In this document: positions 1-64,000 of the stretch, one piece after another | Numbering within the stretch: position 1 is the first letter of the stretch | Layout: every line of letters begins with the position of its first letter | Source: Polytrichum commune | Lineage: Eukaryota; Streptophyta; Polytrichopsida; Polytrichales; Polytrichaceae | Length of the DNA: 64,000 bases | NCBI GenBank assembly: GCA_950295325.1 | Contig: OX485803.1 | Coordinates: 48,623,554 to 48,687,553, forward strand | Direction: 5' to 3' | Made by a program: the position numbers and the translations under genes | Notes under the pieces: generated by a model | What the model was told of the DNA's origin: nothing | Databases searched by the model: none | The model's input: only the letters and a program-made list of their open reading frames with translations

Positions 1-196
1 TCACACAATGTAAGTATTCAACCTTACAGCATGTTAGAGTTTAAAGATTGTCATTTCTTAAGAAATTTTTTATGATTGATGAAATGTTATATAAAATGGG
101 GGTTTAGGTATTTTGAATTCAAGGTTTTTATATGTTCACTGCAATGCATTAAACCCTAAATGCCGAACATTGGATTAAGGAATTATTGCATTTTAG

Positions 197-535
197 CTCG
201 GGGGGGGGGTAGTCATTGGTTGGAGTAGCAATATACGTGCGAACAAATGATAGGGTATTTTTAAAACATGGGAGCAAAAATTTATAATTGGGCTTAAGAG
301 TAATATAGGATATCAAAAATGGCACTGGACATCTTTAAAGTACTATAGGGTATGGAATAATAGGTAATTTGAAATTATAAGTAATGCAAGCCATTTTTCT
401 ATTAACCCAAAGTAGAAATTTACATAATGATAGCATGTGAAAAAAGAAGAGAATTGAAAGTAATACCCCCCTATAAAATAGTGGTTGTTCGCACCTATAT
501 CCTTAACTTTTTAACACACTGCCCCCCCCCCCGAG
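197..535. mobile_element. hAT-like MITE with G-rich terminal inverted repeats
   Basis: The element begins CTCGGGGGGGGG and ends with the inverted form (a C run then GAG). An 8-bp direct repeat, CATTTTAG, flanks it at 189-196 and 536-543. TGCGAACAA near the left end recurs inverted near the right end (TTGTTCGCA). It has no coding capacity. The 8-bp duplication fits the hAT superfamily. Caution: the flank is itself a short minisatellite containing CATTTTAG, so the apparent duplication could partly be that repeat. Confidence 0.6.
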
Positions 536-612
536 CATTTTAGTGGTGAATTATTGCATTTTAGTGATGAATCATTACAGTTTAGTGGTGAATTATAACA
601 TTTGAATGAATT
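536..612. repeat. 21-22 bp minisatellite
   Basis: About four imperfect units of a 21-22 bp motif (CATTTTAGTGGTGAATTATT-like) follow each other. A matching half unit lies left of the adjacent MITE, so the MITE appears to have inserted into this repeat. Confidence 0.6.
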
Positions 613-1265
613 TATGAATTATTATGTTCATAAGCACTCACCTTCTAGATCATGCGCTTGATGTCTTTGGCAACTGGGTGTTGAGTCGCTGCCACGCCCA
701 GCGGGAATGGAATCGCGTAGATCCCACAGACGAGAACCGCGCTAGTTTTATGAAGCTTCTTCCCCGTTTGGCCGTCATCCACAGCTCTGCCAAAGAATTT
801 GTAGGGAGCATAGTGGAATTTGCAGCTTTCCGACTAAACCACTGCCATTCTTCCCATTTTTTGATGAGTTTGGGTCAACATTTTGTAAACCGCATGTTGT
901 GTTTGTGAACACACGGACATTTTTCCTCTGTTTCCACCCTTACCTTATTTGTGGTGTACTTGGGGTTATTTTGTACGCGCTGTAACATTGTGACTCCACC
1001 CTAAATCATAAATTCTAAATCCGCTTTACTATGCTCTATGTTTTTGGTCACTTGCATTGCAATGACCGCTATGGTATTTGTGTTGCCATCTCCTATGTAT
1101 TTTCATCATAACAATGTTTGCAATGGTATTACTTTGCTATGGTCTCCTATGTGTTTTCTTCATAACTCTGTTTGCAATGGTATTATTGTTTGCACCCTTC
1201 TTTGTTTTCATGCTTTCCCTCAACACTCGTCAATTGCGTTAGGAAGTAGATTAGCTTTTATTACT
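613..1265. other. Unassigned stretch with a 94-codon open frame
   Basis: Positions 624-908 (+) hold an open frame of 94 codons in DNA that is clearly richer in G+C than its surroundings (about 640-900). The translation matches no family I recognise and has no domain I can name. It may be an exon-like fragment captured between two transposon sequences, or a chance frame. The rest (910-1265) shows nothing I can assign. Confidence 0.25.
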
Positions 1266-1464
1266 TAAAAGGAATATAGAGTACAAAAAATTGTAGTGAC
1301 TTGGACAATATAAGTAATGAAAGGGTGCAAACAAATGGGCCATTTTTGAAATATAAGTAATTATAGGGAGGTTTTAATTCAACCCTTGAAGGTAAATAGC
1401 CCCAAAACAAAAAACCCCCAGCCGCACGTGGTGCACAAAAATGCCTTAGAGTGACCTACCCGTG
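1266..1464 (+). mobile_element. 3' fragment of the MITE family inserted in the copia element
   Basis: About 199 bp match the right end (about 17285-17483) of the element at 16965-17483 with few differences and end in the same terminal motif, GACCTACCCGTG. No matching left terminus (CACGGGTAGAT) is seen upstream, so this copy is truncated, or it is the right end of a longer element whose left end lies outside the window. Confidence 0.7.
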
Positions 1465-2560
1465 GATCTCGCAAAGCATTAGATTGGCATAGCTCAGTCG
1501 CGCACATATTATACATCAACCATTTAGAACGCTGCCTACATCACGACATTGCGAAAAAACATGTGTTGAATTACATTTGGAATTACACAATGCAATAATA
1601 TCTTACTCAGGAGCTTAATTATTACTAACAAAATTTTAGTATGTTGTTCGGACATCATAGAATGTAAATGACTTTACTTGGTAAAATATTACATTCTCAT
1701 TAAGTGCAGTCATCAAAATTTTCTTTAGGATCCAAATAACCATAAACCATATACGACAATCGATCAATGCATCCATAATCAGACCATGCAAGTAGGTCCT
1801 AGCAAGAAGATTTGCACGTTATAGAACTTGAGATTTTCTTCACAAGTCAGTGGCCTCAAGCATTGGACTCAACACATGACATTTTGTATTACTTAGATAT
1901 GCACAGAAGCACAACACTGAGTCATAACATTATTCAAATCCATAACAATGTTATCTGGGACTGTCAATAATCCACATAATATTCCTAGATATTTCCCACA
2001 TTTAGGCTAAATGTTATGAGTGATTTTGCTCAAACATGTGATAAATTATACATTCACCTTTCCCTCTCTGCAAATACATGTTCAATCTGCAATTTTAAAA
2101 CAATAATTGAGCAGATAGAAGAGTGATCCTACTGGTGCAGCAATGTGTGGAGCAAATATAACCATATAAGGATCCTATACCGGAGAGTGGTACATTATTT
2201 TCGTAACACACTTAGAGTTCCGAAAGGTAATTTCCATGCGAGACTCAGCATGGTCTTGACCAATGTGAATACGACACATGGCAAATATATTCCAATCTTG
2301 TCCAAAAACACCTCTTGTAGTATTGGCTTTGCGTCGAGTTGATACACGAAGTTGGCACTGATGTCAACGAGCTTGACATCAAAATTGAATTTAATCTCAA
2401 AGCTGCTACTGAATTGCTCGATAAGATTGCATTACTTTGTTGCAAGAATAATCAGCAGTTTGAAGTAACTCTTGCTCATCTCTTGTTACGCATACTGTAC
2501 ATACATATGTGTATTTCCAGAAATGTGTATCATCACGATGACCATCATTAGCACTAAAAA
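1465..2560. other. Old GRP-array flank, no gene seen
   Basis: About 2160-2550 is a diverged relative of the sequence upstream of GRP2 (about 6480-6840), GRP5 (about 28850-29200) and the pseudogene unit (about 32780-33130), recognisable by the shared phrase GACACATGGCAAAT. This makes it residue of an earlier array unit. Open frames here are short and frame-inconsistent between copies. Confidence 0.5.
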
Positions 2561-3012
2561 CCCGATTGATCCGAATGATCACTGGGTCAGACTACAGTTA
2601 TATATGTGCCGATAAGCGGTGATCTATATGCGAAAGTGCATTCAGAAACTAGAAGAGTATCAGTGAAAGTGTCATGACAAACCTCCATCTAAATCTATGT
2701 TCTCGATAATTGCATCAAAACAGATCCGATGAAAGTTTCTGATGGTAATGGGCAATTGCCTTTTGTGTTGGTATTTTTATGTGCACCATGTTTTCACACT
2801 GCCTTGTTAAAGAGAGAACCAGAGTGGAACCCACCAGAATGGGAAAGCAAATCTACACGAGTTCCACTCCACGTGTATCCTAGGGGTCTCGGTGACCTTA
2901 CATGAATTATTTGGCGAAGAAATAATAAAAATTGCTTTATCTCAAAAGAGAGCGGGTGTAGAGATGAACCGCAATTCCTTCATGTTGATTACATTGCGAT
3001 CATTTATATTCT

Positions 3013-3110
3013 GTTCGGTGCACATCCTGACAAGAAGTTGACCTCCTGTCAACGCGGTTGAGAAGGGAGGACATGCCCCCAAAGTCAATCTGCAAATTGG
3101 AGTGGATCGT
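3013..3110 (+). promoter_or_regulatory. W-box inverted-pair module upstream of GRP1
   Basis: TTGACCTCCTGTCAA at 3038-3052 is two W-box cores (TTGAC) facing each other 5 bp apart. A third core follows in the paralogues (TTGAC) but here reads TTGAG. AAGTCAATC lies downstream. The block is conserved upstream of GRP2, GRP4 and GRP5 at the same distance from TATA. W-boxes are bound by WRKY transcription factors; regulation here is inferred. Confidence 0.6.
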
Positions 3111-3221
3111 ACCGTTCGATGATTTGGAGGAGCTGCAGCTCCGAAGCTAATCAATTGCCTTTGTGGCTCCGAAGGTGATCGATCGGTGAACGTGCATGCC
3201 TGGAGAGGTAGTGATGTGCAC

Positions 3222-3228
3222 TATATAA
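3222..3228 (+). promoter_or_regulatory. TATA box of GRP1
   Basis: TATATAA in the context GCACTATATAAGC, 127 bp upstream of the start codon and 184 bp downstream of the W-box pair. The same element is present at the same place in GRP4 and GRP5, and as TATAAAA in GRP2. Confidence 0.75.
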
Positions 3229-3348
3229 GCTCAGGGAACTCTGCCTTCTGCTTCATCCAAACAGCACCATCGACCTGGCTGCTCTTCACTGGCTCCGCAC
3301 TTCTGCCCAGAACTGAATCAACTCCCAGCTACCAATTCGACAATCTCG

Positions 3349-3993
3349 ATGCGAAGGTCCCTCAATGTGCCCGTCGGGGCACTCTCGCTACTGCTGCTTG
3401 CGCTCTTGGTTTCGGAGGCCCTCGTGTTGCCCACCATGGCCAGGACCCTTGTAGAGAAGAAATGGTCGGAAGCTGCCGAGGTAAGACTTTGAGGTTTCAG
3501 TCTATGCATTGTTTACTGTTGAATTGGGCTGAATCGATGTGGTCAGCTGAGTAATCCCAGCTGATCAAAGAGGAAGTGTGTATGACATTATTGAGTTTAT
3601 CAGTGCCCGGATTAATATTCGCAATAATTAAGTTGATCATTCATTAATCTGTACTCACGGGTTAGCCTTGATGTTCCTCCTCAGGAAAATGGTGATGTTG
3701 CAAACTCACAGAAATACGGAAGCATGAAGGACTATGGGCGCGGTGGATATAATCCTGGCAATGGCAATGGTGGTTATAACAATCCAGGATATGGCAACAA
3801 TCCTGGCTACGGTTCAGGTCGTGGGCAAGGCCAAGGCCAGAGAAGAGGTGGAAGAGGCGGAGGCAGCAGTGGTGGTGGTGGTGGCGGTGGCGGTGGCGGT
3901 GGCGGTGGGGGTGGAGGTGGAGGTGGAGGTGGAGGAGGAGGAGGAGGAGGTGGAGGCGGTGGTGGAGGAGGTGGTGGAGGCGGCGGCAACTAG
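3349..3993 (+). CDS. Secreted glycine-rich protein (GRP1), two exons
   Basis: Exon 1 is 3349-3480 and exon 2 is 3685-3993, joined by a phase-0 GT-AG intron (donor GTAAGA, acceptor CCTCAG), giving 146 aa. Residues 1-31 are a signal peptide: a basic start (MRRS), a leucine-rich core, and likely cleavage after PTMA. A charged stretch (VEKKWSEAAE) and a polar linker follow, then Tyr-Gly-Asn-Pro repeats (NNPGYG), a basic GRGQGQGQRR segment, and a tail of nearly pure glycine ending in Asn. The architecture resembles plant class I GRPs, thought to be structural or signalling proteins of the cell wall; there is no cysteine-rich domain and no RNA-binding domain. The ATG is the first in the inferred transcript and is conserved in all four close paralogues. 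The function is inferred from family features only. Confidence 0.82.
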
Positions 3994-4001
3994 AATTTCC
4001 A

Positions 4002-4021
4002 ATGTAAGCTTCTTCTTACAT
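4002..4021 (+). terminator. Conserved hairpin in the GRP1 3' UTR
   Basis: ATGTAAG and CTTACAT form a perfect 7-bp stem with a 6-nt loop, starting 9 nt after the stop codon. A 20-nt hairpin of the same spacing is present after GRP2, GRP4 and GRP5. It may be part of the 3'-end processing signal (UGUAA) or an RNA structure; the role is a guess. Confidence 0.4.
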
Positions 4022-7000
4022 AATTTGAAAATAAAAGGTTGAGATTGTTGATCATCAACTTTGCATTTGCAATCAATATCGTTCTCCAGCTACTTCAAGA
4101 TGGGATTTATGGTACGCATGATGAGATATATGAAGAGATGGAAGAATCAGAAGTGAGCTTGAGACTCCCAATGTAGGATCAGGATAATCAAGTATGGATT
4201 TCTTGCGTAATCGATGTTCGCTCTACCCAGGCAACTTCAAATATGCAATAACAGTTTGTATTCCTGGAGTCTGATATGGTTCTCAATCTATCTGGGCATG
4301 CATGAACATACAGGTTCTTCAGGAGGGGTCACTTACCACAATAAATCGTAGCAGCTACACGAAGAACAGCTCCGCTTCGTCTCATTCGATGCCATATCAT
4401 GGAGTCACATGTCTGGCCAAAGCACTGTCCAATTTTAGTTGGTGAGCTACTGTAATTGTGGGGACCCTGAGGGTTGATGTCGACTTGGGCTGTGAGAATA
4501 ATCAAAAGTTGACGCATTGTAGAGTAAGACGGGTGAAGAGGACTAGACTCAACGTAGACGTTGTAGAATGCAACATCATAATTATTTCAGTTCACCGAGC
4601 TGGGTGACATGTAACTGGATACCATTGCAAATGAAATACGTTTGAGTTTGATTGTTACATGCAAAAGTAATCTGAAACCATACTTTTCCAAAATTCATTT
4701 AATTCGGTGAGAAGTGTGTCCATCATAATCTCAATATCACAACCTCATTGACTCTGCTTGCAAGCTTAGCATGTTCGACTCATGAGTTGGAGATAAATTA
4801 TATGATGTGAACCGGAGGTTGGCGGGAATGAGAGACGCTTCGATCAATTCATGAGCTGGAAGTTCTGTTGTGTTGATTTGATTAGTTGCTTTCAATGTAT
4901 TTGGTCGCTTGTTCAGATCTAGGACCTATTTAGTAGTTGTGGCTTTCGAAATTGCATACATCTTTGCAATGTTGCATTAGAGTAGACTAATCATAGTACC
5001 CAATACATGCTTCTGTGCATCAACAATATTGGCATGGGATAAAGTAGATATGATGAAAGCATACTCGATTTCATGTCAGCACATTGTATCTCACAAGTTG
5101 ACTGCCAACTGAAGCACACAATTCTCTGTTGAACTAAAGGAGCTCGCAACGGTCTCCAATGACATTCATCATCTGGTTTTATTGACAAGTACAAAGTGAG
5201 CACAACACTGATCAGTTGGGGGTTAGAGTGGTGGAGAGTGGCAGATTGTCAATCTTGCCCAACCAGTTTGGTCTTCATTAGATCACTACCTACACCGCGA
5301 CATTGTTAAATAATGGGTGCAGAAATAATGTGTTGAGAAACACCCGTGTGTCATATAACCGTGAATCTAGTGGGACTAGGACAGGTGCCAAGTTGGATGG
5401 AATGAATAGTTTAACAGCAAATTTAAAGTCAACTGCAATTTCCTTTCGCAGATCACAAGCACCCATGAATCAGGTATTAGGAGAATCGAAACATCAGTAA
5501 TTGAACACCACAAGCATGTCCTGACATGAAGATTTGAAGATTTTTTAGGGTCAATGAAACTTTGGTTCAGCAGACACAAGCAGATAAATTTTGGTGGACC
5601 ACAACCTAGACTGTAGTCCTCAGCAGGTCCAAATTTACCTAAGTATAGTAAAATACAAACATGTCATAAATCAGTGATGCACAGGGAAAGGTGGACATGG
5701 CACATAGGTGATGAGCATAATAACACTAATGCGTTTTGACTGCGTTAATGTCAACTTCTTGAGCACAATAATGTCACAAAGTTGACAAACGAATATCACA
5801 TTAGATTCACGGGATTTTAGTAGTGTCAATTGTTGTGATTGTGTCAAGATTTGGTTCCAAATGTCATCTGTTGAGTGATAGAAAACGGTTCAAATTTCTC
5901 ACACAAAATCAATGTGACCTCTCCTGTCTCTAGACGTGGTACATTAGCAGTGAGACCTTTGGAGGTCTACTAAGGGTGAGCTCATCCTTTGTAGGACGTA
6001 ATGAATGTGTAGAAATGAGAAATATGTGGATATCAAGTATCAATAAGGGAGATGGGTCTTAAGTGGCTCATTTTCTTCATCAGACCCCTACATTTGATTG
6101 GTATGTGGTTCAATGAGGATCAAAGAGCAATCTATATTCAAAAGTGAACATAATTAGAAGGACTTATGTAATATCCAATTAAGAAATCAACAAACATGCA
6201 CTTTTGATAAGCATAACTAAATCAGAAGAAGTTCAATTTTCAATTTGATTTTTGCAAATGTTTCATCATAGATTTGCTAATGCAACACGAAATTTGTTGT
6301 GTAAATCTAATCGGTCGAAGTCAGAGAAGATACAAATAGGACCCACATACCTTAGACTTACAAACACGTGGATAAGATTCGCTTCCCCACTTGTAATTTG
6401 CATAATGGCACTAAAATGGTTCTTTCAACTTTTTTGCAAAATCAAGCAATAATTGAGCGGAGGCCAGACTTGGTGTGTGTCATATAGCATAGAGTGTTAT
6501 GGTACAATACTTTCAGTGCCAAAAGGAAATCTCCAGATGGGATTCAGCAAGATCTTGACCAATGTGGAGACGACACATGGCAAATCTTATTCAAGTATTA
6601 ATCAATTTGTGTCAAACTAGACAACTCCCTCCAATAGTATCATTTTGTTGTAGCATGTCAAGACAAGAAGTCCGCACTCGTGTGAATGCGCTTGACATCA
6701 AATTTATTTCATTATCAATCTCAACATTTGCTACTAAATTGATTGACGAGATTACAATACTTTGTTGCTATTATCAGCACATTGAACTAGCTTTTGGAGG
6801 TGCAAATTGTGCACCCATTTTGTAGTGCTTGTGGTGGTGTTAGGGATAGTTTACACCAAACTTTACCTAGTTCTAGAAAGATGAAGACAAAATTGTTAGG
6901 GCTGGAAAATCTTGTGCACTTATATCAGTTCATCCCTAAACTTTAATTGATAGTAGTTGAACTCTAAACCCTAAACAAATTACTCTTAGCAAAATCCCCA

Positions 7001-7436
7001 TTTATGCAACACGACCATCTCAAAACCCTTAATAAGTTATGTTGCATCCACAGAGATCCAACAACGATGAAGATTCATGCTGATAGTATTCAACAAATGC
7101 CTTTGTGTTTAAATCTTTATGTACGTCGTGTCTTCACACAGACTTATTAAAGAGAGAACCAGGACGAAACCCACTAGAATGGTAAAGTAGAACTTTATGT
7201 GCATCCATGTGCATTCAGAACGATGTGTTCCACCACATGCATCCTAGCGAACTACCCCTCGCTCTATTTCGGGTCTCCGTGGCATAACATGATATTTTGC
7301 CATGAATTTTTTTTCCTTTATCTCAAAAGGAGGAGGAGGAAGAAAGTAACGACAAAAGAGAAAGCTCAAGAAGAAAATGCCGCTGTAGGGATGATCCACA
7401 ATTGCTTCATGTTGATTACGTAGCGATCATTTGTAT
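4022..7436. other. GRP1-GRP2 spacer, no gene seen
   Basis: The spacer is non-coding array sequence, nearly identical to 25724-29808 apart from the insertion there. The 3' flank of GRP1 (GTAATTGTGGGGACCCTGAG near 4450) is recognisably related to that of GRP2 (near 8890), showing that the two units are themselves old duplicates. The site at 5215-5222 (GTTGGGGG) is the empty site of the copy-2 insertion. Open frames are short and lack recognisable domains. Confidence 0.6.
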
Positions 7437-7438
7437 TC

Positions 7439-7540
7439 TGTTCGGTGCACATCCTGACAAGAAGTTGACCTCCTGTCAACGCGGTTGACAAGGGAGGACA
7501 TGCCCCCAAAGTCAATCTGCAAGTTGGAATGGATCGTACC
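7439..7540 (+). promoter_or_regulatory. W-box inverted-pair module upstream of GRP2
   Basis: TTGACCTCCTGTCAA at 7465-7479 and a third core TTGAC at 7485-7489, followed by AAGTCAATC. The pair starts 184 bp upstream of the TATA box, exactly as in GRP1, GRP4 and GRP5. Confidence 0.65.
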
Positions 7541-7648
7541 ATTCGATGATGAGAAGAAGCTGCAGCTCAAAAGCTAATCAATTGCCTTTGTGGCTCCGAA
7601 GGTGGTCGGTCGGTGGACGTGCATGCCTGGAGAGGTAGTGATGCGCAC

Positions 7649-7655
7649 TATAAAA
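7649..7655 (+). promoter_or_regulatory. TATA box of GRP2
   Basis: TATAAAA in the context GCACTATAAAAGG, 126 bp upstream of the start codon, replacing the TATATAA of the paralogues. Confidence 0.75.
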
Positions 7656-7774
7656 GGTGAGGGGACTCGGCCTTCTCCTTCATCCAACAGCACCGTCGAC
7701 CTGGCCGCTCTTCACTGGCTCCGCACTTGTGCACAGAACTGAATCGGCTCGCAGCTACCAATTCGACAATCTCG

Positions 7775-8440
7775 ATGGGAAGATCCTTCAAGGTGCCCGT
7801 GGCGGCACTCTCGGTAGTGCTACTTGTGCTGCTGGTTTCGGAGGCCCTCGTGTTGCCCACCATGGCCAGGAATCTTGTGGAGAAGAAACTGTCGGAAGCT
7901 GCTGAGGTATGCCTTTGAGTTTACGCTCTACATATATATTAGACTATTGTCGATATTGGCTGCAATAGTGTGGTCAGCTGAGTTCTACCAGCTGATCAAA
8001 GAGGAAGTGTGTATAACAATATGGAGTTCATCTATCCGTGCCCGAGACCAATGCTCGGATTGAAAACCATCCATTAAATCTGTACTCATAAGTGTTTGAT
8101 GTTTTCTCCTCAGAAAAATGGTGACGTTGCAAACTCACAGAAATACGGAAGCATGAAGGATTATGGGCGTGGTGGATATAATCCTGGCAACGGTGATGGT
8201 GGTTACAACAACCCTGGTTATGGCAACAATCCAGGATATGGCAATAATCCTGGATACGGCAACAATCCTGGTTATGGTTCAGGTCGTGGGCAAGGCCAAG
8301 GCCAGCGAAGAGGTGGGGGAGGAGGCGGAGGTGGAGGAGGAGGCGGCGGCGGTGGCGGCGGTGGTGGCGGTGGAGGTGGAGGTGGAGGTGGTGGTGGTGG
8401 TGGAGGTGGAGGTGGAGGTGGAGGTGGAGGCGGCAACTAG
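7775..8440 (+). CDS. Secreted glycine-rich protein (GRP2), two exons
   Basis: Exon 1 is 7775-7906 and exon 2 is 8114-8440, with a phase-0 intron (donor GTATGC, acceptor CCTCAG), giving 152 aa. The signal peptide (about residues 1-31) has a Val/Leu core and ends in PTMA. The linker starts KNGDVANSQ. The Tyr repeat region is longer than in GRP1, with four PGYG units in a row spaced by Asn-Asn, then GRGQGQGQRR and a long glycine tract ending in Asn. Exon 1 differs from GRP1 by about ten residues, mostly conservative and mainly in the signal peptide. Likely cell-wall localised. It is the middle unit of the first array copy, about 3.8 kb after GRP1, in the same direction. Confidence 0.82.
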
Positions 8441-8448
8441 GCATTCCA

Positions 8449-8468
8449 ATGTAAAATTCTTCTTACAT
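8449..8468 (+). terminator. Conserved hairpin in the GRP2 3' UTR
   Basis: ATGTAA and TTACAT pair across an 8-nt loop, 9 nt after the stop codon. This is the same position and total length as in GRP1, although the stem is one pair shorter. Confidence 0.4.
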
Positions 8469-10527
8469 ACTATGAGAATGTCATGTGAAAGGTTGTTGAT
8501 GCATGATGAGAAAAGAGTCTTTGGAAGTTTCTTAATGTGAATGTCAGGTTCAAAGCTGAAGAAGCTCAGAAAAGAGGAGCACTCTTGATCGAAGAGGTCA
8601 GTCAAGTATTGAAATCTTGCATGATCGATCTGCACTCCGATCCAGTCCAGTCTGCAGCTTCAAGTTTGTCTCGTGGAATCCATGGAATGTGATATTGTGC
8701 TCATCTGTGGGCATACATGAACATACAGGTTCGAGAGGAGGACTACATACAGTAGCTAATCCGAGTTACAATATGAAGAACTGATCCGCTACGTACGTCA
8801 ACTCTTTCCATGGCATTCATGGAGTTACAACTCCGGCCAAAAAATCAGTGCTTCCTCATTAGGTTGCTTTGTGCCATTGTAGTTGGTCAGCTACTGTAAT
8901 GGAGATGACCCTGAGGTTTTCATTGGCCCAGCTGGTTGATGGACTCAGCTATTGGAAAAATCAGATCTAGATCATGTGCAATGTATAGTAGTACTAAAGA
9001 CAGGTGAGGAGGAATAAACTCACCGTAGACGTTGCAGATTGCATGAGTATCATAAGTATTCCAATCCACGAGGATGTGTAATTGGATGCTATTGGGGACA
9101 AATCCTGGAGTTTGGAAGATATATATACAAGTCTCAAAGCAGATTTTTCAAAATTCAAAGATTTTGGGTGAGACGTGTGTGCATCTTTTGGGGATCTTTT
9201 GTCCCTCCAGCTTATATATACTGGGATCAACTGCTCTGATTCTGAGCACGTGAAGCATGTGGGGCTTTGAAATAATACACAGAATATGCAATCAATTTTG
9301 CGGAATTTGTGAATGTACTCTGTCATGGAGTTGGAAGTGGCTAATGTCCTGCTCTGAGAAATTACTGCATCGCACACACATCCATTACTCAGCTCCATCA
9401 TCACTATAGCCCACAAATTATTTAGCATTCCCTCCAATTCTCGCTCCTTTGCTCATTACCACATTACCACATTGACTAAAATTTTCCCCTAAACGGTATA
9501 TTTAGGGTTTAGGGATGTGAGCTAGGATGGAACCTGATACTTCATCTGGGATGCCATCACTCTCCATCCTTCTTATGTGTCAAGATATGAACAGCTAGTT
9601 TCTGCAATCCTTTCATACCGAAAAATATATGAGTAGCGTACACTCAGTGCAGACTGAAGCAATTTGAACTCTATAAATCTGCTTGTTAAACATTTCATAC
9701 GCTATACGCTTGAAACAGGATCCACATGGGATCGACTAACATTGTCATGAATTCCAGACACTTGATTACTTTATAATGTTGTGCAATCACGCATTTCCTC
9801 TAGCTCCAAATTATCAAAGCGCAAACGTATTGAAGTCGTCTTTCCATTTCTTCCAATATCAAATAAATTTGACAACGATATGGTTAGGGGGTTACTTCTG
9901 TTTCTCAACTCAGATGGACACCTGTAATTGAGTGGTGAGTGGTTAATAGGTATGGATCTAAGAACAGACATCATAAAGGCATGTGTTTATATGAGATTGG
10001 ACCACGTCCTCAGAACTTCTCAACCATTCTAAGCTCAGTGATTGACAAAACCGAGGGACCTATATGATCATTTTAATAAGATAAGGCTTTGAGAACGATT
10101 AAGATATTCCTACACTAGCTCCGAGAACTATAATGAAAACGGCTACGGGCATGATTTGGGTTTGTTGATCATCTTGCACTGAGCTGCATGTTTGATAACC
10201 TACGAGAAGTGGGTAAAGAGTTAAAAGTATCCGATTGAGACCTGCTTACCATATACCTATATCCCTTCAAGCGGCAATCACAAACATGATAGCATTCCTA
10301 GGTTGGAAATTATAGAAGATTGAGGGTTGAATCACTGACATTCCTTCAGATTCTTCGCACAGCTGGTCTCATCCATCACTGCGCAAGTAGGCTCAACAAT
10401 CATGCCATTAAAGCAGCAGAGTAAGTTAAGCGACGGAGGACTCAAAAAGTCAGAGTCGGTTCGGTGGAGTATCATAATGCCTGCAGAATGAAGGCTTTCT
10501 ACCGTACTCGGTCGCCATGGCCAATCA
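8469..10527. other. GRP2-GRP3 spacer, no gene seen
   Basis: The part up to 9474 belongs to the recent duplication; the rest is unique to the first copy. Around 9500 there is a short TTTAGGG-type motif. Open frames on either strand (the longest about 147 codons at 8994-9437, minus) show no family I recognise and are not kept intact in the near-identical copy 2, which argues against their being genes. Confidence 0.55.
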
Positions 10528-10530
10528 CTT

Positions 10531-10718
10531 GAATCCCCTGTCAACGCGCTCGCTGGGTACTACACTTTCCAAGGAAGTCAATCAAATCGCAGCGCTTGAT
10601 GTGCCCTCCAGAACAATTTGGCTACGCCGGATCAATTGGCATGCACCCCTTGCCCTTTACTCTCACTAACAAAGTTGGTCGGCGCGTGTATGCCAACACT
10701 TGGTTGGGGAGTATACAG
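10531..10718 (+). promoter_or_regulatory. Degenerate W-box module and TATA-like site of GRP3
   Basis: CCTGTCAACGCG (10537-10548) matches the right half of the W-box pair of the other units, and AAGTCAATC follows near 10576. The left TTGAC is lost. GTATACAG at 10711-10718 lies about 171 bp after GTCAA, close to the 174 bp from GTCAA to TATA in GRP1, so it is probably the degenerated TATA box. Confidence 0.4.
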
Positions 10719-10805
10719 TGTGACCATGTGTGCTCTTCCCACCATCAGCTGAATTTGCATCCACCCAGCTGCAGTAGCAGTGCCTTGCTCTCTAGCTTCG
10801 CCACC

Positions 10806-11450
10806 ATGGCTGCATTCTTCAAGCCCATGGGGCTTCTCTCGCTCCTCCTTGTAGCCTTACTGCTTGCTCAAGTTCTTGTCTCACCCGCCCTTGCGCGGCC
10901 CCTGATTGCAAGGAGGCAGCTGCTGGATACTCCTGCTGAGGTGAGTTCATCCAAGTCACCTCGTGTCAGTTGGTCATGGTAACTATCCACCCGCTTTCTA
11001 GTTGTGGTTGGAACATTAAATCATGTGATTCTTAAACCTGGATATGCAATGGAAGAATTTGAAGGAATGAGCTGGTCTACTTTGGTGTCATGCTACAAAC
11101 AGTGGTTTATGCTGTTTTTGTGCAACTCGTCTATAACTACGTTTCTCACAATCGATCTTGCATTGTCTTGTGCTCAGGAAAACAGTGACGTTGCAAGCTC
11201 ACACACGAGCTCACAAAAATTCGGAACCATGAAGGACTATGGCGGTGGTTACAACCCGGGATACGGTGGTGGTAACAACCCTGGATATGGTGGTGGGAAC
11301 AACCCAACATATGGCGATGGAAACAATTCCGGTTATGGTACTGGCAATGGGGAAGGGCAGGGCCAAAGGCAAGGGCCAAGAAGAGGGGGTGGGGGTGCAG
11401 GTGGAGGTGGAGGTGGAGGTGGAGAAGGTGGTGGTGGTGGAGGCAATTGA
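10806..11450 (+). CDS. Secreted glycine-rich protein (GRP3), diverged, two exons
   Basis: Exon 1 is 10806-10940 and exon 2 is 11178-11450, with a phase-0 intron (GTGAGT ... GCTCAG), giving 135 aa. The start sits in a strong plant context (CCACCATGG). The signal peptide is about 1-30, cut after SPALA, followed by RPLIARRQLL and the linker ENSDVASSHTSSQ. The repeat region uses GGGNNPGYGGG and single-substitution variants (NPTYGDG, NNSGYG), then EGQGQRQGPRR and a short glycine tail broken by Ala and Glu. Exon structure, linker and motif order show common ancestry with GRP1/2, but the sequence is much more diverged and the poly-glycine tract shorter. A relic of a close relative of its 3' end lies at 31823-31960. 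Confidence 0.8.
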
Positions 11451-11779
11451 CTTGGCTCAAAGCAACAGAAACATTTCATTTGAATTCAACATAAAATACC
11501 CCTCGCTCATCGACTCTTCCAACCTCAAGATATTTGACTTTAAGCATTGGAAAGAGAGATGATGTCAACTGTGGATTGGTGTGATAGAGAGACGCTTGAC
11601 CCAACTCATGAGTTGGAAGTCGAGTTGTGTTGATTAGTTTTTTCTATAGTATTTGGTTGTTGATTCTAGGACATAGATAATGGTTGCTAATTTCCAAACT
11701 TGCGTGTACACATATGCAATGTTGCATGGGAGTCTACTACAAATAGTGCATGTATGATATGTATGATATGTATGAATTG

Positions 11780-12541
11780 TCATGATGTTGCCCAAATTTT
11801 ACCCAAGTTCTTGATATTGAATTCCAAAGATCAACACACAATTTCATAGCCAACAGATTTAGTCATGAGTGTTACTCTTCGCCTCACAACCTAATATGCC
11901 ATGCTTCCTAAATTATCTAAAGAATCCGTATTGCCCTCAACCTCAATCCTACTGCAGCTACTTTGTGATTACTCCTTGATTAATATAAAAAAGAGTAAAG
12001 GAATTGTGTGGGACTCTTGTGAACACTTTTTATAGAATTCTTCCAGACACATGTATTCTCCAAATATCTACCATCATGAGAACTATTTTAATTTTTTTGT
12101 GAGACTAAAGTACGAATTAAATTGAACGATCACCCCATGATCACAAGTCAGACCAAACTTATGCTTTGATAAGTGGTGATCTATATGTCAACTGAGTGCA
12201 TGCAGAAATTAGGGCATATTATCTTTTAATTAAAGAGTCAACACGAACCTCTAGCTAAATCTATGTTAATATGTTGCATCAAAATAAATCCGATAACGTG
12301 TGTTGATGGGAATCAACAAGACCCTTTGCGTTTGAATCTTTAATTACATAACTCCACACCCATAACTTGCAAAAGCATGGAATCCACCAAAATGGAAAAG
12401 CACAATAACAAGTAGCGATGATATGTATTATGCTCGGGTGCACATCATGACAAGAAGTTGACCTCCTGTCAACACGGTTGACACAGGATGATATGTTCCC
12501 ATAGTCAATGCGCAAATTGAAGTGGATTGTACCATTTGATG
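11780..12541 (+). pseudogene. Decayed GRP unit: promoter remnant without a gene
   Basis: 11780-12540 aligns with 33116-34310, the region upstream of the exon-1 pseudogene at 34530. The W-box pair is intact at 12458-12472 with a third core at 12478-12482, but homology stops near 12541 where the dispersed repeat begins. TATA, exon 1 and exon 2 are missing. About 900 bp present in the other copy (32200-33110) is absent at the junction near 11780. Confidence 0.6.
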
Positions 12542-12559
12542 GTGCATGGATTGTCTTGA

Positions 12560-13430
12560 GCTCAAGACAATGCTCATGAGCCTTTCCTAGCATGTTCAAG
12601 ATATGCACTAAGATGTAGTAATAGTAATGGGTAGAATCATACTACAATTATCTAAAATCAAAACTTAACTTGATCTTTCAATTTGACATAGACATATTGG
12701 GAACATCACATGAGCCATTTTATGTTTGAAATTCCAACACTGCATTTACCAATACAATGGCAATTAGGCATTACTAAGATGACTTCATACATATGTATAT
12801 GAAGACATTGTGAAAGCCATTAGTTGAAAATGAGGCACATTTTGTGTTGGAATATCCCCTATATAAGTCCATAAGAGATAGGTTTGCATTATTATTTGAG
12901 AATGTAATCTTATGGAGGCTCAAGTCTTTCTTTCAATTACATGACCAAGTCGGCATTCGTCTCTATCTCATGGAGGCTACCACACTCCGCCACTCTAGAG
13001 AATTAGCTAATTTGGAAACCATCACGATGTACTTTCAATTCCATTCGGGGTGATTTCATTAGTTAATTCCATGTGAACAATTCCATGTGTTTTATAAACA
13101 TTCAGAATAAAAAAGTGATCATGGCTCATATTGTGTTTCCATTACATCAATATTTCAGATTGAAAGAGCAGGTCAGCTCCAATACAGGACACCTCAAGCT
13201 ATATCATTGCCATATGATTTCCAAATAGAGATTTTCATTTTCATAATCGAAGGCTCATGAGGCAATTTGAACATCTTTAAATTCAGATGGTGAGGAGCAG
13301 GTCCGCCCTTCTTGAATGCCTTGATCACATCACTGCCTGGTTACACATGCAAATAGTCTGCACTTTATTCCTGCTTCTGCCTGTTCACTCAAACAATATG
13401 GGCCATGGACACACAAATCACTTGAATCTT
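12560..13430 (-). repeat. Dispersed repeat, inverted copy (left arm)
   Basis: This is the reverse complement of sequence at 14498-15180 (inner part) and of 35780-36650. Matching landmarks are the 69-codon frame at 12844 and its counterpart on the minus strand at 14682-15065, both with MLEYPLYKS and DRFA. The conserved frame suggests the repeat once carried coding sequence, but I recognise no protein. Confidence 0.75.
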
Positions 13431-13632
13431 TAATCTACAAGTATCGGTCACCAAAGGATCAAGACCGGTTGAAGACTCAAGAAAGCCAATATTGATCTAG
13501 AATTTCATTCTTGGTAACCGGGAGGAGGAGGTTAGTAGGTGGACCCAAATTAGAGAAGATGGGAGTAATTAGTTGGCACATACAAACCCTTCCCCACCAT
13601 ATTTCCCTCTACATTTGGATGGTTCGTCCTTA

Positions 13633-14292
13633 CGGTAATCTCCCGCTTAAGTATGCACTTTGAACCAGAGCCGTTGGTGGGCATTAGTTGTTAGGTGCAT
13701 GCTTTACTCATATCTCTTTCTATACCCTCTGATTCGATGAATTGCAATGGGAAACAGATGAAACATGAGGCAACCGGCTCCACCAAAGCCCAACGATGTG
13801 AAATCAAAAAAATTGAGCAATTTTTTAAATATCGATGACGCAAACCACAAGAATTTTGTGTTGTTATGTTGGGGGACGTTGATGGAGTTGTGGAAACAAT
13901 GCGAATTGAAGAAGAACCACCTATCGATGTCAAAATCCAACTATTGAGACGTTTGATGAATTTGAAAGTGCTATCGACTTCAAAGACTTTGAAGCTCTAT
14001 ACAACACTGTCCTCAACATCGACGACCAATTGCTTTGCTCCGATGTTCAAACGGAAGTTGGATAGATGTATGATGAATTGCAATGATCATTTGAGACGTT
14101 TCAGTGGAACCTTAACAAACTAACATTGAATGTCAAGCGTAAAATAATCATGCATTCGCGACAAATGACTTTGCATGACATTTTCAAACAATGAAGTATG
14201 AACCCTATTCAATTTTTTTTTGTCAAAACTATTACACACTTAACCGGGATGCATACTTAAACAAATGCGTACTTAAGTGAGGGATTTCTGCA
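13633..14292. mobile_element. Terminal-inverted-repeat insertion in the dispersed repeat
   Basis: The left end GTAATCTCCCGCTTAAGTAT matches the inverted right end (AAATCCCTCACTTAAGTACG). The paralogous repeat at about 35560-35580 lacks this stretch, with GTTCGTCCTTA running straight into the right flank, so an empty site supports an insertion. The termini are uncertain by a few bases and a TTA duplication is possible. An 85-codon frame inside (13866-14123) is not recognised. Confidence 0.5.
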
Positions 14293-14299
14293 TTTACAC

Positions 14300-15180
14300 T
14301 AATATATGGGGGTGAGCGGCCTACATGGAAACTCTCCCCTACACACTATGAATGTGTGCTCCCACCACCAATGTGGCAAATACTCTAAATTCTTTCAACT
14401 TGAGGAGCAGAAAATTTATGATTCAGTAGTCCAGGGACATTTGCTTCTTCTTTTTCTTACTGGCAGCAGAGTGCAGTGTACAATATTCTAGAGTAAAGCA
14501 AGGGATTTGTGTGTCCATGGCCCATATTGTTTGAGCAGACAGGCAGAAGCAGGAATAAAAAGCAGACTATTTGCAAACATGACCAGGCAGTGATCTGATC
14601 AAGGCATTCAAGAAGGGCGAACCTGCTTCTTACCATCTGACTTAGAGATGTTCAATCATGCCTCATGAACCTTGAATGAAACTAAGAAAGCAAAAATTTC
14701 TGAGAAATCATATGGCAATGATATGGATTGAGGTGTCCTGTATTAGAGCTGACCTGCTCTTTCAATCTGAAATATTGATGTAATGGAAACACCATATGAG
14801 CCATAGTCTTTTTTTTCTTTTTTTTTAAATGTTTATAAAAACACATAGAATTGTTCGATTCACTAATGAATGACCCCAAATGGGACTGAAAGTACATCAT
14901 GACAGTTTTATTGGAGTGGCGGAGTGAAGTAGCCTCCGTGAGATAGACGCAAATGTGAACTTGGTCTTTTAATTGGAAGAAAGACTTCAGGCTTTGTAAG
15001 GCTATATTCTCAAATAGTGATGCAAACCTATCTCTCATGGATTTGTATAGGGGATATTCTAACACGAAACTTGCCTCATTTTCAACTAATGATTTTCACA
15101 ATGTGTTCATATACATGTGCTTTGAAGGTAATTAGGCATCTTAGTTATGCCTAATTGCCATGTATATATGTATTGGTAAT
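14300..15180 (+). repeat. Dispersed repeat, direct copy (right arm)
   Basis: Homologous to 35585-36460 in the same direction and, more weakly, to 22200-22700 and 37760-38350. With 12560-13430 it forms large inverted arms (roughly 680 bp) around a 1.1-kb centre. Homology to 35-36 kb ends near 15180, just before the copia-related sequence starts. Confidence 0.7.
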
Positions 15181-15199
15181 GATAAGAATTCTCTCTCTC

Positions 15200-18100
15200 T
15201 CCATGAAACTACAAAGCCTTGACAACTACATCATGTATAGTTACAAAGTCAAGATAAATTTTCTCCAAGAAGGACTTTGAAAATGCGTGGAAGATGTCAA
15301 AGATGTAGATTTTGGAAGTACAAGTCCAAAAAGCATGGGAAGAGTAACCATGACCACCCACCAACCTATCTACAACTCCAATGAATAGAGGTACAAAATT
15401 TGACAAATCATCATCATCATCATCAAGATGATATCTTGCTTAGTGTTGAGTCGATGACAAATCCAGATCAAATCGGGTTGAGACTCAAAAACACTTGTGA
15501 CGTGCAAAGTTCTTCAAAAATACTAGCTCTCAAATAAGAGTTTTTCTCATCGCGATTACCTGAAGGAAAAAGGATAACAAACCAAGTTCAAAAGACCAAT
15601 ATTTTGAAAACCCAAATCGTTGGGTTAGGATTAACTGTGGCAGATGAAAACTTAAAGAGGGACAATTTTACCTACTTATGGAGAACTAGAAGCTATGTTA
15701 CTAAAGGAGGATGTGAGCAAAACCATCGAGAAAAAGAAGAGGAAGAAGAGAATATCATGTGCATAAGAAGAAGCTTTAGAGGAAGAGGATCTTATCGAGG
15801 CAAATGTATTAGAGGAGGGCGATCAAGGTATATGGCATTTTCCTCCAACATATTCACCAAAACACAATCCTCGGCCTTCTAGTACTACACTTGTCAAAAA
15901 CCTAGACATCTAGCCTAGGATTGCCTCGAGTCCAAGTTTGAATATCATATTAAGACCTTGCATGATTAGTTTGTAATGATGAAACATGGAGGAAGAGAAG
16001 CTGCTCACCTGACTGAAGACATTGAATCAAAATATATCAACATGTGCAAGGCCACATTCACCACAAATGAGGAGGAGTGGTTCTTGGATTCGGGGCCACC
16101 TCATAGGAAACAAAATATTAGTGGTAGAGTTAGAATCCTCCTTCCACAACGACTGTTAGACTAGCAGGAGACCAAGGGATGCCTATCCTTGGACAAACAA
16201 GGTAGTGTAACTGTCACAAACATTTTAAGAGATATGAAAAAAACAAAAATAAAATGTACTCTATGTGCCTTGTGTTTGCAGTATTTTACTCTTAGTAGGC
16301 AAACTTACGGATCTAGGTCACTCAGTCTTGTTCAATTTCAAAACATCACTTCATCTTTGAAAATATAAACTAGAAAATGTATGCATACAAGGAATGAGGG
16401 ATCCTAAGAATAGACTTTACAAAATAGGGAAAGCATCCTACGTGAATTTAGCATTGTTCAATAAAGGAAATACACAACATGAGATAAGAAGAAGGGCAAA
16501 GGAATCACATACCTTTAGAAGAAGCAACATCCAAAGGAACAAGCCCAACAACCTCATAGGAAGGGAGGCAACCCGACAACAACAAATGACCAACACCTCT
16601 CGAACTCAAAGATTGAGTTGTGGCATCGAAGGATTGGCCACATAAACTACCATAGTTTTTATCACATGGCGAACATGGGCTTGGTAACAGGAAGTTTGAA
16701 AGTTCCATTACTCAAGAAAGTGTTCACTTCATGCATGCTCCGGAAAATTCACAAGGAAAAAATCCCAAAGTACAAAACAATGTCCACAACTTGTCCACTT
16801 CAAATGATCCACTCGAACCTATGTGGTCCAATGCCAATCATTTCCAAAACAAAAAGTAAGTTTATTCTCACCTTTGTGGATGATTTTTCACGGAAAATGT
16901 TGCTATTTTTTATGGCATAGAAATCTTAGACTTTTGAGGTGCTTAAATAATTCCAAGCTCTAGTCACGGGTAGATTACTTAGTGCATTTTAAAAAGGACG
17001 TGCGGCATAATATAGAGAGGATTAAAATCATTTGAAATAAAAATTATAAAGGAATTCCAAATAATGAAGGGGCCATTAAATGTAGACAATCCCATTATAA
17101 GTAAGTTAGATGGACATAAAATGTGGGCCATTATTTTTTTGTAAAATTAATATAGGGGCTGAAGATAAGGATCCTAGAAGGTATGTTTAGTATGGTATGT
17201 AAATGGGTTTAGGACTCACGGGGATGGATGATAATTGGGATTTCCGTCTGTCCAAAAATGGATGAAAAGGGAACGCGCCGTCATTAAAAGGAATATAGAG
17301 TACAAAAAATTGCAGTGACTTGGACAATATAAGTAATGGAAGGTTGCAAACAAATGGGCCAGTTTTGAAATTTAAGTAATTATAGGGAGGCTTTAATTCA
17401 ACCCTTGAAGGTAAATAGCCCCAAAACAAAAAAACCCCAGCTGCACGTGGTGCACAAAAATGCCTTAGAGTGATCTACCCGTGGCTCTAGTTGAGACCAC
17501 ATGTAGGAGAATTAAGAGTCTTACATTAGATAGGGGAGGCAAATACTTACCAAACATTTTTTCAACATATTACCAAACTCATGGTTTCCATTGGCAATTA
17601 TTGCCAGGATACAACTCTCACCAAAATGGCCTAGCAGAAAGAAGAACAACTCAATACTAGAAATTGGTATTAGGAACATTGTTGCAAGCACCAAGATTCC
17701 CAAATACTTGTGGGAAGAGGTAACAAAACTATGAACTATATTCATAATAGATCCCAACCAAGGCGCTAAAAATTAAGAACACCAAAGGATATTTTTTAGG
17801 AATCCATCCTAATCTTCGTCATCTCAAGGTGATTGGGTGTGTAGCCTTTTTCCATATACCATCAAACAAATGAGGCAAATTATGACCAAAATTTATCCTT
17901 GCAATACTTGTTGGATATGACGAGACAAGCAAAGCTTATAATTGCTACAACCCTGCAACCAAAAGAATTATCATTAGTCAAGACGTACACTTTGACAATA
18001 AAAGTTTTGACCTTGGAACATCATAAATTATAGAACCACTCCTACACAAGCTACTACATGCCAAAAATGAAGAACCAAGTAGTACCACAAATGAAGCATG

Positions 18101-19925
18101 TACGACAATAGACATCAATTGCAAAACACAACTTAAATGTCAAGGAGTCACCTTACCAAAAGTGGATGGTAATACCGAAGAAGCATTCCCACCACCACAA
18201 CCACATGTAGAACCTCCTACACCAACGGTCATCCACCTATTAGAAGATCTCACTGACTCAAGAAACAAAACGTCGAACTCGATGGCTATCATGTGTACGT
18301 ATGAACGGGCAACTTCAATGAATGCGTTAAACAAACGTAGAAATGTGAAGAACGAGCAAATGAGCAAGAAAAATATGAAAACCTCTTACACCAACTAACT
18401 TGTGGAGGAAGAAACGTAGAAATGAATGCATATGACGTTACTTATGATGAAGCTTGCAAGGACCATGGTTGGAGGCAGGCGATGCTAGAAAATGTGAAGT
18501 CATTATGGAAAAATGACACTTATACCTTGGAACCCCTACCACCCAGGAAGAAAGCATTGAACTGTTGATGTGTGTTCAAACTAGAAGATGGCCTAGGCAA
18601 ACACATTCTATCAAGACATTTAGGTTGGTTGTCAAAGGCTTTGAACAAAAGAAATGAATAGACTTCACAAAACCTTTATAACTATCATCAAATAGACCAT
18701 TTTTAGAGTTGTCGTAGCCATTGCAGTGGACCATCCCCACCCCCCCCCCATGAACGTCAAAATTGCTTTCTTGAATGGGTTCCTCAAAGAACAAGTTTTC
18801 ATGAAGGAACCACTAGGATTCATGATAGGAGAATATGACAAACTAGTTTGTAGACTCAACAAATCTTTGTATGGCCTTAAACAATCCCCCGAACATGGTA
18901 CGAATGCATTGACTCAGAACTTAGAAGACTAGGGATGCATAGAAGCAGCTCGGATGGGAATCTCTACTATCTAAGCAAAGAGGGAAACACATTAGTACTA
19001 ATGATATATGTAGATGACATATTCATCACATGAAGTTGCAACCAACTCATCACATGGATAAAGATGTTTCTACACAAACAAATCAACATGAAAGACCTTG
19101 GGCCAATTCAGAGATATTTTGGGAGTTTCGTTTGAAAGCAACCCTTGTGGCACCTTCATATACCAATGAGATTATGCCAAGTCTATCCTTCTCGATTTCA
19201 ACATGGCAAATTGCAAACCAACACCCACACAACTTCCTGAAGGTACTGTCTTGGGCATTGATAGGCAATCCTTCCCAATAGGTGCCAACTATTATTGCAA
19301 GTTTGTGGGAAAATTCATCTTTCTCACTGTAACAAAACTCAATCTTGCGCGTGCAATCAACCATGTTAGCAACTACATGGCAAATCCACAGGGGGGGCAC
19401 CTCAATGCAATCAAACACATTTTTTGATACATACAAGGAACCTATGACTACGGACTTACCTACATGTATGCTCAATATGAGCATACATTTTCACCATAGG
19501 TGGGGGTCCAGTCAGTTGACAAAGCACGAGACAACCAATTATCTTTCAATCTTCAATAGAATCTAATACCAAGCACTTAGCAACGGAGTTCAAGAGGCAA
19601 TTTGATTCAAACAGTCGGTATTAAAACTTCAGGTGCTTTCACCTCATTCAATCCTCCACAACCCCACTCTCAGCATTCATACTTTTTGTGATAGCCAAGG
19701 AGCAATGAAACTAGCTCAAAATCTAGTTTTTCACGCACGATCCAAACACATTAGAACTCATTATCACTTCATGAGAGAGAGAGTTTTGGAGGGAGAGATC
19801 ACGCTAAAATACATTAGCACGATTTGCCAACCAACAAACACACTCACCAAACCCTTGAGAAGAAAGAAATTTAGTGAGCGTAGAAAAACCCTAGGCATAC
19901 AGAGCCAGGTCGAATTCCAATAAAT
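15200..19925 (+). mobile_element. Decayed Ty1/copia retrotransposon, internal region
   Basis: Domains occur in copia order across several frames. There is a Gag zinc-knuckle relic (CQKPRHLA then stop then DC, near 15890), a protease site WFLDSG (about 16080), a GAG-pre-integrase motif ELWHRRIGH (about 16615), integrase core parts HSNLCGPM and DDFSRK (16810-16890), LDRGGKY and NGLAER (17526-17640), reverse transcriptase with intact YVDD at 19007-19018, and an RNase H tail (FCDSQGA, HIRTHYHF, TKPL) at 19690-19860. Stops and frameshifts occur throughout, the first integrase Asp is Asn, and a MITE splits the integrase. I found no LTR pair, primer-binding site or polypurine tract, so this is a non-autonomous, probably truncated relic. 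Confidence 0.85.
16965..17483. mobile_element. hAT-like MITE inserted in the copia integrase
   Basis: Left terminus CACGGGTAGATTAC and inverted right terminus CACGGGTAGATCAC (13 of 14 identical). The perfect 8-bp duplication GCTCTAGT flanks it at 16957-16964 and 17484-17491. Removing the element and one duplicate rejoins the copia integrase reading (FQALV then ETTCRRIKSL). No coding capacity. The family has a second, partial copy at 1266-1464. Confidence 0.88.
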
Positions 19926-21240
19926 AGATAAAATAAAATGAAATAAACACTTGGACTTTGATGATACAATAATCTTTAGAGGAGCTAGCAAAACCTTCTG
20001 CGGCAGAAGAGGAGAGGAAGAAGAACGTTTAAAATTGTTAGGACTGTGCAATTTTTTGGCAGCTCATAAAATGTATAGAATAAAAATAAAGATGTCAAAA
20101 GGGAAGCAGCGGAAGCCTCATCTCCGAAGTATTAACTTGAAAATGAAATGGTAGATTTACGGGCTCAAGCCAGATGTCAGAATGGCCAAGGCATTACAAA
20201 GAGCGTGCTAGCTGCTGCTTCTAAGGTCAGGTGGTTGAACGACAAGGAGAAAGCGGCTATGGAGACTCTACAGACAAGGAATTTGAAGCAGAATCAAAAC
20301 CTAAGGCAGATGAGAAGACGAAGCAAAGAGAAAGCCCCCTTCGCTCCAAAGACGAGATGATGAACAAAATTGAAAGCAGAGAATGCTAAAAAGGTCAAGC
20401 AATCAGAAGAAGAAGCCACGAGTATGGCATAAAAAAAACAAAGGGAACTCTTAGCTCAAGAAGACTCGATCGAGGCGGGAAGAGGACTCAAGGGGTGTAC
20501 CTTTCATAACACGTATGAGTATATGTGAGTGCACAAAAGGGGTATTGATTTGAACTTTTCTGTACTACGTATACATATGCTACATAAATATAACTCGTCG
20601 TTATGTACATGTACGGAGGACCCCAAGAAAATATACAACATTTGTATTTGTATGGTAGGGTCACTTATTGAAGCTTATTTATTTGGAAGTATGGAGGAGG
20701 CTGAGGAGTGTGATTATGATCACGAGTTGTTTGATGATTCTAGTGCACATGGTGGTAACAAGGAAAATTGTGCTGAAGAAGAAAATTCAAACGTGTGCAA
20801 GGATGTTATCTCAGACATGGAATTGATACAATCACACGTTGAGAATGATTTACATGAAGATGTGGAGTTGCACAGTGAGCTTCGACATGCTTTGGATGTT
20901 CTAATTGATAAACACGAGAATATTGAAATGCCCTCTCAATGTAATGTTAAAGTCCATTGTGACTTATGTAGAGGTAGGGGAGTCTAGAATTTTCAAAAGT
21001 ACACCTCATAGTCAATTGAACAAAACTCCAACTTTCTCTAAAGGTCAATTTACACAGACTAAGGCTCAGATATTATGTATGAAGCCTAAACTCCTTACCG
21101 CCGCAAACCATGATATTATGTTAAATCTTGGTATGATTGTGGAGTGTTTTTTTTAACACACCTAAAGCTAGAATTGTCCAAACATGTGGTAGACCAAAAA
21201 AATTAGCTCCAATTTAGGTTTGGTTTGTTGGTAGGGGTTA
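19926..21240 (+). other. Unrecognised open frames after the copia element
   Basis: Three adjacent frames look more coding-like than the surroundings: 19951-20154, 20148-20360 (lysine/arginine/glutamine-rich, with KVRWLNDKEKAAMETLQTRN) and 20529-20987 (152 codons, acidic centre, ending HCDLCRGRG). They are in different frames, with breaks between them. I cannot assign a family. They could be remains of another mobile element or a broken host gene. Confidence 0.3.
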
Positions 21241-22960
21241 TGTGATGTGTAGAAAATTTGGTAATCATTGGTATATGATTACCTATGACAATCACACTGC
21301 ACTTGTCATGGTGTTGCCAATATTTTACCCAAATTTTTGTTATTAGAATCCAAAGATCAAGACATAATTTCAAGGCCAAGAAATTCAATCAACTCCCCAA
21401 CTACTATGAGCATGACATGATCACTTTTCAATTCACTACATGTCCAAGGCTTCCTAAAATTTCTAAGAAAATCAATAGGGCCCTTAATCTCAATCTTACT
21501 ATAGCTACATATTCTTAAGACTTATAATTAACTTGTAGAATGCACACTATCACATTAGTAATAGAGTTGTCTTGTGAGTGTTTCTTCCGGATTTCTTCCA
21601 TATACAAGTGTATTTCAAAAATGTCTTTCATCGTGGTGGCTATTTCTATTTGAGATGAGATGAAAGCAAGGATTAAACCAAATGGTCAAAGAGTAAGACC
21701 AAACTTATGTTTTGATGATGTGGTGATCTATATTACGTCAAAGTGCATGTAAAAATATTGGCATATTAATTAGTTAATTTAAGAGTTATCATGAACTTCT
21801 AGCTCAATCTATGTTATGTCGCATCAAAATAGGACCACCAAAAGGGTGCTAATGATATTCAATTTGTGTTTAAATCCTTATGTGCATGTCTCCACACTTA
21901 ATATAACTTGTTAAAGAGTGGAACCCACCATAATTGAAAAGCACAACAATTTAGGGATAATATTCTATCAGGTGCACATCCTCAAAAGAAGTCAAATCCT
22001 CTTCCATATTTTAAAGTTCAAATATAAATTCGATTAAGAATGTCTCAATAAGTATGATCCGAAATTGGTTTGGACGAATCAAAATGGCTTCCGGATCCCA
22101 GGGAAATTATACTACATGGGGATAGGCTAGTGACAATGAAGCTTGGTTTGATTAAACAACAACAATTTTGTGGTTGCTAATACTATATTCACCGCCAGAT
22201 GAATCTACCCACAAAGTACAATTCTCTGAGGCCGTGGCGTGCATGCCAACATAAGCAAAATTCACCATTAGTCCAAGTTGTTTTTTTCATTGTTCTCACT
22301 CTGAGCCAAGTGCAGTGTAAAATATTCCAGAGTAAAGCAAGAGATTACTGTATCCATAGCCCATATTGTTTGAGCGGACAAGTAGGAGCAAAAGTAAGAT
22401 GCAAACTAGTTGCAACAACCAAGAGGCAATGAATTGACCAAGGCATTATTACGAGGGTAGACATGCTCCTCATCATCTGACTTTGAAGATATGAAATATG
22501 CCTCATGAGCCCTAAACCAACCGGATGTCTATAGAAAACTAAAATGGCAATGATTTAGCATGCGTTGTTCAAAATTGGAGTTGACCTACTCTTTAAATCT
22601 GAAACATAAGATGAACTGGGAAAACCATATGAGCCATCCGTTTCTTTTTTAAAATTTAAGATTTTAATATCTCTCAAACATAAAATGGCGCATGTGGTGT
22701 TACATGTCTGTGTTAAATTGAATATAGTTGATTATTTATTTTGAACAATTACGGTATAACTCTACTGATTAATATCACTACATCTCACTCTAGAAAAGGC
22801 TCATGAACCATGTTCACTATTTTGACAAGCAACCTAGTCACCCACATATCAAGCTTGGTATCATTTGGCGCCCATATCTTCAAATGTTATCAATGACGAT
22901 CCCACTGGAAATATTTCTTTATGGAAATTTGAGTCCTAGATTAGTCTATGTACAAGTGAC
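21240..22960 (+). repeat. Diverged segmental copy of array flank and dispersed repeat
   Basis: This aligns in order with 36940-38640, starting at GATTACCTATGA and running to the GGAAATTTG before the hAT-like insertion. It includes a very decayed promoter trace near 21968 (GGTGCACATCCT then AAAGAAGTCAAATCCTC) corresponding to the W-box block. No gene is intact. Confidence 0.65.
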
Positions 22961-22962
22961 AT

Positions 22963-23986
22963 CAATGTCCGGGGAGAACTAGTATTTAGTGTAATGGCGG
23001 CCGGTTGGTTTTGTGAAGAGTCCGATTGAATTGGGAAAGTGGAGGATGTGAAACCGGTGATTTTAAAAATTAAAAAATGAATTTCAACCGGCAACCATTT
23101 TGAGGAGGAGGATTTATACCTGGATGAACTGTGAAATAGGCGGATTTCATCCGGTTTGATTCATCAAGGGCGGGATATCATCTGGTTCTAGGGTTTAGGT
23201 TATGTGTTTGTTGTAGGCTTGTAGCGATTTGGTGAATGACGGACAGGCAAAGCTTTGCTTCATTATTGTATTTCATTGTTGACGGCTAGCGTTTAGAATG
23301 TATTATGAGTGTGTCTATGGAAGATCTTCGTGGTGATCTTGATAACTTACTAATGGAAGCCATTATAGCTTTATGAAGGAACTCTACACAGTTTAGATGA
23401 TTGTTTTCACATCCACACAGATACCTTTCAGGGCGTTTTCTTGTTGAAGGTGAATGATACTGTTGATTTTGACTCTAACAGTTGATGAATTTCATTTTTG
23501 TATATAATATGGTATGTTAGGTTACTCATTTATCATGTTGTGGCCTCAAATCTAATATGAGGTTTTAAGACCTAGGTATGATATAAGATATGAGTAAATT
23601 CACGGCCATCAACCGGTTGATGGGTTATTTTAGGTTCAACTCCTACTATGGATAAATTGTTGATCATTGTTGTTGGATGTTGATATCATTACATATTATT
23701 GTTGTATGTTGATATGTTCTTTGAACGTTGTTGTTGAATGGTGTATGTTATTGGTAGACATAATTTTGCTACATTGGAAAACCGGCTTACTTGTCAATGC
23801 CCAAGTTTTTGGCCGGTTGTCATTACAATGAAGAGGAAATTAGCTGGCACTTGAAAAAAAATATAGGATATTGGCCGGTCTAAATTAATAGCAACAAGTT
23901 TGCAACCGGTCAAGCCCTGAAAAAACCGGTAGAAGTTGTGAAGGGCGGATTTTAGCTGGTTGAGCTCAAAAATCTCCCGAACCCTG
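22963..23986. mobile_element. hAT-like element, about 1 kb, non-coding
   Basis: Ends CAATGTCCGGGGAGA (left) and CAGGGTTCGGGAGA (right, inverted), flanked by the 8-bp duplication AGTGACAT at 22955-22962 and 23987-23994. The related copy near 38640 lacks the insertion. CCGGTT-type motifs recur many times inside in both directions. The minus-strand frame at 23794-24075 overruns the end and is not considered a gene. Confidence 0.8.
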
Positions 23987-24738
23987 AGTGACATTTGTGG
24001 CATATTGAAATAGACAAGTAGACAATTTCTAAATTTTGTCCACCTAAATTTGGAGAGCTGTGGTCTACTTAACAATACTATAATCTACCTTACAAAAGGA
24101 AAAGTTTAGTGTTGATAGTGCCCTTGATGAGGATGTCATCACTTCTTGATTCTTCTTATAGTTTTTGGAATCCTCACATACCCACACATATATATATAAT
24201 CAGCTCACCTAGTATTCAGTTAGTTCAAATGCAGTTTAAACCAATGCTTCAAATGGGCTAATTCAAATGGGGCTCCCTGTGACAACCCGATTGATTCGAA
24301 TTATCACTGGGTCAGACTGAACTTATATATGTGCCGATAAGCAGTGATCTATATGCGAAAGTGCATTCAGAAACTAGAAGAATATCAGTGAAAGTGTCAT
24401 GACAAACCTCCATCTAAACCTATGTTATCGTTAATTGCATCAAAACAGATCCGATGAAAGTGTGCTGATGGTAATGGGCAAAAGCCTTTTGTGTTGGTAC
24501 TTATATGTGCACCATGTCTTCACACTGCCTTGTTAAAGAGAGAACCAGAGTGGAACCCACCAGAATGGGAAAGCAGATTTACACGAGTTCCACTCCACGT
24601 GTATCCCAGGGGTCTCGGTGACCTTACATGAATTATTTGGCGGAGAAATAATAAAAATTCCTTCATCTCAAAAGAGAGCGGGTGTAGGGATGAACCGCAA
24701 TTCCTTCATGTTGATTACATTGCGATCATTTATATTCT

Positions 24739-24954
24739 GTTCGGTGCACATCCTGACAAGAAGTTGACCTCCTGTCAACGCGGTTGACAAGGGAGGACAT
24801 GCCCCCAAAGTCAATGTGCAAATTGGACTGGATCGTACCGTTCGATGATTTGGAGGAGCTGCAGCTCCGAAGCTAATCAATTGCCTTTGTGGCTCCGAAG
24901 GTGATCGATCGGTGAACGTGCATGCCTGGAGAGGTAGTGATGTGCACTATATAA
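24739..24954 (+). promoter_or_regulatory. W-box pair and TATA box of GRP4
   Basis: TTGACCTCCTGTCAA lies at 24764-24778, a third TTGAC at 24784-24788, and TATATAA at 24948-24954, 184 bp after the start of the pair. The third W-box core is intact here, unlike in GRP1. Confidence 0.68.
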
Positions 24955-25074
24955 GCTCGGGGGACTCTGCCTTCTCCTTCATTCAAACAGCACCATCGAC
25001 CTGGCTGCTCTTCACTGGCTCCGCACTTCTGCCCAGAACTGAATCAACTCCCAGCTACCAATTCGACAATCTCG

Positions 25075-25602
25075 ATGCGAAGGTCCCTCAATGTGCCCGT
25101 CGGGGCACTCTCGCTACTGCTGCTTGCGCTCTTGGTTTCGGAGGCCCTCGTGTTGCCCACCATGGCCAGGACCCTTGTAGAGAAGAAATGGTCGGAAGCC
25201 GCCGAGGTAAGACTTTGAGGTTTCAGTCTATGCATTGTTTACTGTTGAATTGGGCTGCATCGATGTGGTCAGCTGAGTAATCCCAGCTGATCAAAGAGGA
25301 AGTGTGTATGACATTATTGAGTTTATCGGTGCTCAGATTAATATTCGCAATAATTAAGTTGATCATTCATTAATCTGTACTCGCGGGTTAGCCTTGATGT
25401 TCCTCCTCAGGAAAATGGTGATGTTGCAAACTCACAGAAATACGGAAGCATGAAGGACTATGGGCGCGGTGGATATAATCCTGGCAATGGCAATGGTGGT
25501 TATAACAATCCAGGATATGGCAACAATCCTGGCTACGGTTCAGGTCGTGGGCAAGGCCAAGGCCAGAGAAGAGGTGGAGGAGGCGGAGGAGGAGGAGGCA
25601 GC

Positions 25603-25634
<32 letters not shown>

Positions 25635-25695
25635 TGGAGGAGGAGGAGGAGGAGGTGGTGGTGGTGGAGGAGGAGGTGGAGGCGGCGGCAACTAG
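25075..25695 (+). CDS. Secreted glycine-rich protein (GRP4), near-copy of GRP1
   Basis: Exon 1 is 25075-25206 and exon 2 is 25411-25695, with a phase-0 GT-AG intron, giving 138 aa. The exon-1 protein is identical to that of GRP1; the nucleotide differences are silent (for example GCT to GCC in the SEAAE stretch). The Tyr-Gly-Asn-Pro region is also the same. The poly-glycine tract is eight residues shorter overall and has a different serine position. Promoter and 3' UTR hairpin are conserved. Probably functional and redundant with GRP1, arising with the 7-kb duplication. Role inferred as for GRP1. Confidence 0.82.
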
Positions 25696-25703
25696 AATTT
25701 CCA

Positions 25704-25723
25704 ATGTAAGCTTCTTCTTACAT
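25704..25723 (+). terminator. Conserved hairpin in the GRP4 3' UTR
   Basis: ATGTAAG / CTTACAT, 7-bp stem and 6-nt loop, identical to GRP1. Confidence 0.4.
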
Positions 25724-26923
25724 AATTTGAAAATAAAAGGTTGAGATTGTTGATCATCAACTTTGCATTTGCAATCAATATCGTTCTCCAGCTACTTCAA
25801 GATGGGATTTATGGTACGCATGATGAGATATATGAAGAGATGGAAGAATCAGAAGTGAGCTTGAGACTGCCAATGTAGGATCAGGATAATCAAGTATGGA
25901 TTTCTTGCGTAATCGATGTTCGCTCTACCCAGTCAGCTTCAAATATGCAGTAACAGTTCGTATTCATGGAGTCTGATATGGTTCTAAATCTATCTGGGCA
26001 TGCATGAACATGCAGGTTCTTCAGGAGGGGTCACTTACCACAATAAATCGTAGCAGCTACACGAAGAACAGCTCCGCTTCGTCTCATTCGATGCCAAACA
26101 ACTGTCTGGCCAAAGCACTGTCCAAATTTAGTTGGTCAACTACTGTAATTGTGGGGACCCTGAGGGTTGATGTCGACTTGGGCTGTGAGAATAATCAAAA
26201 GTTGACGCATTGTAGAGTAAGACGGGTGAAGAGGACTAGACTCAACGTAAACGTTGTAGAATGCAACATCATAATTATTTCAGTTCACCGAGCTGGGTGA
26301 CATGTAACTGGATACCATTGCAAATGAAATACGTTTGAGTTTGATCGTTACATGCAAAAGTAATCTGAAACCATACTTTTCCAAAATTCATTTAATTCGG
26401 TGAGAAGTGTGTCCATCATAAGCTCAATATCACAACCTAGGTCATTGACTCTGCTTGCAAGCTTAGCATGTTTGAATCATGAGTTGGAGATAAATCATAT
26501 GATGTGAACCGGAGGTTGGCGGGAATGAGAGACGCTTCGATCAATTCATGAGCTGGAAGTTCTGTTGTGTTGATTTGGTTAGTTGCTTTCATCAAATGTA
26601 TTTGGTCGCTTGTTCAGATCTAGGACCTATTTAGTAGTTGGGGCTTTCGAAATCGCATACATCTTTGCAATGTTGCATTAGAGTAGACTAATCATAGTAC
26701 CCAATACATGCTTCTGTGCATCAACGATATTGACATGGGATAAAGTAGATATGATGAAAGCATACTCGATTTCATGTCAGCACATTGTATCTCACAAGTT
26801 GACTGCCAACTGAAGCACACAAGTCTTTGTTGAACTAAAGAAGCTCGCAACAGTCTCCAATGACATTCATCATCTGGTTTTATTGACAAGTACAAAGTGA
26901 GCACAACACTGATCAGTTGGGGG

Positions 26924-27583
26924 CTATGTTCGGGGAAAACTGACGACTAGTTCATTATCAGCCGATGGATTTCCCCTCACGGCCGGTCCAAATTTCCAAC
27001 CATCGGATGGCAATCCGACTGTAATTTCAATTCTCCGGCAATTAGCCGATAGACCAGAAAATGTCCCGGAAATGTAGCCGATTCTTCTTGTGAGTTACTG
27101 GATTTTAGCCGGAAGCATCCATAGCGCTATTTGTCTGGGGCATGTGATGATGCACTTGAGGAAGTACCCTAAACCTTGAACTTTTTGAATTATGCAACCT
27201 TTCCATGACCAAATCCAATTGCTTGTATGGAGAATTGGGGGACCCTTGACCTTCAAGCGGTGAAGGCATTGCTAGGTTCAATTCCTGCCAAGGATATTAA
27301 CTCTTCAAATTTAAAGTTTTGAACATGCCTTTCTTTTCACTTATTCAAGATTTTGTACTAAGAAATGATTTCTAATAACCTTTCATACATTCTCTAAACA
27401 ATTAGTGCCGATATGAATTCCATTTAATCGGATATTGGGCAATGAAAATATGAAAATATAGGCAATTGGCCGATTGATTTAACAAAAGACCGGCTCTTGC
27501 CGATGTAAATTGGAAAAAATCCAACCCTTCGTAGCAACTACCGGCAATTAGCCACTAAGGCTTCAAAAACTTCCCGAACTCTG
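26924..27583. mobile_element. hAT-like insertion with preserved empty site
   Basis: Termini CTATGTTCGGGGAA (left) and CAGAGTTCGGGAA (right, inverted) resemble those of the element at 22963-23986. The duplication GTTGGGGG occurs at 26916-26923 and 27584-27591, and exactly one copy is at the orthologous place in copy 1 (5215-5222). Repeated GCCGAT motifs lie inside. No coding capacity. It inserted after the 7-kb duplication, or in an allele that gave rise to copy 2. Confidence 0.88.
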
Positions 27584-29808
27584 GTTGGGGGTTAGAGTGG
27601 TGGAGAGTGGCAGATTGTCAATCTTGCCCAACCAGTTTGGTCTTCTTTACATCGCTACCTACACCGCGACATTGTTAAATGATGGGTGCAGAAATAATGT
27701 GTTGAGAAACACCCATGTGTCATATAACTGTGAATCTAGTGTGACTAGGACAGGTGCCAAGTTGGATGGAATGAATGGTTTAACAGCAAATTTAAAGTTC
27801 ACTGCAATTTCCTTTCGCAGATCACAAGCACCCATGAATCAGGTATTAGGAGAATCGAAACATCAGTAATTGAACACCACAAGCATGTCCTGACATGAAG
27901 ATTTTTTAGGGTCAATGAAACTTTGGTTCAGCAGACACAAGCAGATAAATTTTGGTGGACCACTACCTAGACTGTAGTCCTCAGCAGGTCCAAACCTAAG
28001 TATAGTAAAATACAAACATGTCATAAATCAGTGATGCACAGGGAAAGGTGGACATGGCACATAGGTGATGAGCATAATAACACTAATGCGTTTTGACTGC
28101 GTTAATGTCAACTTCTTGAGCACAATAATGTCACAAAGTTGACAAACGAATATCACATCAGATTCACGGGATTTTAGTAGTGTCAATTGTTGTGATTGTG
28201 TCAAGATTTGGTTCCAAATGTCATCTGTTGAGTGATAGAAAACGGTTCAAATTTCTCACACCAAATCAATGTGACATCCCTTGTCTCTAGACGTGGTACA
28301 TTAGCAGTGAGACCCTTGGAGGTCTACTTAGGGTGAGCTCATCCTTTGTAGGACGTAATGAATGTGTAGAAATGAGAAATATGTGGATATCAAGTATCAA
28401 TAAGGTAGATGGGTCTTAAGTGGCTCATTTTCTTCATCAGACCCCTACATTTGATTGGTATGTGGTTCAGTGAGGATCAAAGAGCAATCTATATTCAAAA
28501 GTGAACACAATTAGAAGCATTTATTTAATATCCAATTAAAAAATCAACAAACATGCACTTTTGATAAGCATAACGAAATAAGAAGAAGTTCAATTTTCAA
28601 TTTGATTTTTGCAAATGTTTCATCATAGATTTGCTAATGCAACACAAAATTTGTTGTGTAAATCTAATCGGTAGAAGTCAGAGAAGATTTAAAAATGAAC
28701 CAAATAGCACCCACATACCTTAGACTTACAAACACGTGGATAAGATTTGCTTCCCTACTTGTAATTTGCATAATGGCACTAAAATGGTTCTTTCAACTTT
28801 CTTGTGAAATGGAGTAATGATTGGGCGGAGGCCAGACTTGGTGTGGGTCATATAGCATAGAGTGTTATGGTACAATACTTTCAGTGCCAAAAGGAAATCT
28901 CCACATGGGATTCACCAGGATCTTGACCAATGTGGAGACGACACATGGCAAATCTTATTCAAAAAGCAATCAATTTGTGTCAAACTAGACAACACCCTAC
29001 AATAGTATCATTTTGTTGTAGCATGTCAAGACAAGAAGTCTGCACTCGTGTGAATGCGCTTGACATCAAATTTATTTCATTATCAATCTCAACATTTGCT
29101 ACTAAATTGATTGACGAGATTACAATACTTTGTTGCTATTATCAGCACATTGAACTAGCTTTTGGAGGTGCAAATTGTGCACCCATTTTGTAATGCTTGT
29201 GGTGGTGTTAGGCATAGTTTACCCCAAACTTTACCTAGTTCTAGAAAGATGAAGACAAAATTGTTAGGGCTGGAAAATCTTGTGCACTTATATCAGTTCA
29301 TCCCTAAACCTTAATTGATAGTAGTTGAACTCTAAACCCTCCACAAATTACTCTTAGCAAAATCCCCATTTATGCAACGCGACCATCACAAAACCCTTAA
29401 TAAGTTATGTTGCATCCACAAAGATCCAACAAAGATGAAGATTCATGCCGATAGTATTCAACAAATGCCTTTGTGTTTAAATCTTTATGTACGTCGTGCC
29501 TTCACACAGACTTATTAAAGAGAGAACCAGGACGAAACCCACTAGAATGGTAAAGTAGAACTTTACGTGCATCCATGTGCATTCAGAACGATGTGTTCCA
29601 CCACATGCATCCTAGCGAACTACCCCTCGTTCTTTTTCGGGTCTTGGTGGCTTAACATGATATTTAGCCATGAATTTTTTTTTCCTTTATCTCAAAAGGA
29701 GGAGGAGGAAGAAAGTAACGACAAAAGAGAAAGCTCAAGAAGAAAATGCCGCTGTAGGGATGATCCACAATTGCTTCATGTTGATTACGTAGCGATCATT
29801 TGTATTCT

Positions 29809-30024
29809 GTTCGGTGCACATCCTGACAAGAAGTTGACCTCCTGTCAACGCGGTTGACAAGGGAGGACATGCCCCCAAAGTCAATCTGCAAGTTGGAGTG
29901 GATCGTACCATTCGATGATGAGAAGGAGCTGCAGCTCAAAAGCTAATCAATTGCCTTTGTGGCTCCGAAGGTGGTCGGTCGGTGGACGTGGATGCCTGGA
30001 GAGGTAGTGATGTGCACTATATAA
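29809..30024 (+). promoter_or_regulatory. W-box pair and TATA box of GRP5
   Basis: TTGACCTCCTGTCAA at 29834-29848, third TTGAC at 29854-29858, TATATAA at 30018-30024, 184 bp after the start of the pair. Confidence 0.68.
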
Positions 30025-30143
30025 GGTGAGGGGACTCGGCCTTCTCCTTCATCTAACAGCACCATCGACCTGGCCGCTCTTCACTGGCTCCGCACTTGTG
30101 CACAGAACTGAATCGGCTCGCAGCTACCAATTCGACAATCTCG

Positions 30144-30800
30144 ATGGGAAGATCCTTCAAGGTGCCCGTGGCGGCACTCTCGGTAGTGCTACTTGTGCTG
30201 CTGGTTTCGGAGGCCCTCGTGTTGCCCACCATGGCCAGGAATCTTGTGGAGAAGAAACTGTCGGAATCTGCCGAGGTATGCCTTTGAGTTTACGCTCTAC
30301 ATATATTTTAAACTATTGTCGATATTGGCTGCATTAGTGTGGTCAGCTGAGTTCTACCAGCTAATCAAAGAGAAAGTGTGTATAACAATATTGAGTTCAT
30401 CTATCCGTGCCCGAGACCAATGCTTGGATTGAAAACCATCCATAAAATCTGTACTCATAAGTGTTTGATGTTTTCTCCTCAGAAAAATGGTGACGTTGCG
30501 AACTCACAGAAATACGGAAGCATGAAGGATTATGGGCGTGGTGGATATAATCCTGGCAACGGTGATGGTGGTTACAACAACCCTGGTTATGGCAACAATC
30601 CAGGATATGGCAATAATCCTGGATACGGCAACAATCCTGGTTATGGTTCAGGTCGTGGGCAAGGCCAAGGCCAGCGAAGAGGTGGGGGAGGAGGCGGAGG
30701 TGGAGGAGGAGGCGGCGGCGGTGGTGGCGGTGGAGGTGGTGGAGGTGGAGGTGGTGGTGGTGGTGGTGGAGGGGGAGGTGGAGGTGGAGGCGGCAACTAG
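30144..30800 (+). CDS. Secreted glycine-rich protein (GRP5), near-copy of GRP2
   Basis: Exon 1 is 30144-30275 and exon 2 is 30483-30800, with a phase-0 intron (GTATGC ... CCTCAG), giving 149 aa. Exon 1 differs from GRP2 by one residue (SESAE for SEAAE). The four PGYG units and the GRGQGQGQRR stretch are unchanged, and the glycine tract is three residues shorter. The signal peptide is about 1-31 with cleavage after PTMA. The promoter block and 3' UTR hairpin are intact, so the gene is probably expressed. Downstream, the array breaks into a GRP3-type fragment about 1 kb away. Confidence 0.82.
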
Positions 30801-30808
30801 GCATTCTA

Positions 30809-30828
30809 ATGTAAAATTCTTCTTACAT
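30809..30828 (+). terminator. Conserved hairpin in the GRP5 3' UTR
   Basis: ATGTAA / TTACAT with an 8-nt loop, 9 nt after the stop codon, as in GRP2. Confidence 0.4.
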
Positions 30829-31822
30829 ACTATGAGAATGTCATGTGAAGGTTGTTGATGCATGATGAGAAAGGAGTCTTTGGAAGTTTCTTAATGTGAA
30901 TGTGAGGTTCAAAGCTGAAGAATCTCAGAAAAGAGGAGCACTCTTGATCGAAGAGGTCAGTCAAGTATTGAAATCTTGCATGATCGATCTGCACTCCGAT
31001 CCAGTCCAGTCTGCAGCTTCAAGTTTGTATCGTGGAATCCATAAAATGTGATATTGCGCTGATCTGTGGGCATGCATGAACATACAGGTTCGAGAGGAGG
31101 ACTACATACAGTAGCTAATCCGAGTTACAATATGAAGAACTGATCCACTACGTACGTCAACTCTTTCTATGGCATTCATGGAGTTACAACTCCGGCCAAA
31201 AAATCAGTGCTTCCTCATTAGGTTGCTTTGTGCCATTGTAGTTGGTCAGCTACTGTAATGGCGATGACCCTGAGGTTCTCATTGGCCCAGCTGGTTGATG
31301 GACTCAGCTATTGGAAAAATCAGATCTAGATCATGTGCATTGTATAGTAGTACTAAAGACAGGTGAGGAGGAATAAACTCACCGTAGACGTTGCAGATTG
31401 CATGAGTATCATAAGTATTCCAATCCACGAGGATGTGTAATTGGATGCTATTGGGGACAAATCCTGGAGTTTGGAAGATATATATACAAGTCTCTAAGCA
31501 GATTTTTCAGAATTCAAAGATTTTCGGTGAGACTTGTGTGCATCTTTTGGGGATCTTTTGTCCCTGCAGCTTATATATACTGGGATCAACTGTCTGATTC
31601 TGAGCACGCGAAGCATGTGGGGCTTGAACTAATACACAGAATATGCAATCAATTTTGCGGCATTTGTGAATGCACTCTGTAATGGAGTTTGAAGTGGCTA
31701 ATGTCCTGCTCTGAGAAATTACTGCATCACACACACATCCATTACTCAGCTCCATCATCACTATATCCCACAAATTATGTAGCATTCCCTCCTATTCTCG
31801 CTCCTTTGCTCATTACCACATT

Positions 31823-31960
31823 GAGGTGGAGGTGGAGGTGGAAGTGGTGGTGGTGGCGGTGGCGGAGGCAATTGACTTGACCCAAAGCAACCGAAACATT
31901 TCATTTGAATTCAACATAACAAACCCCTTGCTTATCGATTCTTGCAACCTTAAGATGTTT
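31823..31960 (+). pseudogene. Truncated 3' end of a GRP3-type gene
   Basis: A glycine-codon run (GGTGGAGGTGG...) ending GGCAATTGA at 31875 is followed by a 3' flank matching that of GRP3 (AACATTTCATTTGAATTCAA). The signal peptide, intron and Tyr repeats are absent because the 7-kb duplication joins directly to the glycine tract. Identity to GRP3 continues to about 32180 but is clearly lower than between the two 7-kb copies, so this fragment derives from an older GRP3 paralogue. Confidence 0.75.
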
Positions 31961-34200
31961 GACTTAAAGAGCTTGAAAGAGAGATGATATCAATTGTTGA
32001 TTGGTGTGATAGAGAGACACTTGACCCAACTCAGGAATTGGAAGTGGAGCTGTGTTGATTGGTTTCCTCTATAGTATTTTGGTTGCTGATTCTAGGACAT
32101 AGATAGTGGTTGCTAATTTCCAAAATTGCGTGTACACGTATGCAATGGTGCATGGAAGTCTACTACAAATAGTGCATGTACGATATATAAGATGTGCATG
32201 AGCACTAGTGTCGAATTGAAATTTAAAAGGAGGCATGTTGATGAAAGCATACTCCATTATATGGCAATGCATAGTAATTCACATTTTGAATGTCAACTGA
32301 GGCTTAAAATTTGTTATTGAACGAGGTTAGGGGCTGGCAAGAGTCTCTGATGACCTTCATCGTCTGGTTTTCATGACATTCGAGTTCACACTGCAGAGTG
32401 ACCAAGACTCAGCTAGTAATTGAGGACGAGATTGCTAGAGCTAGAACTTGGACATATTGTATATCAACCATTTTGGACTTCATTACATCACTAGCTACAT
32501 GAAGACATTGTGTCTAGAAATGTAACTGCTAGTTGATAGCCCCTGTCACAATGTATTTGAAAAGGTCCGTATGTGATATACATGTGCCAAGTTGGATCTC
32601 ATTGATGATTCAACTGAAAATTTGAAGCAATTTCAGTTCAAAAAACATGAATAACCATGAATTAGATGCAAGGATCAACGCAGATTCACTAGTTCAAGCA
32701 TCCAAGCTAGGGGTTCAGACATACAAATTTGCACCAGTGAATAGAAGAAAGAAATAGGACCAGATAAGGGTCAACGACAGTCTGGTACAACACTTAGAGT
32801 TAGTACTAAAAGTAAATTTCCATGTGGGGTTTAGTAGGATTTTGTAAATGACAAACGTGGAAAATCTCTTTCAATACATTATTATTTTGTGTCAAACTAG
32901 ACAACGCTCTACAGAAGACTCATTATTTTTCTTCATCATGACGATACAAGAAGTTGGAACTCATGTCAACACTCTTGACATGAAATTCAATTTGATCTTG
33001 GCCGTTGCTATTGAATCCCTGTGCAAGATTACAACACTTTGGAAACACTTTGTTGTAATCTACAATTTGAAGTACTTGGTGGTCATCTATTGTAAGTGCA
33101 TATTGTGTAGCGCTTGTCATGATGTTGCTCAAATTTAACCAAAGTTCTTGATATTGAATTCCAGAGATCAACACACAATTTCATAGCCAACATATTCAGT
33201 TGTGAGTGTTACTCGTAGACTCACAACCTATGGAGTGCTTCCTAAATTATCTAAACAATCAAAATGCCCTCAACCTCAATCCTACTAAAGCTACTTTGAG
33301 AATTATTCCTTGATTATTATAACAAGAGTAAAGGAATTGTGTGGGATTCTTGTAAACACTTACTATAAAAATTCTTCCAGACACATGTATTCTCCAAATG
33401 TCTACCATCATGACAACTATTTTAGTTTTTTGTGAGACTAAACTACAGATCAAAATGAATGATCACCCCATGATCACAAAGTTAGTCCAAACTTATGCTT
33501 CAATAAATGGTGATCTATACATCAACTTAGTGCATGTAAAAGTTATGGTTAATCAATTCGTTAAAGAGTCATCACTATTGGAGTCAGTGTGTTTCACATT
33601 GGTTACTTTGTTCAAGATTAGTCACTTGATTAGTCAAAGTAGTTAGATTGATTAGTAATAGAAGTATCCTTGTTCACATCACTGGCAATGAAGAGGAATA
33701 ATAAGACGAGCAACAAGCTCAACGTAGATATATTGTTTGCAAGGCACTTGTGAGTGTAAGTGTATGTAGCTTACAGAAAGCTAATCAAGATTGATCATGT
33801 AAATGAGTGCTTGAGTTACTCACTCACAAGTAATAAAACATATTGTACAAAGTGTGTCTCTGCATGAGTGGCTTGTGCATCATCATGCGTGTGTGTGTTG
33901 AGTTATCAACGAGTGAAGAAATGGGTACAGATAGGGACCGTGAGTAAATTATGTATCAATGTGTAGAATGTTTCACCTCTGAGTGACTGTTTGAAGATTG
34001 ATGAAAATGTGTTGTCTATAAGAATCACGAACCTCCAGCTAAATCTAGGTTAATATGTCATATCAAAATAAATCCAACAAACGTGTGTTGATGGGAATCA
34101 ACAAGAGCCTTTGCATTTGGATCTTTATTTACATATCTCCACACCTATAACTTGTAAAAGAGTGGAAAAGCACAACAACAAGTAGCGATGATATGTATTT
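31961..34200. other. Old array flank, no gene seen
   Basis: 31961-32180 matches the GRP3 3' flank (11460-11770). About 32780-33130 matches the upstream regions of GRP2/GRP5 at low identity. 33116-34200 matches 11780-12430. This order restores a full old unit that is internally deleted in the first copy. Open frames of up to about 96 codons are not conserved between copies. Confidence 0.5.
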
Positions 34201-34202
34201 TG

Positions 34203-34410
34203 CTCGGTGCACATCCTGACAAGAAGTTGACCTCCTGTCAACGCGGTTGACACGGGAAGACATGTCTCCAAAGTCAATCTGCAAGTTGAAGTGGAACATA
34301 CCATTCGATGAGGAGGAGGAGCTGCAGCTCAAAAGCTAAAACTCATAAAGCTCAAAAGCTCAACTGCCCTTGTGTGCATGCCTGGAGAGGTAGTGTGTGC
34401 ACTATACAAG
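34203..34410 (+). promoter_or_regulatory. W-box pair and mutated TATA of the exon-1 pseudogene
   Basis: TTGACCTCCTGTCAA is intact at 34227-34241 with a following TTGAC, but the TATA box reads TATACAA (34403-34409) in the otherwise conserved context. The block has kept its W-boxes although the gene below is dead. Confidence 0.55.
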
Positions 34411-34529
34411 CTCGGGGGATTCTGCATTCTCTTTCATCCAAATAGCACCATCGACCTGGCTGGTCTCCACTGGCTCCGCAGTTCTGCACAAAATTGAATC
34501 AGCTCCCAGCTACTAATTCCACAATCTCG

Positions 34530-34663
34530 ATGGGATTATCCTTCAATGTGCCTGGGGGCGCACTGTCGTTACTGCTGCTTGTGCTCCTTGGTTTCGGAGG
34601 CCCTTGTGTTGCCCACCATGGCCAGGACCCTCGTAGATAAAGAAACTGTCGGAAGTTGCCGAT
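34530..34663 (+). pseudogene. GRP exon-1 pseudogene
   Basis: This is homologous to exon 1 of GRP1/GRP2 (start MGLSFNVPGGALSLLLLVLL). A one-base insertion after the hydrophobic core shifts the frame (GFGG instead of VSEA) and leads to a stop at 34638-34640. A second extra base lies near GATAAAG, and the exon-end codon plus donor reads GATGTAATA instead of GAGGTAAGA. No exon 2 is found in the following 1 kb. Not expected to give a GRP. Confidence 0.85.
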
Positions 34664-34970
34664 GTAATAAGACGTCGATGAGTTTACGGTCTCTGCAACA
34701 GACTTGATAGGATGACACAAATTTTGTTCACAGTCTACATTGACTGCAGTTTGGTAATAGAGAAAACTACTACACTTCAGTACTTCGTGAGTCCCAGCTG
34801 ATTAGAAAGGAATTAGCACAAATTAGAATTCAAGCAGAGTTTTCAGAATTTCTATCCATGATTTTCAGTGAGATTCTGAGAAAAGCATCATGGTGTAGAA
34901 TTCTGCATAAGTACACGGGATACATTCAATTTTGATTTATAGTTTGTGAATGTACTGGCTGGCATGTTAT

Positions 34971-35002
34971 AGGGTTTAGGGTTTAGGGAACCCTAAACCC
35001 TC
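34971..35002. repeat. Interstitial telomere-like inverted motif
   Basis: AGGGTTTAGGGTTTAGGG is followed after two bases by CCCTAAACCCT, that is, plant telomere-type repeats meeting head to head. Only about four units in total. Confidence 0.7.
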
Positions 35003-35579
35003 TCGGAGCTACTGATATATATTGATGCAAAATTGTCTCATGTCGTGCACAGAAGTTGCTGGACGCACACAACCTCTACCATGTTTAAAGCTGGTTTATA
35101 TAAATTCAGTTTGGAATGTTTCATCGGACAGATGAAATTGGCTTTGGAATTCCAAATGATAGCCTGACGCCATGGCCATCTGGTGCGTTCCTCTATTTCC
35201 CAAGTAAATTTGTGTTATGATTTACCTAGTCAGAATTGTTAATATGATATGCTTGTGGTCCCCAACTTCCACCAATTTGCTTTTGATAGAGGAACCTTGG
35301 GTTACCGAATTTTGGAGGTGCATCATGTGCAATGAATTAGTACTTTCTCAAACTTTGATGAGTAATGTAATGTCACATGCAAGCTAACAACCCTCGAAGT
35401 ACATTTCAGGCTAGCTAGCATTTCTTACCCTTATGTTCAAACCTTCTCACTACATTAAATATGATAGTGATGGGATCGAATTTGAGAAGATGGAAGTAGC
35501 TAGTTGGCACATACGAACCCTGCCCCATCATATTCCCTTTACATTTGACGTGTTCGTCCTTATTTACAATAGAATCTAG

Positions 35580-36660
35580 TGGGTGAGCTGCCTACATGGA
35601 AACTGACCCTTACAGTACTCTATGAATATGTGCTCCCACCACCAATGTGGCAAATACTCTAAATTAAACTCTTTCAACTAGAGAAGCAGAAAATTTATGA
35701 TTTAGTAGTCCGGGTTTTTTGGTTTTTTTTTCTCACTGGCAGCAAAGTGCAGTGTACAATATTCTAGAGTAAAGCAAGAGATTTCTGTGTCCATGGCCCA
35801 TATTGTTTGAGCAGACAGGCAGAAGCAGGAATTAAAAGCAGACTATTTGCAAACATGATCAGGCAGTGATGTGATCAAGGCATTCAAGAAGGGCGGACCT
35901 GCTCCTCACCATCTGACTTTAAAGATGTTCAACCATGCCTCCTGAGCCTTGAATGAAACTAAGAAAGCAGAATATCTTCTGAGAAATTATGTGGCAATGA
36001 TATGGCTTGAGGTGTCCCATACTGGAGCTGACCTGCTCTTTCAATCTGAAATATTGATGTAATGGAAACACCATATGAGCCATAATCCTTTTTTATTCTA
36101 AATGTTTATAAGAACACAGAGAATTGTTCGATTAACTAATGAAATGACCCCAAATGGGACTGGGACTGAAAGTACATCGGGATGGTTTCAAACTAGCTAA
36201 TTAATTATAGTGGTGGAGTGCAGTAGCCACCGTGAGATAGACGCAAATGTCAACTTGGTGTTTTACTTGAAAGAAAGACTTGAGGCTATAGAAGACTCCA
36301 TTCTCAATAATGATGCAAACCTATCTCTCATGGACTTATATACGGTATATTCCAACACAAAATGTGCCTCATTTTCAACCATTGGCTTTCACAATGTGTT
36401 CATATACATGTGCTTTGAAGGTAGTTAGCCATCTTAGTTATACCTAATTGCTATTGTATTGGTAAAGAGAGTGTTGGAATTTCAAACATAAAATGGCTCA
36501 TGTGATATTCCCATCATATCTATGATAGATTGAAGGATCAGGATAAGTTTGGTTTTAAACAATTATAATAGAATTCTACCCATTACAATCACTACATCTC
36601 GGTGCATATCTTAAACATTCTTGGAAAGGCTCATGAGTCTTGTTTGTTATTTTTACAAGC
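35580..36660 (+). repeat. Dispersed repeat, longest copy
   Basis: Homologous to 14300-15180 (direct), to 12560-13430 (inverted) and, more distantly, to 22200-22870 and 37760-38500. It contains no recognised coding domain; a 72-codon frame at 36210-36428 corresponds to the frame-disrupted region of the other arms. Confidence 0.65.
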
Positions 36661-36939
36661 AATCTAACCAATCATGCTGGTAGTAAAACATGTCAACTAG
36701 CAACAAGCACCTAGGGTTTCCTCCTATACATCCAACTCCTACATGTCTTCGTCCATCATCTTGAGATTCAACCCTTAACTTCCAACCTTAGAATTCCAAT
36801 CTCAAAATCCACTTAGGTTTAGATATCATGTACTATATATGTACTTGTATTGATGAGAGTTCCCTCTCTCACACACACACTCTTAATACCAAAAGTTTCC
36901 TATAGAGCACTGAGCTCTTTGAACATCAACAATCCACAA

Positions 36940-38640
36940 ATCAAGCTTGGTACCATTTGGTGCGCTTATCTTCAAAGATTACCTATGATGATCACACTGC
37001 ACTTGTCGTGGTGTTGCCAAGATTCTACCCAAATTCTTGTTATCAACATCGAATCACACTTTAACATGAGTAATAGAGTTGTCTTGTGAACGTTACTCAT
37101 GGGTTTTTTTTTCATATATAAGTGTGCTTCAAAAATGTCTTTCATCGTGATGGCTATTTTTATTCTAGATGGAATTAAGGGTTAACCCAAATGGTCAGAG
37201 AGTAAGACCAAGCTTACGTTTCAATAATGTGGTGATCTATATCATGTCAAAGTGCATGGAAAATTATGGCATATTAATTGGTTAAAGAGTCATCATGAAC
37301 CTCCAACTAAAACTATGTTATGTGGCATTAAAATAGATCCAACAAAAGGGTGTTGATGATATTCAATTTGCATTTGAATCCTTACGTACATGTCTCCACA
37401 CCTATAACTCGTTGAAGAGTGGAACCCACCAGAATGGCAAAGCGCAACAATTTAGGGATACTATTATGTTAGGTGCACAACCTGAAAAGAAATCAAATCC
37501 TCTTCCATATTTTGAAGTTCAAATATAAGTTTGATTCCGAATGTCTCAATATGTATGATCGTAAATTGGTTTGGACGGATCAAAATGTGGGGAATATATT
37601 AGGAATGTTTCATGGAATATTGTCAATCCCACATAACACTCTTATGGATCTAAATAATGTTATGATGGCTTCCGGATCCCAAGAGAAATATGCTTTGTGG
37701 GGATAGGTCAGCGACAGTGAAGCTTGGTTTGATTAAACAACCACAATTTCGTGGTTGCTAATACTAAATTCACCGACAAATGAATCTACTCACAAAGCAC
37801 AATTCTTCGAGGTTGTGGCCTGCAGGTCAAGATACAAAATGGTGGCATTAGTCCAGGTTTCTTTTTTTCACTGTGAGCAAAGTGTAGTGTAAAATGTTCT
37901 AGAGTAAAAGCATAAGACTAGTGTATCCATGGCCCATATTGTTTAAGCGGACAAGCAGGAGAAAAAATAAGATGCAGACTAGTTGCAACATCCAACAAGC
38001 AGTGGTATGAGCAAGGCATTATTAGGAGGGCAGATGTGCAATATATGACACTGAAGATGTGAAATATGCCTCATGAGCCTTAAACTATGAAGACATAATG
38101 TAAATGCAAAATCAATATGGCAATGATTTTAGCATGAGGTGCTCAAAATTGGAGCTAACTTGCTCTATCAATCTGAAACATTAGATGTAATGGAAATACC
38201 ATATGAGCCATCCCTTTTTTTTTTCTTTCAAAAAACGTTTGTGATGAACACCAAAAGTTGATCAATTACTCAATAACTTTCACAGTCTGTTGATGTACAT
38301 GTGCTTTGTAGTTGGTTAGCCATCTTAGAAATTGCCACTGTATTGGTAAAGAGAGTGTTGGAATTTCAAACATAAAATGGCGCTTGTGGTGTTGCCATTA
38401 CAAATATGTGTCAGATTGAATATATTTGAGTTTTGACTTTGACTTATTGCAGTATATCTCTACCGGTTAATATCATTACATCTCACTCTAAAAAAGACTC
38501 ATGAGCCATGTTTTCTATTTTTACATGCAACCTAACCATCCACAAATCAAGCTTGGTACCATTTGACGTCCATATCATCAAATGTTACTAATGACGATCC
38601 CACTGGAAGCATTTCTTTATGGAAATTTGTGAGTCATCGC
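36940..38640 (+). repeat. Diverged segmental copy of 21240-22960
   Basis: Same order of segments as 21240-22960, including a faint promoter trace near 37470 (GGTGCACAACCTGAAAAGAA). The position homologous to the AGTGACAT target (about 38640) has no insertion. No intact gene. Confidence 0.65.
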
Positions 38641-39167
38641 TTAGTATATGAACATGTGAAATTTGTGGCTTATTGAAATAGACAAGTGGACATTCTCTAA
38701 ATTTTGTCCACCTAAGGTTGGAGAGTTGTGGGCTATTTGACAGTATTTAGTACTATAATCTACCTAACAAAAGAAAAAGTTTAGTGTTAATAATGCCCTT
38801 GATGAGGATGTCATCACTTCTAATCCTTCTTATATTTTTTGGAATCACACACACACACACAAGAGCAGAGTGACACAATTTCAAATGTGTGAGTCTATAA
38901 ATCTGGAGGTTAGACATCTCAAAAGCTGATCCTCACCTAATTCATATGAAACGAAAATCTCACTTAATATAATCATAGTATAGAATAGAGTTCTTTAATT
39001 GATTGGCATCTGATGCATTGAAGTCTGTGGTTTGGGTGATTCACTAATTAACTGACTAAGCTTCTCTCAGATCATTCTGGATCATTGCAGTCGTCCAAAA
39101 GGCTACTGAACCTTCTCTAGAAGTCTTAGACTATGAAGGAGCACAAAAATCATAATCAGCTCAGCTA

Positions 39168-39517
39168 TTGAACTACACTAAACATGATATTTAGTGTTTG
39201 ATACACTAAATACGAATGCATCCACTAAATATCACTAACCCTATGAAAGTAAGTAACATTAAATGTAAACTCAAACACTAAATATCAACTATGATAACAT
39301 GTGGAAGTTACATGCACGAATTTGATGTTAGTAAAGATATGAAAGAAAAAATTAACAATGACAAAAGGAGAAGGGAGGTGACGGTAGGGAAGGTGGCGAC
39401 GCATTTACGTCTAACACTAATTATCAAAGAATTGATAATCAGTGTTGAGCAGGACAGGGTGGCAACAACACTACATATAATCAAACACTGAATTATATCA
39501 TATTTAGTGTAGTTCAA
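39168..39517. mobile_element. Inverted-repeat element, superfamily unclear
   Basis: The left end TTGAACTACACTAAACATGA and the right end (inverted, TTGAACTACACTAAATATGA) differ at one position and the match continues into TTTAGTGTTTGAT. The interior has ACTAAATA-type motifs and no gene. A convincing target-site duplication is not visible. Confidence 0.65.
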
Positions 39518-40279
39518 ACCCAGTTTGTCCCATTGCGTCAAACGGGGCTGCAGAAAACACTATGTGAAGTTGAATCATACAACATCCAGCAATGAGTGGC
39601 TGCATGACTAAACTTAATACTTATATGACAAGCTGCATCTGGGAAGCAGTACTGATCCCTTTATTTCATCCACTAAGTTCGTACCAAATCAGTGTGGGGA
39701 GAGATTTTCGACATGATCAGTTGTGATCTTTCAGTTAAATTTCTTTTATGAATTTGAGGCATATTTAATAGATTCATCTGAAAGGATTTGTGACTTTCCT
39801 ATAGTCTTGAACCTCAAGCAGTTACTTTTCAAAGTCCACCGTTTCATCTGTAACTCACGGGCAGTTCTCCTCATTCATTGTACCAAATCCAACACATTAT
39901 ACGATTCATCACATATATTTTCCTGGATATGATATATATCAACATGTGGGCCAACACGGTTTCGAAAGGGGTGTCAAAAGTTTGTCATTCCAAATTATTG
40001 TACCCAGATAATGTTGCCAGCTGCTGTTCCAACGCACTCAATGTTTTTGAGATTCTCAATGATGGCATTCAAATGCAAAGCAGTTGCAGAGGATCAATGC
40101 ATGAGAACTAGAATTGGAAAATAGAAGCACCCAGTGCCAAGACGATGAAGGCAAACATTACTCCTTTGTCCACACAACAGTTGGCAATCTTCTCCAGCCT
40201 TCCAAACACGTCATGTTTGCAACAAATAGGTCACTAGCTAGAAGGAAGTTACACCCCAGCTGATGAACCCGTATACTCA
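39518..40279. other. Diverged duplicate of a stretch at 44.3 kb
   Basis: About 39725-39890 is related to about 44305-44465 (shared phrases GATCTTTCAGTT, ATGAATTTGAGG, TCCTCATTCATTGT or its variant). On the minus strand the 44-kb copy reads TEVQDFRKITDDFQRN; the 39.7-kb copy keeps similar residues only across frame changes. The protein family is not recognised. Confidence 0.35.
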
Positions 40280-40282
40280 TCA

Positions 40283-40656
40283 GGGCCGGTTTACACTACG
40301 GTGGAGAAGGCCTCCGGTCGGTCAAGAATGCTTGGCCAAGACATGGTTATATGAGGCAAATGGTGGATGTGCCGGAGAAGAATTAAAGGCAATAAAATAT
40401 TTCTATTGAGTTGGGCTTCTCCGGCCTCTTGAGGCCGAACAAGAAACTCCTCCTCCGGAGAAGCCCAACTCCAAAAAGTGCCGCCATGTAGGTGGCCATG
40501 TCATTTTATCATCCATGAGAAAAGTTCACCACCATTGTTTTCTTCACCTAGTGTAAACACCCACCGGTCAAGAGTTGCATTTTCAACCAATCACAATTGA
40601 GAAACGCCCTTTTTTTCATGACCGGTGGACTTCTCCACCGTAGTGTAAACCGGCCC
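40283..40656. mobile_element. PIF/Harbinger-like (Tourist-type) MITE
   Basis: Terminal inverted repeats start GGGCCGGTTTACACTACGGT and are identical for at least 27 bp. TCA flanks both sides (40280-40282, 40657-40659), fitting the 3-bp TNA duplication of PIF/Harbinger. The palindrome CGGCCTCTTGAGGCCG lies inside. Non-coding. Confidence 0.85.
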
Positions 40657-40659
40657 TCA

Positions 40660-43600
40660 GTAGGATATACACACTTCAGAGGGTATAGTTGTCAAAAGCA
40701 AGAAATTCAATCAAAATCATGGTATATTTTCAAGGCACACCATTGGATGATTGGCCTTTTTAAGCTAGCCACAATCAACGTTTTTAAATTTGGCGATCTA
40801 CATGTGGAATTTGCCCTTAATCCGAGCCGTGCAATATGTCAATAAGGATCATTGTTGCAGGGGCCGCGTTGGTCGTCCAAAGGCAAGGATGGGCGGTTGA
40901 GGATCCCAGGTCCACCATCACCCCATGATTCGACCTAGCACCATGTGGCAACGTGGGGGGACTGGGTGGAGCCACATGAACTGATGGTTGTCGCTAGCCT
41001 CGACACTTCTCTCCCTTTCCACTGCAACAGCAAACAAACCGAGCCTTCACCTCTTCTTGGATTGCTAGCTCCCCATTCCACATGTTGTATCTCACCATGA
41101 TAGCCCATGCGTTGCATGTGACAATTAATGGCAACTGGCCACTGTCTACAACCCTTTGCACTTGCGCCAACTTCACCCATGCTTCTAGGTGGCATCGCCA
41201 CATGAATCGCATGGGCATTAAGCCGTTGGCAATCTTTCTCCTGTCCTTTGACTTGTATTGCCAACGTGGGGAGGGGTTGGGTTGCCTTCAAAGCTCGTAG
41301 TGGCATGGTTATTTTCATTGTCACTACTTGGTTTCGGTTTGGTCTACAAGAGTGTTCGCAATGCTAGGTTTAGGGGTTGGGGTTGGAGCTTTGTACTCGG
41401 GCTACATTAATACTCAATGATGTTGTGGATGATATGCATAGTTGAGGTTTAATAGGAATTTGATGGGTGCAAGTGGCGAGGAGCACGTTTGTGGGTTTTG
41501 AGGGATTGTGAGGATGGAAAGAAGATTGTGGCACAATGGAGAGGGTTGGAATCGATTTTAAATGTTGAGTTGAGTTTTGAGTTTTTGGTATTTAATTTTC
41601 AATTCCGCAATCAAATCTATGTGTTTGGGTTGGTTTTCTTTATGATTGTTTTGACTACTTGTTGGGTGTAGGGCTCTACGTTTGCATGTTGTTGCATTGG
41701 TGAGGAGTTCACTTGATTCCATGCAACAAACTAAGAGGGATTGTCCTCAATCCTTTCTCATTTGATTTAGTGTTTATGTTGGAAATGTTTAGCTTTTGGG
41801 TGGATGTTTATAGGTTTTGGGTGAATTGAAGCGTGTAGTTGCCAATTGTGAGGTCACAAAGTATGTATGTAATGAATTTGTATCCTTTATGCACTTAGCC
41901 AAGTTACGAAATATATTGGCTTTTAATTCGATTTTAGTGCCCTTAGTCTAATGTCACATCCCAACGCGGCCATGGTGTATTTACTATGATTTGAGGTTTA
42001 AGGTCATCCAAGGTTGTTCAATTAATGTATGTGAGTGCATTTCTTGAATTTCAAACTCCTTGTGCCGATTTTTTGGGCACATCTATGGGTTTGGGCTCTT
42101 TGTTGGCAATTTTGGGTGCATCCCTTACCGCTTAGGCCATTCCAATGTACTTTGCCACCCAAATGGCTATACTATTAGCTCCACTTACATTGACCAAGAT
42201 TGGGCACTCAACTATAACATCAAGGAAAACCACTTGTTGTTCCATGTTGGTAATGTGTCGCAAATGGCTACCATGCACTCATGTGCATTCTTTGGCACAT
42301 GGGAAGATGCAAACAAAATTAACAGATAGGTGATTGCTCGAGAGGTAAACGCAATGCATTGAGTTTACCCAACATCTCACATAGAGCAACGTTTCCTTTA
42401 AAAATTAAAAAAAGAAAGAAAGGTGGGAACAAGGATGTGCAAATGGACATGACGCAACTTCTAGTTGTCATGTCACATCACATTGGGACATGGCATCCCA
42501 AGTTACATGATATTTATTTACTATAGCAATGTTTTTGTAAAAGTAAAAAACGAAAAAAAACAAATCTTTGGTTGATTTCACTAATCGATTGGATGCAAGA
42601 TCTAACGGTCCATAATTTTTTTTGCTCTTTGTTTTTTGTTTTCCTAAGTGTCGATTACTCTAAGTTGATGCTCTCGGTTGACTACAACTATAAATTTGGA
42701 GCAATCAACTAGCCGGCCAAGTGCTCTTGGTCGACTACAACAGTCGATCAAATAGTTAATTACTAAAAAAACATTCTAAAATTTCTAAAAATATATAAAC
42801 CGTTAGATCTAATAAATAGCAAGATCTAATGGTCCAAATTTGTTTGAATTTTCTTTTTCTTTTGCAGTTGGCTGCTATGTCAACTACTATTTTGCAATCA
42901 ACCGCAGTCTCAATAGCAAATTAGTAGTTGACCAAACCATTAACCAAGGGGTTGACTACATCACTTTACCTTTGGATCAACTATATATGAAATCCCATGT
43001 CCCAGTTATGGAGATTTTTTTTTCAAAACGTGATGGTATATACACAGTTGTTGGAGTACTTTCAAGTTGCGGAGATTGCGCATGTGCAGGTGCTAGGGAG
43101 TGAGGAGGACGAGCAAACCTTCAACTCACTTTCACTCCTCTTCATGCCACATACAAACTAACGTGAATATGATAAGGGGTAATATTTGAGGCATTTGGCC
43201 TACATAGTATACTTAAGGGAGATATTTTTTTATTTTTTTTTCTTCATTCTCGTTTTTGGTATAGTATGTGCATCTGAAACAACTAGTAAGAGTCTTGCAG
43301 TAAAGGTACATGCCCAAAAGGGGGCCCTAAGGTTTAGAATTTTTTTTGACAATAGTTTTACTAGTTTCATCTAACTTACCACTTTCATCCAAAGGTCATG
43401 TGTTTTAGGGTCAAATTATTATGAGTTATATTTTGAATGCAAAAATATTCAATGACATTCTCCTTGGAAAGTGAAAGTGGACTACATATGTAATAAGGCC
43501 TATTTATTTTGACACCGTATATATTTTGTGTACGTAGTGAAGGCATTTATCAAATTAAATTGAAAAGATTAGCATAAATATATGAGTCCATATTCTAGGT

Positions 43601-46600
43601 TGCTTGTTACTACGTATACATTACTAAATTGCTTTCACAATAAAATTCTCATGTAACCAAAAGGTTGAATTCCATAGTGACTATGTCAATTACATTGCCA
43701 ATGAAGAATCCAACCCCGGTTTTGCATGTTCTGATGACAATTGCATGTGGTGGACACTTGAGGCGGACATGGAGATAGTGTAGTTGGGAATTGTAGCCTG
43801 GGCGCATAATTCCAAGCTTTTGACAATATTTCCAACTAGTCGTGGATTAGCCAAATGATGGCCTTTAAATGGAAATCAGTAACCAAACTGGGGCTGGCTT
43901 TGACGCGATTTGATTGCCAATTTGCTCTCCATCGTTCGCCGTGTCTCACCACCCTTCATAAAGTAGGAAAATCGAAAGCTGGCCACAGCTTGTGATGATC
44001 GATCGAACTTCGCAGCCACATGGTGCAGTACCAACCATCTTGATGGCAAGTGTGAGTAGATGAATGGTACATACATCAACCTGACACCATGATTCCAGTG
44101 TGGCTCGATAGTCAACACATTCAAGAGAGTTACAAAATTGTTGCAGCAATTGTAAGTAATGGACATAGCTAGCCACCAATATCAACATTTGCTATCATAG
44201 ATAGTTTATTACCTGTACCCTTCCCGCTTCTACCCAGACAGTGTCTGGGCAGAATTTTGGGCGTAATTGGTCAAGACCCTAGTGTTTCCAAGTGCATCCG
44301 GATACATGTTGCGATCTTTCAGTTTATGAATTTGAGGTATATTCTGTAGATTCCTCTGAAAATCATCAGTTATTTTCCTGAAGTCTTGAACTTCAGTCAT
44401 TTTATTTTCCAAACACAGCCGATTCATCAGTGCAACTAGGGTCGGTTCTCCCCATTCATTGTCTCCAGACTGGAGCCCTCATTAATTGTGAGGAGCACCA
44501 TCCATCCTTTGTCTTTCACTATACATGACAGACGAGTTCTGACAAAAAGGCCACTCAGGTACCACGTCATCGCTGCTGGCCATTTAATTTGTGACAGATC
44601 TTCATCAGAATGTCTTGTATGTCATAACTTAATACAGTACAACTGATTATGGAACTGAACAACATAATTTTCCAATAGCCGCACTCTGGAAGTCATCCCT
44701 ACTTAATGTTTCCGTATATGCATCCTGGAATTCAAATCTGAAACATACAGCTATAATCTCTATTAGACTCCGATTTTCTGAAGATTTATGAACATTGCAA
44801 GATCCTGAGAACATTACTGGGTATAATATATGCATTTGCTCCAACTTTCATGTCTTAGGTTGTTTACCAGACAAAAAGAATCTCATCTCAATGAGTTTCT
44901 GCAAAATTTTGAACTCTTTCAAGCTCAGATCGGTTAGACCGTCATATTATTCAAGGGGTAGAAAGTGACTGTAATATTGCGGGAGACGTAAACATCAATT
45001 AAATGTGCTCATGAGGTTTTGTACATCAGTACAGTGTGGTCATAAAAGGGCTGAGGAGCTTCTGCATAGGGTTGAGGCATCCAAATCCCAAATTGCTACT
45101 ACTCCTTACAAAACTTCAGTGGTAACTGCAGTCTGCAAAATCTAGAGGAGAGATGCTTTCAGGCTACCACTAATGTCTTTGAAAGCCATCCTTTACAAGT
45201 GCGCTGATTATCCCAATTAGTGAGGTTGGGGAAATTATTGAAGGTGATCCTAGATTTCTTTATGCTATGAAATTAGTGCCACCAAAAGATCTAGAAAGCA
45301 TTGTTCATCCCAACATTGTTCATTAGAAATATTATATATAGCGATACTATTCACTGAAAGTACCAGCACTTGGCATTATTCATGACATTATTCATTGACA
45401 AAGCATGTGCTTGCATATTAAAAAAAAGCATTTATCACTCTCACACACTAGGTTTTTTTGAAATCTATGGTAAATGAGCAGGTATTCATGAATTCAATGT
45501 GACTGAGTAAAAATTTCAGCCTTTAGTAACTTTGAGATTTGGCTAGATAGTGCGTGCTTCGGGAATATGTTCCACCCTTACTAATTAGTGTAGTATCTAG
45601 CTATGTAATGTAGATTGGATCGAATATGTTTATTATGTTCTTGCAGGAGATTGAATGAACATGTCTACAAGTACAACATAGAACTAAATGAACTTTTGAT
45701 TTATGGGTAATTTATATGTTTTTAGTTTTATTTAGAGAGAAACAAACAATATGTATATCATTGCCAAAAGACATACAAGGCTTTTGGGACTTTAATAAAA
45801 TAAAAAAGTATGGAGAAACTCTCTCGGGTGCACCCGGTGAAACCACAAAACCCAAAGAAGGGTGTCAAGCAACCTAAGCATGAATTATGAAGCCAACACT
45901 ATTAGGTGCTTGATTATTCCACATGATTTTAGAATTCAACTTATATAGGAGGTTATTGCTGCCCAATGTAGTGTCGATCTTAGCAAGCCTGACATCATCA
46001 TAGATGGTCTCCCTCTTTGAGTCTTTGAGTGCAGCTTCTTGAGTATGCTAGAGTTGCTTGGGTAACATTTGTTTATATGGAGCACACACTAATTTGAATC
46101 ACCTGCATCTAAATAAATTTTACGGGAAGCAATATACTGCTGCAAGATTATGAACAATGCTCTTATGCGGCTCTCCTTTTGATACATCAGCACATGATGA
46201 CCCGCTGTCATCAGCATGAGCTGAAGAACAATTTTCGATGTATTTCGGCTTTAAATTCTGTCTGATAAAGCTGCCATAGGTACCAAGTCCTAATTCTTAC
46301 TGACATGTTTTCGGTTTTTGAAGGCCGTCCCTGATCTTCTGCCATAACAGAGCCCTCGGCCATGACTAGGCTTGTACTCCAAATACTGCAGGAAGCTACC
46401 TGATCGGTACTGTGAGAGGTAAATTGCAGTGCATCAAAAGAGAATTTATAGGGAAGAAATATCACAAAAGATTATATACGACGGCCAGTAAGAAATTATA
46501 TTCTTGTCAAGGCCATGTAGAAATTGTGTGTATACACAACATGATGAGGATATATGTATATAAATTTGCAGTTCTTAAGCCGATCGATGGTTCTGGCCTC

Positions 46601-47100
46601 GGCAGCATTTGAGAAGATTACGAAACCTCTAAGTCAGTCTGTGATGCACGTCTTCTAATTAATCATGTTACATAGCTTCAAGACGCGTCGAGTCTGTCTT
46701 TTTGAGTTAATGTTTTAGTCCTCGAGCGAGCTGGTCGGTGGCAGCACAGCCGAGCTGCGATACAGCAGCTCCAGGTTGTTATAAATTTCGCCAGTTTCCA
46801 GCATCGAAGCTGCTTTCGGCCGGCAAGGAAAGACAATACTGCCGACTCATGATGGCACTTCACATTATTCGGCGTGGACATCGACAAGACAAAGGCAGTT
46901 GTTCTTTAATTCTGGAAGCATGTGCCACCTGCCCCAGCGCCTCCCCATTTGTCAGTGCGCCCGCAAAGTCAAAAAACAGTCCTTCAACCCATGCAACAAC
47001 ATACGAAACCCCCGGAATTCGACCCACCGCATGCATCACAATTATGAGTACTGCAGCAGCAGCAGCAGCAGAAGCAGAAACAGAAACAGTTCTTCCCGCG
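40660..47100. other. Long gene-poor stretch
   Basis: I see no gene I can support. 40935-41324 is open on the minus strand (129 codons) in a locally G+C-richer patch without a recognisable domain. 42596-42835 has repeated GCAAGATCTAA(C/T)GGTCCA motifs in direct and inverted copies. 44305-44465 is a diverged duplicate of 39725-39890. A CAG-type trinucleotide run lies at about 47056-47075, just upstream of the GRP8 promoter. Confidence 0.45.
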
Positions 47101-47121
47101 CCTGCCCAATCTTTCAGCTGC

Positions 47122-47128
47122 ATATAAG
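47122..47128 (+). promoter_or_regulatory. TATA box of GRP8
   Basis: ATATAAG in the context GCATATAAGGC, about 70 bp upstream of the ATG. The W-box pair of the other GRP promoters is not seen here. Confidence 0.6.
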
Positions 47129-47192
47129 GCGCTGCGGTTACCGCACTTCTCACCGATTCATTCGAATCTCATCACATTCAGCAGTTGCAATC

Positions 47193-48664
47193 ATGGCGTC
47201 ATTCAGAGCCAAGTTTGCACTTGTTCTCGCCGCAATTGTCATATGTCAAGCTTTTGTGGAGCCGGCACTCGCAGCTCGACCAGCTCTGGGTGCTAGGAAG
47301 AAACTCACCGAAAGCGCTGCCGCCAAGGTAATTTCATGGCCGTGCATGTTCTTACATTATATTAAGGAGACTCATCTTACAGTTGATGCATGCAATTTCT
47401 GAATGCCTATTCTCACAGCTAGATCTCATCATATGTCAACTGTAACTTACAATTTTATTGGTATTGGAATGGAAGTAGCAATCCTATTCTTACCAATATT
47501 CATGCCGCAATTCATCACGTGGATGAGTGATTCTGCATGCGATGGCACCAGCTCTTAATGAAATCCTAGTCTTAGCTTGTGTACATTGAGCAGATGGCTC
47601 CTGCACATGACAACGCTAAAACTACCAAAGGTTCTGGTGGAGGATACAATTGCTTTGCACTATGTGAATTTCTATTCTCGCAGCTGATCTAAACATGTGA
47701 GACTCTTGCAACAATATTTTACCACCGACTGAATTGCCTCCGATCAAGTCCGACCCGCTGTAGCTACGCAGTACTCTAACAATTTTACTCTTACGAATGC
47801 CGTAATATATCCCCTGGATGATGAGCGCTGCTTCTGCGATTGATTTTATTTTTATTTTTTTTGGGAATCCTCCTTAGCTTAGTCTAATCTTGTGTGCATT
47901 ATTGATCAAGGGGCTCCTGCACACGAGCAAGCTAAAACTCTCCAAGGCTATGGTGGAGGATATAAATGCGTGCATCATGTGAAATTCCATTTCCATAGCT
48001 AATATGTGAGACTCTTGTAGCCATGGTTTATAAATGTCGTAATTCATGGCCTGGTCGATGCATCTCCGAAGAAAACCCTTCAGAAAATCCACCTTAGGTT
48101 AGTCTAATCTTATGTACATCATTGAGCAGGCGGTGGCTCCTGCACATGAGAACGCTAAAACTACCGAAGGCTATGGTAGAGAATTGAAACCCTTGCACTA
48201 TGTGTAATTACTCTTACAAATGCCGTAATTCATCGTCTGGTAGATGAATACTGCTTCTGCCATAGCGATCCTGAATAAAATTCTCCTTAGAGTAATCTAA
48301 TCTGGTGTACGTTGTCGAGCAGGTGGCTCCTGCAGATGAGAAAGCTAAAACTACCGAATTCTATGGTGGAGGATATGGCCCCGGAGGCGGTGGAGGATAC
48401 GGTCCAGGAGGCGGCGGAGGCTATGGTCCCGGTGGAGGATATGGGCCCGGAGGAGGATATGGACCCGGAGGAGGATATGGTCCCGGAGGAGGATATGGTC
48501 CCGGAGGAGGATATGGTCCTGGTGGAGGCTATGGTCCCGGAAGAGGGTATGGTCCCGGTGGAGGCTATGGTCCCGGAGGAGGAGGAGGTGGTGGTGGTGG
48601 TGGAGGTGGAGGAGGTGGTGGAGGTGGAGGAGGAGGTGGTGGTGGAGGAGGAGGTGGAGCATGA
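47193..48664 (+). CDS. Secreted glycine-rich protein (GRP8), YGPGGG-repeat type
   Basis: Exon 1 is 47193-47327 and exon 2 is 48323-48664, joined by a phase-0 intron (donor GTAATT, acceptor GAGCAG), giving 158 aa. The signal peptide is about 1-27, cut near EPALA, followed by RPALGARKKLTE. Exon 2 starts VAPADEKAKTTE, then carries about eleven YGPGGG repeats (one is YGPGRG) and a glycine tail ending in Ala. The exon layout and signal-peptide style match GRP1-5, but the repeat motif is Tyr-Gly-Pro, with no Asn. It lies 12.5 kb from the nearest GRP relic and has a different promoter. The 995-bp intron contains three decayed extra copies of the exon-2 start. Likely a cell-wall structural protein (inference). 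Confidence 0.8.
47390..48322 (+). repeat. Tandem copies of the exon-2 acceptor region inside the GRP8 intron
   Basis: Four successive units each contain an intron tail, an AG acceptor and the exon-2 start GCTCCTGCA...AAAACT. The last is the real exon 2. Unit a (acceptor at 47592-47593) stays in frame with exon 1 for 33 codons to TAA at 47690. Unit b (acceptor at 47909-47910) is shifted by one base. Unit c (acceptor at 48128-48129) stays in frame for 26 codons to TAA at 48205. Shared internal phrases are ATGCCGTAAT and CTGCTTCTGC. Confidence 0.75.
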
Positions 48665-49424
48665 TGGAGCCGCTGCAGCAGGCTACAATGATCTTGGAAA
48701 GGGTAGAGGAATATTGCATCAGTTAGTTTATCTTGTGATCGTGCTTATGGTAGATGGTGGGATGTGTAGAAATTATGATGCATTTCTATATCCAGAGCTG
48801 AACGGGGAATTAACCAGGATAAAGAAGCTACAGAGAATAATTGATACACAGGATAATAAAATTCCGCATTGACTGAATGTCCAATTAGCATTTGTGTCCG
48901 TACAGTGCACCATGGAGTAATTTGATCTTTTAATATTGCATGTCAAACTTGTTCAAGGTTCATGACTTCTTGTGTATAACCTTGATGTTCAACCGGAAGG
49001 CTGCAATCTGAGAGTAGCGGATATATGACTTGAATGGAAGGTGATGAGGTATCAGATCGACAGGCAAGAACAGGGCTATTGGCGATGCTAATTCAAAAGA
49101 ACAAGACGTGATCTAGCTTGTGAAGGGCACTATAATAATTGCAACATCTGTTTATAATCGATCATCGACGCAACAAACGGTGATCAATGGCCGACACCGC
49201 TGTATTAGGATATTGTTGACCGTCGCCGCAGTATAATCATAGGCTGCAATTATGGAAACAATGCCATTCCATGATTGAAGCAAAATCAGTTGCAATTCAA
49301 AAGGAAAATATCATTACTTTAATGTTTTCAAATTATCTTGTCAATTTAACTGAATCTTATGTACATAGACTAAGTACAGTATCAATCTTGTCCAAATACA
49401 ATGGCTTGAATACTGGTAATCAGA

Positions 49425-49455
49425 ATCTCTCTCTCTCGCTCTCTCTCTCTCTCTC
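49425..49455. repeat. (CT)n microsatellite
   Basis: A CT dinucleotide run interrupted once by CG. Confidence 0.9.
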
Positions 49456-49520
49456 GGATGATCCGGCAGGGGAATTTGCGTTTAATGTAGATTGCGGTAG
49501 CTTAAACCACTTAAAAGATT

Positions 49521-50340
49521 AGGATGATGCTTGGCATCTCACAACGTATAATTCAACAATCGCACACTGTGATGATTGCTATATATCTGTCAAGATAAGG
49601 TTGATAGGATTAAAGCTTGAAGGCTAATGATTACAAGCTCTCTCTACCTTGAATGACGCAATAGAGAATTTATAATGGCTTAATCTGGTTATCTTCGGAT
49701 GCACTTGATTTTGCAATAGCTGAGAGTACTTACAGTATAAGACCGGGATGATGCTTGGCATCTCACAACGTTCAAGTCATCAACATGAGTTGCATACTGT
49801 GATGATTCCTCTACATCTGTCAGGATAAGGTCAAGATGATTCCCGAATTCTTACACTATTCCAATTCCTCATAACTTGAGACAGTAAACCTTCCTGTGTT
49901 CTCCAACAGATATGCCTCTGGAGGTTGAATGGCATGAATCTGAGGAGTCATACTTGAATGCTGATGATCACAAGCTCTCTCGACCTTGAATGATGCAAGC
50001 AGGAAAATCAGGGCTTAATCTAGATATCTTTGAATGCACTTGACCTTACAGTACTGAAACTACTAAAGGGATTGGGATGATTATGCTTGGCATCTCACAC
50101 GTTGATTATACAACTCGTCAACAGTTGCATACGACAATGATTCCTATATATCTTTCAAAACAAGGTCAGGATGCTTCCCGGATGAGCATATTATAATTCC
50201 CGAATTCTTACACTACTGTTCATCAAGAGTGATGATTATTCCGGTTCCTCATAACTTGAGGCAGTAAACCTTCCTGTGTTCTCCAACAGATATAATGTCT
50301 ACGGAGGTCAAACGGCATGAATCTGAGGAGTCATATCACT
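49521..50340 (+). repeat. Imperfect tandem repeat downstream of GRP8
   Basis: Three units start at about 49521, 49745 and 50074 with GGATGATGCTTGGCATCTCA (the third with a 3-bp insertion). Units 2 and 3 also share CTTCCTGTGTTCTCCAACAG and GGCATGAATCTGAGGAGTCA. Unit lengths are about 220-330 bp. No coding signal. Confidence 0.8.
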
Positions 50341-50479
50341 TGTCCTGTATTCGTTGAAATCTAATCTGCGAGTCACTGCGCCACATGATAAGATTTCTTC
50401 ACATGATACAAGCACATTGCATGCACACCGGGCCGGACTTTTAGAAATGATTACTTAAGATGCTGCATATGTATTCGAT

Positions 50480-50870
50480 TTGAGCACCCTTGAAACTGGT
50501 CGATCGTGGACCTGCTTCACATCCATCATGCCGATGGTTGACGTTTGGCGACACCCCGATGTAGGCACGTATGATTCCGAACTGACGGTGGTCGTGAATT
50601 TGTCTTGGTATCTGTGGAGTCCGACTCCTCGCTCGTCGGAGTATAGGAGGCTCTTGGGAACTGAACAAGGCTATTTTGATCTTTGCGCGCTCCTTCCGGT
50701 AGGCTGGGCTGGGCTGCGGCGATCAGTTTTCCATAGCCTGACGAAAAAGTACCTTTCGTCCACATGCGGCCAAGCGTGGACGAAATATTCCTTTCTGTTC
50801 GTCCGTCGTCCTTCTCGAGACGCTGCAGAGGGTGCACCGGTCAACGGACCCCAGAACCCTTTCGAAGGGT
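50480..50870. other. G+C-rich unassigned island, possible organelle-derived insert
   Basis: This stretch differs in composition from both flanks and is open on + (130 codons, 50480-50872) and largely open on the minus strand. The texture (TTTCGTCCACATGCGGCC, CCGGTCAACGGACCCC) reminds me of plant mitochondrial non-coding DNA, but I cannot name a matching organellar gene. It ends right at the adjacent PIF/Harbinger-like element. Confidence 0.3.
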
Positions 50871-50875
50871 AGTAA

Positions 50876-51537
50876 GGGCCAAGTTCCATGTACCGGTCCG
50901 GTCCGTTCTTTTGGATGGGTGAGAAACGGGTGACATCATCCAAAAAATGGGTGATGTCACCCGTTTTTTGGAAGGGTACTTCTATGTGGGGTGCCGGTTT
51001 ATTGGGATTTCCTACTTTCTAACTAAATTTGGTGATACGTAAGACATGACACTTTATGAAGGTGACCGGCAATGGAGGTCATCCTCATTGAACTTTTCAT
51101 ATTTGATTTGCACATCAATTTCCATACCCCTAATTGATAATTTAAATATCAATATAACTACTACATAAAATGAAATAATTATGTGTTTATTTTAAGGGAA
51201 TTTAACTGTAACACCTAAATGATACCAAAATAATATTTTAAATAATAATACTTATATAAATAGTAATACTTATATATTTATATTTATATTTATACCCTAG
51301 GTGACCGGCCGATCCGGTCACCATAGCTCTCTAACCGGCACATGTCCTTCACGTTTCCGTTAGGACCGCCGGTCCTTTGGCACCCGTTCTTCCACAACAC
51401 AAAACGTGGGACACCCATCCATGGGGGGTACCAGTCCTTGGGTGAGAAGGATGGACACATGGCACCACCCTCTTTTCACCGGCCCACCCATTTATTTTTG
51501 AAAAAAACGGACCGGACCGGCACATGGAACTTGGCCC
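50876..51537. mobile_element. PIF/Harbinger-like element with long terminal repeats
   Basis: Left end GGGCCAAGTTCCATGTACCG and the inverted right end agree for about 36 bp with one or two differences, including GGTCCGGTCCGTT. TAA flanks both sides (50873-50875, 51538-51540). Interior hairpin: AACGGGTGACATCATCC then GGGTGATGTCACCCGTT. No transposase coding region. Confidence 0.85.
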
Positions 51538-51543
51538 TAATAA

Positions 51544-52377
51544 GGGCCGGTTTAGACTGTGGTGAAGAAGGGCACTTGTCGGTTCATAACATTATTGAAC
51601 TGTGTGGGCCGGTTTCATGACTTTAGAATATGTTAATTATATTTTATGAGTTCCCTGAACAAAGTAAGAATATTGCTTGTTATTCATACATTTAGGCTAC
51701 CATTTGGAAATTTGGGTGGAGTTATACTCTCGGCACTATTCACATGAATCACTATTCATCCCAACATTATTCAGAGAAAATATTATTCATCCTGGTTTTA
51801 TTCATTAAAAATGATATTCATAATAACATTGTCACTGGAAATAATGGCATTATTCACAATATGCATATTATTCATACTGGGATTATTCACTATTTGGACC
51901 AATGTCAATTTCTTCTTATTTTCTAAGTTTCTTCATGTGAAGGTAAGATATTGGAGGCTCACATAAGATGCTAAGTATTGAATGAAACACAACCATGCAG
52001 TTGAATAATGTTATGTCAATGATTTGAACCCAATAAAAGGTTATTTGAGGCAACGCTTGATATGGCATACAAGATGGAAAAACAATTGCCCCACTCTTTA
52101 GCAATTACTATGGGAGTTCTCCAGAGACCAAGTTTTTTGTCCGAGTGTTTGAGTTTGCCCAAGAAACTTGACCTCTAGGGAACTCCCCTTGCAAAAAGTG
52201 GTGCCATGTTGGCAACCGTGTCACTGTTTTAATCCATGTTTGAAGCTCTCCACTAGAGAAGTCTTGGCCTAGTGTAAACCCCGGCCAGTGAAAAACTCAT
52301 TTTGTAGCCAATCATATTGTTGCATTCTCCTAATTTTTTGGACCCATGCACTTCTTCGCCATAGTCAAAATTGGCCC
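51544..52377. mobile_element. Second PIF/Harbinger-like element, directly adjacent
   Basis: Begins GGGCCGGTTTAGACTGTGGT and ends with the imperfect inverse (GGGCCAATTTTGACTATGGC). Left flank TAA (51541-51543), right flank AAA, probably a mutated duplication. The ends are related to those of 40283-40656. The extra length and an interior rich in TATTCAT motifs suggest a nested insertion or expansion. Confidence 0.6.
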
Positions 52378-54067
52378 AAAGTCTTAGCAAAACTTCTCTG
52401 GGTCCATTTCACTGGGTTTTGTGACTTTGTCCACTTTTGCACATGTTCCCTTGGTGGTAAATTGTCCAACGCTTTTAATGTGTGTCTCTTCATTGTGCCC
52501 AATTTCAAACATTTGTGTTACAACTTTTGATACAAACAAGTATGCAATTGAACTGAAAGAATTGTGAAACTTTGTGAATATTGAATTTGCACAAGGTTGA
52601 GCTGCAAGAATCGTGAAAATTGCTACAAAATTTAACATACAAAAGTGATTCTTAGAGCTGCCAACCAAAAGCTTTCTTATCCATGTTCCATTACTTTCTT
52701 TTTCACCGATAAAATTTTCTATTAATTCCATCAAATGTGAATATATAAAAGCTACTATTAGATTGATGCATCAAGAAGAGAACTTTAATCGCTAATGGCA
52801 TGAACATCCCAAAATGGGGCTTTTTAATTTCATAAGATTGGATTGTGCTTAGAAGTAAGGTAGTCCTTGGCATAAAAACTCCCCAAATGTAATTATTAGG
52901 CTTTTGCGTCACCTTGAAATTTAACTGGACTGTGAAATGTTACGCATGGCTATTCCCCATACCTCTTGATCCGAGTGGTATCAACTTGGTGCATTCCACA
53001 TGTACAAATCCCATTGGCCTCCGACAACAAGAGGAAATTGTCACATATGAGTGCACCTCTCATTTATCCAATGTGCAAAAACTTGACCCCTACATGTTTG
53101 TGGCTGATTTACTTCAAATAAAGTTGACTAGCCTAATTCGGGGTCTTGGAATTTCATTCCCGTATCAAATAAACCTTACAAAAGTAAACTTTGGACTACA
53201 TGCCATTTTAGGTAAGTTTTATGCTAGATGAATGAGAGGTACACTCATTATGCAATAATAGATCTCATACCCTCCCGGGTTTGGGATCCTAACACCTACC
53301 AGGGGGGTTAATAATAAAAACTATTCATAGTAAATGGTTGTTGGTTCAACCCAATTTAAGTTCACTGATCTAAAATGGGGCCTCTACCTCGATTTAGAGC
53401 TTTACTTAGTTAAAAATAATAACCCCTCGACTCTACAATAATAATCAACATTTCCACCTTCTCCCCTCTTCCTCCCATGGTTCCCCCTCCCCCTCGGTAG
53501 TAACTGTGAACATTCACCCGTGCCTCCCGGAAAGAGGGAATCATCGCATAAGAGCATAGCTCTAATTCATCAAACTTAAAAGGCTTGAAATGCAGTTGGG
53601 AGGGGAGTTATTTTTCAGTTGATTTGACACTGGAAATAGCTTCAAAGATCGCGAGTAACTCTAGTCCAAGTCATTTGAGATGAATTGACGACAAACCTAA
53701 AGGGAGTCAAGTTTTTATATTGAATGGGCAAGAGGTGCTCTTTGTATGCAATTATCCCCTCTCTCCCCCTTAATACCTTACCCCTCAGGCTTGTAAAGGA
53801 TAAAAAGACAGATATTAGGAATGATACCTAAAACCTCCCGGGCAGGCCAAAACCCTGGGGGCAGCCCGAAGAAACGAAAGGGGGCCCACCACCTCCCCCA
53901 GCATCTCTTCGGGTTGAGAGAGGCGGGGCGCCACTTCAATGTTGTTGTTGGTGTCTTCGGAACATTATCGACGACAAACGAGTGCGGGAAGGAATTCTTC
54001 GCGGGTGTCAGCGCACCTAACTTAACTCACGTGTTGCGAGGAGCATTGCACAGGCGATCACATCGCA
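52378..54067. other. Spacer upstream of CARA
   Basis: 53285-53504 has ACACCTACC and CCCTCGGTAG near its ends, related to the small inverted-repeat element at 63730-63930. Short pyrimidine-rich runs lie at 53455-53500. From about 53830 the sequence becomes G+C-rich and probably holds the CARA promoter and 5' UTR. A 105-codon frame at 52914-53231 is not recognised. Confidence 0.4.
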
Positions 54068-57000
54068 ATGGCGTTGGGTTTACAGGTGGGCGTGCAGCCG
54101 CAAGGGGTCGCTGGTGCGTTCAGCCGGCCGAATGGGGATTCGGTGCATTCTTCCACCCCTGCTGCCGCCGCTTCGGTGCAATCTGCGTCTTCCTCATCCT
54201 CCATGTTCCGGGGACACCTACGAGTGGCAGCAGCTTCGAAGGCGCGTTTGGTGCTTAGCCAGCACAATAGGAGCTCTGTGCAAGTGACCTGCGAGGCTGC
54301 CACTGCGGTGAGCGGAGACACATCAGCTCCTGGTAACCTCTTCCTTTTCCTTGTAAAGGCGATTGTGGAATCGCCTTTCTTGTCACATTCTTGTTTTATA
54401 AAATTTTTATCTCCATTTTTTATGTTCATGAAAAGCAGCACTTAAAACGGATTGACTTCAGATTCTTAGCGCAAGGGGTTAGGGTTTAAGGCTCTCAAAC
54501 TGTGTCCATTAGGCTTTCTTTTTGGTACTGATGGAATTGAGTTGGTTGGCAGCTGCAAAGCCCTGGAAGACCACAGATTGCCGGCTTGTCCTGGAGGATG
54601 GCTCAATTTGGAGGGGAAAGTCGTTTGGAGCCACAGGAACTCAAGTAGGCGAAGTGGTGTTCAACACTTCCTTGACAGGGTATGTGTCTGCAACCTTACG
54701 GGTACGGGTATGAAAGGTTTTTTTTCTGGTTAGAAAGTTCACTGGGGCATCACTGTAAAAAGGAATATTGAAGTGTTGTCGTGACATTTTTGTTTCGCCT
54801 TGCCATGAAATAGGTACCAAGAGATTTTGACTGACCCAAGCTATGCTGGCCAATTTGTGCTCATGACGCAACCCCATATTGGCAATACAGGGATCAACAC
54901 TGGTATCGATCTTCCACCACTATCTTATAAGTTGGGATAGGCATGCATGCTTCATGTTACCAAGGTGTCCTGTCAATGAAGGTGTATTTTCAAAGAGACC
55001 TGGAAGGCAATGTGCCAGAAGTAGAAGGACACTTCAGTATGGTGCAGATGAGCTGTAGAGAAAATTGAGGAAAATGATCCTTTTGGGTAAAAGTCAACAT
55101 GCTCATAGATTTTATGACTGCTAGAATGGAGTATTTAAATTCAGATCGATTGTCACCTTTGACGTCACTAGGCAGTACATGTTATATTTCCAATTCTTCT
55201 GTATCAATTCTTTCCAACAATATTGCATTATAAGACACTGTGTGGAATTGATGGACTCAGAACTCATGGCAATTCCTCTTAATGAAATACAGGTGACGAG
55301 GAGTCTCAGCAGTGCTTCTTGGGTGGCCTGGTTATTCGCAGTCTTAGTAGCAAGTATATGTCTATCCCGTTAACCTTTGTGTTCAACAATTCCCGTAAAT
55401 TCCATGGCTCAAAAAAAACTTGGTAGAAATTACAACTAGCAGGAACATTGTTGAGTTCCTCATCTTTTTGTTGCCAATTTATGTTGACTATAGCAGAGTT
55501 TGCTTTTGGAGTTTCATTTGTAATTACTGATACAAGACGTTCATATTTGGTTTTATCCCCTCATTTTGTAGTGAATTGCTTCTATTTGCAGAGTGTCAAA
55601 CTGGCGGTCTACAGAAGAACTTCCGGAATATCTGAAGAAGCGGAATGTGATGGGCATATGTAAGTTCCCTGTGTTCTGACTTAGTCTGTGTGTTGGCCCT
55701 TATTGGTCTTGGAGGTTCTCTTAGTGGTGGTTTACTTCCTCAGTTGCATGAGAAGTATTTTTATTAGTATGCACTTAGTTTTCTTTATTGCCAATACACC
55801 TAAATTTTTCCTCACAGGAGTGCATGCTGAGATAGTCTGCAGTGCATGTATTTGGTTTAGGTTCTAGTTAACTACCTTTTCAATAATTTCTTAATGTCAA
55901 TACCAGATCTTCACAAGAGATTTTGGTCTTATTGGTTTCTCCTTCTTTTGGTGAACTTTGCAGCTGACATTGACACACGTGCCATCACCAGGCGTTTACG
56001 AGAAGAGGGTAGCTTGATTGGGGTTTTGTCTACAGAGCAGTCAAAGTCTGATGACGAGCTATTAAAGATGGCTACAACCTGGAAGATTGTTGGTATGTAG
56101 ATAAAATCATGAGGAAGTTTCTTAATAGAATATGTCAATACCCTAGCCTTGGCTAAAGCAAGCATTTGCATGGCAGTTCCAAATTTCGGACAACCGTAGA
56201 AGTTGATGAGGTTCATATGGAATCAGATCTTTCAGATATGTGGTGTAGGATTTAGTCCTCGGCACAAAGTGGTCTCTACCTGAACCTTGAAACTTGGGTG
56301 ACACCCAAAAACAAGGTGATGGTAACTTGTGAAAAGTGTGGCTACAACTTAGATTGCTGCTATTTGATTTGTCCTGTCAGAAAACTGTAGGAAATGCTTG
56401 CATGGCTCTTGTGACAGTTGGGATCTTGAAAATCTCAATATGCAGGTTTCTGTTTGTGGCCTGTGCATTCCTGCTCACATTATTTGTTTATTTTTGGAAT
56501 GGAACAGGCAAGGATCTAATTACTGATGTCAGCTGCAGCACTCCTTATGAATGGAAAGACAAGACTGACGGTGAATGGGAATTCAGTTTAACAATCCCAA
56601 AGGCTGGCTCTGACCTGTTTCATGTAAGTGTTCTGGTTTTCCCAATTTTTCATTTTCACTGGAATGGAAAGGACAGCTTTTATCAAGCCATTTTGCATGA
56701 TGGGGCATATTTTGATATAGAATGGTTCTCATTTTTAAGTGAGAGGAACTATTTCTGGATCATGTCTTCTAGATGTAAGACAAATTTCACTTTCATAGCA
56801 ACTGGCAATGAGAGTTGTACATCTTGGGTACTATTGGTGAATGTCACACCCAGCACCCACTAAGGTAGTCAAGGCCCATCCCCACATGGCTTTACCAAAT
56901 AACCAAAGTCTTTCCCAAAATTGGGTAAAGCTCTCTTGGTTATGGCGGAGGCACTTGGCTATCCCAATGCACCTACAAGAACTTGCTCCGGAGATTTTTG

Positions 57001-59259
57001 AGTAGGTTTTAGTTAAATAGCTTTCACACATGTTCATTGTTTTACCTACCCAGCAATGACATGTTGGATAGTTTTTGTCCCATCCTCAAATGCCTTACCA
57101 TTCATCTATCTTACCGTCGGCAGTTTTTGTCAATGGAGCTCCTTGCATCCTCATAGCTTAGACTAAAAGCAACCAACCACAAGGGTTGGAGATGACACTT
57201 TTAAAGGTCCTACATTCTTGTCTCATCTTGAGGTAATGATGTGAGGGTCAGTGCTTGAGGTTTAAAACCTTCATTTTTAAACCGTGCCATGTCCTTTGCC
57301 AACTAGGCTTGGGACTACATAACTATGCTGGGAAGGCCATGTTTTTAGAACGAACTTTTAGGCTAAGCTAAAGTCATGTGGGAAGGGTGCATACTTGTCA
57401 CTTGTACCTTGTGCTTTACAAGTATAATAAGATTTGTATTGTGTGAGTGTCAAGCATCTGTGAATTTTTATTGTTACTCTGGGTGTATAGGTCTTTCTAT
57501 TTAGCTGGCCACAGTAATTGCACAAAGAGTGTAGTCTTGATCACATGCCACTTCTAGAACACGCATGATTGGTAAATCTTCACACTCGCTCCTTGGTTAT
57601 TTATCAATTAAGTCCGGATAATTTGCTCGTTGCATTTGGTTGCTGGTGTTTTGAACCCATGCAATGTGATTGCAGTCTTGGATTTTGAAATTGCTTCAAA
57701 ATACTTCTATGTATTCGCAAGTTTCTGGTGAGTTTTATATTCAATTTATTATGCAATGTGACAGGTGGTGGCCTATGATTTTGGGATAAAACAAAATATT
57801 TTAAGGAGACTTACCTCCTACGGATGTAAAATCACTGTAGTCCCATCAAAGTATCCTTCTTCAGAAGTGTTGAAGCTCAAGCCTGATGGCATCCTCTTCA
57901 GTAATGGACCTGGTGATCCATCCGCAGTGCCCTATGCTGTGGAGAGTGTGCAAGCTTTGGTTGGCAAAGTCCCTGTGTTTGGAATCTGCATGGGACATCA
58001 GCTTCTTGGCCAGGCTCTCGGTGGTACAACATTCAAGATGAAATTTGGTCATCATGGTGGAAACCACCCTGTGCGCCACCTCCCCACTGGCCGTGTGGAG
58101 ATTAGTGCTCAGGTCATTATTTCTTTCTCATGCCCAATGTCTCTCTTTCCCCTTTGATATTATTTATTTATTTATTTATTTCTATTACATTCATGCTGTG
58201 GGATAATGTTTAGGTGATGTGAAGTCTAAAAAGATGACTCTAATGTTGCCACCGGCGTGCATTATGGAGTTAGTCTAATTCTATATGTAATTCCAAAACG
58301 TACAACACGAGAATTCAAGGGACCTCAAAGGTGAACACCTTAAAAACGGGTGTGGACAATCTGACCCAATTTCCCCAAGGGCAAGCCCCTAGGTTCCCAC
58401 ATGATTGGTTGAAAATATTTGGTGCACCTGGATACTCTCACTATGATTGTGGTAGGGTGCACTGAAAATTAAATGCTAGAAAGGTCACCCATCTGAGCAC
58501 TATTCCTGCCTTAGAGTTCTCATGGAATCCAGGTTAAGGCCTGCTGTTTAAATCACCCTCTGTGAAGTCTGTTATATACAAAGGTATCCAATTTTGTGCC
58601 TCAAGATTATTGTCATGTTGGCAGTAAGTAATTGGGTACCTCTATATGTGAAACTGTTTTCGAAGATGATCTGGAGGCACCCGCCCTATATGTTACAATG
58701 AAGTCTAATAGTGTATTTTTCGGTAGGTACTTACTGTTTTATGTGATAATATTGAGCTACCAATGGGTATTGGAAACCTAGAACCAGGTTTCCAGACGTT
58801 TAAATACAAGTTCTTACTTTATACATCTTCTGGTGTATACAGAACCACAATTATGCAGTTGATCCAAACACTCTTCCAGATGGTGTGGAGGTGACCCACA
58901 TCAACTTGAATGATGGAACATGTGCGGGCCTTACATTCCCTGCCATGAACGCAATGAGCATTCAATATCATCCAGAGTCCTCCCCGGGTCCTCATGATTC
59001 TGACCAAGGTAAATTATATATTTTTGGCCTTTCCAATGAATTTCTGCTTGTCTTTGACGTATTAAGTCCAATTTCTCAGTTTCTGAGTCCTGTTGGTTTC
59101 AACGAAGTGTTCACAAAGTTTCAGAGCTACTTGGAATAAGTTTAGTCATATGGGACTTCACCAATGGTCTTGTCATGACCTTCTAATAATCATCTTTTCC
59201 TTCTTTGTGCAGCTTTCTTTGATTTTGTGCAAATGATGAAGCGGTTCAAGGAGGCTTAG
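54068..59259 (+). CDS. CARA: Carbamoyl-phosphate synthetase small subunit, plastid (10 exons)
   Basis: Exons: 54068-54332, 54553-54679, 54814-54902, 55293-55353, 55592-55659, 55964-56092, 56508-56623, 57765-58112, 58843-59008 and 59213-59259. All introns are GT-AG, and the total of 1416 nt gives 471 aa. Residues 1 to about 85 are Ser/Ala-rich, a likely plastid transit peptide. The N-terminal small-chain domain starts near D97 ([17 protein letters not shown]) and includes [15 protein letters not shown]. The class I glutamine amidotransferase domain runs from about 286 to 470: NGPGDPS at 332-338, nucleophile Cys360 in GICMGHQ, His444 and Glu446 in YHPES. The 84-residue Cys-to-His spacing matches the E. 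coli enzyme (C269/H353). It hydrolyses glutamine and passes ammonia to the large subunit (CARB) for carbamoyl phosphate, feeding arginine and pyrimidine synthesis. Length and motifs are complete, so it should be functional. Confidence 0.95.
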
Positions 59260-60589
59260 GCGAGCAATTATTGAGAACGTATGAAATACTGGTACAACTT
59301 CCAATTTTGCAGAAGCTTTAGTGGATGGATAAGAAGTGTACTAGGTAGTCAGTCTTCCCACTCGTGTACAAGGTTTTAACACTATATCAAAAATTCAAAG
59401 CAAAAGGAAAGGGAGGAGTTTCAATAAGAGGAGGTAGATGTGATACCTTCAGAATATTTGCAGCATGGCCTGACCTTCAAAGGTTGGGTTCCATATATAT
59501 GTTTGACCACTTTCCACTTATTACCAAGTCTAGTGGCTCAATGTGCACTCTATGCTTGTGTAGTGAAGTTCAAGCTCATGTTCAAGTACCAACACTAGCT
59601 AGGTGTTTCAGTGAAGCTTCTTCGCCTTGCATATATTTTTACAAACAAAAGCTGATGGTTGTTACTCCCTTTCTCTAAATATTTCATTGCTGGAGTTCTC
59701 CAGGATTAATCGAGTTCCTGGTATGGAATTTCATCAGAGCACCTTATTCAACTTGATTGTGATCTGATGATTGAGTTCACTGCTACTGACACTATCTCAA
59801 CTGAATGCAAGTAAAGCTGTCACAATGGAAGCCTAGACCCAAGTGGGAGATCGGGGCATGTCAGACAAGTGTCTGAGCACACTCTGTAGGATAGTGAAAA
59901 ATACAGACAAATGAGTACGTGGATAAATGTGTTTCTCCTTTCAATTTGAATTTGCTGTACAATTATGGAGTTGTAGCTCCTGGGTTGGAAGTCCTTCTCC
60001 GCCTGTACATCATCAGCAGAGGATAATGGCGACATTGAGTAGTAAGTGTTGTGAGGACACTGGATGTGCCATGAATGTGATCCAGAGAGTTGGAGGAACT
60101 GAAATTTCAACATTTGCATGAGTCCAAAGTATCATTAGCATTGTGTTTGACTGAGAGACGAACTCTTCTGCAGCTATGAAGGTGGTCTGGTCAGCCTCAA
60201 ATGTTGCTGCAAACTGAACATTTTCTACACATATGCAGGCTTAACAGTTTTGATGCGACTGAGGGAACAACTGGTAAACTCTGCAAAAATGGCTCCATAC
60301 ATGTTTGTGGTGACAAGTTGACAAGAATGTCTGAAGGTTTGAGCAGTACCAAAATAGCACTGATTTGTATTTGATATTTCAACAGCCAATGCAACAGTTT
60401 CAACTGAGATTATAAGCCAGATTCCAATTTGTTCACATTGCTCAGTTGTGTACTAGTTTTCTATTTTGTATACATACTGGAGTGTTGATGATGTTGTGAT
60501 AGATGCACTGTTCTGTGAGGAAGGTCCCCCCATTGCTCCATTCAATTTGTATTCAATGTGTTGGAATTTGGAGAATGTGCAAGTACAAC

Positions 60590-60671
60590 AGAACGGGACG
60601 GGATGAAACGAAACAGAACGGAACGGAATGAAACAAAACGGAACAGAATGAAACAGAACGGAATGGAATGA
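60590..60671. repeat. Pentanucleotide-based minisatellite
   Basis: Irregular runs of GAACG, GAATG and AAACG/AAACA units (for example CGGAACGGAATGAAAC), about 16 pentamers. Confidence 0.8.
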
Positions 60672-61259
60672 CCAAACAAAAGACATTGTGTCTCATCAGC
60701 ATGGATTATTGATCAGCCGTATGAGTTGCGGAGCTGTTAGGTGGCCTACAAATCCTCAGGAATTTCTGTGCACAAAGAAGCGTGACAAAATGTACTGAGG
60801 TGCAATGAATAGTGTGCAAGAAAAAAGTGGAAGGGCAAATTGCATGGGGCATAAGTGCCAAAGCAGAGTGGACAAAAGGCCTTCAACCAACCTCAAACTA
60901 TCATGACCTCCTATTTCCCTTCCACTCGTCTCTTCCGACCTCCCTCTTCGTGTCACCCTCCGCTCCGGCTGTCCTCCCAAATATATACATATACAAGTAC
61001 CACTTGTTGAATCATAAGTATCTAAGAGGGAATGACTTATAATTATCTTGAATTCTCTTCAAGCTGACTCGAGTGCATGGATGTGTGAATATATATCATG
61101 ATTTTCAAACTCTTGAGGGTATACCCAAAAACCGACACTCATATATACCGGAGTCTTTGACATGAAGTCCCAAAACTTATAGCTTGTGGTACGTAAGGTA
61201 GCTGTGCCTTAGATGGATGCTTTCGTCTATGCACCCACTTCTTGTAGAATATGAAATAG

Positions 61260-61990
61260 TCAATAAGTGTGAGATGATTAGCAAATCCAGATTGTGTCCA
61301 TAGTCATTTGCCCCATAATTTTCGGATCTCATTCGAATGTCCTATTTATTATCAAAGTGAAGATTGTTGTGCTTGTAAAGTGGTTATATAAGTCCTTCAA
61401 TCATGTTGACTATTGAGCCTAGAGTGATTACCATCCGTTGAGCACGTAGTCCAATTTCTCTAAACAAATTTAGTCCAATTGTTTCTAAACACATTGGTGC
61501 TAGTTCTTAGATTCACGTCTAACCACATATTGCTCAAACATAAGTCTCCAAATTATTGCTATGTTGGATTTCGGCATGTCTGCCGTAGTGTTGGTTTTAG
61601 GTTCAATCTCAATTCCTAGGCATACCTACATACTTTGCCCCAAAGGTTCGATGACCACAAAGAACTTCGTCTTGACACTAGCGATACAAATGTGAGTGTC
61701 CTCTTGGAAGTCAACATAAGGTAGACTTGTCATTTGCCTCATAATTTTTGGAGCGCCTATGAATATCTTAGTCCCTCTCATAGTGAAAGTTCCCGTGCTC
61801 CTCATTCATGTCGATTATTGAACCTAGAGTGGCTAGCATATTTGTCAAAGCATGTAGTCCAATCTCTTTTTAATACATATCTTTTTGTTGTCCATTTTAA
61901 GATCCACACGTAACCACATACCACTCAAAATATAAGTGTCCAAATTGTTGTTGTGTTGCATTTAGGCATGTCTACGTTACAAGAAGGAAC
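61260..61990 (+). repeat. Degenerate tandem repeat, two units
   Basis: Units begin near 61300 (CATTTGCCCCATAATTTTCG) and near 61732 (CATTTGCCTCATAATTTTTG) and share ATTGA(G/A)CCTAGAGTG, GTAGTCCAAT and AACCACATA. Period about 420-430 bp. It may be an old LTR or satellite fragment; no protein is recognised. Confidence 0.6.
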
Positions 61991-62804
61991 TGTTGTCATC
62001 GCAGAGTAAGATAAGCAGTCCTCAAATAAGATTAACATTTCTGTCACCAAACGTTGTCATGAATGATTGGAATTTGGATGAAAATCCATGGAGTAAGTGA
62101 CAGTATTTTCAACATTGTAAGTTTACAATGCCCGACTTGTTTTCAAGGAATGAACGATAACGTTAAGTTTACGTTTAGTGTTGGTGACACTGCACGGGCG
62201 GTCTACGATTAGTCATTGAGCACGACAAGTAGAATTGGTGACACTAAATACAATATATGCAACATAGTGACCGACGTCCAAGTAATTGGAGTCGGCCAAG
62301 TTCAAATGATCATACACGTCCCTTTTTTGGATGTTTCCTTGGGGCCAACCAATCTAGAAAGGTCCTTTGTTTGGAAAAGGTGGGCTCGGCCTTTGTTCCA
62401 AAGGCATTTGACTTTACATACTTGCTCGTGACCTTGTCCAATTCGCCCCTCGCCCTCCCTCCCTCCCTTCCCACAAGCGGGTGGGGTGACTCGACTCGAC
62501 TCCATTTGGGATTACGAATCCACCAAAGGACCGAGTGGCACCATTGGTGTCGCAAAAACCCCCCTCTCGGTAGGCCAAAAGCGCATAGGAAAACCCCCTT
62601 TTCCATAGCTCCCACAAATCTATGTCCACCCAATCCACCAAAAGATAGATGGATGGGATGCGACGTGATGCGACGCGATGCCGAGATTGTTAAAAAATTT
62701 AGTGTGGGGCCACGTCTTTTGTCACAATGGGGCCTTTTATTTGATTTATTATTATTATTTTGTAGTAGTAGTAGTCCATTGACCGGGTAGCTTTCACATA
62801 CTTA

Positions 62805-63157
62805 GGGCTGGTTCACACTATGCCCAAGTCGAGAGGAGAAGCGTCACTTTTCTGGACCAAACTATGTCGAGAGGAGAAGCTATATTCAGATTTTGAATGT
62901 TTTAATGAAAACAAAGTTCGGCCTCTTGACGGAAGTTTGGGTCGAGCATTTTGCTCGACCCAAGCTTTGCTCGAGAGGCCGAACTCTTGGCGCCATAACT
63001 TCCTAAAAGTGCTGCCACCTAGGCTCTTTTGGAGGCGACGTCCTTTGGACTTCGGCCTCTAGTGTGAAGGCTGAGAGGACGGACTTTGGACATTTCTGCA
63101 TTTTCATTGGTCCAAACGCTTCTTCTCTCAAAGTTTGGCCATAGTGTGAACCGGCCC
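62805..63157. mobile_element. PIF/Harbinger-like MITE, first of a joined pair
   Basis: Ends GGGCTGGTTCACACTATG and the inverse of GGGCCGGTTCACACTATG. TTA flanks it at 62802-62804 and 63158-63160. The interior has a near-perfect hairpin, GGGTCGAGCA/TGCTCGACCC. Non-coding. Confidence 0.88.
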
Positions 63158-63160
63158 TTA

Positions 63161-63662
63161 GGGCCGCTTCACACTATGGCCATCCAAGTTGAGAGGCCGT
63201 GGGATTGAATGGCCAAACTATGTTGAGGGTCCAAAGAAATGGGGCTGAGAATAGCGAGTAAACTATAGGAGTTGGAGCCTTCGGCCAGGCATAGTGTGAA
63301 GCCTCCAAAGGCCAAGCCCAAAGTCCAAAGGAAGAAGGAGCATCCCACTTTATTCCATGTCCAAAACAATCCCTCTAATCTAACGGCCAAGATCTTGTCA
63401 TTTTTTGAATTTTTTTTTTAATGGAAAAGAATTGACGGCCTCTCAACCATAGTTTGGGTTTCTAATCATGTCCAACCCAAACTTCCTTCGAGAGCCCGTC
63501 GCCTTGGTCAAAAAGTACTGCCATGTAGGCATTTTGGAGAGCGACGGCCTTTGGACTTTGGCCTCTAGTGTGAAGGGTCGAGAGGCCAAATTCTTGATTT
63601 CCAGCAATCTGATTGGTGGATATCGATGGCCTCTCAGCCTTTGGCCATAGTGTGAAGCGGCC
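63161..63662. mobile_element. PIF/Harbinger-like MITE, second of a joined pair
   Basis: Begins GGGCCGCTTCACACTATGGC immediately after the TTA that ends the first element, and finishes with the inverse (GCCATAGTGTGAAGCGGCC) followed by TTA at 63663-63665. An internal CATAGTGTGAAGCCTCC near 63289 suggests an older end or nested copy. Confidence 0.85.
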
Positions 63663-63729
63663 TTAAGATATCATAACAAGGGTATCGTTATTAATAAATA
63701 TGACCCATCCCTCTAAAGGATTGAATGTG

Positions 63730-63930
63730 CATAACACCTACCAAGGAGGAGGGTGAACCATGGGAGAGGGAGGTTATTGTAGAGCACGGGGGTTTCTATT
63801 TTTACTTGATTTAGTCCCCAAATCAGGCTTGGAGACACTGAATTAATCTAGTGAAGTTAATTAGGCATGAACCAATAAACCGAACAATGGGGGGCATGGT
63901 TCTATTACTAACCCCTCGGTAGGTGTTATG
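63730..63930. mobile_element. Small inverted-repeat element
   Basis: CATAACACCTACC at the left and its exact inverse at the right, 201 bp in all, with no gene. A duplication of the target is not evident. A related, more decayed pair of ends flanks about 53285-53504. Confidence 0.5.
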
Positions 63931-64000
63931 AAGGAAACCAAACCGTGCTCCAAGTTTGTGATTGATTTCAATCAAATCGTATTCCGTTAACCCTAAAAGG

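Follow-up and report, generated by a model that had tools for sequence, protein, structure and literature searches.

We analysed a 64-kb window (64,000 nucleotides) of the Polytrichum commune genome, which contains genes for glycine-rich proteins (GRPs), and conclude, with a probability of about three in four, that it holds much of a locally expanded birth-and-death cluster of class-I-type secreted wall GRP genes, the wall function and the regulation being predicted from sequence features. The copying of a two-gene block and the decay of other copies can be seen directly. Unequal exchange between units, or recombination of another kind, may have produced the individual copies. The rbcS and LEAFY sequences of the genome suggest a non-flowering land plant; for LEAFY, the best solved relative is 4bhk at 201 bits, with Arabidopsis LEAFY at 181 bits.

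Layout of the array and ages of its members

All GRP genes in the window lie on the forward strand (Table 1). The sequence-only reading had counted five intact two-exon GRP genes on one strand between 2.6 and 34.7 kb, and our gene models bear out the count, the strand and the intron phase, with GT-AG introns in phase 0 in GRP1 to GRP5. The limits then given to the array (2561-34663) were too narrow. GRP6 is found at 47.2-48.7 kb, and three further array genes (U1, U2 and U3) are located about 13-26 kb to the left of the window. Because GRP6 and these three upstream genes belong to the array, it comprises at least nine intact genes on a common strand and spans 74.4 kb. The array may not have been described before, as judged from the part of the literature that was covered.

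Table 1. Positions of genes, gene remnants and other features in the window
Feature	Positions	Strand	Details
GRP1	3349..3993	+	exon 1 3349-3480, intron 3481-3684, exon 2 3685-3993; 146 aa
GRP2	7775..8440	+	exon 1 7775-7906, exon 2 8114-8440; 152 aa
GRP3	10806..11450	+	exon 1 10806-10940, exon 2 11178-11450; 135 aa; eldest of five
GRP4	25075..25695	+	exon 1 25075-25206, exon 2 25411-25695; 138 aa; recent GRP1 copy
GRP5	30144..30800	+	exon 1 30144-30275, exon 2 30483-30800; 149 aa; recent GRP2 copy
GRP6	47193..48664	+	exon 1 47193-47327, exon 2 48323-48664; 158 aa; more distant member
Exon-1 pseudogene	~34530-34663	+	shifted frame; full promoter module in front
Truncated tail	~31824-31875	+	poly-glycine end and stop of GRP3-like gene
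Promoter-only relic (relic12)	12412..12544	+	the one clear relic
Older upstream-flank relic	21303..22086	+	decayed promoter module
Older upstream-flank relic	37051..37587	+	decayed promoter module
Recent block, left copy	2559..9465	+	holds GRP1 and GRP2
Recent block, right copy	24284..31822	+	holds GRP4 and GRP5
657-base insertion	26927..27583	.	confined to right copy; target site GTTGGGGG (8 bp) duplicated
GRP1 promoter module	3000..3130	+	inverted W-box cores GTTGACCTCCTGTCAAC at 3037
GRP3 promoter footprint	10575..10593	+	AAGTCAATCAAATCGCAGC; exact in U1, 1 mismatch in U2

A recent duplicated block of about 7 kb, as proposed from the sequence alone, is indeed present. Its copies are ~96-97% identical over 6.9 kb, and two genes were duplicated in one event. 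Compared in 23 windows of 300 bases, identity is mostly 0.957-0.997, with three windows at 0.928-0.953 and the first, which begins outside and ahead of the repeat, at 0.797.

We then compared dS between copies, the check that had been named beforehand for staged duplication. The values, each with a small number of sites behind it, are not uniform and form three separate tiers: 0.014-0.028 for GRP1/GRP4 and 0.025-0.028 for GRP2/GRP5, 0.28-0.36 for GRP1/GRP2, and 1.2 to saturation for GRP3 against the other copies. The staging of the duplications thus stands, but the proposed number of two rounds does not: because GRP3 is far older than GRP1/GRP2, there are at least three age tiers.

Dead copies accompany the intact ones, in the three kinds previously suspected. 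In the exon-1 pseudogene, the frame of the start codon departs from the family sequence part-way and runs into a stop, the remaining match continuing in another frame, and no exon 2 turned up downstream of it when the 64-kb window was searched for the linker. The truncated tail is likewise present; this GRP3-like gene lacks its front, at the point where the recent block adjoins it. Promoter-only relics are represented by one clear and two decayed cases. Intact copies of differing ages and dead copies are found side by side in one cluster, as in a birth-and-death tandem family.

A promoter module in several copies

Several intact copies have an unusual promoter element in common. The palindrome GTTGACCTCCTGTCAAC of the GRP1 module is found again at positions 7464, 12457, 24763, 29833 and 34226, and the 22-base core of the module, with up to 2 mismatches allowed, occurs at 6 places in 408 Mb, all within the array (0 for the reversed control). 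No TTGAC[CT] W-box was found in the 400 bases upstream of U3 or of the C3 gene. A hairpin came from a bacterial promoter scan not designed for plants and was taken as a lead only. The conserved module with its inverted W-box cores was absent from the sequence-only reading. With less confidence, we infer that WRKY-type factors may act on the genes via this W-box module.

Between GRP1 and GRP2, the promoter module differs at 6 of 128 positions, compared with 56 of 196 in the intron (p 2e-8), and the divergence K is 0.084 in the promoter versus 0.365 in the intron. In the recent pairs, change in the promoter (14/708 bases) is not significantly below that in other parts of the block (154/4,848; p 0.10). 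The closeness of the GRP1 and GRP2 promoters relative to their introns would also be expected from gene conversion between units, a frequent process in paralogous clusters, without selection on a regulatory element. We consider this rather unlikely, since GRP1/GRP2 identity past the module does not end in one sharp tract but declines stepwise (0.97, 0.89, 0.91, 0.86, 0.86, 0.76 and 0.68 in successive 100-base windows). In addition, GRP3, U1 and U2, whose promoters give short BLAST matches only, retain parts of the element (such as AAGTCAATC... and TGTCAACGCG, or close variants). When two dead copies, relic12 and the pseudogene, are compared with each other, divergence is similar in the module (85.9% identity) and in the flank (87.6%).

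Protein anatomy, coding constraint and class

The GRP proteins consist of a signal-peptide-like start, a linker (DVASSQKYGSMKDYG-like) and a glycine-rich tail. By eye, a hydrophobic core can be made out at the N-terminus of the gene models, as can an ALA/TMA-like cleavage site. Most members also have a short charged stretch (RPLVEKKLTE-like) and a Tyr-containing GGYNPG-like repeat. The region following the putative signal peptide is made up mostly of poly-glycine and GGYNPG-like units, with less plain GGX, and pure poly-glycine runs reach 41 residues in the six window genes. Low-complexity sequence makes up most of the protein.

In the recent pairs, the coding sequence before the tail is under constraint: 4 of its 624 bases changed, compared with 154 of 4,848 bases in other parts of the block (p 6e-5). 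When the tails are included, 29 of 867 coding bases differ, no less than in other block DNA, a figure affected by the uncertain alignment of the tails. The poly-glycine is encoded by mixed GGN codons, and its differences at codon positions 1, 2 and 3 number 0, 0 and 3 for GRP2/GRP5, 2, 0 and 12 for GRP1/GRP4, and 1, 0 and 13 for GRP1/GRP2. The fast change earlier ascribed to the poly-glycine part thus holds for its length and silent positions but hardly for its residues. The mixed codons also led us to reject the reading of the poly-glycine as a mere microsatellite.

We propose that the proteins would be exported and become part of the extracellular matrix or cell wall, with tyrosine and the glycine repeats favoring cross-linking and packing there. 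They could instead be secreted signaling or antimicrobial peptides derived from the conserved N-terminal linker, in which case the poly-glycine would be no more than a passive tail; most members have the N-terminal stretch and linker in common, and W-boxes are typical of defense genes. This appears improbable given that the tail keeps its glycine residues at the codon level, and that the protein sequences from the window contain 43-66% glycine after exon 1 and no cysteine pattern there.

In Pfam searches with the GRP family (PF07172, curated cut-off 30 bits), GRP6 scored best with 26.4 bits and GRP2, minus most of its tail, reached 17.7 bits, both below the cut-off, and GRP1, GRP3, U1 and the C3 gene gave no match. 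A genome search with PF07172 returned three weak matches elsewhere and zero above 30 bits. At E values up to 1, five of the nine array genes (GRP2 minus most of its tail) and the C3 gene matched GRP and, weakly, DUF748 but nothing else, and neither an RNA-binding nor an oleosin domain was detected in this set.

We compared the array to known systems, using excerpts of the publications cited. Class I plant GRPs are described there as having a glycine-rich GGX region behind a signal peptide, and class I and II GRPs as active cell-wall components (PMC5852109). The array proteins share the very glycine-rich region, which in them follows a start that by eye resembles a signal peptide, but differ by their pure poly-glycine runs and GGYNPG-like repeats in place of plain GGX, by a linker of their own and by a Pfam GRP score below cut-off. 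The Arabidopsis GRP-oleosin (T-oleosin) cluster on chromosome 5 is likewise a local group of paralogous glycine-rich proteins (PMC7410184, PMC5217362), for which the title of Fiebig 2004, a reference in PMC5217362, names rapid evolution by repeat expansion. In the excerpts, GRP-oleosins are products of the tapetum with a lipid-binding motif like that of oleosins (PMC7410184, PMC5217362), whereas the array genes have a signal-peptide-like start and, in the five of nine searched, no Pfam oleosin match. The Medicago LEED..PEED genes also form a small, putatively secreted family, which is confined to one lineage, but their domains carry negatively charged residues rather than glycine repeats (PMC4199706, in part).

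More tentatively, the wall-protein locus may form one regulatory unit, in which W-box-core promoter elements (with the cores inverted in promoters of the GRP1/GRP2 type, and with no near-intact match found outside the array in the 408-Mb genome) would drive the copies together. Copy number would then tune the dose of one wall polymer, and selection would act on the promoter elements and on tail glycine identity more than on repeat length.

The recent block and the history of the array

The right block copy meets older DNA within a GRP tail, and identity drops sharply at this point, from 97.1% to 88.3% (Fisher p 2e-9). We had considered that the truncated tail arose by one large duplication, after which one deletion removed part of the second copy, and set this aside because identity falls at this junction. 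The 657-base insertion has imperfect terminal inverted repeats by eye and resembles a hAT-type MITE. An assembly or haplotype duplication as the source of the two 7-kb copies is disfavored and very improbable: their identity would fit the allelic range of some outcrossing plants, but the window has zero N, 14.8 kb containing GRP3 separates the copies, their differences are scattered along the 6.9 kb, the right copy joins older DNA at the sharp step just described, and one copy later took up an insertion that left a target duplication of 8 bp, a feature that taken alone is compatible with an allelic insertion. A mobile element carrying the genes was rejected as well. The inverted-repeat DNA at 12.6-13.4 kb looks like separate repeats, because its genome matches, found on each of C1 to C7 among the 40 of 1602 candidates scored, mostly cover a single piece of 224 bases, and C2, C3 and C4 carry longer ones.

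Growth by repeated local copying together with loss of broken copies is a known evolutionary route for such families, and the general surprise is modest because this broader process is well known. The array provides a clean, relatively dated example of a secreted repeat-protein family growing and decaying, in which promoter remnants outlast the genes. Since the promoter elements are found at this locus only, co-regulation of the copies is directly testable.

Anatomy and extent of the array

The window lies on contig C1, which accounts for 77.9 Mb of the 407.8-Mb genome, that of a plant to judge from its gene content. The sequence-only reading had described a tract at window positions 2561-34663, and gene models and relic coordinates agree with its content: five intact glycine-rich protein (GRP) genes on the + strand, each split into two exons by a phase-0 intron with GT-AG borders, together with an exon-1 pseudogene, a truncated tail and promoter relics. 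The genes are there, but the extent is too small, as GRP6, farther along the window, and three genes left of it, U1-U3, also belong to the array. The nine intact genes, from U1 to GRP6, span 74.4 kb. GRP6 has the layout of the other window genes with a longer intron, and its exon 2 looks as if it had been duplicated inside the gene. In U3, exon 1 is shorter, without the RPLVEKKLTE-like stretch.

Beyond the right edge of the window, 20 kb of sequence (loci L005 and L006) gave no match to exon 1 or the linker and just a single glycine-rich stretch, short and on the strand opposite to the array. A long reading frame rich in glycine and with HDNP repeats also runs opposite to the array, about 10 kb to the left of U1; it matches neither the family exon 1 nor the linker. 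Other features of the window are entered in the table; for the dispersed repeat, 40 of 1602 first-look genome candidates were scored.

Features of the array and its surroundings (window positions unless a contig or locus is named)
Feature	Position	Strand	Remark
U1	C1 48,597,800	+	left of window, phase-0 intron
U2	C1 48,601,108	+	left of window, phase-0 intron
U3	C1 48,609,846	+	left of window, phase-0 intron
Recent block, left copy	2559-9465		GRP1 and GRP2
Recent block, right copy	24284-31822		GRP4 and GRP5
GRP6	47193-48664		
GRP6 intron	47567-48376		three extra copies of exon-2 start and its upstream sequence
Broken exon 1 (pseudogene)	about 34530-34663		
Truncated tail	about 31824-31875		GRP3-like
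Promoter-only relic (relic12)	12412-12544		clear
Promoter-only relic	within 21303-22086		decayed
Promoter-only relic	within 37051-37587		decayed
Dispersed repeat	12822-13045		about 224 bases, perhaps SINE-like
Retrotransposon-like coding stretches	15300-19900		decayed, Ty1/copia-like by eye
Insertion of about 1 kb	22966-23990 (approximate)		terminal repeats, near-identical 8-bp flanks
Palindrome of plant telomere-type repeats	34972		short, GGGTTTAGGGTTTAGGGAACCCTAAACCC
Glycine-rich frame	L001 (C1:48584001-48594000), 3343-3870	-	HDNP repeats
Distant relic	L009 (C1:53506001-53515000)		inverted array non-coding flank

Staged duplication

Divergence at synonymous sites falls into separate tiers rather than being uniform, which bears out the staged duplication proposed from the sequence. 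The dS values are 0.014-0.028 for GRP1/GRP4 and 0.025-0.028 for GRP2/GRP5, 0.28-0.36 for GRP1/GRP2 (0.24-0.38 across four pairings of the two types), and 1.2 to saturation for GRP3 against other genes, with one value undefined. The proposed recent block of about 7 kb was likewise recovered, its copies sharing 96.2% identity over 6,922 aligned bases, edges included, and mostly 0.957-0.997 by windows. At the block junction, identity is 97.1% (968/997) on the left versus 88.3% (333/377) on the right (p = 2e-9), and the block therefore adjoins an older GRP3-like tail. An insertion of 657 bases, flanked by an 8-bp target duplication, is present in the right copy only, and the left copy shows the empty site; as read from the sequence, this insertion is later than the block duplication. 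Its ends resemble those of the 1-kb insertion.

About 5 Mb from the array, L009 holds the inverted flank relic, and no GRP exons were found in its 9 kb. Its promoter relic and relic12 stop at much the same point.

Constraint on coding sequence and possible constraint on promoters

Coding sequence preceding the poly-glycine tail differs at 4 of 624 bases in the recent pairs (1/294 and 3/330), compared with 154 of 4,848 in other recent-block DNA (p = 6e-5); with tails included, the count (29/867) is similar to that of the other block DNA. Over 98 codons of GRP1/GRP2, dN/dS is 0.054/0.356; for exon 1 by itself it is 0.107/0.28. The tails are encoded by mixed GGN codons. They had been described as changing quickly, which holds for their length, but glycine is retained: differences at codon positions 1/2/3 number 2/0/12 in GRP1/GRP4, 0/0/3 in GRP2/GRP5 and 1/0/13 in GRP1/GRP2, as counted in our own codon alignment, which is uncertain in such repeats.

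A promoter module with inverted cores, GTTGAC-CTCCT-GTCAAC, lies about 220-350 bases 5' of the GRP1 start codon. Between GRP1 and GRP2 it differs at 6/128 positions, compared with 56/196 in the intron (p = 2e-8); the slowdown in the recent pairs is non-significant (p = 0.10), which counts against promoter constraint. At up to 2 mismatches, its 22-base core has six genome sites (reversed control, 0), all in the array: GRP1, GRP2, GRP4, GRP5, the pseudogene and relic12. L009 holds a more decayed form of the module. GRP3 and U1 share a second footprint, AAGTCAATCAAATCGCAGC, without mismatch; U2 departs from it at one position, and U3 has a weaker form. With up to 1 mismatch allowed, the rest of the genome gave no further match (control, 0).

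Both elements contain W-box cores, a motif linked to WRKY factors. Keeping one of GRP1/2/4/5 and leaving out the related gene on contig C3, we counted 8 W-boxes in the 400 bases upstream of GRP1, GRP3, GRP6 and U1-U3, against 2.8 expected (Poisson p = 0.008) from a background of the window and seven other loci, which includes the array and is not promoter sequence. At least one is found in 5/6 of these genes (p = 0.03). TTGAC[CT] is absent from the 400 bases upstream of U3 and of the C3 gene, which counts against the W-box reading. The array genes may be regarded as candidates for WRKY control. As to a possible role of defence in this control, WRKY genes of the moss Physcomitrium infected with Colletotrichum were unchanged at 8 and 24 h, and the same source cites several WRKY genes as raised by Botrytis (PMC8401727).

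Relatives and protein class

Five queries, each a single protein, picked up two sites beyond the array: a relative on C3 (22.34 Mb) and a C1 locus at 66.3 Mb that comprises two distant glycine-rich stretches. These queries missed U3, and GRP6 was recovered only with its own exon 1; further, more diverged members may therefore exist. In a genome search with the Pfam GRP model, three matches (C7, C2 and C3) were obtained, all weak and none above the cut-off, which the scanned array proteins did not reach either. The rbcS loci of this genome are clustered, on C1, C2, C6 and C7, and 18 of 19 matches cover almost the entire domain with no intron inside it.

The gene layout would fit class I GRPs as defined in PMC5852109. 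Titles and abstract openings, a partial coverage of the literature on GRP clusters, bryophyte and liverwort GRPs and birth-and-death evolution, yielded no comparable array. A known parallel is the Arabidopsis GRP-oleosin cluster, as presented in PMC7410184 and PMC5217362. The GRP proteins described here are probably exported and may be located in the cell wall.
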